Positions 1 through 64,000 of a stretch of DNA of 64,000 nucleotides are shown here, piece by piece. Made by a program: the position numbers and the translations under genes. This DNA is from Maylandia zebra (taxonomy: Eukaryota > Chordata > Actinopteri > Cichliformes > Cichlidae): positions 39,626,370 to 39,690,369 of the forward strand of contig NC_135168.1 of NCBI RefSeq assembly GCF_041146795.1. The letters run 5' to 3'. Each line of letters opens with the position of its first letter. The first letter of the stretch is position 1. The notes beneath the pieces are model-generated. The model saw only the letters and a list, made by a program, of their open reading frames with translations, had not been told where the DNA came from and did no database searches.

Positions 1-1964
1 GTGTCCTGCTCCTCTGAGGGAGGGGACAGTCCTCAGTACAGCTGGACTCTGGATGGACGCACACTGACAGATGCTGAGCTCCTTTCTATAAATAATGAGA
101 CTAACATCATCACTCTGAAACAGCACGTCTCAGGACGTCTTGTCTGCTCAGTCAGGAACAACGTCAGTAATGTCTTCAAAGAACAGAAGATATCTCCCTG
201 TGGTGAGTGAGAACACTCTGAATTTTTATTACCATTACCTGGACCCCAGTTGTCTGCGCCTTCTTTAACGCATATTTACTTAACGACATTCAGTAACCAC
301 AAAAGCACCAGTTATGTTCTAGATAAACATTTTCATATGATTCTTGTTGTCTGTCTCTCTAATTTATACACATATTTCACAATGGAATTTCATTTTAACT
401 GGAACATTGAAGCCACATTTTTAAAGGTGTTGTAAAGAACAGAAAGTGTTCTGTGTGTGTGTGTGTGTTTTAAAAAAAATACATTTTCAGTTACTAACAA
501 AGTAAGAAAAATTAAAAAAAAAAGTTAAATGGCAGTTACAATACCATCTATGATTTTATTGATTTATTGTGGCACCATATGTCTACCCAAACAGTGAAAT
601 ATTCAGAGGTCCATGCTACTCATGTGTGCAACAATAAAGGCATCTTCACAAAAACACAGACAAACAGTAGCTGCAATAACAACATTTCTGTTTCAGGTAA
701 ACATTTGTTAGTGCTGCCAGTCCATTCAAATAATTTTGCTTTTGTTTCCTTTTTTTGTGTCGTTGCAGGTGTGGAAACTTACTGTGATGGCAGACAGGAT
801 GGAGCTCAGTGTTATGGAGCTTTGGGAGGAAGTGTGGAGATAAAGCTGATGGACAGCACCGCAAAAATACCTCGATACCATTTGTTAAAGAATTCATTAA
901 AAATACTAGATGTGAGAAAGAAAAGGATTCTTTATAATATCATAGAACATAAATTTCTGCTTTTTCCCAGTAATGGAACACTTAGGCTCAATTATCTGAG
1001 CAGGACAGACAGCGGTAATTATAGCCTTAAAAGCTTTGATTCAGATGGAAAAGCATCAGATGAGCAGACTCTACAATTGTTTGTTCAAGGTAATGTTTTC
1101 CTTGTTGTGAAATGAAGCCATTAATAGATATGAATATAACTTTAATATTGTTGAAGTAATCCATATCTTTCCATACATGTATTTTACGGTTTATACATAT
1201 TTTTCCACTGAAGACTATAAAGAATGACTGATTTAATTCTGCAATGTCGATTTGAAATCTAAACTCATCTGTGTGTTTTTCTCAGCTCCTGTGTCCTCTG
1301 TCCTGCTGGTCTCTGAGTGTCTGTCCCAGGGAGAGAGGAGGGTGTCCTGCTCCTCTGAGGGAGGGGACAGTCCTCAGTACAGCTGGACTCTGGATGGACG
1401 CACACTGACAGATGCTGAGCTCCTTTCTGTAAATAATGAGACTAACATCATCACTCTGAGACAGCACATGTCAGGACATCTGGTCTGCTCAGTCAGGAAC
1501 AACGTCAGTAATGTTTTCATAGAACACAGGCTGTCTACCTGTGGTGAGTGAGAACCTTATGAATAAAAGTTATTAAGCACAAATTAAATTTTTATGGTTA
1601 TTATGTCTTGAACTGTTTGTTTGTTGGATCATACTATGCTTCATTTTTTTCTTTATTAACTGCAGCTCTGTCAGTGGGATACAGACATCAGGGTAGGTAC
1701 ATGAAAACAATGTACATTGAACCAACAGCAGACCCAGCTCTGCCTAACATGTGATTTTGGTGTCTCCTAACAGATAAGATGCTTATATGTGGTTTGCGAG
1801 CAGTTGTGGTCATTCTCTTGCTAATTGGGATTCCCATCTACTTTGCTTGGAAGAAAAAGAAACATGCCAAAGCTGAAGTCTCTGCTGTCCCACAAACAAG
1901 AGGAGATCCAGAGGATTCTCTTCTGATGGTTGAAATTAGTTCTGCAACTTACACCAACACCTAG
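1..1964 (+). CDS. CD2/SLAM-like Ig receptor, 5' end outside window, short-tail type (gene 1)
   Basis: Exons I place: C2 1-202 (start missing), V 769-1089, C2 1286-1543, hinge 1666-1692, TM plus tail 1774-1964 (stop 1962-1964). All internal exons are phase 1 with AG/GT borders, and their lengths (321, 258 and 27 nt) keep the frame. The V exon has the CDG...QCYGALGG start and DSGNYS in strand F but no F-strand Cys; the C2 exon has four Cys. The membrane segment contains an Arg (CGLRAVVVILLLIGI) and is followed by KKKK and a tail of about 30 residues with no ITIM. Role inferred: a leukocyte surface receptor that could pair with an ITAM adaptor through the Arg. The leading C2 exon implies at least two V-C2 pairs in the gene, or a neighbour that lacks its own TM exon. 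Confidence 0.8.
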
Positions 1965-2128
1965 TTTCACCTTTTATTTGCTGTTATTTATCTTTGGTTC
2001 ACAAGCATGAAAATAGCATTTAGAGAGAAATTCTTCTGCTCTTTTTATTCCCCACAAATTATGATGAGAAGCTCTGTGGTTTCTGGGTTTTACATTTTTT
2101 AAATACAAAATCTTTACAATTCTTAAAC

Positions 2129-2134
2129 AATAAA
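2129..2134 (+). promoter_or_regulatory. Polyadenylation signal of gene 1
   Basis: AATAAA lies about 165 bp after the gene 1 stop codon on the coding strand, a usual 3' UTR length. A T-rich tract follows within 40 bp. Confidence 0.6.
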
Positions 2135-4840
2135 GTTTTGAATTAAGTTTACTTCATGTGTCAGTTTTTTTTTTTTTTTAATTTTCTGCAAATGAAGTTA
2201 CTGAGAGAGGAGAAGGGGAAGCAGGAGATTTATAAATGAACTGGGGCAACAACAGCAGTCATGCAGATGCTGCACTGGTCCATTGAAGAAAGAACTGAGA
2301 GAATAAGAGCTTTAGATTCATGTTCCTAAGATCACCAATTGTCATGAGCTCTGGTTAATGACTGAAAGACTGAGATCACAAATACAACCCAAGGCAGGAG
2401 ATTTTTGTCATTTTAGACTCCTGGGTCCCATCTGGGCAATGTTTACATTAAATTCAAATGCAGGTCACATGCACTTTGTGGAAAAACAATGTGATCAATG
2501 CTTACGTGGCAAAATAATCATGAAATGCATCTTGGTGTATATCTTTTAATTCTTGTACAGTGATAACATAAAACCATATTAACTGAACTGATCACTGTTT
2601 CATAATGTGAAATAAGTTTTTAGACATACTGCACAATATATTTTGTGGATGGTGAAAACTTCTATATTTGGAGTTTTATTATTTGAGTTTTAAAACATAA
2701 GTAGGGGAGAGTGGGGTGGGTTTTTACTTAAAGTAAAAACTGGCACAACTCACTTTAAGATTTTGCTTAAAGTGAGGCCATGATAGTAATGCTTCCAACT
2801 AAAACATGTTCAGGATGTTGTGCATGCTTGGGAACAATCACTTTGGATCTGAAATATATAGTTGTGCCACAAGTGCTCTTGACCCCGATGCAGGGTAAGT
2901 TGCATCTTTGGAGAGAATACCTTGGGGTAAATTGAGCCAGCATATTTTGATCTCAGAAACTGTAATGCTATATAAAAGCTAGACAAATTTAACATATTTA
3001 AAATTATTTTACAATATCAAAGGCCAATTTTATACAAGCCACACGAGCACATCGAAAGTCAGTTTTCTTAAAAATGGCCAAGGACCAAATGAACTTGTTG
3101 AAGCTACCCACTGCTGTACCTTCTGGATGTACCACCAAGTTTTTGTGGTGTGGGTAGTTCTTTTTTTATGCACATCTTCTCGAGGGATGACTCTGTCACA
3201 ATTGTCTTTGAAAGTGAAGATGGGCTTTCCATTCACAATCCCATTACTACTTCACCTTAAACACTTTGCACCAGTGTCAGTCAGCACCATCAACCAATCC
3301 ATGTAGTTGTAGGATTTGATTTTGCCTGCAAACGTCATAATGACAATCACAATTACTTTCAATTATATGTCAAGCTATACACTCTAAATAAGTACCCAAC
3401 TTTACTTCTTTGTGAACTATCTGCATTTTAATAACTGATAATGAGCATTTCCAGGGGAAATAATTATTGTTCCCTATATACTTTTCCTTAAATGGACACT
3501 TAACCCAACCTGCCTCTGATATCCCTGCTAGCTGGATCAAAATGTCATTTCTTTGTGCATATTCAAATACCATGAACTGGATTTTGAGTATGCACAAAGT
3601 AACGAACACATAAATGCTGCTAGTGCCTTCATATGTTCTGCCAGCTCTCTCTCCATAACACTTGATTGACAAGTCCAGATCTTTTACATCCTTTTATAGC
3701 CTTATGTCTCTTCCATCTATCTTTTTCTTCTCCACATATTGTTTTAATGTCATCATGAATATGTTCATCTTCCTCGCCACTTGATGAATGGACTTCCCCT
3801 TCTCACATCATTCACTCTGTCCATGTCCTGTAAAGGAGTGAAAGCCCTGCCTGTCCTCCCTATTATAACTCAATGGCATGATGGTCTATTTCTATTTTTG
3901 GTCTGAAATAAAGAATGTCACTGTGAAAAACGGTAAGTAATAATAATAATAAAAAACAATCAATAAAATAATATATTTAAAATATTCATAAGTTGGGCAC
4001 AAAGCACCACACCATATAGACTCACAGTGTAGCTTACCAAAGCACTAAAACATTTGTGAAATGTTTTTAAACCTGTCTGTAACTGTTTAGACAAAACAAT
4101 CAAAAAACCTTGATCACAGAAATTTTACCTTGAAAGGCAAAAATCGTTTTTGAACTTAAATATTCTGATGTAATGAGGTTCTCTTATTTGCAGGATTAGT
4201 AAAATGGCTGACTCTTCAAAAATGTGCAGTCACATGACTGATTTCTTCTATGGTTCACTAGAAACAAGGGGTACAAATCACCCTCTTTCTCCTATTGTGG
4301 GAATAGCAGCATGACAATTTTCAGTATTTTTTACACAATGTCGCCCTCTAGTGGGAAATGTTTGGACTTTATCATTGCTTCGTTACACTGTCCTTGCTTT
4401 TATTGTATTTTCCTTCACAAAAGACTTTACACTAATGTCAAGAACTTACAATATTAAAGAAATCCACCAGTACAGCAACATTTTCCCATACCAAATAGTT
4501 TGAAACTACAGTACATTAAACCTTAACAAAATAAAAGTACAGTGAAGTACATACTCAGTCCATGCTTAACAGGTTTGTGTATCTGATTTTATTTTTTAAT
4601 TTTACAAGCAGAACGAACTCAGTGTCTCATATTTATTTCTGTGCTATTGTGATAGCGTGATGGCTGTGGAAGCTATAGCTCTGGCAACTGTGTTGAAAAA
4701 ACAATAACTATTATTCATTTTTATTTTTACTTATTTATCTCAACTTCCTAAATCACTCATTTCTAAAATTACAGTATTGTTTAAAAACATTTTAGGACAT
4801 TTATTCATCTATTTTTTGCATTTTGCGTGCGGTAAGATGG
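2135..4840. other. Intergenic DNA, no gene recognised
   Basis: I see no Ig exon or known protein. A GGGGAGAGTGGGG tract near 2704 looks like the edge of a dispersed repeat. Short minus-strand open frames at 3030-3236 and 3370-3672 have no family I recognise and are probably transposon debris. Confidence 0.4.
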
Positions 4841-4844
4841 TTTA

Positions 4845-5060
4845 AACATGAGGAGGGATAGTGCCTATATTTCACAAAACATGTTAAAGATTGAGCTGCC
4901 AGGGGAAAAGAAAATGAAAAAACCACAGAGAAAACACGTGGATATCCTGAAGAAGGATATGCAGAGGGTTGGTGTGATAGGAGAGGATGCTAGAGACAGG
5001 GTGAGATGTAAGCAGATGATCGCCTGTGGTGACCCCTAAAGGCAGACACCAAAATAAGAA
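4845..5060 (+). mobile_element. LINE ORF2 C-terminal fragment
   Basis: The frame starting at 4848 reads MLKIELPG, then DMQRVGV, EDARDRVR and a final CGDP before the stop. From memory this is the C-terminal tail of a very common fish non-LTR retrotransposon. Only the tail is present, as expected of a 5'-truncated insertion. Decayed minus-strand copies of the same element lie near 17.7, 31.0, 39.4 and 49.4 kb. Confidence 0.7.
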
Positions 5061-5623
5061 AAAAGAATTGGGCACTGTGATGTTTGTCTTTTATGCCAGG
5101 GGGCACTGCACAGAATCATTATTTGTGCGTCCCCAATGATACTGTACTAGTGTAGGAGGAAGGAGTTTAGTAACTTATTAGTACCTCATCACAGATTCAG
5201 AGATAACAAAGAGTAAAATATGTGTATTAACACTTTTTTATGTTGCAGTGTGGTCTGAAGGTCAGGTTTTTTCTCTATTTTGTTGGTGTTTGTTGGTGTC
5301 ATTGGGGTTGCCCAAGACTTAGGATTTAATGTTAAATAATGCTTTGCATGCATGTTTTACATTGCTTCATCATTGTTTAGAGCATTGCTGTCATGGTTCT
5401 CAGGATCTGGAGAGGGTGTGGTGTGTGTTTGTCTCAGCCTCTCCAACAAGGCAGAACTGGACTTTGCTTCCCTGCCTCTGAACCCGCCCTCACAGCACAC
5501 CTGTGGCTCATTCATGCTGATTCTGCTCTGGCTTCTCATCGCAAGCATTTTTCCTGGCAGACTACTTAAGACGGCAGGAGATGCTGCTTCCTCGCTGGAT
5601 TGTTGCACTACCTAGTGTCAGTG

Positions 5624-5699
5624 TAGCCTAGCCTAGCCTAGCCTCGCCTCGCCTCGCCTCGCCTCGCCTCGCCTTGCCTTGCCTTGCCTTGCCTCGCCT
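5624..5699. repeat. Pentanucleotide microsatellite (GCCTN)n
   Basis: Tandem GCCTA, then GCCTC, GCCTT and again GCCTC units, so the fifth base changes in blocks. It lies inside a GC-richer stretch (about 5380-6010) that ends in AATAAA-containing sequence and may be the 3' end of a dispersed retroelement. Confidence 0.85.
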
Positions 5700-6009
5700 C
5701 TTGAGTATCTTTTGTCATTTCCCAGAGTTTCCTTCTAACATAGTTTTCCCTGCCCATCTCTCCTGCTGCCTGGATTCCTGTGGATGTGTGTGAGTGGGCA
5801 TGAGCATGATTGGACTGCCTGAGTGAATCACAGACTGTAAAAGAGGAGAGTGTGTGCCTTCCCTGGACCTTCCCTCACCTTCGGACCCCCAAACCCCCTG
5901 GAGCCCTGTATTACCTGTTCCACTGTATATATGTATATATTCTCACAATAAATCCTTCACCCTCTCTCTAAAAATCAGAGTCCTGCGAGTGAGTCCTCTG
6001 CCTAACTGA

Positions 6010-7200
6010 GAGTGACAACTGCATGTTTTTATTGAGAAGCTTTAATTAATAGCTTTATTAAACAAACATCTTTAAGGAACAACAACAACAAGCACCATGG
6101 AACAAGAAGGGAAACTTCCACATCTTCTTACTGATAAGTTTAAAGTTATGTTCACTTCTTAGTGGTCACCAAAGGCTTTTGAATCAATACTGCTTGTGAT
6201 CATGGCATCATCAGGCCTGTCTAAATTTAGAATCACATTAGACAAACTTAAAACTGGTTTATACTGGTGTGAAATTAAAGACTGAGCTTAATAGTGATAT
6301 TTTGTTTGCAAAGATAAAAACTTTAAGTGAGTACGGGCTATTATAAGTCACATCTACTCTTCACTTTGTAAAGACTACTCAGAATTACTATTTTAAACAA
6401 CTAATGTGAAAATTGCTGCAACATATGATTTCTTTGTCGTACATACTTAAACAGAAGTCTCGTCTACTTGTAAAAAACATGCAAACTAATTGCTATAACA
6501 AAAGATACAAATAAGAGTTACTTGTGTTACTCAAAAGCTTCAGAAATCTTCCCCAAAACAGGTTCCATTCTCCTAAAAAAGCCACATATGTACAATTAAG
6601 GTAAAAACACAGTTCAAAGTATAGTAATACAAGTGTACATCAAAATGTAAAATGTGTATTTTATATCTTGCCTTCTTTTATAAAATAACTGACAGCACAC
6701 ATTCAGAAACTGTTTCAGTTGTAATAATGAGAGAACAACACACAGAGAGAAGTCAGTCACCTATAGAAATAGCCATGTTCCTATCCAAATGACAGGATGT
6801 TTAAAATCTGGATTCAAACATTAAAGTCAAATATGACCATTTAAAAACCTGACCGTCAAGCAACAGGGACACCTGGACACGAGTGTGGAGCACAGTGGTA
6901 AGGTTAAAATGGTGTTTGTTAGACAGAATTTGCAACCACTTCTTTCTTGGTGGTAAACTGGCGGCAGGGACGTTATCAAACACTGATCTCAAAGAGTGGT
7001 TGAGAACAGAAGAGGAAAAACAAATGAAGACTCTGCATTAGTCCACCAGAACAATATCATTAGGATTTTTTCTCTCTTCTCTTCCCATGTTATTATATAC
7101 AATGTTTGCTTCACATTTATCCAGATTTATTAAGACACTTGCATTTCTTAGAGAAGAGGGGGCTGATCCCCAGATATAAATCTAAAGACAGGCCAAAGAT
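6010..7200. other. Intergenic DNA downstream of gene A, no gene seen
   Basis: No Ig exon or transposon protein is visible. Parts (around 6040-6120) share wording with 20870-20960, suggesting both are 3' flanks of duplicated receptor units. Confidence 0.35.
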
Positions 7201-7204
7201 GAAT

Positions 7205-7225
7205 AATATTATTATTATTATTATT

Positions 7226-7258
<33 letters not shown>

Positions 7259-7259
7259 A
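7205..7259. repeat. Trinucleotide microsatellite (ATT)n(GTT)n
   Basis: Compound repeat, first ATT units and then GTT units. The minus-strand polyThr/polyIle frame across it is an artefact of the repeat. Confidence 0.9.
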
Positions 7260-7332
7260 TAGTAGGGACAAAGTAGCCCATGAAGGTGTCACAGGAAGCT
7301 AAAGTGTCTGAATAGAATTCAGTCATCATTAA

Positions 7333-7338
7333 TTTATT
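7333..7338 (-). promoter_or_regulatory. Candidate polyadenylation signal of gene A
   Basis: TTTATT on the plus strand, AATAAA on the gene strand, about 160 bp past the gene A stop codon. Confidence 0.5.
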
Positions 7339-7496
7339 CATATTTGTTTTGTTCTTTATGTGCTGTTAGCTGGAACATTAGCTGTGTTTCAGCCACAGAC
7401 TTACATGAAGCAACAACCTTTTGGCATCTTGATGTCACCTCCTCCTTCGGTCTGCTGTCAGTGGTGCAGTCGGTGTAAAAGCTCCAACCACTTAAA

Positions 7497-10400
7497 TCAT
7501 CTTCTGTTGCTTGAAAACTTGATTTGGCCATACTCCACCTCCGCCTCTGCTCTTTGCTCAGCATCCTTCCTCTGACATTTCGTGATAATGACATGAGCAT
7601 AGGTTACTTCCTGGTCATCTTCTTCAGCTGCAAATTAGTAGGAAGAGGTGGCACAAACATAATGTTACAGTCAGTGTATTAGTACAGGAATGGTTTGACT
7701 TAAAGAAGAACTTTCACTCTCATGTCTGCTGCTGGAACAGTTGATTAGTTTTACCACAAAGGTTGAAGGCAGTGTGTGTGATTCTAACTGGTGCACTTTA
7801 AAACTAATTAAAATGTTTCATTGGTGAACTCACGGGTTGCCGTTTTTTGAGCTGTTTCCCCATGTTTTTAGTTGTTGTGTTAAAGCTAGCTGATTAGCCA
7901 TACCAACAAATTTGACTGGCATATGACAGAGGTATGATTAAACTCTTGGCAAGACAACTGGTGCGACATCTTGGCAAGACAGCAAAAAGGTTTATTAAAT
8001 TTTTTTAAAATAATTATATATGTTTAATTAATCAAAGTGGAGTGGGGAAATGGAAAGTTTTGTACCTCTTTGTTCTGTAGGTTTGGTTTTTTGCTTTATG
8101 ATGTGTTCACAGGCACCTGCTACACCCACAACTAACAAAATGAGCAGTGCTGAGAGAACACCACCGATCAGTGGTAAATAGGCTGTTTGTGGTGGTAAAA
8201 AGGACAGAATAAGACAAAAACAAGTCAGCAAGTCTGAGTTTTTATGAAGACAAACAAAGAAATAATGAGAAACTGGCATTAGTCAGTCTACTGTAGCAAA
8301 GTTATTTTCACTTACTAATGTACCATGGGTTATCACTGCTGACAGTTTGATTGAAGGGTTTGATCTTAGTGGGGTTTTTATTTGACACTACGGCGGTCTC
8401 CTTAGACGTAGCAGTTTGTTTGGGGACTGTTGTTGGTTTAATACACAGGGTGTTATTGGCTTCATACACCCACCCTGATATCTGTTTTCCATTGACTGAA
8501 GTGCAGTTAATGAAAATGAAGCCTGAGAGCAAAAACGTATAATTAATGAAAGACTGAGTGACCAAAATGATCATATTTGTGATTATCACAGTGTTCTCAC
8601 TCACCACAGGTAGATATCCTCTCCTCTTTGGAGACATCACTGACGTTGTTCCTGACTGAGCAGACCAGATGTCCTGAGACGTGCTGTTTCAGAGTGATGA
8701 TGTTACTCTCATTATTTCCAGAAAAGAGCTCAGCATCTGTCAGTGTGCGTCCATCCAGAGTCCAGCTGTACTGAGGACTGTCCCCTCCCTCAGAGGAACA
8801 GGACACCCTCATCTCTCCCTGGGACAGACATTCAGGGTCCAGCAGGACAGAGGACACAGGAGCTGAGAGAAACACACATAGATGAGTTTCTTTAGAGTCT
8901 CTAATAAAGAATAGGGAAAGCATAGAATACAGGGAAATGTCGTGAGATATATTGTATAGATTATTGTATAGATTACCACAACAATATTTTATTTACATCT
9001 ATTAATGGCTTAATTTCCCAACATTTACCTTCAATAAACAACTGTAAAATCCGCTCGTCTGATGATTTTCCATCCGAATCAAAGGTTTGAAGGCTATAAT
9101 TACCACTGTCTGTCCTGTTTAGTTTATTGATCCTAAATGTTCCATTACTTGGAAAATGAGCTCTCTCTCTTATGGTATTAGAAATAACCGTATTTTTTCT
9201 CACATCTAATATTTTTAATGAACTCTTTAATAATTGGTATCTATTAATTTCTGAAGTGTTGTCCATCAGCTGGATGTCCACAGTTCCTCCCAAAGCTCCA
9301 TAACACTGAGCTCCATCCCGTCTGCCATCACAGTAAGTTTCCACACCTGCAAAACAAAAATAAAGTTGTCATAGTTGTTAGTTTTGCTCAGTAGATGAAC
9401 AGATGTCCACATGCCTGATGCAGTAGCCTGAGTTCTAGCCAGAGGGCTTTTGCTGTGTGCCCTGCTTTCTTGTCTCCTCTTTACTGAACACTATTTAACA
9501 AATGTAAGCAATGTTTCAGAGAGGATATCAGAAGTGGTAACAAAAGGAGATCAAAGCACAAAGTAATGGTTAATAGACCTGTACACCAGAACTATAAGAC
9601 CAGGAAGACCAACCTGAGGAGGCTTACAACTCAGTGCTTCTGGATTTATGTGTGCTTGGCTTTATACAAGGCTAATATTGCACTAATGACATTTACTAAG
9701 AACTCAAGTCACCATCAAATGTGGAATATCCCACACTTGATGCACTGTCCATATCACAAAGATCAGAGTGGAGTGACCATCAGCCACTTCTTGTCCATCG
9801 ATGACATTATGCTGTATGACAGGAGTGACTGAAACACTGACTCACTGATCCACCTCACCAGGATCTACACTGAAAAAAATATGTTGTTGGATTTACTTAA
9901 TTCAATGGTGGACATTTGTTGCACACAGATGTTTTGCTTCGGCAGCAACTTAAACAATTGAGTTAAATTAACACAATTTATTCATGTTCAATAAACTTGT
10001 GCAATTTGTGTTGATAAAATGTGACTTAAACATGTTTTGATGAAGTAATTTGAGCTCTTGGAATATTTTAATCCTTCACAATTTTCTCACGTTATCCCAA
10101 CACGATTCAATAACTTTTACCCAATACTACTTGGTCACTTAAATACTACATGTTATCTTCAAATTACATTTTGCTATTATATTCTAGTATCAAATACACA
10201 ATTTTCAAATGGAGGCCTTATAACAGATTGTATTGTTCTCTTCCAAGATGGTTGCTGGCATCCACCAGTAACCTTTCAAAACAAAATGTCTAATTTCACT
10301 GCATTGACAGTAGGTAAAGAATTAAACTGACATTACTCCTCCACTGAATCTACATAAATCAACAGTTAAATAATGTCAGTTCTTCCGTGTTCTCTGGAAT

Positions 10401-13400
10401 CAATCACAGTAAAGAAATTGGACTGTTTCTTTTGAAAAATGTTGGGAAAGAACAAATCAAAACATTCTATTTAAGGCCTCTGACATCAAGATTCAGTTAA
10501 TAAACAACAATTATAACTAAACAATTTGAGGTAATGTTAGTTTCCATTAACATTAAATTAGGTTACTGAATTGGCAAACACCTTCCTATTAACACTACCC
10601 ATTTTACCCCAATAACTAAAGAAATTAGCACTTGCAGGTCAAAACCTTTATTCAAGAGATGCAAAAATAACATTGATACAGTGACTGTCAAAAATTACAG
10701 CACTGATCATACTGTGACATCTTGGTTCAAAACAGCACACTTAGAAATATTCAACGTTCTTTACTTCAACTGAATAAAATTGAAAATACCATTTCACACG
10801 ACCCATATGGGATATTTAGACTGTATAACTGTTCACGCTACATCTCTTCACTAGTAAAAGAAAGAAAAAATACAAAGACAAATTTAAAAATGCTGCCAAA
10901 CAGACAAAGAGAACTTGTACAGAGCAAAAGGAAAAACAAACAACAAAAAAAACGGCTCGTCCTCATGGCAGTTGCATAGTATATAAAAATGAACCCTGCG
11001 ATCTGCTCCTGGAATTGAGCTTCAAAAATGCAGCAGAACAAGTGTGAGATTTAAATGTCCTCTCACCTAGAGCTGATCAACTCACATGCATAACAGTGAG
11101 CTTCGTTGCAGGAGCAGTTTTGTCTTAGTTGTGAGCTTTTCTTGAGAGCTGAGTTGCATCCAACTCCATTACCACCCTTTGAATCACCTCAAAAGTGTAG
11201 CAGAGTTGTGATGGGTAACTCATGTTGAAGGAATAAAAAAGGTCCAAACAGCATGGCTACTGCAAAGGTCACGTTATCCAGATCTTGAAGAACAACATCA
11301 GAAAAGTCATTGCCTGGCGCATCTCTGGAGACAGATGTTCATTGTGGTTTTCTCAATCTGTGCAGTGGCCTCAGTCAAGTCCTGGTTAAACACAAAACAT
11401 TTCTTTAAGATTCCTTTTTAAACTCATCTCTTTTGAATCTACCAGTTCTAATGTTAGAGTAATTTAAACCAATGCAAGCAACATAGTAAATAGCTATAGC
11501 CAAAGAGTGGCCTGCCATGCTGCCATTCATGGTCTAACAGAGTTTCTAAGAGAGGGTGAAAAACATAATAATTTCAAATGCTTTACATTAGTTTTTGTTA
11601 GAAAGACACCGGCCCATCAGAAATCCAGGTTATGTCACTCAGAAGATGTTAGAATTTAGACTTTCAGCCCCACAATTTGGTTAGCTGTTGGTCAGTTGGT
11701 CTTTTTTTTTTTTTCAAACAAAAGCTAATGTAAATACTGGTGGGATTTTTCTTTGTTCACTAGAATGACAAATTTAAAGTTTTTTCACACTGATGTGACC
11801 CCTAATACAGGGGTGGGGCCTCAAGGGCCGGTGGCCGAGTTCACTACCAGGCCTCATGTGAACTTCAAATTATTAAAGAGGACTACTGGTCCTAACCAGT
11901 CCAATGAGGATCAAGTGGATAACTAAATGCATTTCTAAATGTTGCAAATCCACAACCTACTCATAAAACACTCACCATGAACTCCTGCACCAAGATGTTG
12001 CAATTGTCTTTCACACAGATGCGGAGCACTTTGATGAGGGACTTCAAGCATTAATGTCATCCTTGACTATTATAACAAAGAAAACAGAGATTTGTGAACT
12101 TTTCAGTAGCACAGAAGAAAATGATCCCAGACAAAAACTCTTGACTTTTTAAACCAGTCAACATGCAACACCAGCATCTACAAAGCAATATCAAAAGTTC
12201 CTGTTTGACATCAACTTTATGGATATATAGTTTCCAGAACATTTATTTTTAAAAAAAGATAATTTTTTCTCAGTGGGCCAGTAAATGCATGACGAAAATT
12301 ATGGCATCCTTTTAGTGGAATCGGTACTCACAGGTAATAGTTGACTGTTTCAATGGATGTAGCATAAAAATCTTTTACTGACCTAATGCAATACATATAC
12401 ACTTTGTAGTTAAAGAATTTTAAAGTTCTTACTGTCATAATGGCAGCTACATCCTTTAGCTTTGTGCCCTGTTCCCCCGATCACTTTGCAAACACTTTCA
12501 GCAGACTGTCAGAGAGAAACTCAGCTCCGTCAGAAACCTTGACTGTATGCATGGTTGGGATGCACTGGAATGCTGCATTTTATCTGAAATGACATAAAAT
12601 TATTTTGAAATAACAGCAGGCACTGTGCTTGGTTAATCAGTAATGTTTTGTTGAATAAAAACTGTGTTTCCAGATCTTATGGGATTAAAAAAATCCAAAG
12701 ATGTTTGTTTCTGATTTGCAACCCAACAACCCACAAGTTACAACCTCATTTCAGTTCAAGTGTGCATTAATGCGAGTCCAGTAATCACCTTTCTGGCAAT
12801 ACATACAGGTATAAGTTAAACCTATGGCAGATTTTGGATCTCTCAGTTGTATTAATAGGGTGAGTATGCATGCACCTAATAATTATAAAAAACCTATTAT
12901 AATTAAGTTACAGAAACGAAAATAGAATATACTTTCTTACCATAACACCTTGAACCCACAATCCATCAGCTGACTCCTGGTGAAATGCCGAATAGATGTG
13001 GTCTCTCAATGTGCATCAACAAAAACAAAAACAAAAGGACAGCAGGTGAGGGCAGGAGGGGTAGGGATGTAAGCTAGCATAATGCCGCTGATGATATTAG
13101 CTAAAGCTATTCAATGTCCAAAATCTCACTAACACCACGGTGCAGTAAATACACAATGTAACTGAAGAGTCAGTTGGCAAATCTATTCACACAGAAAACC
13201 AAATTATGTTATGAGTGCCTCGTAATTAGGTTTAATGTGATATTACGGCTCTTGTGCCAAAGACAAATTCAAATGAAAAAGCGCCAATTCTTTGACAACA
13301 GATAAAACAGCAAATAAGCTAACGGCTCTTTTTTAGCATGTTACATGGCGACACTCTAGACGTTTAACTACATTTGGCTGAAATATGGTAAAAATTAATT

Positions 13401-14720
13401 CAAAAAATCAAGACATACCAAAAACGTAGAGTTGGCTGCTCGACTTGACTGAGATGGATGCCTTTTTTAAACCACGATCCAAAGCCCGCGAGATGAAATC
13501 ACGCGTGGTTTCATGAGATTTAACGTTGCTATCTTATTAACTTACTTCACCTGAACATGATATGAACAATTTAATACACCCTTTCTGCATATCATGTAGT
13601 TTTTACACTATATAGTTACATTTAACTTTAAAACATGAGGCAATTGTGTTAAATACATGCAAGATGCTTACATAAATCCAAGAGATGGCCAGTCCCTTTT
13701 TTTCAGTGTACAGTGAGGAGGCTAGGATGTCATTCTTTATAAATGTGGCAAAAAGGTTGTAAAGAGAGACTGATGGGGTGGAGTTGCCATAAGGACATAC
13801 AGGACACACAGAAGAAGTGCTTGGGTATCCAACAGGTTAACGAGAGCTACATGATAAAGACACAATAAAGTCAGACACAGTCAAATACCTCCAGAAAGTA
13901 ATAGAGGTGCTAAAAAATGTGAGCCATCAATATATATGTCTTCACGTCATCAGATACCAAACTGGAATAACAAACTGGCCACAAGAGGAGACATGAAAAC
14001 TCCTCACAATGCCACTCAACATCCTTCCTCTGATTTCTTCAATTTCCACTCAAAGGTCTGAGACTCTGTGAACAGATGTGGAAGCTGCTGTTGAAATAAA
14101 AAAATGGCTCCCTGAGGTGAGTTGCTCCAAAACAGCTGAAGACAGACAGTGATAAGGAACAGGAAGTGGGACCATCATGTATGACTGACCTGCAGATATA
14201 GCATCAACAGATAGAGGGAAGAAAAAGAACAGGGCCTAAGCACTAGAATTTAGAGGAAGGAGTCACATCTAACAGGGCTCAGAGACAGAGCAGCGTACAG
14301 TAACAGGGCTGGGACAGCGTACACTGACTTGCACAACCAACTACAAGAACATTTGTGCTGCATATGATCCCCAAATCCCGATAGGAGACCCCACTGAAGG
14401 TGGTTGAGAACAACAGTGCTAACTAAGGTCATGTGGAACTTTGAGTTCCACATAGACAGACAGCCAACCATTAACCACTCAGACATAACCACCGACCAGC
14501 AGCTGTGATACATGAAGCAATCCTAAAATCCAGATAAGAGACGGCAACATCAGAATGAAGGAGCATGACAAAACTAAGAAGTAACTTTTTTTCAGACCTA
14601 ATTCTGATTGTACTGAAATTAAGTATGAAATAAGTATTTTTGAAACCTTGCATAAAAAAAATTTGGTTGCTCACCATGAGCTACTCCGAACATCAGCAAC
14701 AGTCCAACTGCAGCTTCCAT
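7497..14720 (-). CDS. CD2/SLAM-like inhibitory receptor with two ITIMs (gene A)
   Basis: Exons in transcript order: leader 14720-14675, V 9346-9029, C2 8862-8605, stalk 8522-8316, TM 8182-8066, tail 7627-7497. All junctions are phase 1 and the sum, 1077 nt, gives 358 aa. The leader starts MEAAVGLLLMFG. The V domain lacks the canonical disulfide; C2 has four Cys. The stalk (about residues 208-276) carries N-glycosylation sites and two Cys. The TM, from IGGVLSALLILLVVGV, has no charge in its core. The tail carries VTYAHV (Tyr325) and VEYGQI (Tyr348), both exact ITIMs able in principle to recruit SHP-type phosphatases. Inference: inhibitory leukocyte receptor. No lesion seen in the coding exons. 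Intron 1 is about 5.3 kb and packed with transposon remains, so the leader link is by pattern only. Confidence 0.82.
9560..9865 (+). mobile_element. LINE reverse-transcriptase fragment in gene A intron 1
   Basis: A 267-nt open frame (9566-9832) ends with GVTISHFLSIDDIMLYDRSD, matching in pattern the SHLLYMDDIKLYA catalytic box of a common fish non-LTR element. Only the palm region remains and the usual Y/M before DD is changed. The fragment at 22161-22487 is probably from the C-terminal end of the same family. Confidence 0.6.
9868..13708. mobile_element. Candidate large DNA transposon bounded by CACTG termini
   Basis: The left end reads CACTGAAAAAAA at 9868; the right end is its exact reverse complement finishing at 13708. 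Both are flanked by TA. A 12-bp inverted repeat 3.84 kb apart could be chance, though CACTG ends suit a CACTA/EnSpm-like element. Inside, the minus strand near 11170-11330 reads DLDNVTFAVAMLFGP, resembling a short repetitive protein I associate with fish transposons. A hAT-like end (CAGGGGTGGGGCCTC) sits at 11808. No intact transposase is visible. Confidence 0.4.
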
Positions 14721-16156
14721 GTCAACTGTTCAGTCTATGTTGACTCAATCGGCAGCTTTCAAATCTTTTCTCTCAAATAAGCAAATCTGTGATGTTACTG
14801 ATTTTAACAGACTGCAGTTAACAGACTGTTAGTGCTCAGCCTGAAAGGAGAAATCATGAAAACGTTGGCTTTAGGTTTTAGTGAAGTGGTAAATAACGTC
14901 TCACATGCTGAGAGTAGGAGAATGAATTGACATTAGTTTTTCTTCCTCCTTTAACCTTCATGAAAAAGAGATTTCATATATGAGAGTAACAATTTAAATT
15001 CCTAAGAAATAAAAGTTCCAGACTTAAAATGAAATGATACATTTCAGAAATATGTTTAGATGAAAAAATAGACACAAAATTAATGATAGCACATGTTTCA
15101 TCTCTAAAAAGAGTACAACATGAAAGTAGGATGCTTTCAATCTCTGTCAAACAGATAGTTCAGCATGTTGAGCAACAATGGTTTGAACATTCTTTGCACT
15201 GCACTGGTTAATGTTATATTTAAAAATGCTGATCACAGAAGAATTTATACAAATTACAGAATGTACTGTTGGAATTAAATATTGCTTTAGTTGAATCTTA
15301 AATGGTGCCATGGGGTCATTTAACATTCATATCATTTAAAGTTTAATTGAACAAAACTTCAAAATATCTGATTGCTTTTGCAATAAATGCTTATAAAAAC
15401 TAATCCAGATTCAAAACTACTGCTGAAGGATTTAAATCACAGTATTTCTTTTTTCATAAATGTGCACTCTAGTGGTAAATAATCATTAGCAAAAAAGTAT
15501 TGTAGCTAATATTTGACATTTATTAACATACAAATAATTATTTTCCCCCATCTTAACTGTGGAATAACATTAAATTATACGGGCTGTGACAAAATGTGTA
15601 TCTGATCCCTTTTTATACTTTAAAGAGGCCCGAAGTTTGAGATAATTTTACCAATTGAATTGATCAGTATTGTTTTTATTCATATTGTAGTTGTTATTTT
15701 AAAAACTAGTATATTATAAAAAACCAGTGCTCAAATACAATTTCATACAAACAGGTGCCACTGGTCAGATGACTTTATTTGAAGTGATGATCTGATTCCA
15801 CTTTCGCTAAAAGATAGACGAGTTAAAATTACAGTCATAACCTTTGAAATATAAAAATGTGTTATCTAAAATATCAAGCATTTGTTTGGAATAAAAACAA
15901 GATGATTTGACTGTAAATATACTTTTTAGACCCATGAACAAAGGTCCAGTGACACCAGGTCTGGGGATGATGTATCAATAAAGTGCCGCATGAAATGAAA
16001 AAGCAGAACAGCTCATCCTCAGATACTCCCAGTGGCATCAACACAATGCCACCAACCTGTAAGCTGCAGAACTTACTGTAACACTAAAGACGACATCAAA
16101 ATCTTTGTACTTATTACCACAGCACAGCATGCTTTGAATAAGTAAACACAGCTCAC
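14721..16156. other. Region between the two unit-1 leader exons, no gene seen
   Basis: AT-rich, no Ig exon or transposon protein recognised. It should hold the gene A promoter immediately upstream of 14720; I see no convincing TATA box. Confidence 0.35.
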
Positions 16157-16205
16157 CATAAGAGACTCCTAATAGCATCACGAACAGTACAAACACAGCT
16201 TGCAT
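16157..16205 (-). other. Second (upstream) signal-peptide exon, intact copy
   Basis: The minus strand reads MQAVFVLFVMLLGVSYG, then a GTGAGC donor: 49 nt in phase 1, the same length, phase and style as the gene leaders. It lies 1.4 kb upstream of the gene A leader and could act as an alternative first exon for gene A. The equivalent exon in four other units is decayed (30127, 38568, 48274, 63897), so it may equally be the relic of an older gene. Confidence 0.55.
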
Positions 16206-17690
16206 GTTTTTTCTCTATTCAGCATCAGTCGACTCCGCAGGCAGCTCTTCTGCTTTACTGTGATGCAAACAGACCCAACCTACACTGACCATGTTTCCTG
16301 TTGATGAGAAACCTTCAGATCAAAACATATACATTTAGACCAAGCAGGATGTGGCTACTTCAGAATTTTTTTGTGTTAATTACTAAAAGCAGTTGCCAAT
16401 AAATTTCATTGCTTGTCAATACTGATCAGCTTCAGATAAGTATGTATGAACTCAGACCAGACAGGATGTGACCAGAATTTAACTGCAGAGAAAGAAAAGA
16501 GAAAAGTTTAATTTAAATTTAATTCAACAGCCCCAAACTAATCATGTAATTTTATTGTCCAACTAATAATAATGCCGTTTCATTGACAGTTGTAATATTT
16601 ACAGCTAAATTACACTGACAACTAAAATATGTTTATTTGCACGCGGAAGCAAGTTTAATGGGGATGGCATAAAACAGAGTGTATAATAAAGCCAGACATG
16701 TTTAATTTAATACATCTTAATAACAGATTTCATCAAACCTTGAAACACATTCACAGACATTTATGATGCCCGTGTTACTCAGTGGTTTTGAAATGTTATC
16801 ATAAATAGAGGTTAAGTGTTGTGTTTCACCATAAAAGAACAGATTGTCATTGTATGTAGAAGGAAGTGAAACAAGAGAAACGGTCACCATACAAAACCAA
16901 AGGTACACATGCATCTTTTACCAAGAACAGCCAGTCCATTATTCTTCTGGTTATATTCCGCTCGTCTATATTTAAGTGTAGACTATGAACACTTGGCACA
17001 GCAGAGGTTTCGTTCTTATTATTGTTTTTATTAATAACAGCAGCTTGTAAAATGTGATAGAGAGCAAGAGAGAGAGAGAGAGAGAGAAACTTCTGCTTTC
17101 ATATTGTTCACTGAGTTGTTCCTCGTTTCTTTAGAACTTGTTTTTTAGACTATTTTTAATTTCTTTTGTTTTAGTAGAGAGACAGCTGCTTGTTTGGCAG
17201 CCTAGGCGTGTTTGATGAAGTTCCCTCTTATGTATGTCAGTGTAAACATCAGGATATGAGTAAAAAGCACCCCTTGAGCTGCAGTGTGACATCACGAGTG
17301 AGCAACTGGTAGCACTGCCGCTCTGTAGGTTGTTTCTCTAAGTGGCCTGCCTTTAACCCTATTGATTAGTTATTTTGTTCAGCTGCTATTTTAACTAGAG
17401 TAAGACAGTGACAGTGAATCTTGTTGTTTTTAAGCAATGCCTGGTAATAAAGTGTTTTAATTAAATGCCTTGTGGTGTTCTAAGTCCTGTCACCTAATTT
17501 TCTGTTTTCTTTGGTGCAGCTCCATATTATCTTCAGTTAGTTTGTTTAATAAACTTATTGAAATTGATTGGTCACGCCTCTGCCTCGTCAGTAACGAGCA
17601 TGAGTGCCTTTGTAACTGGTGAAACTTTGCACTAGTTAATGTCGTATTTCCTGGCGTGTAACTCCACCCCCAAGTGGCGTTGTCAGTACC
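16206..17690. other. Upstream flank of unit 1, conserved block and AG microsatellite
   Basis: Contains a block near 16735-16795 that recurs near 30615, 38875 and 48890, and an (AG)n run at about 17066-17088. No coding exon recognised. Confidence 0.4.
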
Positions 17691-17699
17691 ATTTTGTTG

Positions 17700-17990
17700 C
17701 CTTTTCAGTTTCCTCCTCCTTCTTGCTTCCACATACTTATTTCTGATTATGTCCATCCAGGTCACTCCAATGAACATCCTGACACATTCAACTTTGCTAC
17801 CTCAAGCTCTGACTCTTGCCTCCATCTCCAAACTATAAATCAAAGCAGGTCTCACTTGCATCTTGTAAACCGGTGGTATCTTGTATTCTTGTGTCACAAA
17901 TCTTCCCTGACACTTGTCTCCACCCACTCCACCCTACCTGCACTCTCTTCTTTACCTCTGTTGTGTACTGTCCATTCAATCAGCTTGGTG
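17700..17990 (-). mobile_element. Degenerate LINE fragment shared by receptor units (unit 1 copy)
   Basis: The minus strand encodes GVTWMDIIRNKYVEARRRRK and, further upstream, a decayed YKMVVRPAM-like segment (here out of frame in places). In my recollection both belong to the C-terminal part of the same fish LINE whose tail lies at 4845-5060. It lies 1.5 kb upstream of the second leader exon, as the other copies do in their units. Confidence 0.6.
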
Positions 17991-18696
17991 ACGTTACATT
18001 TTTCAGATGGTCCACTTTAAAAATTCACCTGAAGAAATAAGAGAATTCAGTAAAGACGCTTCTAATCTTTTATCACTTCTTTTGGATTTCTGTAAACAGA
18101 TGAAATTGATCAAACATAATTTAGCAAATATTTAATGTTTTACCAGAAAAGGTAAATTTTGTAATAATGAGATTATTAAGAGTTCAAAAGTTAACTTAAA
18201 GGTTAACATCATGTGATTTTACTCTAGTCTTTCGTTTTTGAAGTTTATGGTTTTAATGTTGTTTCATGGCAACACTACACATGGTGATAAATTACATTCA
18301 CACTATGCTGTTGACTCACATGTGTCTGAACTTCATAGATTTTCACATTAATGTTCCTGTTCTGAAGTTGAGTAAAATGTCTCAGGCCATCCTCCTCTTT
18401 AAAAAAACAAAAACAAAATCAAATAGCCCGAATCTTCTAAGACAAAAATCCTTGTTTAAAGCTTAGTGAAACTAAATGTTTCAGATGTTTGAATTAAAAA
18501 ATTGACTTGACTGATTCCACCTTTACCAAGTTCAGATTACATTCACAACCTTTGTAATCAAAGCTTCCACAAATAAAAATGCAGAAAACCCTCACAGCTT
18601 AATTCAGCATGAGGTGCTTAAGTGAGGAACATAATTTGCCAAGAATATAAACAAAAATGTGTTGTTTTGTCAAATTTCAGTTGATAAAAGGTGAAA

Positions 18697-20209
18697 CTAG
18701 GTGTTGGTGTAAGTTGCAGAACTCATTTCAATCATCAGAACAGAGTCCTCTGGATCTCCTCTTGTTTGCGGGACAGCAGAGACTTCAGCTTTTTCATTTT
18801 TCTTTTTCCTCCAAGCGAAGTAGATGTAAATACCAATTAACAAGAGAATGACCACAACTGCTCTCAAACCACATATAAGCAAGGAATTATCTGTTCAGAG
18901 ACACCAAAATCACATGTTAGGCAGAGCTGTGAGTTTTCACTTACTTCTCATGGTAAGAAAGAAGAAAGTGTGTGAAATGCACTTCACACACACACAGTTC
19001 TTTATAGCCAGATGACATGTTTATTTTGAGTTTTCGTTTGTTGTGACAGTCCACAGTCTGGACAGCTCCGGTCTCAGCTGTTGCCAGCTTCCCCTCCGCT
19101 CCTCTCCCATCTCACTAAAAAGGGGAAGGAAAACCGTCATCAGACCAAACGCCATCACTTGTGTTCTCACCTGCCACCTGCCAGCACCGCCCCATTGAGC
19201 TCACTGCACCACTCCTTCCCTGCAGCCCGAGCCCGGGACCACACCTCCGCCACAAAGTGATGTAAATGAATCCAATTTACTGGAGTTAGTTTTCACTTAC
19301 TATTGTGCCATGTGCCATCGCTGCAGGTAGTTTGATTAAAGGGTGTTATACTGTATTTTTGTGAGTTAAATCATAAAGATTTTCAAAACCATGTTAAATT
19401 TCTATCAAGTTCTTGAACTCATTCCTTACCTTACCTTGAATGAACAACTGTAAAGACTGCTTGCCTGTTTCTTTTCCATTTACCATCTAAATCAAAGGTT
19501 TGAAGGGTATATTTACCACTATCATTCCTGCTCAGGTTATTGATCCTAAATCTTCCATTACTGGGAATAAAAAGAGACCTACTTTGTATTATACTATAAA
19601 GAACCTTATTACACAGTCACTACAACCACAATTCACTCACAAAGTTACACTAACAATGAACGTCATTCATAACTAATTTATTAACTAACTAAAAAAAATA
19701 AGTCACACAAACTCTCCAGTTCAGTCTAAAACAAACACTACATGTTTGTTTGTTTTAAAAAAATGAAAACTACAGGAGTGGAATCATGACTGATGACACT
19801 GTTGGAGAAAACAACATTGTCACTATTTCTTAATTTGTATGTAGAGTTCAGTTAGTCAGTTGCTAAGCTTTTAAATGGGAAATACCATAATAACAAAACA
19901 TGATATCCATAAAACTTGAAAAAATTATATAAACTAAAAACTTCTTATTCATTCTAAACCAACAAGAATTACCTTGAATTAACAACTGTAAAGTCCATTT
20001 CCTTGATGATGTTCCACTTGAATCAAAAGTTTAAAGGCTATGATTACCGCTGTCATTCCTGTTCACTTTCATGATCTTAAATCTTCCATTGCATTGAGAA
20101 AGGAGAGATCTATGTGATGTGGAGTTAGAAATACCCCTTTCTCTCTCACATCCAGTATATTTAATGAATTCTTTAACAATTGGTATCTAGGTATTTCTGA
20201 GGAGCTCTA
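18697..20209 (-). pseudogene. Broken receptor unit with an intact short-tail TM exon
   Basis: Pieces in transcript order: V 3' part 20209-19973 (N-terminal third missing), V 3' part about 19614-19435, stalk end about 19345-19301, TM plus tail 18890-18697. No leader or C2 exon lies between the pieces, and 18930-19260 is unrelated GC-rich sequence. The TM exon is intact: correct AG acceptor, phase 1, 194 nt (the same length as in gene 3), CGLRAVVVILLLIGI with the membrane Arg, and a 30-residue tail without ITIM. It could serve as an alternative last exon for gene B upstream. Confidence 0.7.
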
Positions 20210-21118
20210 CCAGAAAATCATCAAGAAGAATTTCAGGACATGCTCAGAAATACGACAAGTCCACCTCTGAATGGCTCAATAAATAAATATTTTTAATATA
20301 TATATATATTTTTTTTTTAAATTAAGGCTTTGAAGTGACCTTAGTCAAAGTTCACACGTAAATCCAATTAAGATGCTCGCTTCACAGTTCTTGCTGCTAA
20401 GGGTCACACAACCACTTGTTAAAGTTATGAAGTAATTACTTTTTCAGATAGGAGTGGGTAAATTTGGGTAACTTTCTTTTCCTCAATAAAAAATTAATAA
20501 TTTAAAAAGAATGGTGGTCACCTTCTCGAGTTATCGCATTCATTAGAGTTTCAGATTACTGGAGATGTTACCTTTACCTAGAGGTCAAGGTCGCTTTCAG
20601 CAACAATACCTGATTGTGGCCACAAGATGGCAGTAATGAAAAAGATGGATGGATGCAAGGAACTAGACAGCATTATGGCACTATGGCAGCTGTGATATCT
20701 GCCTTTTGCACCAGGGGGTGCTACAGCACCTGCAGCAATGTGAAGCAGACTCAACTTTTGACACTGGTCTAAAACTCATGCTTTCACTCTTTTCCTTCTC
20801 TGAAGCAAAACCTAAATTTATCATTATCATTTTTGTTAAAATATGTGCACTTTTTAAAACTAGACGTTTTACTGAATAATAAATATCTTTAAGCTACAAC
20901 ATCCAGTGAATCAGGAAGGGAAACTTCATGCACCCCCTTTTTGATAACAAGGCTGAAATGTATGCTTACGTTCCGGTGGGGAGTATTTTTGTGTTCATGT
21001 GTATGTTTGTGTGAGAGTTTATGAGTGGGTGTTTGGGAGTTTCCCACTAAGTGAACAGAAACAAAAGTAGGTCACATGGTAATGTTGGCCATGTCAAAAG
21101 CAGTTGTCACTTTTTCAC

Positions 21119-21136
21119 CCCCCCCCCCCCCCCCCT
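21119..21136. repeat. Poly-C tract
   Basis: Uninterrupted run of about 18 C residues followed by T-rich sequence; a low-complexity tract prone to assembly error. Confidence 0.8.
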
Positions 21137-21706
21137 CCCTTCAGATTGTTCTAAGTAAGCAAATACAATGCTTCACATTAATACATGTTTAAAACCTGTG
21201 AAGAATTCCGAGTCCCCACCATAACAAACAGGAGAGGGCTGATCCACTGCATCATGCCCTAAAAGAAGACAGGACAAGACCCTGAGGAGGAGTGTGTGTG
21301 AGGGGATTACTAGTTAGATGATATTCTTTTGTTGGTTGAAGATAGGAACAGTGACCCTACAGTGTCTCTTTTTCATTAGTAGTGTAAGTTGTATTATTGG
21401 TGGTGACACAGCAGGCCATGATGCCGTCACATGAAGCTAAACAGGTAAATAAAACTGAATTAATTTAATTGACTTTTTTTCCCCAGTTATAATATTTAGC
21501 TGTTCTTTAGTGTTGTTAGCTGAACCCTAAATGTGTTTCAGACACAGACTTGCATGAAGCACCTTTGCATACCATGGACTAAGACAGATGGGTGCAACCA
21601 AATGCTTTTTTCTGTTTTTGGTTAACATTTACAAATTGTGGTCAGAGTCCTTCTGGTTGGGACTGATAACTCGAAATGGTGATGCTTGCTCTTTTTCTAT
21701 TTGCAG

Positions 21707-22010
21707 ATGAGGAAACCTTTTGTGAAGGCAGGGTGCACTATGAAGCTTTGGGGTGATCTGTGGCAATTTAAGTGATGGATAACACTTTATTTAGATAGCA
21801 TATTTAGATTCTAGCTGTTAAACGATCAATCAAAAGTACTCACTGGAAAAAAGAATAAGGTTCTACTTTATAACACAGAAACAGGTTTGTGGTCCCACTA
21901 ATGCAATAATTAGGATCAATAACCTGAGAAGGACAGCTAGTGGTGAATATATCACTAAAAGCTTTTGTTCAAGTGGACACATATCAGGCAAGCGGACTCC
22001 ACACCCTAAT
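21707..22010 (+). pseudogene. Inverted relic of a receptor V exon
   Basis: After a TTGCAG acceptor the plus strand reads a V-exon start (GAGGAAACC...GAAGCTTTGGGG) and later AAAGCTTTTGTTCAAGTGG, matching the strand-F end of the family V exon. It contains an early TGA and indels. It lies in opposite orientation to genes A and B. Confidence 0.65.
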
Positions 22011-22160
22011 ACCCACAGCCATGTGTCAACTGCTATAAACCACCATCTTAATAGATCTTAATAGGTCTCTAAATGTCCCACAAGTTTTTCACACAGGGCT
22101 ATGTAGGTTTGGATTTTATCCTCCCATTTTCTGTTTATTTGTCTTATCATTGTCTTTTAT

Positions 22161-22487
22161 TTAAATTTGTTTGATGATCTGATCTTTGTTGTTCCTGGGA
22201 CTGTGCTCTTCTGGACACAGATCTCGGATGTTGTTCATGGAATCTCTGAGCTGCTTGCCCATTTTGGGAGTCACAGCCTCATGTGTTTTGATTACCACTG
22301 GGACCACTGCTGGCCTAACCTTCCAAATCTTCTCTAGCTTCCCTCTCACCCCTAGGTATTTCTCAAGCTTCTTGTGTTCCTTCTTCCAGATGTTGCTATC
22401 ACTTGGTATAGCCACATCTGTCACTACAGTCTTTCTCTTCTGCTTGTCCACCACTACTATGTACTCACTCTCAGGGGTATATCCCAT
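22161..22487 (-). mobile_element. LINE ORF2 C-terminal fragment
   Basis: The 108-residue frame contains YIVVVDKQKRKTVVTDVAIP, KKEHKKLEKYLGVRGKLEK and VVPVVIKTHEAVTPKMG. From memory these are hallmarks of the C-terminus of a widespread fish non-LTR retrotransposon. 5'-truncated, not part of a host gene. Confidence 0.75.
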
Positions 22488-22588
22488 TTATATTCTACAA
22501 TTACACTGTTATAGTGTATCTGTGCAAAAACCAAAATATATGAAAAGCTACATTTTTGTTCACATAACAAGTGTGGTACAAAAGACGC

Positions 22589-22594
22589 TTTATT
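22589..22594 (-). promoter_or_regulatory. Candidate polyadenylation signal of gene B
   Basis: AATAAA on the gene strand about 360 bp past the gene B stop. Other signals may be used. Confidence 0.35.
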
Positions 22595-22951
22595 TACAGT
22601 CATATTTTCATAAATGTTAAAATGCTTTCTCTTTATCATGTTTCCATTTACATGTTGGTCGAACCTTTACCAAGTGAAGAACTAGTCAAAGGCTTCCACA
22701 GAGTACAGATGCAGAAAACACTCAGTGTTTGTAATTAAATCAAGAGGTCATGTAACAATAGTTGTGTTAATGACCTGATATATTACAAAAGTGACAGTTA
22801 AATAGTCCAATACATTAAACCTTATAAGCTATGGTTTGTATTTTATACGGGGAATTTACATTAAATGAAGGACCTTTAGGCATCTTAACATCAGCTCCTC
22901 ACTCCAGCTACTTTCAGTGGAGCTGTCTGTCCAAAAGCACTGAGCACTTCT

Positions 22952-25900
22952 TCACCTGACTTTATGGACGTTAGCATACACACAATCAGTTCCTGCTGGT
23001 TCAGGCCTCCGAGGTCGCTTTGCAGACTTTACTTGGCCGTGCTCCACAGCAGCTTTTTTCTCAGCTTGGTTTGCCTGCCTTTTGACAAACTTGACATCAG
23101 CAAAGACTTCCTGGTCATCTTCTTCCTCTGCAAAGTAGCAAAAGGGATGGTTCAAATATAGTATTAAAATAAGTGAATGATTAAAGGAATACAAAGACAG
23201 TAGATAACATAAAATGAGTCACACAAAATATGACATGGGTTCTTTAGCGAGCTTTAGAGTTTATAGTTTGTGGATTTTGCTTTGTTTAGACAGAGCTGTT
23301 TCACAGGTTTTTGTGTTAATTGTAGCAGGATAGCAGTATCTGCATATTTAACTGATATATGACAGAGTTATCAATAAACTCTTGACAAGAAATCAAAAAT
23401 GTATTTAAAAAGCTTACTATTCCGTATATCCTAAAAAACAAAAAAGCAATCTGAGCAAAATAAGTGATGAAATAAAGTGTACCCTTTTTTGTAGGTTTGC
23501 TGTTTTGCTTTTTCCTCAAAGCACATATGACTACTACACCAACAACCAAGAAAATTACCAGCGCTGAGAGAACACTACCGATCAGTGGCAAATTTCCTGT
23601 TTCAAAAATAAAAGGCACAAACAGATAGCAGGTTGAATCAGAAAACATGTTGGTTTTTTATCAAGACAGAGAATGAGCAAAGGAGAAAATTACATCAATG
23701 GATCTGAAGTTACTTTTTACTTACTAATGTACCATGGCTCATCACTGATGGTAGTTCCATAATCCTTACCCACAGAAGTCTGTTTTGGTGGAGTACACAG
23801 GGTGTTATTAGCTTTATACACCCACCGTGATATCTGTGTCCCATTGACTGAAGTACAGTTAATGAAAATAAAGCCTATGAGCAATAAAACACATAATTCG
23901 TGCAAAGTTACTGTATTAATTAATGAATTAGTAATTATCATATATATATCAGATTATTTATATTCTCACTCACCACAGGTCGATATTCTCTCCTCTTTGG
24001 AGACATTACTGACATTATTACTGACTGAGCAGACCAGATGTCCTGACACGTGCTGTTTCAGAGTGATGATGTTAGTCTCATTATTTCCAGAAAGGAGCTC
24101 AGCATCTGTCAGTGTGCGTCCATCCAGAGTCCAGCTGTACTGAGGACTGTCCCCTCCCTCAGAGGAGCAGGACACCCTCATCTCTCCCTGGGACAGACAC
24201 TCAGAGAGCAGCACCACAGAGGACACAGGAGCTGAGAGAAACACACACACAGATCAGTTTTTTAAAATAGTATTTGGTCATTCTTTATAGTCTCTAATGA
24301 AAAACAGGGAACGCAAAAAACACATGTATCTGAAATTTTGTGAGATGTATTATATGGATTACCAAAAATCTATTAATGGCTTAATTTCCCAACATTTACC
24401 TTGAATGAACAACTGTAAAGTCCACCCGCCTGATGATCTTCCATCTGAGTCAAAGGTTTGAAGGGTATAATTACCACTGTCTGAGCTGCTCAGGTTATTG
24501 ATCCTAAATGTTCCTCTACTGGGAAAAAGATCCACTCTTATAGAATTAGAAGTAACCTTATTATTTCTTACATTTAATATTTTTAATGTATTTTTTAACA
24601 AATTGTATTTATTAATTTCTGAAGTGTTGTCCATCAGCTGGATTTTCACAGTTCCTCCCAAAGGTCCATAACACTGAGCTCCATCCCATCTGCCATCACA
24701 GTGAGTTTCCACACCTGCAAACAAAAAAGGATACACAGTTGGTTTGTTTGTTTTTAAGTTACAAATTTGAGTTTGGCAAAATCTGCAAATGTCTACCTAA
24801 ACCAAAAATGACGGTTTTGTGCCCACTGTCTGTCACAGATGAACATTATACAGGTCTGTGAATCACAGTTAAGGTTCAGCTAGCAGCACTATTTTCCCTG
24901 TGCTGATGAACAGTTACAAACTAAAACTAGAAAATTACAAATTCAAATTATACAACTAGAAAAAGTTGCACTTCCTGCGAAAATGTAGTGTGAATGCCGT
25001 GTAGTGGAATCTGAAAACAGCAGAAGAAGGAGAGCTATCTGTTGAAAACAGGTATAGAAGCTGAACTCTGCTTTATTTGAAAGACTACACTGAAGAGTGT
25101 CAAGAAAGCAGATTACATGTAAGCAGGGAAGATGTGCAGCATCTGTCCCATGTAGTACTCGAACCCTTGCCACCAGATCTCACAGCAGCTGCGCATCCTA
25201 CTGCGCCAAACCATTTCTTGTCTGAAACAAAGATATGATGAGAGGAAAAAAATGTGCACTGTGCAGAAGAAGCTAAATTCTGCTGAAAAGAGGTGAAAAT
25301 GCTGAATGTTCAGCAAAAAAGAGATAAGGAACCTGAAAATTGTGCTGAAAAGAGGTGAAAAGGCTGAAAACTGTGCTTATAAGAGCAGAAGAGGATGAAA
25401 ATTGTGCTAAAAAGAGGTGAAAAAGCTGAAAATTGTACTGAAAAGAGGTGAATCAGCAGACTTTCTGCTGAAAAGAGGAAAAGAAGCTGAAGTTTGTGCT
25501 AAAAACAGCTTAAGAAGCTGGAATTTGTGCTGAAAAGTAGTGAAAAACTGAAACTTTTGCTAAAAAGAGGTGAAAAAGCTGAAATTTGTGTGGAAAAAAG
25601 TTTAAACAGTTGAAGTGTTAACTGAAGAAAATGTTGCCATAAGCAGGATTCGAACCCTGGCCTCCTGGTCTGAGAACGGCTGCTCATCTCACCGAGCTAA
25701 AACATGGCTCAGCCCGGCAAGCAAAACTGGTGATCACACTGATAATGTGGTTCCTGTCAGCAAAATGGGCTGATTTCTTGACACTCTTCAGTATAGTCTT
25801 TCAAATAAAGCAGAGTTCAGCTTCTACACCTTTTTTCAACAGATGGCTCTCCTTCTTCTGCTGTTTTCAGATTCCACTACATGGCATTCACACTGCATTT

Positions 25901-26328
25901 TCGCATGATTTAGCTGCTGTAGCTTTAGGGTTTTGTTGATGAAACATGTTGCCTTATTGTTATACCATCATAGTCTTACTTCATTTTTATTGCTATAGCC
26001 TATATGGCCTGTTAATGAAGGTATAGCCTTCGTTAACAGGGCACTCAAATGAGTATGTTTTGTCACAAATATCAATAGTATTGATACCAGCACTGTTATT
26101 GGTATTGGATCGATAGTATGACAGGATCTATAGTTTGTGTTCAACATATGTTGAACAAAATATCTTTAGCTAAATATAGCTCTTTCTTCTCTCTCTCTCC
26201 TTTTTAATCATGGCAGGAAACATATTATTGATTATGAAATTAATAAGTAGAGACAACATGACAAAAATAAGTTACTCACCATGAGAGACTCCAAGCAACA
26301 CCAGCAACAGTCCAACTGCAGCTTCCAT
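22952..26328 (-). CDS. CD2/SLAM-like receptor with a three-motif tail, two motifs mutated (gene B)
   Basis: Exons: leader 26328-26280, V 24714-24400, C2 24231-23974, stalk 23874-23725, TM 23596-23483, tail 23127-22952. All junctions are phase 1; 1062 nt gives 353 aa. Leader MEAAVGLLLVLLGVSHG. V begins GVETHCDGRWDGAQC and lacks the strand B/F cysteine pair; C2 is almost identical to gene A's. The stalk is 50 residues with two Cys. TM GSVLSALVIFLVVGVVVI is uncharged. The 58-residue tail aligns with gene A, but the first motif is VFADV (Phe304), the second VEHGQV (His325), and only the third, CVYANV (Tyr346), keeps its Tyr. Open and spliceable throughout, so probably expressed. Inhibitory capacity is doubtful because Tyr346 is preceded at -2 by Cys. 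Intron 1 holds a foldback element. Confidence 0.82.
25152..25212 (-). repeat. tRNA-like segment (left) within the foldback element
   Basis: The minus strand has TGGCGCAGTAGGA (A-box-like) and then GGTTCGAGTAC (B-box-like) at tRNA spacing. No acceptor stem can be formed, so it is not a tRNA gene but probably tRNA-derived. Confidence 0.5.
25264..25612. repeat. Degenerate minisatellite in the foldback core
   Basis: About ten imperfect units built on GCTGAAAAGAGGTGAAAAAG with varying spacers; purine-rich on the plus strand. Confidence 0.75.
25643..25702 (-). repeat. tRNA-like segment (right) within the foldback element
   Basis: The minus strand reads TTTAGCTCGGTGAG (A-box-like), an anticodon-arm-like stretch, then GGGTTCGAATCC (a perfect B-box core). 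There is no complete cloverleaf. It has the same orientation as the left segment. Confidence 0.55.
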
Positions 26329-26495
26329 GTCTGTTCAGCCTGTGTTGATCAAGTCAGCAGCTTTTCCATCAAAAACAAAGGTGGGTGTGGTGCTCTGAAC
26401 GGACTCCAAATTGTTAGTAAGCAGCCTCAGAGGCGAGTGAAAACGTTGGCGTCCGGTTTTGAAGTTGTACTTGTATATTCATGCACTGAGGGGAT

Positions 26496-26507
26496 AAAAG
26501 GAAGTGG
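26496..26507. promoter_or_regulatory. ETS/PU.1-type motif upstream of the gene B leader
   Basis: AAAAGGAAGTGG lies about 170 bp upstream of the gene B start codon. The equivalent AAAGGAAGTG is at 62055-62064, about 120 bp upstream of the gene 6 start. PU.1/ETS sites of this form drive many TATA-less leukocyte promoters. The functional claim is inference. Confidence 0.35.
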
Positions 26508-26599
26508 TGTCGGTTTTCCTTCCTCTTTTATCTTTCAAGAAAAAAGATTCATGTGTGATGGATTGCGAGGAAGGGAGGGGAAGCATTTATTATTTATTA

Positions 26600-27630
26600 C
26601 TAAGTGATGTTTTGAGCATGCCTAAAATATAAATTGGCCCATAAAAAATAATCTATTCATCTATAAACACTGTAAAAAAAAAAAACATGTCTAACCCGTG
26701 ACAAACAGGTCAACCAGCACATTTTGTGTTTACACACACTGTGCAGTATAGCAGTTAACTCCATGTTTAAAATCTAAGATTACTGAATAAAATATACAGT
26801 TCTAAAATGTATTCTTGAAATTAAATAATGGTTCATTCATTCATCTTTAAAGCTGAACAAGGGGTCATTTCAGATTTTTAGCATGTGAAGTATAACTGTA
26901 CAAATCTTAACAAGACGTATAATCCACCAAAATACGTCACCCATATACTGTAACAACTGCAATGAAGTTGGATTTCAGTTCTTATGATTTCATTTTAAAA
27001 CCTGAACATTGGAGGAATAACTGTTCTTTCATATAATGGCACTCTCTCCTGGAACAGAATAATAATACTGCTTCAAACTTTTCATTGCCTAGTTACACCT
27101 TTGTTTCCATGAACACTGACAACAATTAGTTATGTGAGATTCTTTTTTCTTTCTTTTGTCCATGCCCTCTGTCCATGCTAAATTATATTTGGGCATTTTT
27201 ACACTGGTTAACATAGTGATAATAATAATATTGATATTATTCTGTCATCAATCTGAGAACCCCTTATTGTCTAGTATATCATATTTGATACATACAGGTT
27301 TTTTTTTAGTTTTTTCTAAAATTCTATATCATCTGTGTGATTTTTTTTCCTGTGAAAGCCCTAAATAAATTGCACAATACACTTTTAAGCAATTGAAACT
27401 CTCAACTTTCAAACATTTAGAATTTTCTGGCACTTATCTCATGGCTCAGTTTTTAAAGGGTTAACAATTTGTCAGCTCTCTTATGTTGACGTCTTGTACT
27501 GACCCGTTTGTATATGATGGCTTCACAGTGGTCAGATGCACTGAGATGTATTACAATCAGTGTCGGATCCTATCACAATGTCATTCTGTTTAGTTAAAGA
27601 CTCGAGTTTCACGATGTTTTGTTACTGAAG
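26600..27630. other. Intergenic DNA, no gene seen
   Basis: AT-rich. Blocks around 26930-27060 resemble 32340-32450 and 39770-39850 (unit flanks). No Ig exon or transposon protein. Confidence 0.35.
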
Positions 27631-27635
27631 ATGCT

Positions 27636-27934
27636 TGTAATTAGGCTGCGGGCCAAATTTGGCCCGCAGCCTAATTACATTTGGCCCGCGAAGCAATACC
27701 AAATTACTATCAGAGCTGGCCTACTGGTATTATACAGCTAATATATATATTGTTTAGTATTAAGCTTTGCTTGTTCCATATTCAGTTTTTAGCAAAATGT
27801 GTTTGAGTCCATAAGAAAAGATTCATTCTTATATCTGGAGGAATAAATATATTTCAATAAATATTAACGTTAGCCCGCGACTTTGTTCCAGTTTTGAACT
27901 TTGGCCCACTGTGTATTTGAGTTTGACACCCCTG
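27636..27934. mobile_element. hAT-like fragment with a 44-bp perfect palindrome
   Basis: The right end GTTTGACACCCCTG (to 27934) is the reverse complement of a typical hAT terminus (CAGGGGTGTCAAAC). The left part is a perfect 44-bp palindrome at 27636-27679 centred on AAATTT, made of two head-to-head copies of the GGCCCGCAGCC segment. No matching left terminus remains. Confidence 0.55.
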
Positions 27935-28429
27935 GTTCACAGCAATGCAAAGGAAGTACACATATTGTACAAGGTGATAAAATATGTGCAGCCACACTGT
28001 GCTATTCACACTTTTCTAAGCATGCTTTTTCACTGTAATGTTCCTGTTCTCAAGCTAACTTAAGTTTCTCATGTTATCATGGTCACTTGGAAAAAAAGTG
28101 AAAAAAACTTAGAGCAAATGTATTTATTTGGTGTCTAGATATTTCTGAAGTGCTGTGCATCACTTGGTAGACCACAATTAGTGCACTAATTTATTCACGC
28201 TTTCTTCAAGCAGTTATCTAAGTTATCTCTAAAATTAGAAACACACAGTGAGCTCACTAACACTGTCAGAGAAAAGTTAAGGGCTTCTCTCTTTACCTGA
28301 CAGAGGATAAATTATCCCCAGTCAGCCCTTCAGAGTCCACAGTCTGTGATCAGAACACAGTTAATGCTACATCTGTAAGTCTTCCATTAATTACTTATGT
28401 CAATGGATCCCCGAGGAAAGCCAAGAAAG

Positions 28430-29777
28430 CTGATGCTACACTTGCTAAATATTTTATAAAAGTAACAGAAACAACAAGTGAGAAAAAAGGCATCTTCTTG
28501 AAAGATGACCTGTTTATGCACAAATGGGCCTAAGTTAAAGCAGGAAAATCAAGATGAGGACTAGGGTGTGGTATGGCAGATGGTAGTTCCCAAGGGGTAC
28601 AGCCAAGGTGTGTTGCAGCTAGCCCATGAACATTCACAGTCTGATCATTTAGAAGTTAAAAAAACATGACCGCATCCTCCATCATTGGCTGAGTGCTGGG
28701 AACAGTTTTTCTGGCTGGGTCTTAAAACTGATGTAGCTAAACCTGTAGCACTTGTCAAATTGCTGGTAAGTGTGACCACTTTGTGCAACCTGTTCCTATC
28801 ATTCTGCAGTTGGTGAGTCTTTAGAGTGTGTAATTGTTGATTGTGTGGATCTGCAATCTTTAGGTATTTCGAAAATAAAATCTCTAGCCTCAAACAAACA
28901 TCTGGCATCAAACTTTAAAGATCATGATGCACAAATACTGCCTTGAGACTGAGAGACACTGGGGTAAAGGTCTTGCTTTCCTGCTGTTTGCTGCTCACAA
29001 GGCTAAGCAGATATCTCTCAGTTTTATCCCTGCTGAGCTGCTGTTTGGACATAATGTGTGAGGGCTGCTAAAAGTGTTTGTCCTTGATGTTGTCACACAG
29101 TTCCGAGCCTCTTCTTTTCTCAAAGTAACATAAAAACGCTATATGATAGGAAAACTGTTCAGTGTTTTTTTTTTTTTTCAACCTGCTGACAAGTGCTAGT
29201 GTTGGTACCCACACAGAGTTGTTTTCAGCAAAATTTGCAGGTCAGGGTTAAGTTAAAAGCAGCATAAATTACACCAGACTCTCCACACACCTGCACGGTG
29301 GAAGCAGACACGCCTGTGTTATACTAACATGCTGAAACTGTTCCAGTGACTTTAGGGAAGATCCCCCAAAATTCCCATCTAAAAGACAAACCTTCTGAAT
29401 CCACTTTCCCTGTCTCAGTTTCACTGATATCCGTGCCAGTAGATAGTGATGGTTCCTTCACTATTTTTATTCATGCAAACCTTTTCTGCTGTTTTGTTTT
29501 TCTTTGTTTGTGTTTTTTTGTTTCACTTTAGAGTTTAGTGTGTTCGTTTCTTTCCAGGAGGATTTTTTGTTTGTTGTTTTGTCCTTGGAGACCCTGAAGA
29601 TGAATTTGCTTCCTTTTCTCCTCCTACTTAAGTTAATTGTAAATAGTTGTTTGTAAAATTGTAAAATAAATCTTTGACTCATCGTTTATGGGCTTATGTA
29701 TGGCTTGTGCTGTTGCCCTTGTGTGTTACACCCTTGTGCCCCCTAGACTTCACAGACAAATGAGGGGTCATAACAGT
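28430..29777 (+). mobile_element. Ty3/Gypsy LTR retrotransposon remnant (integrase and 3' end)
   Basis: Plus-strand frames, broken by stops and frameshifts, show an integrase-like LAHEHSQSDHLEVKKT (about 28620) and later LLFAAHKAKQISLSFIPAEL followed by LFGHNV (about 28980-29060), a classic Gypsy integrase stretch. Downstream, AATAAA and GAGGGGTCATAACA near 29765 look like a 3' LTR end. gag, protease and RT are absent and the copy is long dead. Confidence 0.7.
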
Positions 29778-30126
29778 GTAATGAAAATTGCAATGTGATT
29801 ACAGTAACATGATATCAATAGATGGTGTCAAAATCACCCAACTTTGCTTCTCACAGAGTCTATTGACACATTCAGTAGCTGTCAAAGTATAAATATTAAT
29901 TAGCCTCATCATACAGCAGCTACATCAGCCACAATTATAGTTACAGTCAGTGGTACATCAAAATGTACCAAGAATTACAATGAATTATTTTTTGTGTAAA
30001 GTTTTACAAGCATAGGTGAAGCTTTAAGTTGCAGAACTTAACACAAAGGATGTTATTAAAAGCTACTCAGTGACTGTACTTGATAACAGAGCTATTGCAT
30101 ATTTTAAATAATTAAACAGAGCTAAA

Positions 30127-30175
30127 CATAAGAAACTCCTAATAGCACCACCCGCAGTCCAAATGTAGCTTCGTG
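30127..30175 (-). pseudogene. Decayed second leader exon (unit 2)
   Basis: Aligns over all 49 nt with the intact copy at 16157, but the start codon is CAC and the splice donor GTGAGC has become TTTAGC. Confidence 0.65.
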
Positions 30176-30848
30176 TTTCCTCTCTGTTTGTCTGTGAAGG
30201 TTCTCAGTCATCCAGGTCATCGTAGTCTAAGGAGCTTGGAAAGAAAAGCGTCTGGACTTCTTTAAGTTCTTTCCTCTCTGTTCACTTTCTGTCAACTTAG
30301 CCAGCAGCTTTCAGATAAACTCCTCTACTTTACCAAGATGCAAACAGCACAGGATAAATGCAAGCAGGCCTCTTTGCACACTGTGTGCATAGAGGCACAA
30401 CTGGTTTCCTGTTGGTGACCGGCTTCAAATAAAAATGTGTGAACTCAGACCAGGCAAGATGTATGTCAGAGAAACCCAATTCTCAAAAGTACTTTTAATA
30501 TTTACAACTGATTTATATCCAGTTTGAAGCTAATTGAACACAGAAATGACAAAAATACGCTGTATAATAAAGCCATATATATATATTGTTTAATACATTT
30601 AAAAAATAGAATACTTCAAACCTCAGAACACATTCACAGACATTCACGATCGTTGTGTTGCTGAAGTTTTGTGTGTTAAGGTTATGTGCATGCAAGTAGA
30701 TTCTAATAATGAATAAAATGAAGTCAATCAGCATTAATAGTCACCATACAAAACCACAAGTACACATGTAGCTGTTACATAATCGAGCTATTATTCGTAT
30801 TGATTGTATTGTGCTCTTCCCATATATTATAAGTCTGTACTGATGAAG

Positions 30849-30850
<2 letters not shown>

Positions 30851-30916
<66 letters not shown>
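30851..30916. repeat. (TA)n microsatellite
   Basis: About 33 uninterrupted TA units. The TyrIle frame across it is an artefact. Confidence 0.9.
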
Positions 30917-30919
<3 letters not shown>

Positions 30920-30999
30920 GGAAGCCAGACTAAAGTAAGAAAAAGGAAATAAAACATTAAATTTGCTCTGTCTCTTGTTTTTTTGACAACAGCACACTC

Positions 31000-31480
31000 T
31001 TCAAACCATGCATCATAGCAGGTCTCACTATAATCTCATAAAGCTTCCCTTTCACTTATGCTACTATTCTTCTGTAACATATCAGCCCAGACACTCATCT
31101 CCACCCAGTTTAACCTGCCACCACTCTCTTCCTTACCTCTCTAATGCATTGTCTGTTGCTTTGATTTTTTGTTATTTAAATTCATCCACTATCACTACCT
31201 TTTCTTGTTGCATTTTTACCTTTTCACCCATCTCCCTGACATCCACACACATGTATTATGTCTTGTTTCTACTGAATTTCACTCTTATTCTCTCCAGAGC
31301 ATATCTCCACCACTCCAGACATTATTCCACAATGTGTTTCTACACCAATCTGCATTTAATTATTAGTTATTGTTAATCTCTGGCTCTCTTCTACAGTGTG
31401 TTTTTGTCCTGTCTTCATCTGCTCGCCCTCAACTGGTTGCGGCAGATGGCCACCCCTCTCTAAGCCTTATTCTGCTGGTT
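31000..31480 (-). mobile_element. Degenerate LINE fragment (unit 2 copy)
   Basis: Shares CATAGCAGGTCTCACT and ATTCTTCTGT blocks with the copies at 17.7 and 39.4 kb; the minus strand corresponds to a LINE C-terminal region. No long frame survives. The far end has a separate tail-like segment (GTTGCGGCAGATGGCC). Confidence 0.55.
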
Positions 31481-31599
31481 TCTTCCAGTTAACACAAATC
31501 TAACCAACCAACACGACAGTAGACATGATCACGATTACCTGCTGAAGTTCAAACTGAGCATTCAAATACGTAAGAAAGCTGATTTTGTGGCTGTGAACG

Positions 31600-31905
31600 T
31601 GGCATGGTTGTTGTGGCATTAGTTACTAGTTACTTCTTCAAAAAAGTAACTGAGTTAGTAACTGAGTTAAAATATTTTAAAAGTAATAACTCAAAATGTT
31701 AGAAATATTCCAGTGTTAGAAAATCAGCACTGCTCAGTGTTAGCCATTGTTAATCTTCAAAATTGACTAGGTTACTTTTAAACATATAACACTGTCAAAA
31801 GTGTTAATTTAACACTCAACAGTGTTGTATTTAACACTCAGAGGTATGGACCCATATAGACACTCTCTAGTGTTAATTTAACACTGGAGATTTTGCTGTG
31901 CACTT
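31600..31905. repeat. Dispersed repeats rich in AGTAACT and TTTAACACT
   Basis: AGTTACT/AGTAACT repeats (31610-31690), also seen at 36635-36760, followed by a stretch with several TTTAACACT copies in both orientations; MITE-like, no protein. Confidence 0.45.
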
Positions 31906-31999
31906 GTCCTGACAACCCAACAGAGTGAACATTATTGCCACAAACTGTCACCTTCAAGCATGAGCTGAGAGTAGCTATGTGTCTCTCCTGTGCCTCCAC

Positions 32000-33860
32000 C
32001 CAGACCCCCCACACCTAGGCTATGCAAGGAAGGGTGGAGTTGGCTTAGGTTTCTCATTACTCATCTTGTTGCTTGTGAAACCTCCAATGGTGAATGTGCT
32101 GTGGTTGATAAGTCACTAAAAATCCTCCATTACCACGTTCTCTTCATCTTATCTTCATTTTATTCCTGTACAGGTGGCGTGGGGCACCCGCAATTAGGTT
32201 GTACATGTACAATGACAAAAACGGTCTACTCTATTCCATTTTATTGTACTACAAACTTTTCAAAAACATTTAAAGGAATAAATGTAAACAAATTGAGTAC
32301 AATACTATTCCTTTCAAAGTAAATGCCTTAGTAGAGGTTTGCACACTCTGAGTGCTTCTCGTTTCATTTTAAGACCTGAACATTGGAGGCATAACACCAA
32401 GACAACTATTGTAAATATCTCACATAATGGCTCCTTCCATTGACACATATAAATAATGCTGCTTTCATTGGGTTTTTTTTTGGCCATTTAAAGCTTTGTC
32501 TGACCATATTCTGTTTAAAGTGATTTTATTGAATGTAGTTTTTATTGCACTACCTCAAAGGCCCTAAATGTATTAGAGGAACCCAAAATAAACAGCTCTT
32601 GACAATAAAAGGTTTTTTAGGGTATTTTACACTTGCTGTAACAATAAGAATACTCTTTATCATCAACGCTTTCTTGGACTGACCTATTTAATAGTTAACA
32701 GTTTTACAGTAGTCATCTACAAGTTTGAAATCTATTGCAGTTTCTGACCTCATCACAGTATCAGTCCATGTATCCATTTAAAAACAAAGGTTTTGAGATG
32801 TTTTGTTTACAAAATTGCTGGTTGAATTTAACAAAACTTGGCTAAGCAAGTGGACATATCTGCTTATAAGCAGAAGCTCTGAAACTGTACATCTTGATAA
32901 GATATGGACAGTCACACTGTGCTATTGTTTCACACTCTAAACATCATGCTTCCTGTGTCACATGTCACTGGCTGTGTAGCAGGAAGGTTAGGACGCAAAG
33001 ACAGAAGTTAAACTCAAAACAGCTTTATTGCTAAATGAACAAAAACTAAAATACAGAATAGAATAATTCAATCAAGGTAGAAACAGGAACTAATGAACTA
33101 GGTTTACTTGGTAGGACACATGAACAGCAGAACACACAGCAAGAGGCACACTGTCTAGAGGAAGAACAGAACATGAAACTAAATGAGACTGAGGCCATAC
33201 ATGAACATATAGGAAGATGAGGGAACAGGCAAGAGGTGGGAGTACAGACACTTATCCCAGGCTAATGAAATAAGAGAAACAAAACAGAACACAAAGCACA
33301 AGGGATGGCAAATTAAAACAGGAAATGACTAACATTAATACCTAGACTATGACATATGAGCTTGACACAAAGACAGAAAGTTAAGGAAACACAGAAAAGG
33401 CAGAACCAGACAGATACACAAGGTAAGCAAGAAAACGCAGCAATAAATAAACCTGTCCTGCAAATATATTGTTACAGTGTAGCAATAACAAAAGAAAAGT
33501 ACACAGTATGAATCAGTGATGTTGATTTCAACCACTTGCAACAGTGCTCAAATTCAGTTTAGTACAAACAGTAGTTTCTGGTGGGTTGATTATTTCTATT
33601 TGCAATTATGTAATATGTATTTGATTTTAGGCCAAAAAATGTCTCAGATTAAAAGATTACTCTACTTATAGTTACAACATTTGTTATATTAGTTTCCACA
33701 GAATACAAATGCATAAGATACTCAGACCTTCTCATGGTAATTCAGTGTAAGCTGTGTAAATGTAAAACATGATTAGTGAATAAAAACAAGAGATACGTGT
33801 CATCTAAGTGTTATTTTCACACGCACAGAGATGTGAAATGTCAGTAGATCAAAGTTGACA
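32000..33860. other. Gene 3 downstream flank, no gene seen
   Basis: A repeat-like block starts about 32985 (AGGACGCAAAGACAGAAGTT) and runs to about 33440. Nothing else is recognised. Confidence 0.35.
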
Positions 33861-36800
33861 CTACACATTGCAAGAAGTAGAACTTCTCATTTCAACCATC
33901 AGAACAGAGTTGTCTGGATAGTCCATCGTTTGTGGGGCAGCAGAGACTTCAGCTTTTAAAGTTTTCTTTTTCTTCCAAGCAAAGTAGATGAAAATCCCAA
34001 TTAATAAGAGAATTCCCATCACTGCTCTCAAACCACATAAAAGTAAGGAGTTATCTGTTCAGAGACACAAATATCACATTAAATTAGAGCTTTGACCAGG
34101 TTCACTTATGTATAACTGAGTTACCATTGGAGTAAGTGATACTACTAGAGGATTGATTCCTTACCTAGAGGGGTGTCAGAGACTTTTATAGGGCCCATTG
34201 TTGGTTTAATACACAGGGTATTTTTGGTTGCAAGCACCCACTTTGTAATGTGTGTCCCATCAGATAAAGTGCAGTTAATGAATATGAATCCTGAGGAATT
34301 CATTTGCTGTTTCAATAATTTATAACAAATGTAAAACTCATAACTCTTAAGATATTTTTGCATCATGTTCTTACTCACCACAAGTGCATATCCTTTGTTC
34401 TTTGGAGACACTATTGACATGATTTCTCACTGAGCAGACCAGATGTCCTGACACGTGCTGTTTCAGAATAATGTTGTTACTCTTATTATTTCCAGAAAGG
34501 AGCTCAGCATCTGTCAGTGTGCGTCCATCCAGACTCCAGCTGTACTGAGGACTGTCCCCTCCCTCAGAGGAGCAGGACACCCTCATCTCTCCCTGGGACA
34601 GACACTCAGAGACCAGCAGGACAGAGGACACAGGAGCTGAGAGAAACACACACAGATGAGTTTTGATATTATATGTCAGAACTGTTCATTCTTAATAGTA
34701 TATAAGGAAGAGAATTGTAGCCACAAAATACAGTTAAATTTAGAATTTTCAATTAAATATTCAAATTCAGTCTAATCTAATCTAATTTTATTAATAGCAA
34801 CAAATCACAACAACAGTTGCCTCAAGCTGTTTATGTTGTAAAGTAAAGGACCATCTATACCACACAGAATATGAGATATATTATATAAGATGATATGTTA
34901 TGTAGATTACCCAAAATAATGTTACATTTACAGGGCTTAACACATTTATTAGGCTACCATCTAATGCAACGTTTATACCACACCTGCCTTAAATAAACAT
35001 TATTGATGATTAGCAAATATATTTTTTATGTTTCTATGATTTTTCATGCACCAATATTTATTAGCCCTTTAATCCAAATTATATTTTAAACACTATAAAG
35101 TATTTATCTATAAAGTTTAAAATGTTTGATGTTTTTATACATTTGTTAAGCACTATATATAATAATTGTAGTCATTTCTTGAAATGGAAAAAATTACCTT
35201 GAAAGATCAACTTGAAAGTCCGCTGGCCTGATGATTTTCCATCTGAATCAAAGGTCTTAAGGCTATAATTACCACTGTCATTGCTGCTCAGGTTATTGAG
35301 CCTAAATGTTCCATTACTGGGAATAATGGTAGACCTGTTTCCTATCATATTAACCTGATTATTTTTCACATCTAATATTTTTAAAGAATTCTTTAATAAT
35401 TGGTATCTAGGTAATTCTGAGGTGCTGTCCATCAGCTGGATGTCCACAGCTCCTCCCAAAGCTCCATAACACTGAGCTCCATCCTGTCTGCCATCACAGT
35501 AAGTTTCCACACCTGCAAATTCAAAAAATATTTTTGTAAAAAAAACAACAACAATAAAAAAAGATATTAAGCAGCACTGAAGCAATTAAAAAATAATTCT
35601 GAATATTTCACTCACAGTGGGTTAATTGGTTATAACGTGTAAAAACAAGGTATTATACCTGGCATTGTGTCTTATATGTCACAGGTAATAGAGGCACCAG
35701 TACACGGTCACTGCAAACATGGTCACTACAAACTTTGCAACAAACTTGCAACGTTACAGTAGTAAAGTCCAAAATTTAGAGATATCTTAACGACTAAATA
35801 TACCATATTTTCTTTCTTCCATTTCCATACCATTGATTCATGAATGTTGAATCTTCTTTCAGCTGCTCTATTCCTGTGTTGTTGCAGTATATTAATGACT
35901 AACCTTTATTGTGGATGGGTTATCTCAGTTGTTCTCCTGACTGAAGTTTGGTCTGTTTATAGCATCCTGCCATGCGATTGCATTTGTCCGAATACCATCG
36001 GGAACCCTTACATTAACTTTTATTGAGTGGAAAAAAGTTAGCATTCATCCTCTAGCTTCACTGTTTATGTTGTGCTAACATAGCTGTGTCACTAGCGATC
36101 ATGTAGCAAATCATTATATACCAACCAGCCCAACTTTAGTAACCCTACAAAAGTCACTGCTATTTAGTTTTCTGTCTTCATCTATGTTGGAAGTGAGAGC
36201 AGTCCCTAGTTTTATACTTGAAAGGTTTCACATCATTACTCTAATACCAGTGACAGGCCTACATCTGTAATTAGAATCATATGAGACAAACACAATATGA
36301 GTTTATAACAGTGTCAAATTGAAGGCTTCAACTTGATAGCTATGTTCATGTTTCGTCTTTTTACTACTGCTATTTGCAATTCATTTTATTTTTTATAAAA
36401 TTTTTGTCCCTAGTTTTATACTTTGAATTTTGATTTATTGTATTATTTCATTATTTGATCAATTCATGGAGTCCTTTAAAGCTTTGCATTATTTCACAAA
36501 TGTTTGTAAAAGTGGGCTGTATGGTGCTTGATTTAATATGCCTGCGGCAATGTAACCGAAAACACCTGAATTCAAATATTAAGAGATGCCTTTGTCTATA
36601 TACACCATTTATATAGTGTACATTACCAGTGTTGGTCAAGTTACTTGAAAAAAGTAATCAGTAGCTAATTACTGATTACTTCCCCCCAAAAGTAATCCCA
36701 TTACTTTACTGATTACTTATTTTCAAAAGTAATTAATTACTTAGTTACTTTTTAAAAACACAATTTACAACCTGAATAGGTGATAAAGCGATAGATCTTT

Positions 36801-38258
36801 CAGCCCAATTCTACTTTTTCTACATAATCCATCATACAAAATGTAACCAAATGGAAAAGTCTCTTTTTAAAACTTGTTTTGTTAGTTTTAATCTTTTAAC
36901 TTTATGCATCTAGCAAAAATTTAATTATATGCAACATTCTCTGACTGGAAGTTACTGCCCATCTCTGTACATTACAAACGTCACTGCTGTTTAGTTTCTC
37001 TCTTCATTTATGTCGGAAGTGATAGCAGAGCTGTACGTCTTAATTTGTTTACGAAATCTTTCAGTCAGAACATGGTATATCCTGTTTAGGTGGAAACTAG
37101 CGAGCTAACTCCCTGCTAACTTCTAACTCCATTAAATTTAATAAATTCTGTTTTCATGGATGCCTCGATTTTGAACTTAATTGTTACACCTGGTAAAGCA
37201 GCAATGCTGATCATTATATTAAAGATGAAAGCATTTAGAAGGTTTTTAACTCCCAGTGATGGCCCAGTGTTCATTTATCTTTAGGACCTGAACAGACTCC
37301 GTGAGGCTCCTGACTATGTTATCCATAATGCTCCGACAGCAGTGCGGCTTCGTAGCTTACCAAAGTCGTACTAAAAATCTTTTTGACAGATTTTTGAGCA
37401 CGGTTTATCACATAAAATTGGTTCGAGGTCAGTAAGCACAACCAGAATTCATACATGAGGCGCACCGGATTATAAAGCGCACTGCTGATTTTTGAGAAAA
37501 TGTAAGCATTCTAAATGTGCCTTATAGTGCAGAAAATAGAGTACTACTAAAGCAATTTGGTAAGTAAACAGTGTATAATATGTCACCTATGACAACTACA
37601 ATTACGAAATCATGGCAATAAAATTTTGAATAAACCAAGCTACTTTTTGTACCTTACGAAATTTTAATTTAAAGTTTTAACATTTAGTTGGAAAAGTAAA
37701 CATCCTTAGATGTGGGAAAAAGAAAATAGGTAAAAAGATTCCATTATGAGGTAATTCCATTTCAACCACAAAAACTACAAGAAGAAGAAGTTGAAGAAGA
37801 AGTTGGTTTTGTGCAGCAAGGATGAACAAAAACTGCCTAAATTCTAAAAATGAATGCACAAAGTAAAGAATTTCTCCATTTATCTGCAGCTATATTTTTT
37901 CCAGTTAAAAACTTTAAAAAATATATCACTCAACACTACTGCATCATACCGCTACTGTAACTGATGAACACATTAGTCATGTTGGAAATCTGTATTTGCC
38001 AACATGACTATAACTCAGCACTGCTTGTTTTTACCTTAAGTGCATACTGTAAATAAGCTGAACTTATAAACAAATAAAAGACAAGAGATCCTTTGGCTGT
38101 TTTCAAGTAGTCAAATGTACTAACACATGCCATGGCTTCAAAACACACTGTTGATATATAAGATTTTTACATTATAAAAGTGTTGCATCTCAAATGCTGA
38201 AAAACTCACCCTGAGCAACTCCCAGTAGAACAATCATCAATCCAAGCACAGCTTCCAT
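33861..38258 (-). CDS. CD2/SLAM-like receptor, short-tail type with membrane Arg (gene 3)
   Basis: Exons: leader 38258-38210, V 35512-35198, C2 34636-34379, stalk 34290-34165, TM plus tail 34054-33861 (TAG stop). All are phase 1; 942 nt gives 313 aa with no lesion. Leader MEAVLGLMIVLLGVAQG. V begins GVETYCDGRQDGAQC. C2 has the four-Cys pattern. The stalk is only 42 residues (gene A 69, gene B 50) with the INC...TLC pair kept. The membrane segment LLLCGLRAVMGILLLIGI contains an Arg and is followed by KKKK; the tail of about 38 residues lacks an ITIM. Such a receptor would need an adaptor such as an FcR-gamma or DAP12 homologue to signal (inference). Intron 1 (2.7 kb) holds MITE-like repeats. 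Confidence 0.82.
36635..36760. repeat. Dispersed repeat with alternating AGTAAT/ATTACT motifs
   Basis: Dense GTAATCAGTAGCTAATTACT-type motifs typical of a common fish MITE. A separate palindromic stretch with GCGCACCGGATTATAAAGCG lies at about 37460. Both are in gene 3 intron 1. Confidence 0.5.
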
Positions 38259-38567
38259 CTTTTCTCACTGTTCAATGCGTGCTGGTACAGTTTTCAGCTG
38301 TCCGAGTGATTCCTTACATGTGATAAGTGTAAATAGTAATCATCCACAAACATCAGTGGAGATTGTAGCAAAGAGAGCTTTCATTTAATATCCAGGCAAC
38401 TTTAAATCCAAGGAAAACTTATAATGAATTTTATTTTTGTATAAATTTATCATAAGTGTAGCTCAACCTTTAAGCTGCAGAACACTAAAGATAATATTAT
38501 CATCGATTCAGTGACAACACTTATTACCCCAGCTGCTGCATATTTCAAACAATTAAATACAGCTCAC

Positions 38568-38652
38568 CACAGATATGATGCAATAATAGCATCATCAGTA
38601 ATATAAAATAATAATATGATATCAGCATCACCTACACAAACACAGCTTCTGT
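38568..38652 (-). pseudogene. Decayed second leader exon (unit 3)
   Basis: Homologous ends to 16157, but the start codon is ACA, an in-frame TAG follows at codon 8, and an AT-rich insertion stretches it from 49 to 85 nt. The GTGAGC donor is kept. It lies only 310 bp upstream of the gene 3 leader. Confidence 0.6.
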
Positions 38653-39379
38653 GTTTCTTCTCCATTCAGCCTATTCAGCAGGCAGCTTTCAGACAAACTC
38701 TTCTACTTTACCAAGATGTAAAAAGGCACAACCTACACTGACCATGTTTCCTGTTGGTGGAAGAACGTGTGAACACTGACCAGGCAGGATGTGACTACAA
38801 TAGAGCTGCAAAGAGAGACAAAAGAAAGAAGCTGCCTACCAATTTAATGAAAAACAGTCAATTATTTTTACCTGTCAAACCTTGAAACACTTTCACAGGC
38901 ATTAATGATTGTTGTGTTTTTCAGTGGTTTTGAAATGTACCAAATTTCTGTGTGTCGAGGTCTCATGTTAGGTTTCGCCATAAAAGGAGACATCAATGTC
39001 ATTGCACAGCAACTGTTACCATCACTGCACACAGAAAGAAGTGAAACACAAAAAAAGTGTCACAGAGCCTCTCAATAACTCTTCTTGGTTATATTGTGCT
39101 CCTGCTCTATGTTTATGTCTATGTTTAAAATGTAGACTGATGAGCACAGGGTACACAATGCCTTTTGATGTTTTATTTTTTTGCTTTTAATTTTTAATAA
39201 AAATAGTTTAGGCAATGTGGGTGCGTTCAAACTATTACATCTGTATATGATACAGTATTTTGAGGAAAATAGATGCTGAAAGAAGAAATCCAAAGCAGAA
39301 TATGTGTGTGGAGATTGAAATATAATCTCTGATATTATATATTAGTTGCCTGGGCAGATCAGGAAAACCACAGCTTTTT

Positions 39380-39720
39380 CATCTTCTTTTGTTTGCTCCC
39401 TCCAGAGGTCACCACGGTAGATTATCAACTTCTGCAGGCTTTCTGTTTTCCTCCTGCCTGGCAGCTCGATATTCAGCACCCTCGATTACACCTCTCCAGT
39501 ATTTAAAAACCTCACCACATGTCTAAACCCTCTCAGACTTGCTTCTCTAACTTTGTCTCCAAAATCCTCAACCTGAGCTGTTCCCTCTGATATACTTATT
39601 TTGAGTCTTGTACATTCGGGTTACTACCATTGAAGATCTTAACATCCAGATCCAAACCATAAATCATAGCATGTCTCATTCTTCTTGCTATTCTTCTGTC
39701 ACCCCTGACTCACTCAACAA
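39380..39720 (-). mobile_element. Degenerate LINE fragment (unit 3 copy)
   Basis: The minus strand reads VLNIELPGRRK near 39475, the same motif as MLKIELPG at 4870, and keeps the ATAAATCATAGCA block. Position relative to the second leader matches units 1, 2 and 4. Confidence 0.6.
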
Positions 39721-40713
39721 AAACATAGTTAAGCCAAACTGGGTTTGAAATGTAACATTTGATTTTAAAACCTGAACACTGAATTCATAATGGAATCAGC
39801 TCAATTTTTAGATAATGGCGCCCTCCAGTGATTAAGAATTATACAGCTTCAAAGCATTTTTGCACTGATGTTTACAGCAATATCATAAAAACAATGCTTT
39901 CCCATATTCTGTCATCAATCTGAAATTGGGAAATTACACTTATTAAGTTTTGCCAGATTATTTGTTCTGAATTATTGCAGTGACATATTTGTAGGTGGCA
40001 TCCTCACAGGGGTCAGGTAGGTTTGAAGTGTGTGTAACAGCTTAACTAAATTGATATTACAGTTTTTATTGATTGCATTTGCACAATTCTCACAGCAGAA
40101 ATGTTATTCTCACCACTCTTAATACAGTTCTGAAATCAGTAACACATTAATCATTCTCATCATTTTCACACACTGCTGTTGTTTCTGCACATACTTCACC
40201 TCTAAGATATTTGTTACTGTTCTGTTACAGGTTGCTGTTAACACGGCCCCTGACACAAGTGATATGTGTTTGACATATTACCATATTTGACATGATGCAA
40301 CGTTCACCATTTATCCAGATTTGTGACTGGCACCAGCCACCCTAACCCTAACCTGCCTGTGGGATTCGTGTGTGAACTTCCCCATCGAGCAAACAGAAAT
40401 TAAACAAAGGCAGGTCACAGAGTAAGTCTGGTCATGTCCGCAGTTCTTATCACTTACTTTTTCCTTTCCGTCACATCATCTTAAGTAACAAACACAATGC
40501 ATCGCATTATTAGGATAAGCTAATTAGGTAAGTTCAATTAAACTAATATTTAGATGTTCTTTAGTGTTGTTGTCAGATCTCTGTGTTTTACTCACAGACT
40601 TATATAAATTTTGCATATAATTTATTTACTTCAACTGATACAAACAGATCCAGAAAAAATATGTTTGTTTTAAATAAATATTTAAATTCTTTTTGTTTTT
40701 GTTTTGCTTCCTT

Positions 40714-40865
40714 CCGGAGTAACTGTGGACCTTGAACTGACGGGCAGCAGCTCAGAAATATTTAGATACCAGATGTTAAAGGATCAATTCAAAGTATTCA
40801 CTAGGAGAAACAAAACAGTTTTTCTTAATATGATAAAAACTGAGCTCTCTTTATTCCCAATAATA
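40714..40865 (+). pseudogene. Inverted relic of a receptor V exon
   Basis: Plus-strand frame VTVDLELTGSSSEIFRYQML then KDQFKVF matches the middle of the family V domain (VDIQLMDSTSEIPRYQLLKD). The N-terminal CDG region and the strand-F end are missing; sequence after 40865 is a dispersed repeat. Upstream flank resembles that of the 21707 relic. Confidence 0.65.
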
Positions 40866-41785
40866 CAAGGCAGCTTTATTGTGCTGTACAAACTTGGGTG
40901 TCAAAACAGGGAAACAGAACATATAAACTGGGATGGACGGAGTAATCTAACTAATCAAGAAATGGGAGAGAAGGGAAACACAGCTGGTACTAATTACACA
41001 GACCAGACGGGGAACAGAGGCTGAACATAGAGCAGAACAGTCAAAATAAAACAGGAAGTACATGACAGACACAGAGACCCACACTAGATACTGAACAGAG
41101 AGAACACTGAGTACAGGGACAGGAGTGACATGAGACACTACTGACTGGGGAACAAGACAAACAGGAGGACAGAACTAAACATAGACTAAACATGGGGGCA
41201 CCAGAACAAAACTTAAAAAACTAGAATTACCAGAGCAAAGAAAGACTAGAGTGCTTAAACAGAAACCAAAACACTAGTAATCATAAACCATGAAGTCACA
41301 GATTAATAATAATAATAATAAAATAAATCCAAACTCTGGGTTACTGACCCAGGACTGGACAGTCATGGTTTGGCCTCCCCAAAACTTGCAACTCACCATT
41401 ATTTAAGCAGTGTAGGATCATCTTGAAAGAACAGCAGAAATCACAGCCAACTTTCAAAGAAGAGCGTCGAATGTCCTTGAAGAACCCTGGATAACTATTC
41501 CTGAAAGCTACTTAAAGAAATTACAAGAAGATTTACTTAACAGAGTTCATACTGTGTTGAAGAATAATGGTGGTCATATCTGATATTAAGCTGCTAGAAT
41601 TTCACTAAAAAGAGCCAGAGAGAACGAGGGAGAGATTCAATAAAGATTTTCAGTCCAGAGTATATTATTTGATATATTCTACAAATGAACAAATATTACA
41701 GTGTAGCTGTACGTAAGGAAAATATATGAAAGCCTGTATTTTCACATAACATCTTTGGTAGAGAAAGAAGCGTTATCTACTTTGT

Positions 41786-42092
41786 TGCGATCGTGGTTCA
41801 AGAGTTGGGAGTTCGTCTTGTAACCGGAAGGTTGCCGGTTCGAGCCGCGGCTCAGACAGTCTTGGTCGTATGTCCTTGGGCAAGACACTTCACCTGTTGC
41901 CTACTGGTGGTGGTCAGAGGGTCTGGTGGCGCCAGTGTCTGGCAGCCTCTCCTCTGTCGGTGCGCCCCAAGGCGGCTGTGGCTGCATTGTAGCTTGCCAT
42001 CACCAGTGTGCGAATGGGTGGATGACTGAACGTGTAAAGCGCTTTGGGGTCCTTAGGGACCAAGTAAAGCGCTATACAAATACAGGCCATTT
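41786..42092 (+). mobile_element. tRNA-derived SINE of the fish V-SINE type
   Basis: Starts with a tRNA-like head (B box GGTTCGAGCC about 41838), has TCCTTGGGCAAGACACTTCA in the body and ends with AAGCGCTATACAAATACAGG. It is flanked by TACTTTGT direct repeats at 41778-41785 and 42093-42100. Similar in layout to the SINEs of cichlids and other percomorphs. Confidence 0.85.
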
Positions 42093-42109
42093 TACTTTGT
42101 GACATTTTT

Positions 42110-43430
42110 ATAAAGTTCTCTTTAAGAACACTATTTACACATTAATTCCTAAAATCTATATGCCCTAGATCAGGTTAACAGTTTAATTTTTATATGTAAA
42201 TATGCCACAGATGTTTTCTGATGACAAGCAGAAAAAAGGAGAGACTACACCACTCTAACCATGCTGACAGTTTCTTTGTATCTAGTTTTTCATCTTCAGC
42301 TTCAACATGACTGTAGAAGCAGAGTTAAGCTGCATAAATCTTATTCTGAGTTTTTGTATTTTGATGATATTTGAATTGAGACTGAGCTTGTAATACAGTG
42401 TCAAAGATCTTCTTACCTAAAGGGTTCTGTGGTAAACTGGCTCTGAGCTAATTGAAAATACAATTAAGTTGACAAGATGCAGATCACGTAACTTCCCTAA
42501 ATGACAGAATATAATCAATATTGTTATTGTGATCTCTATGATAAAAAATCAACACAGTCTGAGATTCAAATATATGATGCTGGCAGGTTTTATTGTGTAA
42601 TGTTTCTTGAGATGACATACATTATGAAGTAATGTTACATAAATTTGAACTAAACTGTTGTAAACATACCACAGCAGATTTGATGATTCATACATGAACA
42701 TGCTTTTCAGCATACTTTATTGACACTTTTACTCTCTCACGGTTGCTGTCACAAACACATGGCTGCAGCTCTACAGCTGCCAGCCACACACATCACCACC
42801 AACAGCAATGACAACAGTTATAACACAGACTTTAAGCTGGTGAAGGGTGATTGCGGATGCTGTTCAGGTGCTCCCTCTCCTGCAGTGACACCACTTACCA
42901 CAACCCACCACAACCGTACTTAAATAAGTTAGGAAATTATTTTTGTTTCGACTGTAAAATTTATTATGCAGATATCAAAGAAAAAATACAACTACAAAAC
43001 TTTAATATAACGTGTTCTCTTCTTCTGTAACTGAAAAGTCAGCTGTGGGCATTCAGATCTTTTATCAATGACCAAAACTTTTTCTGCACTGAATTTTTTA
43101 CAAAGTGTAATGATTTTAAATGTAATTATTTAAAAATAGTGTGGAAAACAGTCACAGTAGTAGTGTAACAGTAAATGCAGAGGTTCCCTAACAACAGAAC
43201 CATTTTGCACAATACAGTGAAAATAAGATAAATTAATAAATCAATAAGCATGATCCTTGATGGTTTATATTTGTACGATGGGAAATCACATTAACTGAAA
43301 GACCTCTAGGCATCTTGGCATCACCTCCTCCGTCCATGGACTTTGGGTGATGCAGTCTATATAAAAGTAGTGACCGCTTAAATTATCGTGCATATTTTGG
43401 ATGTTAGCATAAACAAAACCATCTCCTGTT
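42110..43430. other. Downstream flank of the gene 4 remnant, no gene seen
   Basis: No Ig or transposon protein seen. The final 150 bp are the 3' UTR equivalent of genes A and B (CTAGGCATCTTGGCATCACC is shared with 7420 and 22875). Confidence 0.4.
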
Positions 43431-43433
43431 GTT

Positions 43434-45432
43434 TCAGTCTGGCAAGTTCATTTTGAAAACTTGATTAACTCCAGCTCTGCTATTTTCTCCCTTTGCTTCA
43501 CCTGCCACAACACCAACATTAGCATAGACTTCTTGGCCATCTCCATTCTCTGCAGAGCAGCAAATAGAGTCAGTGAATGATTAAAGAATTTTTCATGTTC
43601 TATGAAACTGTTTGCTAATAGTCAAAAAATGTCACTGTATGGAAAAAGTTCGTTTTACCACAAAGATGCAAAATGATTTGCATTTTACATAGATAAATAA
43701 ATAAATAAAACATGACTTTTAACATTCTTTTGGGAGCTTTAAGCTTTACAAAGCTGGGCAAAATTGCTTTCAAACACTTTGTGTTAAAGGTAGTTGGTTA
43801 ACAATACTTGCATATTTAACTGACACATAACAGATATCAATAAACTCTTAGCAAGAATAAAAAAAAAACTATTTAAAAGTGCTCAATTATTCTGTTTATC
43901 TTCTTAAAAAATGCAAAAAAGAGCGACCTGAGTAATGGGAGAAAGAAAAAAAAGATGTTTGTTACCGTTTTGTTTTAGGCGTTTGTCGTTTTTCTTTTTT
44001 TCTGAGCAGATGATAACTGCACCCAGAGCCATGAAAATTACCAGAGCTGAGAGTCCACCACCAATCAATGACAAATTGCATGTTTCAAAGATAAAAGACA
44101 ACAAAAGATGAAAAAACTGATTTCATTGGATCTACTTAGTTTTCACTTACTAATCCATCATGATTCATCTCTGATGGCAGTTTCTTTTTCCTTACCCACA
44201 GAACTCTTTGCTGGTTCAGTACACACAGTGTTATTAGTTTTATGCACACACTCTGATATCTGTGTCCTGATGACTGAAGTGCAGTTAATGAAAATAAAGC
44301 CTATGAGCAAAGAAACCCACGTAATTTGCTAAAGATATACAAAGTGAGCATATCAATTGCTGAGTGATTATCAGATATTATTTACAAAGACCTCACTCAC
44401 CAGAGGTAGATATCCTCTCTTCTTTGAAGACATCACTGACGTTATTACTGACTGAGCAGACCAGATGTCCTGAGACGTGCTGTTTCAGAGTGATGATGTT
44501 AGTCTCATTATTTCCAGAAAGGAGTTCAGCATCTGTCAGTGTGCGTCCATCCAGAGTCCAGCTGTACTGAGGACTGTCCCCTCCCTCAGAGGAGCAGGAC
44601 GCCCTCATCTCTCCCTGGGACAGACACTCAGAGACCAGCAGGACAGAGGACACAGGAGCTGAGAGAAACACACAGATCAATTCTGATACCGTGACAGGAT
44701 TTTGGTCTCCAATGAATAACTGGGAAAGCAAAAAAATATATCTGAAAATTGTCCACGGGAACTTGTGGATTTTAGTTTGTAGTCCCTGCCAGAAGGACTG
44801 TGGTTACATTTTCTGACGATTGTCAGTTTAAGTCCATTAATGTAAAGCTTTTATTTGTGAACAGATACGTATTATACAGGTCTGTGACTGAAACATAGTT
44901 TGGGGTAAGTTAGCAGCTCTAGTTTCCTTGTGCAGATATTCATCAAGATGAAAATTTACAAAACCTAGCTGGAAAATTGCAATTTTCCAAACGACAAAAC
45001 AAATGTCTGAATTGTATTTAGCTGCTGTAGCGTTTAGACTCTGCAGCTGTGCATGTTGCCTTACCACACCATCATCAAATGTTTTAAGTAGCCTGTACTT
45101 TTCTACAAGAAAAAAAGTAAAAATGTCTGGTATGAAATAGAACAGTTGTTTAATGAGGTAATTTGTCATAGTTGTATTTACTTATATGTGTTTACTGCAT
45201 ATTCAATGATCTCAGAATGGCACATTAATGTTTAAAGAAAAGCAGGCCAAGCAAGCTGGAAAAATTTGTCTTTTGTTGTTGTTGTTCTTTTTGTTCCAAA
45301 CTTATTTTATGGACTGTACTAGATTCCGTGGCTGCAAAACATCTCATTGTTATAAGATTAGGTATTAAGCAAGTTTTGTAGCTCACCATGAGAAACTCCG
45401 AACAACATCAACAGTCCAGCTACAGCTTCCAT
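43434..45432 (-). pseudogene. CD2/SLAM-like receptor pseudogene lacking its V exon (gene 4)
   Basis: Pieces: leader 45432-45387 (MEAVAGLLMLFGVSHG), C2 44658-44401, stalk 44300-44151, TM about 44080-43966, tail 43549-43434. No V exon lies between leader and C2. Further lesions: the last C2 Cys is Ser (STSG); the stalk has an in-frame TGA at 44158-44160 where gene B has a PW pair; the TM acceptor CAG is CAT. The tail keeps EVYANV, then stops, while a further FVYANI-coding segment survives beyond the stop. The C2 is otherwise as well preserved as in the live genes. A leader-C2-stalk secreted product is formally possible but unlikely. Confidence 0.75.
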
Positions 45433-45984
45433 GTCTGCTCAGTGTTCAGCCTTTGTTGATACAGTCTGCAGCTTTCAAAGTTTTTTACTCAGAAACAGGC
45501 GTGTGTGTGCTGGTCTGAACAGGCTCCAGTGTGCCCTGTTAGCGATTAGCCTCAGAGAAGAATTCTTAAAAATTTTGGTGTCAGGTTTCATTGATGTTGT
45601 ACTTAACAACTTCTTTTCTTTTGTTTGTTTGTTTCTTTTTTTGGCCCCACAAACACAAATAAATATAGACAATTAGGGGGAAAAGATTTCGGAATTATTT
45701 ATAAAGGTTTCATTTTCGCTTCATATCATTGGTTGCACTGGATTACTTTTTGATAATCAACACATTTTTAAATAGTCTGACTTTATGTCTTCACTGAGGC
45801 GACACGGTTACGCAACTTATTTATAACTGACTGCCTTCATGTTATATTTTCGCTTTCTGTTCATGATGTTGAAAATACTTGTTTAAAACCAAAAGTATTT
45901 TATGTTCAATATCAGAAGTACTGTACTGTATATTAGTGTGAAATGTGGGGCACATCTTAGGGGCTCATGTAAGGCAGCCCACAC

Positions 45985-46108
45985 TTAGGCCATGTCCACA
46001 CTAATACGTTGTCATTTGAAAACACATCTTTTCTTTCTCCATTTTGGCGTTTCAGACAAAAGCACCATTTTCAAATTTATCGGGGCTAGTGTGGACGTAG
46101 CCTTAGAG
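45985..46108. mobile_element. MITE hosting the hAT insertion
   Basis: GGCCATGTCCACACTA near 45990 is mirrored by TAGTGTGGACGTAGCC at 46087-46102, an imperfect terminal inverted repeat. Confidence 0.5.
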
Positions 46109-46844
46109 CAGGGGTCACTAACAGGCGGACCGGTGTCCGAGTCCGGACCCAGACGCCATCCTATGTGGACCCGGACCTATAGTTAACAAAATATTAAATT
46201 ATATTTAATTTTGATGGGGCGATTCAATTTTAAGCGGTAACATTACATTGTATTAGACCAGGGAACATACAAACCAAGCGAGTGCGAGTTAAGCCACCCA
46301 CGTGACACTACTTAGCCAATCAAATCTGTGCATTCAAGGCGATCGCACCGCTGAATGCAGACACAGACAGACAGAGGAAAGAGACGGTGAGAGGCGAATG
46401 ACAAGCGAGGCGATAAACGATACAGGGAGACAAGACGTGAGGTGGAGTCACAAGAGGTAAAACAACTATGGCGCTTTCAAAAAAGAGAAAATAGAACTTT
46501 CAAGACTGAATGGACCGACGCATATATGTTCATTCCTCCAGCCGCAAGCAGCAAACCAGTGTGTCTCATATGTTCAGAAACCGTGGCACTGATTAAAAGT
46601 GGCAATGTCAAACGCCACTATGAGGCAAAGCACAAAGCCTTTGAACAATCATACCCACCCAAGTCTGAACTCAGGTCCCAGAAAATTAGCAGTCTCAGAG
46701 CCCAATATGATCAATCCACAAGGATCTTAACCAGTTCTTTCACCGCCCAACAACGTGCTCCTGACAGGGAGGACGTGTCCCGGACCTCTGCTTGAGAAGA
46801 TTTTCTCCAACTGGACCTCCTCAAATTTTAGTTTAATACCCCTG
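46109..46844 (+). mobile_element. Internally deleted hAT transposon with BED-finger ORF
   Basis: The left end CAGGGGTCACTAAC and right end TTTAATACCCCTG form short inverted termini, flanked by perfect 8-bp duplications CCTTAGAG at 46101-46108 and 46845-46852, the hAT signature. The ORF (to 46795) encodes the N-terminus of a ZBED-like transposase: WRFQKRENRTFKTEWTDAY, CLICSETVALIKSGNVKRHY with a Cx2C...Hx4H zinc finger, then a stop. The catalytic RNase-H and dimerisation regions are absent, so it is non-autonomous. The total is 736 bp. Confidence 0.88.
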
Positions 46845-46859
46845 CCTTAGAGTGTGGAA

Positions 46860-48270
46860 ATACTACTATATGTACAATTGGCCCCACTGTGGAACCCTCT
46901 CTGCTTATTATGGGCAGCCCACACTACGTGCTGCCCAACTGGGGCCCATATTTCTTCATAATTCAGGAAAAAAATGGAGGACCCGGCCCATGACTGCGAA
47001 GGCCGGGTCCTCTGGTGGACGCAGCTTCAGAATTTGGACACCCCCGGCCTGTTTCCGGCCGGACAATAATAACAGTGACATTTAACTTATTCTATTTGAT
47101 AAATAAACACTGTAAGATTCAAGTTTTTTGTGTATATGTATACCACTCCCACCCCCCAACCCCCAACAGCCCTTTTGAATGTCTCCCTAATTCTGAGGTC
47201 TCAAAGTTGGTAAGTATGTGCTAGGCTTGGCCCACATCAGTCTAAAATTGTATGTAACCATGAATAACCTGTCCACCAGGAGAGACTGGACAGTATAGAT
47301 GTAAAACAAATATGCCAGAAGTTTATCTCAGCTAACGAAAGGAGAAGGCATGTGTTTGGCTGCTTCACATAGTGGACATTGAGTTGTTGTGTGGGGCACC
47401 AGTAGTCCATGTCTGTTGCTGTAACAGTAGTTCATGTTTAGAATAAAAAATCCCAGCTCACAGATTTGATAGGGGCAGTAGTTTACCTAAAATGTTGCAT
47501 AATTTTTCTGAGAGATCTTTTACTTTGTGGTAATCTTATATGAGTAGTTTTGTATAAGAGATGTTGGTGTACTATAATATGAAGTAATGTTGTTAAGTCC
47601 TTAAAGTCATATTCTTTTATTGTCATGATTGTATTTGAAACTATTTTTATTTTTGAATACCTGATTTATATGGAATATGGCCGAGGTAAACTAAAGTCTA
47701 AAATACTTAGTCATTTGTTTAATAGTAATTTAACATTATATAATTCACATATAAAACTATGAATTGTGATTTTAAATGGTTTAAAAGCATGTAGAATAGC
47801 ATATGTAGGCAAGTATATTTCTCCTCTTTGCATTAAGAAGCAAAGACAAAAAAAAAAAAAGAAACATGGCAGGGTTCGGTGGCTGAATCATCTGTCCCCA
47901 CCCCCCACCAATGCCAAAACCAAATCTTCGACCTTGCGCTGATATATAACATGTAAATATATATTAATGATATGCCACATGTAAAAAGCTGAAAAAACTG
48001 CATGAATGAGGAAAGGAGAATGATAAAGAGCGCAGTGGACACTGATTAGCCCAAAGAAGGTGAGTAAGAAGATGATTGGACTAGAGTAAAGATGACGGTA
48101 TTGAGACTGACAGCGTGGGAAAGTGGCAGTGAGGTAGAGAACAGAGAAGCAGGCAAATGAGTGACTACAGAGCTTCCCTAGTGAACTCACACATAACGTT
48201 CATTACAATCTATTTAGTGACTGTCTTTAATATCACGGTTGCTACAGGTTTCAAATAATTAAACCCAGTT
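46860..48270. other. Intergenic DNA, no gene seen
   Basis: Contains a GC-rich repeat-like stretch (46880-47070) that partly repeats the CAGCCCACACT motif, then AT-rich unique DNA. Confidence 0.35.
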
Positions 48271-48273
48271 CAC

Positions 48274-48319
48274 CACAAAGGACAACTAATAGTATCACCT
48301 ACACAAACACAGTTTCTGT
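48274..48319 (-). pseudogene. Decayed second leader exon (unit 4)
   Basis: 46-nt homologue of 16157; start codon ACA, in-frame TAG at codon 7, donor GTGAAC. It shares the ACA and TAG changes with the 38568 copy. Confidence 0.6.
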
Positions 48320-49339
48320 GTTTCTTCACTATTCAGCCTCTTGTGACTGAGCAGGCAGCTTTTAAGTAAACCTTGTACTTTACTAAGATACAAATAGGCA
48401 AAACCTCTGACCATGTTTCCTGTTTTAGTGATCAGCTTCTAAATAAGAATGTGTGAACTCAGACCAGGCAGGATGTGACTACAATACAACTGCAGAGACT
48501 GAGAAGACAGACTGCAGTCATTAATTTAGTAATACTAAAACTCTAAAACTCCTAAACCAATTTTGTAATTTTATTCAAGATTCAATTCAGGATTTTTCAC
48601 GTACATAGTTATACAAGTATAACACGAAGTGAAATGTGACCTGATACGCTCCTCGACTGTGCAAAATATATAGAGAAAAACATTATATACAGTAAGTAAA
48701 TAGATATATACAAAGATGACATTATGTGCAATATTGTCCAACTTGTCCAACACTTGATATTTACAGCTAAATTAAATTAACAAGTTAAAGGGGGTTTTTA
48801 AGCACTTTGAAGTACACAAAAATTACCAAAAAAGTGTGTAATTAAGCCACAATTGTTTTTAATTTAAGAAATATAAATAACAGATTCCGTCAAACCTTGA
48901 AACACCTTCACAGACATTATTTCTTGTTGTTTTGCTCAGTTTTGAAGTGTTGTCTGAAGTTCTGTTCGTTGATGTTATATGTCAGGTAAAACCGTCATTG
49001 TGCACAGAAGGAAACACAGTGAAGCAATAGTAAGTGCTACTACACAAACCACAAGCACACATGCAGGTTTTAAAATGAAAAGCCTCATTTTTATTCTTTT
49101 ATTTATTTTTGTTATATTCTACTGTGTCACTACATTTAAATCTGGACTGATGAACACAGACTGCAGCACATATTTTAATGAATTCATTTTTTAATAAAAG
49201 CAGTTTGTACAATGTTTATAACCTGTGTTCATGATTACATTTATATACAATGCAGTATATGGAGAAAATGAGATATTAAAATAAGAGGACAGAAACAGAA
49301 GATGAGGTTTACCCTTTTATTATAAACTGTCTGGACAGG

Positions 49340-49560
49340 TCAGGAATACCTCTTCTTTTTCCATCTGATACTTTTAGGGGCCATCCCAGCAGTCCGTCTT
49401 CCTATCCCTAGTATCCTCTCCTATCATATCAGCTCTCTGCATGTCCAACATGACAACCATGTTGTCTCCAAACTGCTCAACCTGAGCTGTGCCTCTAATA
49501 TACTAATTTCTACTCTTGTCCATCCTGGTTACTCCCAATGAAAATGAACTAAAAATATAG
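49340..49560 (-). mobile_element. Degenerate LINE fragment (unit 4 copy)
   Basis: Shares phrases such as CTCAACCTGAGCTGT and CCTGGTTACTCCCA-like blocks with the 39.4-kb copy. It is in the equivalent position upstream of the second leader. No frame survives. Confidence 0.5.
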
Positions 49561-49769
49561 ATCTATAGATGACACTCAAAGGTAAACAGAAGGTAGAATG
49601 TGAACAGAAGATTAATGAGCTTGAACACCAAACTCACCATTACCCACAATGAACCTAAAGCCCCATTGAACAAAATTAATTTGAAAAATGAGTAAAACCC
49701 CAAAACATCATAAAACTCACAACCCTGGGTAAATCACGTGGGTGACTTGGGATTACTCTGTCTCCACCT

Positions 49770-52700
49770 CTATCTCCCCTCTTTGACAACTTGCTTTCCT
49801 TGCTGTTGTGTGAGACTGACATCAGTAAACATTATTACCTGGTCATCTTCTTCCTCGGCAGAGAAGCAAGAAGAATAAAGTAACATAAGTGAGTCATTAA
49901 AATAATCGTTTGAGGTCTAAACAGAAGTTTACCATCATTTCTTCAGCAGACTGAAAATTGTGAAATGGTTTCACTGATTCTGACCAAAATGCACACAAAA
50001 CATGACTTTTAATTTTGCTCAGTTCTGGCTTTTTTGATGTATCAACAAACTTTTGGCAAAGAATAAAAATTGTTTATTTAAAAAACAGCAAACAGAAAAA
50101 TTGTTATATGTAATTATTAAAAGAACAAAGTTTTTTTTACCTTCCTGTTTTGTAGGTTTGTTTTTTTGTTTCTTTCTCCGAGAACAGATGACTGCTACAC
50201 CCACAACTAAGAAAATTATCAGTGCTAAGAGAACACCACCCATCAGTGTTAAAATTCCTGCTCCTAAAATAAATGAAATTTAAAAAAAAAAACAAGTCAA
50301 CATGTGTTTTTATGGCAAAACACAAGGAGAAAATAAAGACAATTACATCAATAAATTCATTGCATTAAAGTTTTAATTTATTAATGTGCCATCAGTGATT
50401 ATTATTGTCCAACTGATTAATATGCAATCAATGAAAATGAAGCTTATAGCCCATAAATAAATGATTTATGAAAGGTGTACAAATTGACCATTTTGGTCGC
50501 TAACTTCCCAAGGGCAAGTCAGAGCAGAGACATATTCACACTACAGTAGCAGTACAAATATCTAAAAAAGACCAGTTTCTGTCTTTTGTCAAGCTCTCGA
50601 GACTACTACCATGATGACTGGGAACCTACACTGCCTGAATTGCTGATTCAGTATTAGATATTATTTACAAAGACCTCACTCACCACAGGTAGATATCCTC
50701 TCTTCTTTGGAGACATTACTGACGTTGTTCCTGACTGAGCAGACCAGATGTCCTGAGACGTGCTGTTTCAAAGTGATGATGTTAGTCTCATTATTTCCAG
50801 AAAGGAGCTCAGCATCTGTCAGTGTGCGTCCATTTAGAGTCCAGCTGTACTGAGGACTGTCCCCTCCCTCAGAGGAGCAGGACACCCTCCTCTCTCCCTG
50901 GGACAGACACTCAGAGACCAGCAGGACAGAGGACACAGGAGCTGAGAGAAACACACACAGATGAGTTTAGATTTTAAATCAGAATCTCTGTCATTTTCTA
51001 TAGTCTCTAAAAAGAAACAAGGAAAGAACAAAATACATGTATTTGATATTTTGTGATATATTATTTAGTTTGCCAACAGAACAGAAAAAATACCTTGAAT
51101 AAACAACTGTAAAATACGCTCGTCTGATCTTCTTCCATCTGAATCAAAGGCTTGAAGAGTATAATTATCACTGTCACTCCTGCTCAAGTTATTGATCCTA
51201 AATGTCCCATTACTGAGGAAAAGATACCTATGTTCTGTGGTTTTAAAACTGATCATATTCTTTTTCACATTAAATATGTTTAATGAATCCTTCAACAATT
51301 GGTATTCAAGTATTTCCGAAATGCTGCCCAGATGGATGTCCACAGTTCCTCCCAAAGCTCCATAGCACTTAGTTTCATCCTGGCTGCCATCACAGTAAGT
51401 TCCCATACCTGCCAATGCAAAGTAAACGGAAGAAAAATTGACACAATTTTGAGTGTTTAGTACCTACAAGAACTACAGTTTTTCTTTTCATTTAGCATTT
51501 GCACATGTTTAACAAAAACAGAAATTGCGGTTTTCTGTTTACTGTTTGCTAAAGTGTACACTATGCAATCAAGCATTTACGAGAGGACCCAAGTGCAGAG
51601 GCTTGGCGATAGTAACAATAACAAACAAGAAATCATGAACAATTAACTTTAACTTTACAATAGCTTAAAAAATATACAATAAAGAATAAGTTACAATAAC
51701 TTGCCTTCAACTTTTCCATTGTCTTTAACATCCAGGGTGAAATGAATGTTTTTCTCTTGAACTCCATCTGAATTAAAGACCTCAATGCTGTATTGACCTG
51801 AATCATTCCTCCTCAGGTTTGTGATCTTGAGTGTCCCGTTCTTGATTATAAATGTTAGTCTGTTGTTAAATTCCTTGTCTGTTGTTATTTTTTCTTTCTT
51901 TATATTGAACACAGTTATGTTCCCCTTGGGAAGCACCTTCAAACACTTCAGTTCACTGCCACTAGCATCAGTCATCACTTGGATATACACAGTTCCTTTA
52001 AGAAGAGGAGAGCATGGGCATGTGTTCGTCCTGAGGTCACAAGTAGTCTCATCAATTGGAACGAGAGCTGGAAAAACACATTTAATAGAACATGAGCTGA
52101 AATTATTCAGACAACAAATGGAAATGATTGCCTTCATTACTGGCAAATTTTCTACTATAATACTTCTTCTTCACTGCCTAAAGTACTCATTTAGTGCAGC
52201 TAACACTAATCAGTGACAACGTTTAAAATTTCAGTGTCCCTTTAAACTTTAAAGTTAAAGATTAAATAATGAATATGGATCCCAGCCCATGTGTGGTGAA
52301 AAGAACTGGAAATGCCCATAGATAGACAAATTCTAAATCAAGAAATATCCCATTTGTTGTCTTCAAGAATTTGGAAAAATTAAGCAACATGAAACATTTA
52401 TATCTATCTGTGTAGTTTTTTTTGTTGTTGTTTTGTTTTCATCTTCTACCCTTTGTTGCACAGGGGTTGTGTACTGTGTTTTTCTGTTTTACTCCAACAA
52501 GATGGCTATATTTCTGATTAACTTTATAATAATTTCAAAAATATACAATAAAGAATAAGTTATATAACTTGCCTTTAACATCCAGCGTGAAATGAATGTT
52601 TTTCTCTTGGACTCCATTTGAATTAAAGACCTCAATGCTGTATTGACCTGAATCATTCCTCCTCAGGTTTGTGATCTTGAGTGTCCCGTTCTTGATTATA

Positions 52701-53060
52701 AACTGTAGTCTGTTGTTCAATTCCTTGTCTGTTGTTATTTTTTCTTTCTTTATATTGAACACAGTTATGTTCACCATGGGAAGCACCTTCAAACACTTCA
52801 TTTCACGGCCACTAGCATCAGTCATCACTTGGATATACACAGTTCCTTTAAGAAGAGGAGAGCATGGGCATGTGTTCGTCCTGAGGTCACATGTAGTCTC
52901 ATCAACTGAAACGTGAGCTGGGAAAGATGCATTCACATGAACATGAGCTGAAATTATTCACACTACAAATACTAATACTTGGCTTCTTTATGAAGATGAT
53001 CTTACCATGAATTCCCCCTGCCACAAGCACAATGATAAGAAACTGCTCCATACTCTTCAT
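49770..53060 (-). CDS. CD2/SLAM-like gene with CD48-like tandem V domains, partly damaged (gene 5)
   Basis: Exons: leader 53060-53006 (MKSMEQFLIIVLVAGGIHG), V'1 52917-52573, V'2 52067-51705, V 51408-51094, C2 50941-50684, TM 50263-50141, tail about 49857-49770. Phases all fit. V'1 and V'2 share most residues (DETTCDLRTNTCPCSPLLKG) and differ from the usual V; both end in a GC donor. The stalk exon is reduced to a relic at about 50380-50440 whose donor GT is AT. The tail acceptor CAG is CCG, so reading on from the TM exon stops at 50019. The tail motif is VIMFTDV, without Tyr. It may be one chimeric four-Ig-domain gene, or a two-domain CD48-like gene next to a leaderless receptor. The ectodomain is intact; the tail is broken. 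Confidence 0.6.
51703..51704 (-). other. GC splice donor of exon V'2
   Basis: The gene strand reads GAAG then GCAAGT. The rest of the donor matches consensus, as required for functional GC-AG introns. Confidence 0.55.
52571..52572 (-). other. GC splice donor of exon V'1
   Basis: The gene strand reads AAAG then GCAAGT. The same GC is present in both duplicated exons, so it predates the duplication or was copied with it. Confidence 0.55.
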
Positions 53061-53400
53061 TAAGCCACGTTGTGATTTTAATCTTTAAAAATTACTGTAG
53101 ACAATGATGAACAAAGCTGGGTATAAATCAGTATAACGTATATACTGTTGACAGTATTTTTTCAGCATACCTTAACATACATATCTTACTTTTCTATCGC
53201 TGCTCTAATTGCATCAGCAAAACTGAGTCTCTAGACAACACTGTAGGGTGACACTTTCACAGCATATCAATGCAAGTATAAAAAAGTATATGTCACGTAT
53301 TCTTGACATATCCTTTTGAGAAAGAACAGGCAACATGTGCGGTGACAAGTTAATTCACAAATACTTCAGAACTTCCTGTGGGGAGAGCTGTACTGCTGTA

Positions 53401-53440
53401 CTGCACACCCTGTAAAGAGCACTCTTTACAAGGTGTGCAG
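53401..53440. repeat. Short inverted repeat upstream of gene 5
   Basis: Two 19-bp arms (CTGCACACCCTGTAAAGAG and its near reverse complement) separated by 2 bp with one mismatch. It lies 340 bp upstream of the gene 5 start; role unknown. Confidence 0.6.
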
Positions 53441-53444
53441 GAGG

Positions 53445-54200
53445 GATGCCTTTTTATGTTTGTATGTTTGGATGAGTTTTCTTTCTGAAAGGAAAGGAGA
53501 TAAACAGTATAGAACAAATAAAATGTAAATAACCAAGGAAAAACCAGCTTGTTAAAATGCTGCAAATCATTGGCACAAAATGAAACTATGAAGTAATGTT
53601 TTCCAGAAAATATTAAAACATTGAATCCTCATATCTATCAAAGCAGGCTGAATTCAATATGAAAATGTAGATGCACAACTCACAAGTATTCAAAATTGCC
53701 TACAGTATTTGTGTAAAGAAGATTAATTTAGGTATTCTAAATGTATGCATCTGTAATATGCCTTGAATCTTTATTGTAAATGTAATTAAATTAAAAATTG
53801 CAGACATGTTAAAGCAAACATTACAATTTTGTAATCACTTTTAATTTTTAATTGAAAAATAGGTTGAATATTTTGTACTTTATTAAAAAAATAAAAACAT
53901 TTAATTTCTTACTTACGTCAGTAAATGGCTGGAGTGATGGTTAAACATTAACAGAAGAAGAATTACCATCAAGGAAATAAGGATAAACATGATTCACTTT
54001 CAAATTAATGAATGCCTACATCAGCACAGGCTGAGGCAGTAACCCACTTACGAGCGCTCAACTGGAACCAGGCACAACTCATCTGTGAGAAAGACACCCA
54101 CGCATGGGTACTTCCTGCATCACAGAGCAGAGATAGAAGCTAGCACTCTGAGAGAGGTGCAGTGAAACTGTTCGAGTGGTACAGGGCTACTTTGAACTAA
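53445..54200. other. Gene 5 upstream flank, no gene seen
   Basis: AT-rich, no recognised exon. It ends at an (AT)n tract about 54211-54238. Confidence 0.35.
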
Positions 54201-54265
54201 CAGACCAGTCATATATATATATATATATATATACATACATACATATATACATATACTGTATATAT

Positions 54266-55325
54266 TAGGGGTGCAACGATACACAAAATTCACGGTTCGG
54301 TTCGGTTCGGTTCGGTTCGATACTTTGGTGTCACGGTTCAATATTTTTTTGATACAAAAAAATGTTCATGCCTTTTTAATTTGTCATTTATTAAAATTGT
54401 AAATATATATATATATTAATTCAAAAGTACAGTTTTTAAATTTAATGTTGCTGAAACAACAAAGGGATAAAATAATAAATCTATCTGATCGAGAAATCAC
54501 TCATCTTTGGAAAATAGAGTCTATTACAGAGAAATGGCTCTTTGCAAAATAAAAGCTATACTATACGCTTCTTCTGGGGTATACTTTCAGCAGCATATTA
54601 AACATATCAGGTCCCCATAAGGAGAATCATAAGCTAACGGCTGTCTAAATGACTCGGGTAAAGCTTGTTGCATGCGTGCTTGTTGTTTTTGTCTGCTTCC
54701 ACTTGTCTTTGCACTAGGATGATGTCGGCGTTAACGTGCAGTCATATTCGTTGTGTTCCCACTAGTGCTGTCAGCGTTAATCTCGTTAAAATGACATTAA
54801 CGCCATAACGCCGCAAATCTCCGTTAACGAGTTACCGCGGATTGCCCCGCGTGTGGGGCTGGACGGCGTCAACACGTTAATGAGCTAACTGCGCTAACGC
54901 ACTAGTTCCCACAAATGTAATTGAGTATTGTGTGGCACATCCGACATACTGTTTTACTTTTGTCCATGACGCGCTTACCATCAGGGTCTTGCTTCACATG
55001 AAAACCAAAATAGTTCCAAACACCAGATCTGAATGAGGGTGGGGGAGGTTCAATTTTGGGTAGCGTTGAGGCAGTTGCCATGTTGCAATGAGCTAAACTT
55101 CTGTCTCGCTAGCTTGTGCTGCACTCAGTGGATCTGCGCTCAACGGTGCAGCCTAGGCGGAGAAGTCGAACACAGATCCACTGAGCTCTCAACACAGACA
55201 GCATCTTCAGAAGAAAAGTTAATAAAATAAAATTAAAATTTTGTATTGTTCGATATATGCGTACATATGCGTACCGAACCGAAAGCACTGTATCGAATAC
55301 CAATACGAGTATTGTTGCACCCCTA
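54266..55325. mobile_element. hAT-like non-autonomous element
   Basis: Ends TAGGGGTGCAACGATAC and, inverted, TAGGGGTGCAACAATAC. Next to the ends are GGTTCGGTTCGGTTCGG and its weak inverse CCGAACCGAAAG. The flanks are AT-repeat DNA, so the 8-bp duplication (GTATATAT/ATATATAT) is only suggestive. No transposase. Confidence 0.7.
54763..54904. mobile_element. 142-bp MITE nested in the 54266 element
   Basis: Starts TAGTGCTGTCAGCGTTAA and ends GCTAACGCACTA, giving TAGTGC termini. It is flanked by perfect 8-bp repeats GTTCCCAC at 54755-54762 and 54905-54912, the hAT target size. Unusually rich in GTTAA/TTAAC motifs. Confidence 0.8.
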
Positions 55326-55343
55326 ATATATATATATCCTCTA

Positions 55344-56888
55344 CAGGGAGTGCAGAATTATTAGGCAAATGAGTATTTTGTCCACATCATCCTCTTCATG
55401 CATGTTGTCTTACTCCAAGCTGTATAGGCTCGAAAGCCTACTACCAATTAAGCATATTAGGTGATGTGCATCTCTGTAATGAGAAGGGGTGTGGTCTAAT
55501 GACATCAACACCCTATATCAGGTGTGCATAATTATTAGGCAACGTCCTTTCCTTTGGCAAAATGGGTCAAAAGAAGGACTTGACAGGCTCAGAAAAATCA
55601 AAAATAGTGTGATATCTTGCAGAGGGATGCAGTAGTCTCAAAATTGCAAAGCTTCTGAAGCGTGATCATCGAACAATCAAGCGTTTCATTCAAAATAGTC
55701 AACAGGGTGGCAAGAAGCGTGTGGAAAAACCAAGGCGCAAAATAACTGCCCATGAACTGAGAAAAGTCAAGCGTGCAGCTGCCAAGATGCCACTTGCCAC
55801 CAGTTTGGCCATATTTCAGCGCTGCAACATCACTGGAGTGCCCAAAAGCACAAGGTGTGCAATACTCAGAGACATGGCCAAGGTAAGAAAGGCTGAAAGA
55901 CGACCACCACTGAACAAGACACACAAGCTGAAACGTCAAGACTGGGCCAAGAAATATCTCAAGACTGATTTTTCTAAGGTTTTATGGACTGATGAAATGA
56001 GAGTGAGTCTTGATGGGCCAAATGGATTGGTAAAGGGCAGAGAGCTCCAGTCCGACTCAGACGCCAGCAAGGTGGAGGTGGAGCACTGGTTTGGGCTGGT
56101 ATCATCAAAGATGAGCTTGTGGGGCCTTTTCGGGTTGAGGATGGAGTCAAGCTCAACTCCCAGTCCTACTGCCAGTTTCTGGAAGACACCTTCTTCAAGC
56201 AGTGGTACAGGAAGAAGTCTGCATCCTTCAAGAAAAACATGATTTTCATGCAGGACAATGCTCCATCACACGCATCCAAGTACTCCACAGCGTGGCTGGC
56301 AAGAAAGGGTATAAAAGAAGAAAAACTAATGACATGGCCACCTTGTTCACCTGATCTGAACCCCATTGAGAACCTGTGGTCCATCATCAAATGTGAGATT
56401 TACAAGGAGGGAAAACAGTACACCTCTCTGAACAGTGTCTGGGAGGCTGTGGATGCTGCTGCACGCAATGTTGATGGTGAACAGATCAAAACACTGACAG
56501 AATCCATGGATGGCAGGCTTTTGAGTGTCCTTGCAAAGAAAGGTGGCTATATTGGTTGCTGATTTGTTTTATTTGTTTTTGAATGTCAGAAATGTATATT
56601 TGTGAATGTGGAGATGTTATATTGGTGTCACTGGTAAAAATAAATAATTGAAATGGGTATATATTTGTTTTTTGTTAAGTTGCCTAATAATTATGCACAG
56701 TAATAGTCACCTGCACACACAGATATCCCCCTAAAATAGCTAAAACTAAAAACAAACGAAAAACTACTTCCAAAAACATTCAGCTTTGATATTAACGAGT
56801 TTTTTGGGTTCATTGAGAACATGGTTGTTGTTCAATAATAAAATCATTCCTCAAAAATACAACTTGCCTAATAATTCTGCACTCCCTG
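55344..56888 (+). mobile_element. Tc1/mariner element with DD37E-type spacing, full length but inactivated
   Basis: Perfect outer termini CAGGGAGTGCAGAATTATTA at both ends (25 bp or more), TA duplications at 55342-55343 and 56889-56890, 1545 bp. A second inverted pair, GTGCATAATTATTAGGCAAC and its inverse, lies about 180 bp inside each end, an IR/DR-like layout. Confidence 0.92.
55562..56562 (+). pseudogene. Tc1-like transposase, stop plus frameshift
   Basis: Frame opens MGQKKDLTGSEKSKIV at 55562 and meets TGA at 55610-55612. It then continues open through the helix-turn-helix region to WTDE (first Asp 55991). A frameshift near 56100-56118 moves the rest to another frame: MQDNAPSHASK (second Asp 56254), SPDLNPIENLW (Glu), ending KKGGYIGC at 56562. 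I count 37 residues between the second Asp and the Glu, not the 34 of classical Tc1. The two lesions preclude activity of this copy; the otherwise good frame suggests fairly recent insertion. Confidence 0.88.
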
Positions 56889-56894
56889 TATATA

Positions 56895-59217
56895 TATATG
56901 ATTAAATTGCTGCTTATATTGCACCTTACAGAATATATAACTTTTATACAACTGTACATATCTCTGTAACTTTAAAATAAAAGATAAAAGCAATTTTAAT
57001 GTAAAAATCTACATACTGCCAATGGAGAGATGCCAAACTGTCTTTCATTGTACTTGTAGTTGCCCATGCTAGCAATAACAGATTCCTCTGACTGCACAGG
57101 TTTGCTGACACAGCTGTTAATGGTGCAGCAGCTGCTGTAGCCACGATAGCTAGCATGTTGGTTAATTTGACACCTTTTGATGCATTTATTTCTATTTTTT
57201 TCTCTTTGTTTCTTAGCTTTTCAGCTCCACTTTTTCGCTTTTTTTTTTATCCATCTTTACTCTCTACTCCTACCACACTAAACTGTGTTCAGCATAGTGC
57301 ATGAATGCACATGGAAGGGACTGGTTGCATTAGGATATTTGATTGGGTATTGCATTTGCTCATGAAAATAATGCACAGCAGCCCTTAATGACAGCTGTAG
57401 CCTGTATAATTACATCAACGCAGAGAAAAAATTATTCACCCATCAGCCCACAAGTGCATCGGCCCACCTGAAAAATGCCTGGTATGGTCCTGGATCTTTG
57501 ACCCAGGGTTTAAGGTTTGTTTAACGTTATTCATTAATGGAACTATATGAGATACGTATGTTTAGTTTCTAAGGGACTTTGAGTTTTGCATGCTTATGTT
57601 TCAGGTTTTCAGTTCGTTTCTTTTTATATCTGATCTCTTTCTCATGTCCAGTCTGTCTTTGTCTCATCTGTGTTATATCTTCTGTTTGTTTGATCTCCCT
57701 GTGTTTTGTCTACTTGTCTCCATGTTTTTTTATTCCCTTGACTAATGGGTTGGGACATGGGAAAAAAAAGTCTTCTTTGCCTTATTTGGCAAATAACAAA
57801 CTGATGTTACATTTTTATATCCATATTTGAGCCAGTTTCCCTGAGAAGTCAGATACTGAACAAGCATAACATTCAATTTCTGTTCAGAAAAGTAAATAAG
57901 GGCAATTTGCATCTGAAAACACCAAGCAAATTATTTTTTCTTTAACTCTGTTTATGTGTGAGTGTTTGTGCAAGTATGTCTAAGTAGTGAAAAGCACATC
58001 TTCAGTGGGTTCCCAGGTAGATTGTTGGGTATTTCCACTGAACAAAAATGGAATATAATGATTTGACACAAATGACACAGAAACATTCAGGATGATTTAC
58101 CATCATCATCTCAGTTCAGTAATTCAGACTGACTGCAGTAAAACACAAATTCCTGTTTCATGTGGAAATGCTTTTAAAAAAAAATTTCCATATGAAAAAG
58201 AATTGTTGCTATATGTTATCACATAACAACCTGTTAAACTTGCTATAGAAAATACAAAAATAAAAAGATTAAAACCTAATACAACACAATAAAATTCTAA
58301 AATGAATATAGGTGTGGTATGAGATGGTAAAGATTTTTGGTGTCAATGTAGCTGAAACATTTATCGGAGAAAGTGTTTAGCTGCATGTGGTGCAGAGGAT
58401 GTTGAACATCCATGTATTATCCACAGCCACAATCTTCTGATGGAGGAATCAAAATAGTGTGTTGATTCAAACTGAAACCAAAAAGTTTGAGTACACTCAA
58501 AAGTAGGTATTGCCCAAAGATTTCCTTCCAATGATGTGAGGTCTAGTAGGAATGTGCTCAGAAAATTTAGTTAAGAGGTATTTTGATCTTTAAAGAAGCA
58601 GCAGTGCTTCCAAATGTTTTCTGTGGCTAATTGACTCATATAAAGTCCCAGGTGTGAGAAATGCTACATGTGAAAGATATGTTGAAATGCTGGTGGTATA
58701 CAAGTCTGGCCTAAATCTACTGTCAGAAAGACTGAAGTAATCCAGGAGTTCAATTAACTGTCTTTAATAAATTCATACAGACAAAATGAACAGCATCATG
58801 TCTCTGTTTCTTGCCAGCCTTAATTTGAATTTTTTGCAGATAGAAGTGAATGTATGTGATAATTTGTGTGTGATTTTCTGAGACACAAACAGGTAATTCT
58901 ATAATTAGTAAAGTTATAAATACTGGCATGAATAATGATAATATCACCTTCTGCTGAGGTAGGACACTCTGCACAAGGCACAAGCAATATCTCACAATGT
59001 CTACGAGTCGTCTCACACGTGAGGTCAAAATTAGCAACAGTTTTGGAGCAGAACAGTCCTTTTACTTATTGTTAATACAGGCTGTAGCACTTGGGCACCT
59101 TGTGTGGCAGAGTGAAGTACAAGTATCTCTAGCTCTCAAGACTAACATGACCTGGATTGCTGTGAAACTACAGTGACTGAATTGCTGATTCATTATTGGA
59201 TACTGCTTACAATGTTC
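56895..59217. other. Gene 6 downstream region, no gene or TM exon found
   Basis: I looked for stalk, TM and tail exons on the minus strand and found none. Contents are AT-rich unique sequence with no recognisable transposon protein. Confidence 0.45.
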
Positions 59218-61054
59218 TCACTCAACACAGGTAGATATCTCCTGTTCTTTGGAGACACTATTGACATTGTTCTTGACTGAGCAGACCAGATGTCCTGAGA
59301 TGTAATGTTTCAAAGTGATGATGTTAGTCTCATTGTTTCCAGGAAGGAGCTCAGCATCTGTCAGTGTGCGTCCATCCAGAGTCCAGCTGTACTGAGGACT
59401 GTCCCCTCCCTCAGAGGAGCAGGACACCCTCATCTGTCCCTGGGACAGACACTGAGAGACCAGCAGGACAGAGGACACAGGAGCTGAGAGAAACACACAC
59501 ACAGATCAGTTTAGATTTAAAAACTAGAATTGTGAAAATTCTTTACAGTCTCAAATGAAGAACAGGGAAAGCATAAAATACATGCATCTGAACATTTTTT
59601 ATATTTATTGTATAGATCAGCAAAACATTGTTAAATTTATATCTATTAATAGCTTTATTGAGAAGAAAAGGAATTACCTTGAATAAGCAACTGTAAAGTC
59701 TGCTCGCCTGATGATCTACCCTCTGAATCAAAGGTTATAAGGCTATAATTACCACTGTCTGTCCTGCTTAGATCACTGATTCTAAATGTTCCATTACTGG
59801 GTAAGATTAGAGATTTGTGTGCTATGGTATTATAAATAGCCTTATTCCCTCTCACATCTAGTATCTTTAATGAATCCTTTAACAAGTAGTATCTAGGTAT
59901 TTCAGATGTGCTGTTCACTAGCTGGATGTCCACGGTTCCTCCCAAAGCTCCATAACACTGAGCTCCATCCTGTCTGCCATCACAGTAAGTTTCCACACCT
60001 GCAAATAAAAAATTAGACAAAAAGCAAAACTGTCAAACTTTTGAGTGTTAAGTTACTACCAGAAAGACTGCAGTAGCATATGCAAATGTTTACAATGAAC
60101 AGAAATTTGTAAGCTTCATGATTATTTATGATTATTTTCATATGGTTCCCACAGGTGGGCACAAATTAATGACTGAATTCCATCAGCAGAAATAGTGGTT
60201 TTGTGGCTACTGTCATTTTGTTTTAGTAGTAGTTTGTTGTTTACTCAGGCCTGCTGGCAATCAAAAACAGAATATGTATCTAACTGTTATGCAAAACCTC
60301 AATTTTTTTGCTGTTCTTAGGGTCTAAAAAACTGACTTTCGGAAGCTGTTCTCATGTGGCAGTTATTCATTGAAAATGAATGCAGGAAGTGAAAATGGAC
60401 GAAATTTTAACCCACAAAGAAAAGGTTTGAGTACTCCTGAAACAGGGGATAGTTGTGCAAAAATGCTGCAAATCTTATCAAATGTATGTAAAGTAGCTGC
60501 ATCACTTCCCAACAGGGAAAATGTTACCTTGAATAAACAAATGTAGAGTCCAAACATCTGATGTCCTGCCATCTGAATCAAAGGTTTCAAGGGTATATTT
60601 ACCAATGTCAGTCCTGCTCAGGCCATTGATCCTAAATGTCCCATTGCTGGGAAAAATGAGATATCTATGTGCAATGGTATTAGAAATAACCTTATCCCCT
60701 CTCACATCTAGTATTTTTAATGAATCCTTTAACAACTGGTATCTAGGTATTTCTGAGGTGCTGTCCATCAGCTGGATGTTCACAGTTCCTCCCAAAGCTC
60801 CATAACACTGAGCTCCATCCTGTCTGCCATCACAGTAAGTTTCCACACCTGTAAAGGAAAACAAAAAAGTAAACAATTTATTCTTTTACTTATTATTTAA
60901 CAAGTTCACCTCTCATAGCTGTATTTTTCAGCTCCATATTAGTTAAATAGTTAAAAAAAAATTAAATATAAAGTAAGATAAAAATGTATTTGCTATTGTT
61001 TTGTTCAAATTCATTTTGATAGTCTCTAAAAAAGAACAGAGAAAGCAGAAAATG

Positions 61055-61107
<53 letters not shown>

Positions 61108-61936
61108 TATAAAGATTACCAAAAAATCTTATATTTATATAAAGTAGCAGCTTTATTAACCAAAAAAAGATTACCTTGAGTAAACAAATATAGAGTCCGC
61201 TCGCCTGATTTTCTTCCATCTGAATCAAAGGTTAAAAGGGTATATTTACCAATGTCATTCCTACTCAGGTCATTGATCCTAAATGTTCCATTACTAGGAA
61301 AAATGAGAGACCTATGCTCTATGGCATTAGACATAACTGTATTATTTCTCCCTGCTAGTATTTTTAATGAATCCTTTAACAACTGGTATCTAGGTATTTC
61401 AGAGGTGCTATTGATCAACTGGATGTCCACAGTTCCTCCCAAAGTTACATAACACTGAGCTCCATCCTGTCTGCCATCACAATGAGTGATCACACCTGCA
61501 AAAAAAAGTGAACAAATGAACAAAGTCAAAATCAAACCGAGATGATAAAATCAGTGTCTGAATTTAATTTAGTCAAAATGTAAACCCCGAAGGACTCTGA
61601 AAATAAGGTTACATGTTATTTAATGAGTTTATATGTCATAGCTATATTTACGCATTTTCACATTAAAATGATCTCAGAATGTGTCGTTAATCTTTAAGGA
61701 AATATAAGTAAAGGAAGTAAAAATCATTTAAAGTGTTAAAATAAAACTCATAAACTGCAGTTCAACAAATCTTTTGGTGAATTCAGCTTAATTTTATTGA
61801 TGGTGCCAGATCACGTGGCAGCAAAACCTCTTTTTTTATTATAAAATTAAGCATTAATGAAGAAGAACAAAAAGTTTAGTAGCTCACCATAAGAGACACC
61901 GAGTAACATAAACAACAGTCCAATGACAGCTTCCAT
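59218..61936 (-). CDS. CD2/SLAM-like gene with three tandem V domains and no membrane exon (gene 6)
   Basis: Exons: leader 61936-61888 (MEAVIGLLFMLLGVSYG), V1 61495-61175, V2 60848-60528, V3 59998-59678, C2 59483 onward. The three V exons are each 321 nt, phase 1, with good AG/GT borders. At the C2 end the donor GTGAGT is TTGAGT, so the frame runs on for CVE and a TGA at 59218-59220; 1278 nt gives 425 aa. V2 and V3 keep GVETYCDGRQDGAQC; V1 starts GVITHCDG. No TM, tail or GPI-like hydrophobic end is seen. Either a secreted decoy with three ligand-binding domains or an early pseudogene. Splicing variants that skip V exons would all stay in frame. Confidence 0.72.
61056..61105. repeat. (TA)n microsatellite between V1 and V2 of gene 6
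   Basis: About 25 TA units within the intron. Confidence 0.9.
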
Positions 61937-62054
61937 GTCTGCTCACTGTACAGCCCCTTATGATCCAGTCAGTCACTTTTCCTTCAATAACAGAAGTGTG
62001 TGTGCTACACGCTGCTGTCAGCTGGTACTTCACTTTTCACACGCTGAGAGGATG

Positions 62055-62064
62055 AAAGGAAGTG
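62055..62064. promoter_or_regulatory. ETS/PU.1-type motif upstream of the gene 6 leader
   Basis: AAAGGAAGTG about 120 bp upstream of the gene 6 start, preceded by GAGAGGATG, as in the gene B promoter (GAGGGGATA). Confidence 0.35.
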
Positions 62065-62434
62065 ACATCATATTTGATCCCCATTTTGCTATCAAGAAAA
62101 GAAAAAAAACTGTCAAAAAAAAAGGGTCTTCAAAAGCAACATCTAGTGGTCGAATATAAATTGAATACATGTGTGAGCAGTGAAATGAACCCTTTCATGG
62201 TATTCAGGTCTGACCATTTTCAATTTTTTTTAAGTATAATTTTTTTCTGCCTAAAAATGTTTGAGATAATGTTTATTTTCTGCAACATTGTGTATATTAC
62301 CGAAAGTAGTCACTCACTCATCCAAATCATTTATGTATTCCAAACAGGTCTTGTCAGATAGCATGTTGGACATTAACTATCCATGCACAGTATTGTACAC
62401 AATATTCACTAATTGATAGGGCATCACTCAAGGT

Positions 62435-63690
62435 TTAAACACTGAACTCCTCCACTTGGGGCAGGAACTCATCCCCGACCCGGAGTGGGCACTCCACCCT
62501 TTTCCGGCTGAGAACCATGGCCTCAGATTTAGAGGTGCTGATCCTCATTCCCGCTGCTTCACACTCGGCTGCGAACTGTTCCACTGCGAGCTGGAGGCCC
62601 TCACCCGATGAAGCCAACAGAACCACAGCATCTGCGAAAAGCAAAGATGAGATTCTGAGGCCACCGAAGTGAAAACCGTCCGCCACTTGGCTGCGCCTAG
62701 AAATCCTGTCCATAAAAATTATGAACAGAATCGGTGACAAAGGGCAGCCCTGGCAGAGCCCATCACCCACCGGGAACGAGTCCGACTTATTGCCGGCAAC
62801 GTGAACCAAACTCTTGCAACGGTTGTATAGGGATCGAATGGCCCGTAGCAACGGGCCAGACACCCCATACTCCCGCAGCACCTCCCACAGGACACCCCGA
62901 GGGACACGGTCGAATGCCTTCTCCAAGTCCACAAAACACACTGGACACAGACTGGTTGGGCAAACTCCCACGCACCCTCAAGTATCCTTGAGAGGATAAA
63001 GAGCTGGTCCAGTGTTCCGCGACCAGGACGAAAACCGTATTGTTCCTCCTGTATCCGAGATTCGACTAGCGGACGAACTCTCCTTTCCAGCACCCTGGCA
63101 TAGACTTTCCCAGGGAGGCTGAGGAGTATGATCCCCCTGTAGTTGGAACACACCCTCCGGTCCCCCTTCTTAAAGATGGGGACCACCACCCCGGTCTGCC
63201 AGTCCACAGGTACTGCCCCTGATCTCCACGCAACATTGTAGAGGTATGTCAACCAGGACAGCCCTACAACGTCCAGAGCCTTCAGGAACTCGGGGCGGAC
63301 CTCATCAACACCAGGGGCTCTGCCACCAAGGAGTTGTTTAACTGCCTCAGTGACCTCGCCTCCGGAAATTGGCGGGTCATTCCCCTCATCCCCAGACTCT
63401 GCTTCCTCCTTAGAAGACGTGTCAGTGGGATTAAGGAGGTCCTCGAAGTATTCCTTCCACCGCCTGACAATTTTCTCAGTTGAAGTCAGCAGCGCTCCGC
63501 CAGCACTATACACAGTGCAGGTAGAGCACCGCTTTCCACTCCTGAGACGCCTGACGGTTTGCCAGAATCTCTTCGAGGCAGTCCGAAAGTCTTTTTCCAT
63601 GGTCTCGGGGTCTTGTTCGCAAGTGATGGGAAAAGGGAGCCAGAGATCAACAGACGGATTGGTGCGGCGGCTGCAGTGATGCGGACGTGT
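62435..63690 (-). mobile_element. LINE reverse-transcriptase fragment
   Basis: From 63600 the minus strand reads a pre-RT segment (KRFWQTVRRLRSGKRC), IFKKGDRRVCSNYRGI, and YGFRPGRGTLDQLF. A frameshift near 62950 leads to CFVDLEKAFDRVPRG, GDGLCQGCPLSPILF, LLFADAVVLLASSGEG and MRISTSKSEAMVLSRK, ending after VEEF. The catalytic pair is AD-A instead of ADD. Endonuclease and 3' parts are missing. It separates the gene 6 leader from its second leader relic. GC-rich compared with surroundings. Confidence 0.88.
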
Positions 63691-63896
63691 GTTTGAAGCA
63701 CTGGTTCACCAGCTAACCCCGTTCATGTTTTTACAGACGAATCACTGAGGTGATCACTTTAAAGTGTCTTTGAGTTGGTTTTCAACTTTGCTTTTGTTCT
63801 CAGCTTTGTGTTTATGTATAAAACACAGGATATCGAAATGTATTCACTAACTGTACCTAATGCCACACCTGATGCAGGTTTTAAATAATTATACAC

Positions 63897-63944
63897 CTTA
63901 AGAGTCTCCTATAGCATCACCTACAATCCAAACATAGCTTCTGT
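63897..63944 (-). pseudogene. Decayed second leader exon (unit 6)
   Basis: 48-nt homologue of 16157; start codon ACA, internal TAG, one-base deletion, donor GTGTAT. Confidence 0.6.
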
Positions 63945-64000
63945 GCTTCTTTACTATTCAGCCTCTTTTGACTCAGCTGGCAACTTTCAGACAACGTCCT

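Follow-up and report, generated by a model that had tools for sequence, protein, structure and literature searches.

Does the 64,000-nucleotide stretch of the Maylandia zebra genome analysed here (the window) carry paired inhibitory and putative activating receptors built on one ectodomain, and to which Ig family does that ectodomain belong? The first-pass annotation had confined the cluster to positions 1..61936, a limit that has to be abandoned, since V-type matches span 39.571-39.906 Mb of a single contig (C2) and the window is therefore only a slice of a tandem array reaching far past both ends. Exons and tails were read in a 264-kb region around the window, and match counts from genome searches are lower bounds. 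The features are collected in Table 1.

Table 1. Receptor genes, exons and remnants of the array in and beside the window (negative coordinates lie to the left of window position 1; SP, signal peptide)
Feature	Position	Strand	Remarks
Gene 1, SP exon	-1305	+	left of window
Gene 1, first V exon	-543..-223	+	left of window
Gene 1, first C2 exon, 3' part	1..201	+	whole exon -56..201
Gene 1, second V exon	769..1089	+	
Gene 1, second C2 exon	1286..1543	+	
Gene 1, possible 27-nt mini-exon	1666..1692	+	degraded stalk exon; putative splice
Gene 1, terminal exon	1774..1964	+	TM with Arg (ICGLRAVVVILLLIGIPIYFAW) and short tail
Gene A, tail exon	7497..7627	-	ITIMs VTYAHV and VEYGQI, exactly two
Gene A, TM exon	8067..8183	-	25 consecutive residues without charge
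Gene A, stalk exon	8314..8523	-	GFIFINC...
Gene A, C2 exon	8606..8863	-	four Cys
Gene A, V exon	9027..9347	-	two Cys near N-terminus, none at canonical disulfide places
Gene A, likely SP exon	14673..14720	-	region aligns with gene B counterpart
Gene A, second SP candidate	16155-16205	-	
Relic, Arg-type terminal exon	18697..18890	-	intact
Relic, broken V remnants	19464..20206	-	pieces 20206-19971, 19610-19464: stops or first part missing
Gene B	22952..24715	-	V 24715-24398, C2 24232-23975, stalk 23875-23723, TM 23591-23484, tail 23131-22952
Gene B, SP candidate	26328	-	
Gene 3, terminal exon	33861..34054	-	TM with Arg (LLLCGLRAVMGILLLIGIFIYFAW) and short tail
Gene 3, stalk exon	34165..34291	-	
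Gene 3, C2 exon	34380..34637	-	
Gene 3, V exon	35196..35513	-	95% DNA identity to V exon of ITIM gene L2
Gene 3, SP exon (candidate)	38208..38258	-	
44-kb member	43970..45432	-	SP 45432, C2 44659-44405, stalk, uncharged TM
51-kb member	49770..52906	-	V2 52906-52574, V2 52056-51724, V 51409-51092, C2 50942-50685, TM 50252-50142
59-62 kb member	59227..61936	-	SP 61936-61886, V 61496, V 60849, V 59999, C2 59484-59227

Gene A, whose exons (minus strand, 9347-7497) are all open with AG/GT borders, has the two exact ITIMs and the uncharged TM first described for it. As ITIM hexamers are frequent by chance (300 in 120,431 residues of the six window frames), their weight lies in recurrence at fixed places: among 12 tails of the 264-kb region, seven have the full pair of ITIMs in the same positions, two carry one and three carry none. 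This set includes the tail of a broken gene at -45.5 kb and leaves out a 43.5 kb remnant (QEVYANV, without an exact ITIM) as well as the tails at 39.809 Mb and 39.850 Mb, both past the fetched region. An ITIM-tail query of the genome gave at least 11 matches, all on contig C2, and in at least two of them (gene B and the 106-kb gene) the tyrosines are lost; in gene B both ITIM tyrosines are replaced (VFADV, VEHGQV) and CVYANV is retained.

The second class is represented in the window by gene 1, gene 3 and the exon at 18.7 kb, which had been noted to share an Arg-bearing TM end and a short tail without ITIM. Comparison of the three terminal exons bears this out: they are homologous, GLRAV lies inside a hydrophobic stretch in each, and neither ITIM nor ITSM was found in their tails. 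That such ends are chance hydrophobic frames was rejected, as they are recurrent, have intact splice sites and end in related tails. A genome search with the basic-TM exon (E<=0.01; 10 candidates scored) yielded at least seven matches, all on contig C2 and within the array. The seven exons, the 18.7 kb one included, form two subfamilies, one with Arg and one with Lys, and have a mean dS of 0.51. Since its V remnants are broken and no C2 exon was detected for it, the 18.7 kb exon is part of a gene relic. Gene 1, on the other hand, was rejected as a complete two-Ig gene; the SP, V and C2 exons extending to the left of the window, with no TM exon detected between this left-hand V-C2 unit and the V exon of the window, point to a layout that is probably SP-V-C2-V-C2-TM(Arg). 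Skipping of its possible mini-exon likewise preserves the frame.

Both classes use homologous V and C2 exons of one family, as proposed earlier: V protein identity averages 0.686 between ITIM and Arg members (24 pairs; best pair 0.924) and 0.679 among ITIM members (15 pairs). The data support a dual design on a single ectodomain, with ITIM ends and basic-TM ends carried mainly by separate genes; this conclusion is strengthened by the common V/C2 family, the separate ends, the basic TM in seven of seven exons and the recent homogenisation of one V exon across an ITIM gene and an Arg gene.

The homogenised V exon is shared by gene 3 and the ITIM gene L2 (V exon at C2:39590425-39590739, contig C2), which lies outside the window, 71 kb from gene 3 and in the same orientation. 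For the dS and tree analyses we used 19 V and 19 C2 exons of the 264-kb region that were open over their full length, leaving out every V2 exon, partial or broken V pieces (at -44.6, -15.1, 18-22, 40.7 and 77 kb) and partial C2 pieces (at -45, -41 and 100 kb). Gene 3 and L2 have the lowest dS of 171 pairs in their V exons (0.047) and the highest in their C2 exons (0.306; rank 171 of 171), with synonymous changes at 3 of 65 V sites versus 15 of 60 C2 sites (Fisher p=0.0016). They share 212 consecutive identical bases, corresponding to a run of 159 variable columns, which was reached in none of 1000 column shuffles over all pairs. The DNA match extends past the V exon by ~16 bases on one side and ~9 on the other, and the two exons are sisters in the V tree (100/99). 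Because the closest V pair and the most diverged C2 pair belong to the same two genes, the event is, as judged from these comparisons, a gene conversion limited to the V exon, with an inhibitory receptor and a putatively activating one as partners, which is new here.

A significant tract was found in only one of the 171 V pairs, so that selection and chance are inseparable, and among the other members of the V tree the distribution of ITIM and Arg classes is no different from shuffled labels. The likeness of L2 and gene 3 might thus be a product of neutral concerted evolution in a rearranging, decaying array, without selection for matched pairs. This explanation, which we consider somewhat unlikely, draws on the single converted pair, on the presence of several broken members and on the fact that across classes C2 exons are generally more alike than V exons (mean dS 0.112 vs 0.271; V has the higher dS in 114 of 120 pairs). 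However, the tract joins the V exons of an ITIM gene and an Arg gene that have the most divergent C2 exons of all, and both of these V exons are open. The dN/dS ratio is ~0.65 in V and C2, a value that would also fit relaxed constraint.

As to the origin of the ectodomain, a CD2/SLAM-like fish family had been suggested. In CD2/SLAM members the V domain at the N-terminus has no B-F disulfide and the C2 domain has four Cys, and the tails of SLAM receptors carry ITSM; the disulfide is likewise absent from the N domains of CEACAMs, but CEACAM C2 domains have two Cys and the activating tails are of the ITAM type. In the array, the only two Cys common to the V exons occupy columns 6 and 15 (19 of 19 exons), none being at the B-F disulfide places, while C2 exons have Cys in columns 12, 22 and 68 (19 of 19) and 86 (18 of 19; lost in the 44-kb copy). 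The two-Cys C2 and ITAM-type tails of CEACAMs are not seen: C2 has four Cys, and the basic-TM tails lack paired tyrosines. The V and C2 traits fit the suggestion, while the missing ITSM and the neighbouring genes speak against it and profiles match CD2 and CEACAM alike; CD2/SLAM kinship of the array is likely. In line with the remark that the design is atypical of SLAM receptors, ITSM was found in none of the 12 tails of the 264-kb region, and exact ITIMs and basic-TM ends are present instead. On the left flank of the array are a PDGFR-type kinase exon, closest to beta with alpha not far behind, and an exon of a CDX homeobox; a putative CDX N-terminal piece has no Pfam match. The synteny of mammalian SLAM or CD2/CD58 loci was not seen within 100 kb on each side, the right end of the array lying beyond.

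Profile searches of PDB pointed to both CD2 and CEACAM. The V profile matched human CD2 (6.9e-7, eighth match) level with CEACAM1, whereas the C2 profile favoured CEACAM: of its 14 matches, CEA was the best and CEACAM5 the third, and none was a CD2 chain; the two-domain profile (A3, built from 12 genes) also found CEA best (2.5e-15; CD2 3.3e-6), and the best match of the V2 exon was CEACAM1 (1.1e-7). Together with the N domain lacking a disulfide, the latter three results would fit a CEACAM-like rather than CD2/SLAM-like family, which we nevertheless regard as unlikely in view of the four-Cys C2, the V profile match to CD2, the basic TMs in place of ITAM tails and the score of the tested V2 exon, which exceeds the Pfam cut-off of Receptor_2B4 (23.8 vs 21 bits). 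Among 10 V members, two matched Receptor_2B4 at E<=1 and one matched SLAM (PF06214), at 0.086; an NCBIfam search gave no match. Single-exon structure models were poor (mean pLDDT 56.6 for V and 40.2 for C2), and a fold search with the V model returned no match at E<=0.001; CD2 and 2B4 chains are among its weaker matches, but no weight is given to them. A further point in favour of CEACAM kinship is that Xenopus CEACAM ITIM/ITAM pairs show the same likeness of ITIM and activating genes, which does not go beyond the V (N domain) exon and is explained by gene conversion, as is also described for mammalian pairs (PMC5112662). According to the same source, however, activating CEACAMs have ITAM or ITAM-like tails and not a basic TM with a short tail. 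The converted Xenopus partners are in opposite orientation (PMC5112662), unlike L2 and gene 3, which counts against reading the latter two as such a pair.

Based on these observations, we suggest that the array is probably a tandem CD2/SLAM-like (possibly CEACAM) type I receptor family split into an ITIM class and a basic-TM class. The former combines an uncharged TM with a tail bearing VTYAxV/L and VEYGQV/I, which on phosphorylation would attract SH2 phosphatases and hold the cell in check. The latter carries its Arg or Lys roughly one quarter of the way into the TM, counted from outside, and ends in a short tail; its putative partner is an ITAM adaptor with an acidic TM from the FcR-gamma/CD3-zeta family, through which it would activate the cell. 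Through V conversion, L2 and gene 3 would share a ligand and give opposing outputs. Candidate adaptors are indicated by at least five genome matches over the cut-off of PF11628 (FcR-gamma/zeta TM), read in the TM only, although it tells against them that the same search gave no match in any of its 14 control genomes; the Pfam ITAM profile PF02189 had no match here, which is uninformative, as the controls had none either. Fish FcR-gamma, FcR-gamma-L and CD3-zeta-L, but not DAP12, co-precipitate with catfish LITR 2.6b, which combines a short tail with a TM Lys (PMC4810170). As a point against the proposed pairing, this receptor still bound adaptor when its TM charge was neutralised (PMC4810170).

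Alternatively, the basic-TM members might be plain adhesion or decoy receptors, similar to CD48 or CD58, with an Arg/Lys that snorkels and has no partner. Their tails are short, with no tyrosine conserved across all seven, and neither the charge nor the G, L and A beside it ever varies (invariant columns number 17 of 66), so that conservation does not single it out. By a hydrophobicity estimate, the basic residue is number 5-7 of the best 23-24 residue helix in six of seven exons and residue 2 of 22 in the seventh, i.e. in the outer third and once at the very edge; this placement within the calculated helix agrees with the topology first assumed and does not indicate an Arg outside the membrane. 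Against the adhesion or decoy role, which appears quite improbable, a basic residue is found in seven of seven exons despite Arg/Lys exchange and an Arg codon change (four Arg, CGA once and AGA three times; three Lys, all AAA). It seems to be kept at a price, since replacement by Leu would lower the insertion energy, on the same estimate, by 0.9-1.6 kcal/mol. That the Arg exons are spliced alternative 3' ends of ITIM genes, which the phase 1 exon borders would permit and the 18.7 kb relic exon downstream of gene B might suggest, is highly improbable, as V and C2 exons of their own are present in gene 1, gene 3 and the 135-kb gene, none of which yielded an ITIM-type TM or tail exon.

The paired ITIM/basic-TM design of the array is shared with NITR and CD300/SIRP, whose V domains, as generally described, have the canonical disulfide that is absent here. 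Diversified signalling is reportedly the subject, by its title, of a 2011 paper by Guselnikov et al. in Immunogenetics on a CD2/SLAM expansion in Xenopus. Xenopus XFL also has two TM classes, basic and uncharged (PMC2413239), and FcR-gamma association is reported for both XFL and catfish LITR (PMC2413239, PMC4810170), although their Ig domain types differ from those of the array and the XFL TM1 motif is NxxR, not GLRA/GLKA. The pair Siglec-11/Siglec-16 resembles L2/gene 3 in that the ligand-binding exon is kept alike by gene conversion in an inhibitory and an activating receptor, but it belongs to a different Ig family and its ligand binding was tested (PMC5701461). No description of the present fish family was found among the literature matches listed. 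Our results suggest that an adhesion-type CD2/SLAM-like ectodomain, beyond the KIR, FcR and Siglec types, was turned into a paired off/on system; more tentatively, a CD2/SLAM-like family may have dropped the ITSM/SAP switch for a KIR-like system of ITIM genes opposed to FcR-gamma-coupled Arg/Lys genes, in which V exons are copied between the classes to give an inhibitory and an activating receptor a common target and a third class, with Phe or His in place of the ITIM tyrosines, acts as silent competitor. As L2 and gene 3 constitute a named pair with a nearly identical V domain, the idea of a shared ligand and opposite signals is directly testable.

Besides the 18.7 kb relic, damaged-looking members are gene B and those at 44 kb and 59-62 kb. 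The 44-kb member is probably broken; no V exon was detected for it. In the 59-62 kb member (V-V-V-C2), no TM exon was found and the C2 donor is altered, and the tail of the 51-kb member is truncated, without a Tyr motif. The tail at 39.850 Mb carries VMYADV and VEYGQV.

The array of receptors with two kinds of end, described in the first-pass annotation, is real, and it exceeds the window (C2:39626370-39690369 in the 962 Mb assembly), in which, together with 100 kb on each side, V, C2, stalk, transmembrane (TM) and tail exons were mapped. A single V query, run against the genome, matched at 41 places (E<=0.001), every one on contig C2 (a name distinct from the C2 Ig exon) between 39.571 and 39.906 Mb. 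All exon borders read in the window and flanks are in phase 1, so many in-frame exon combinations are possible.

Receptor exons of the array (window numbering; the prefix C2: marks contig positions)
Feature	Position	Strand	Remark
L2 V exon	C2:39590425-39590739	same as gene 3	ITIM gene, 71 kb from gene 3
Gene 1 terminal exon, TM with Arg and short tail	1774-1964	+	exon reading
Gene A tail, ITIMs VTYAHV and VEYGQI	7627-7497	-	exon reading
Gene A TM, uncharged	8183-8067	-	exon reading
Gene A stalk	8523-8314	-	exon reading
Gene A C2	8863-8606	-	exon reading
Gene A V	9347-9027	-	exon reading
Relic terminal exon, TM with Arg and short tail	18890-18697	-	exon reading
Gene 3 terminal exon, TM with Arg and short tail	34054-33861	-	exon reading
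SP, three V exons and one C2 with altered donor	59227-61936	-	exon mapping

Evidence for exchange between the two kinds of gene comes from gene 3, an Arg-type receptor, and L2, an ITIM gene outside the window. Among 19 open exons of each type, mean dS was 0.271 for V versus 0.112 for C2 (dN/dS 0.67 and 0.65), and V dS exceeded C2 dS in 114 of 120 comparable pairs; the much greater likeness of the C2 exons points to exon-limited homogenisation. Gene 3/L2 strongly reverses this trend, with the lowest V dS of 171 pairs (0.047) and a C2 dS of 0.306, rank 171 of 171. Synonymous changes affect 3 of 65 sites in V versus 15 of 60 in C2 (Fisher p=0.0016). V alignment columns 88-305 are identical (212 bases and a common six-base gap). 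Counted in variable columns, this run is 159 long, and 1000 column shuffles, scored over all pairs, never produced one of that length. The second-longest V run, 54 variable columns, had p=0.30 over all pairs, and column shuffles gave no C2 pair with a significant identity run; the significant conversion tract is that of one pair. The DNA match spans the V exon and runs on for about 16 bases on one side and about 9 on the other, and the two V exons are sisters on their tree (support 100/99).

The simplest reading is that an inhibitory gene and a putative activating one have undergone gene conversion, or copying of an exon, confined to V; the tract strengthens the annotated paired-receptor idea beyond what sequence reading alone showed. 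The identical stretch covers residues 30-101, which in a CD2-like V domain would carry most of the ligand face. Converted CEACAM partners in Xenopus lie in opposite orientation, whereas gene 3 and L2 share theirs. Elsewhere on the V tree, 10 of whose 16 inner branches are weak, class labels behave like shuffled ones (shuffles as low: ITIM 355/500, Arg 134/500, tyrosine-poor 500/500), which would fit repeated exchange of ends and is functionally uninformative.

Gene 1, gene 3 and exon 18697-18890 do share the proposed alternative end, in which a short tail follows an Arg-bearing TM. Seven such basic-TM exons were found in the genome at E<=0.01, all on contig C2 (39.628-39.857 Mb), with four Arg (CGA, AGA, AGA, AGA) and three Lys (AAA) in the charge column. 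The Arg exons form one subfamily and the Lys exons another, so these are not seven independent events. Invariant columns number 17 of 66, including G, L and A flanking the charge. In agreement with the supposed location of Arg within the membrane, helix placement, estimated with biological-hydrophobicity parameters, gives a best helix of 23-24 residues in six of the seven, with the basic residue at position 5-7; in the exon near 39.857 Mb, which is longer by three residues, the charge falls at position 2 of 22, residue-7 placement being only 0.14 kcal/mol worse. The uncharged spacing to the next Lys/Arg is 17 residues in six exons and 20 in the other; it is about 16 in FcR-gamma partners such as Fc-alpha-RI and about 12 in DAP12 partners such as KIR2DS. 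All seven tails keep an acidic-xS(V/L)LM stretch resembling an acidic dileucine sorting signal.

Gene A has the two exact ITIMs and uncharged TM ascribed to it. Of 12 ITIM-kind tails read in 264 kb, seven have both ITIMs, two have one and three none; an ITSM occurs in 0 of 12. Nine of the 12 tails carry a third motif, CxYxxV (once with Tyr replacing Cys). The ITIM-tail query gave 11 genome matches, all on contig C2, among them gene B (at 24 kb) and the 106-kb gene, despite replacement of both ITIM tyrosines (VFADV/VEHGQV and IFADI/LEFGKV, respectively); both keep CxYxxV. In the V tree gene A, an ITIM receptor, is sister to the tyrosine-poor gene B (support 97/87); we speculate that such tyrosine-poor members might be silent competitors. 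Beyond the right edge of the window, L019, an ITIM-lineage member with one ITIM in its tail, has gained an Arg in its TM exon (68048-67938, LLLMVRVLSAL).

ITIM members would probably recruit SH2 phosphatases, and basic-TM members would probably pair with acidic-TM ITAM adaptors. The FcR-gamma/zeta TM family has five genome matches, read over the TM part, all above cut-off. In PMC4810170, catfish LITR 2.6b (TM Lys, short tail) co-precipitates FcR-gamma, FcR-gamma-L and CD3-zeta-L, not DAP12, and its binding survives neutralised TM charge. PMC2413239 assigns N-terminal NxxR TMs of Xenopus FcR-like proteins to the FcR-gamma class and uncharged TMs to another; compared with that NxxR, GLRA/GLKA of the array differs in motif and is similar in place.

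Two annotated members required revision. Gene 1 retains its Arg end, but does not start inside the window: signal peptide (-1305), V (-543) and C2 (-56..201) exons begin further left, followed by V (768), C2 (1285) and the Arg exon. Exon mapping detected no TM exon between the first C2 and the second V-C2 set, and gene 1 is probably a four-Ig receptor. Exon 18697-18890 is itself intact; since the preceding V fragments carry stops and missing parts and no C2 was detected before it by exon mapping, it belongs to a relic. By phase, upstream gene B could splice into it.

The annotated CD2/SLAM-like affinity finds mixed support. V exons lack the usual disulfide and C2 exons have four Cys, both CD2/SLAM family traits; both domains match human CD2 (1hnf, residues 14-183; 3.3e-6, eleventh in the list), the V profile places human CD2 eighth (6.9e-7), and the one tested exon of V2, a second V subfamily, exceeds the 2B4 Pfam cut-off. 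On the other side, CEACAM/CEA gave best or better matches in C2, V2 and two-domain searches, beside titin, DSCAM, contactins and other Ig proteins. The left flank contains a kinase exon (PDGFR-beta 6.1e-20, PDGFR-alpha near at 6.4e-19), adjoined by Ig-type exons read by eye, and a homeobox exon best matching CDX-2, then CDX-1; the array therefore borders a PDGFR-CDX pair on the left, the side on which neighbours were read, and extends past the right edge of the fetched region. Mammalian SLAM and CD2 neighbourhoods differ from this setting. Given that the absence of ITSM, the neighbours and the CEACAM/CEA matches count against a plain SLAM assignment, we file the family, from its sequence, as CD2/SLAM-like, not as SLAM receptors. 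The kind of system is already known, this variant being distinguished by its ectodomain and by ITIM/basic-TM ends without ITSM. The literature matches listed, with subscription journals mostly outside their scope, included no fish description of such an array; the closest title reportedly concerns Xenopus CD2/SLAM.

The member at 59227-61936, for which exon mapping found no TM exon, is either broken or unusually built. V2 exons, about one third identical to V, lie upstream of V exons (52906-51724, minus strand, and five more in the right flank), which suggests that V2-V-C2 genes exist. By eye, ORFs resembling Tc1/mariner transposase (55613-56562, plus, two frames, within the array), a BED/hAT-derived protein (46391-46795, plus) and LINE reverse transcriptase (62435-63705, minus) were also seen in the window.
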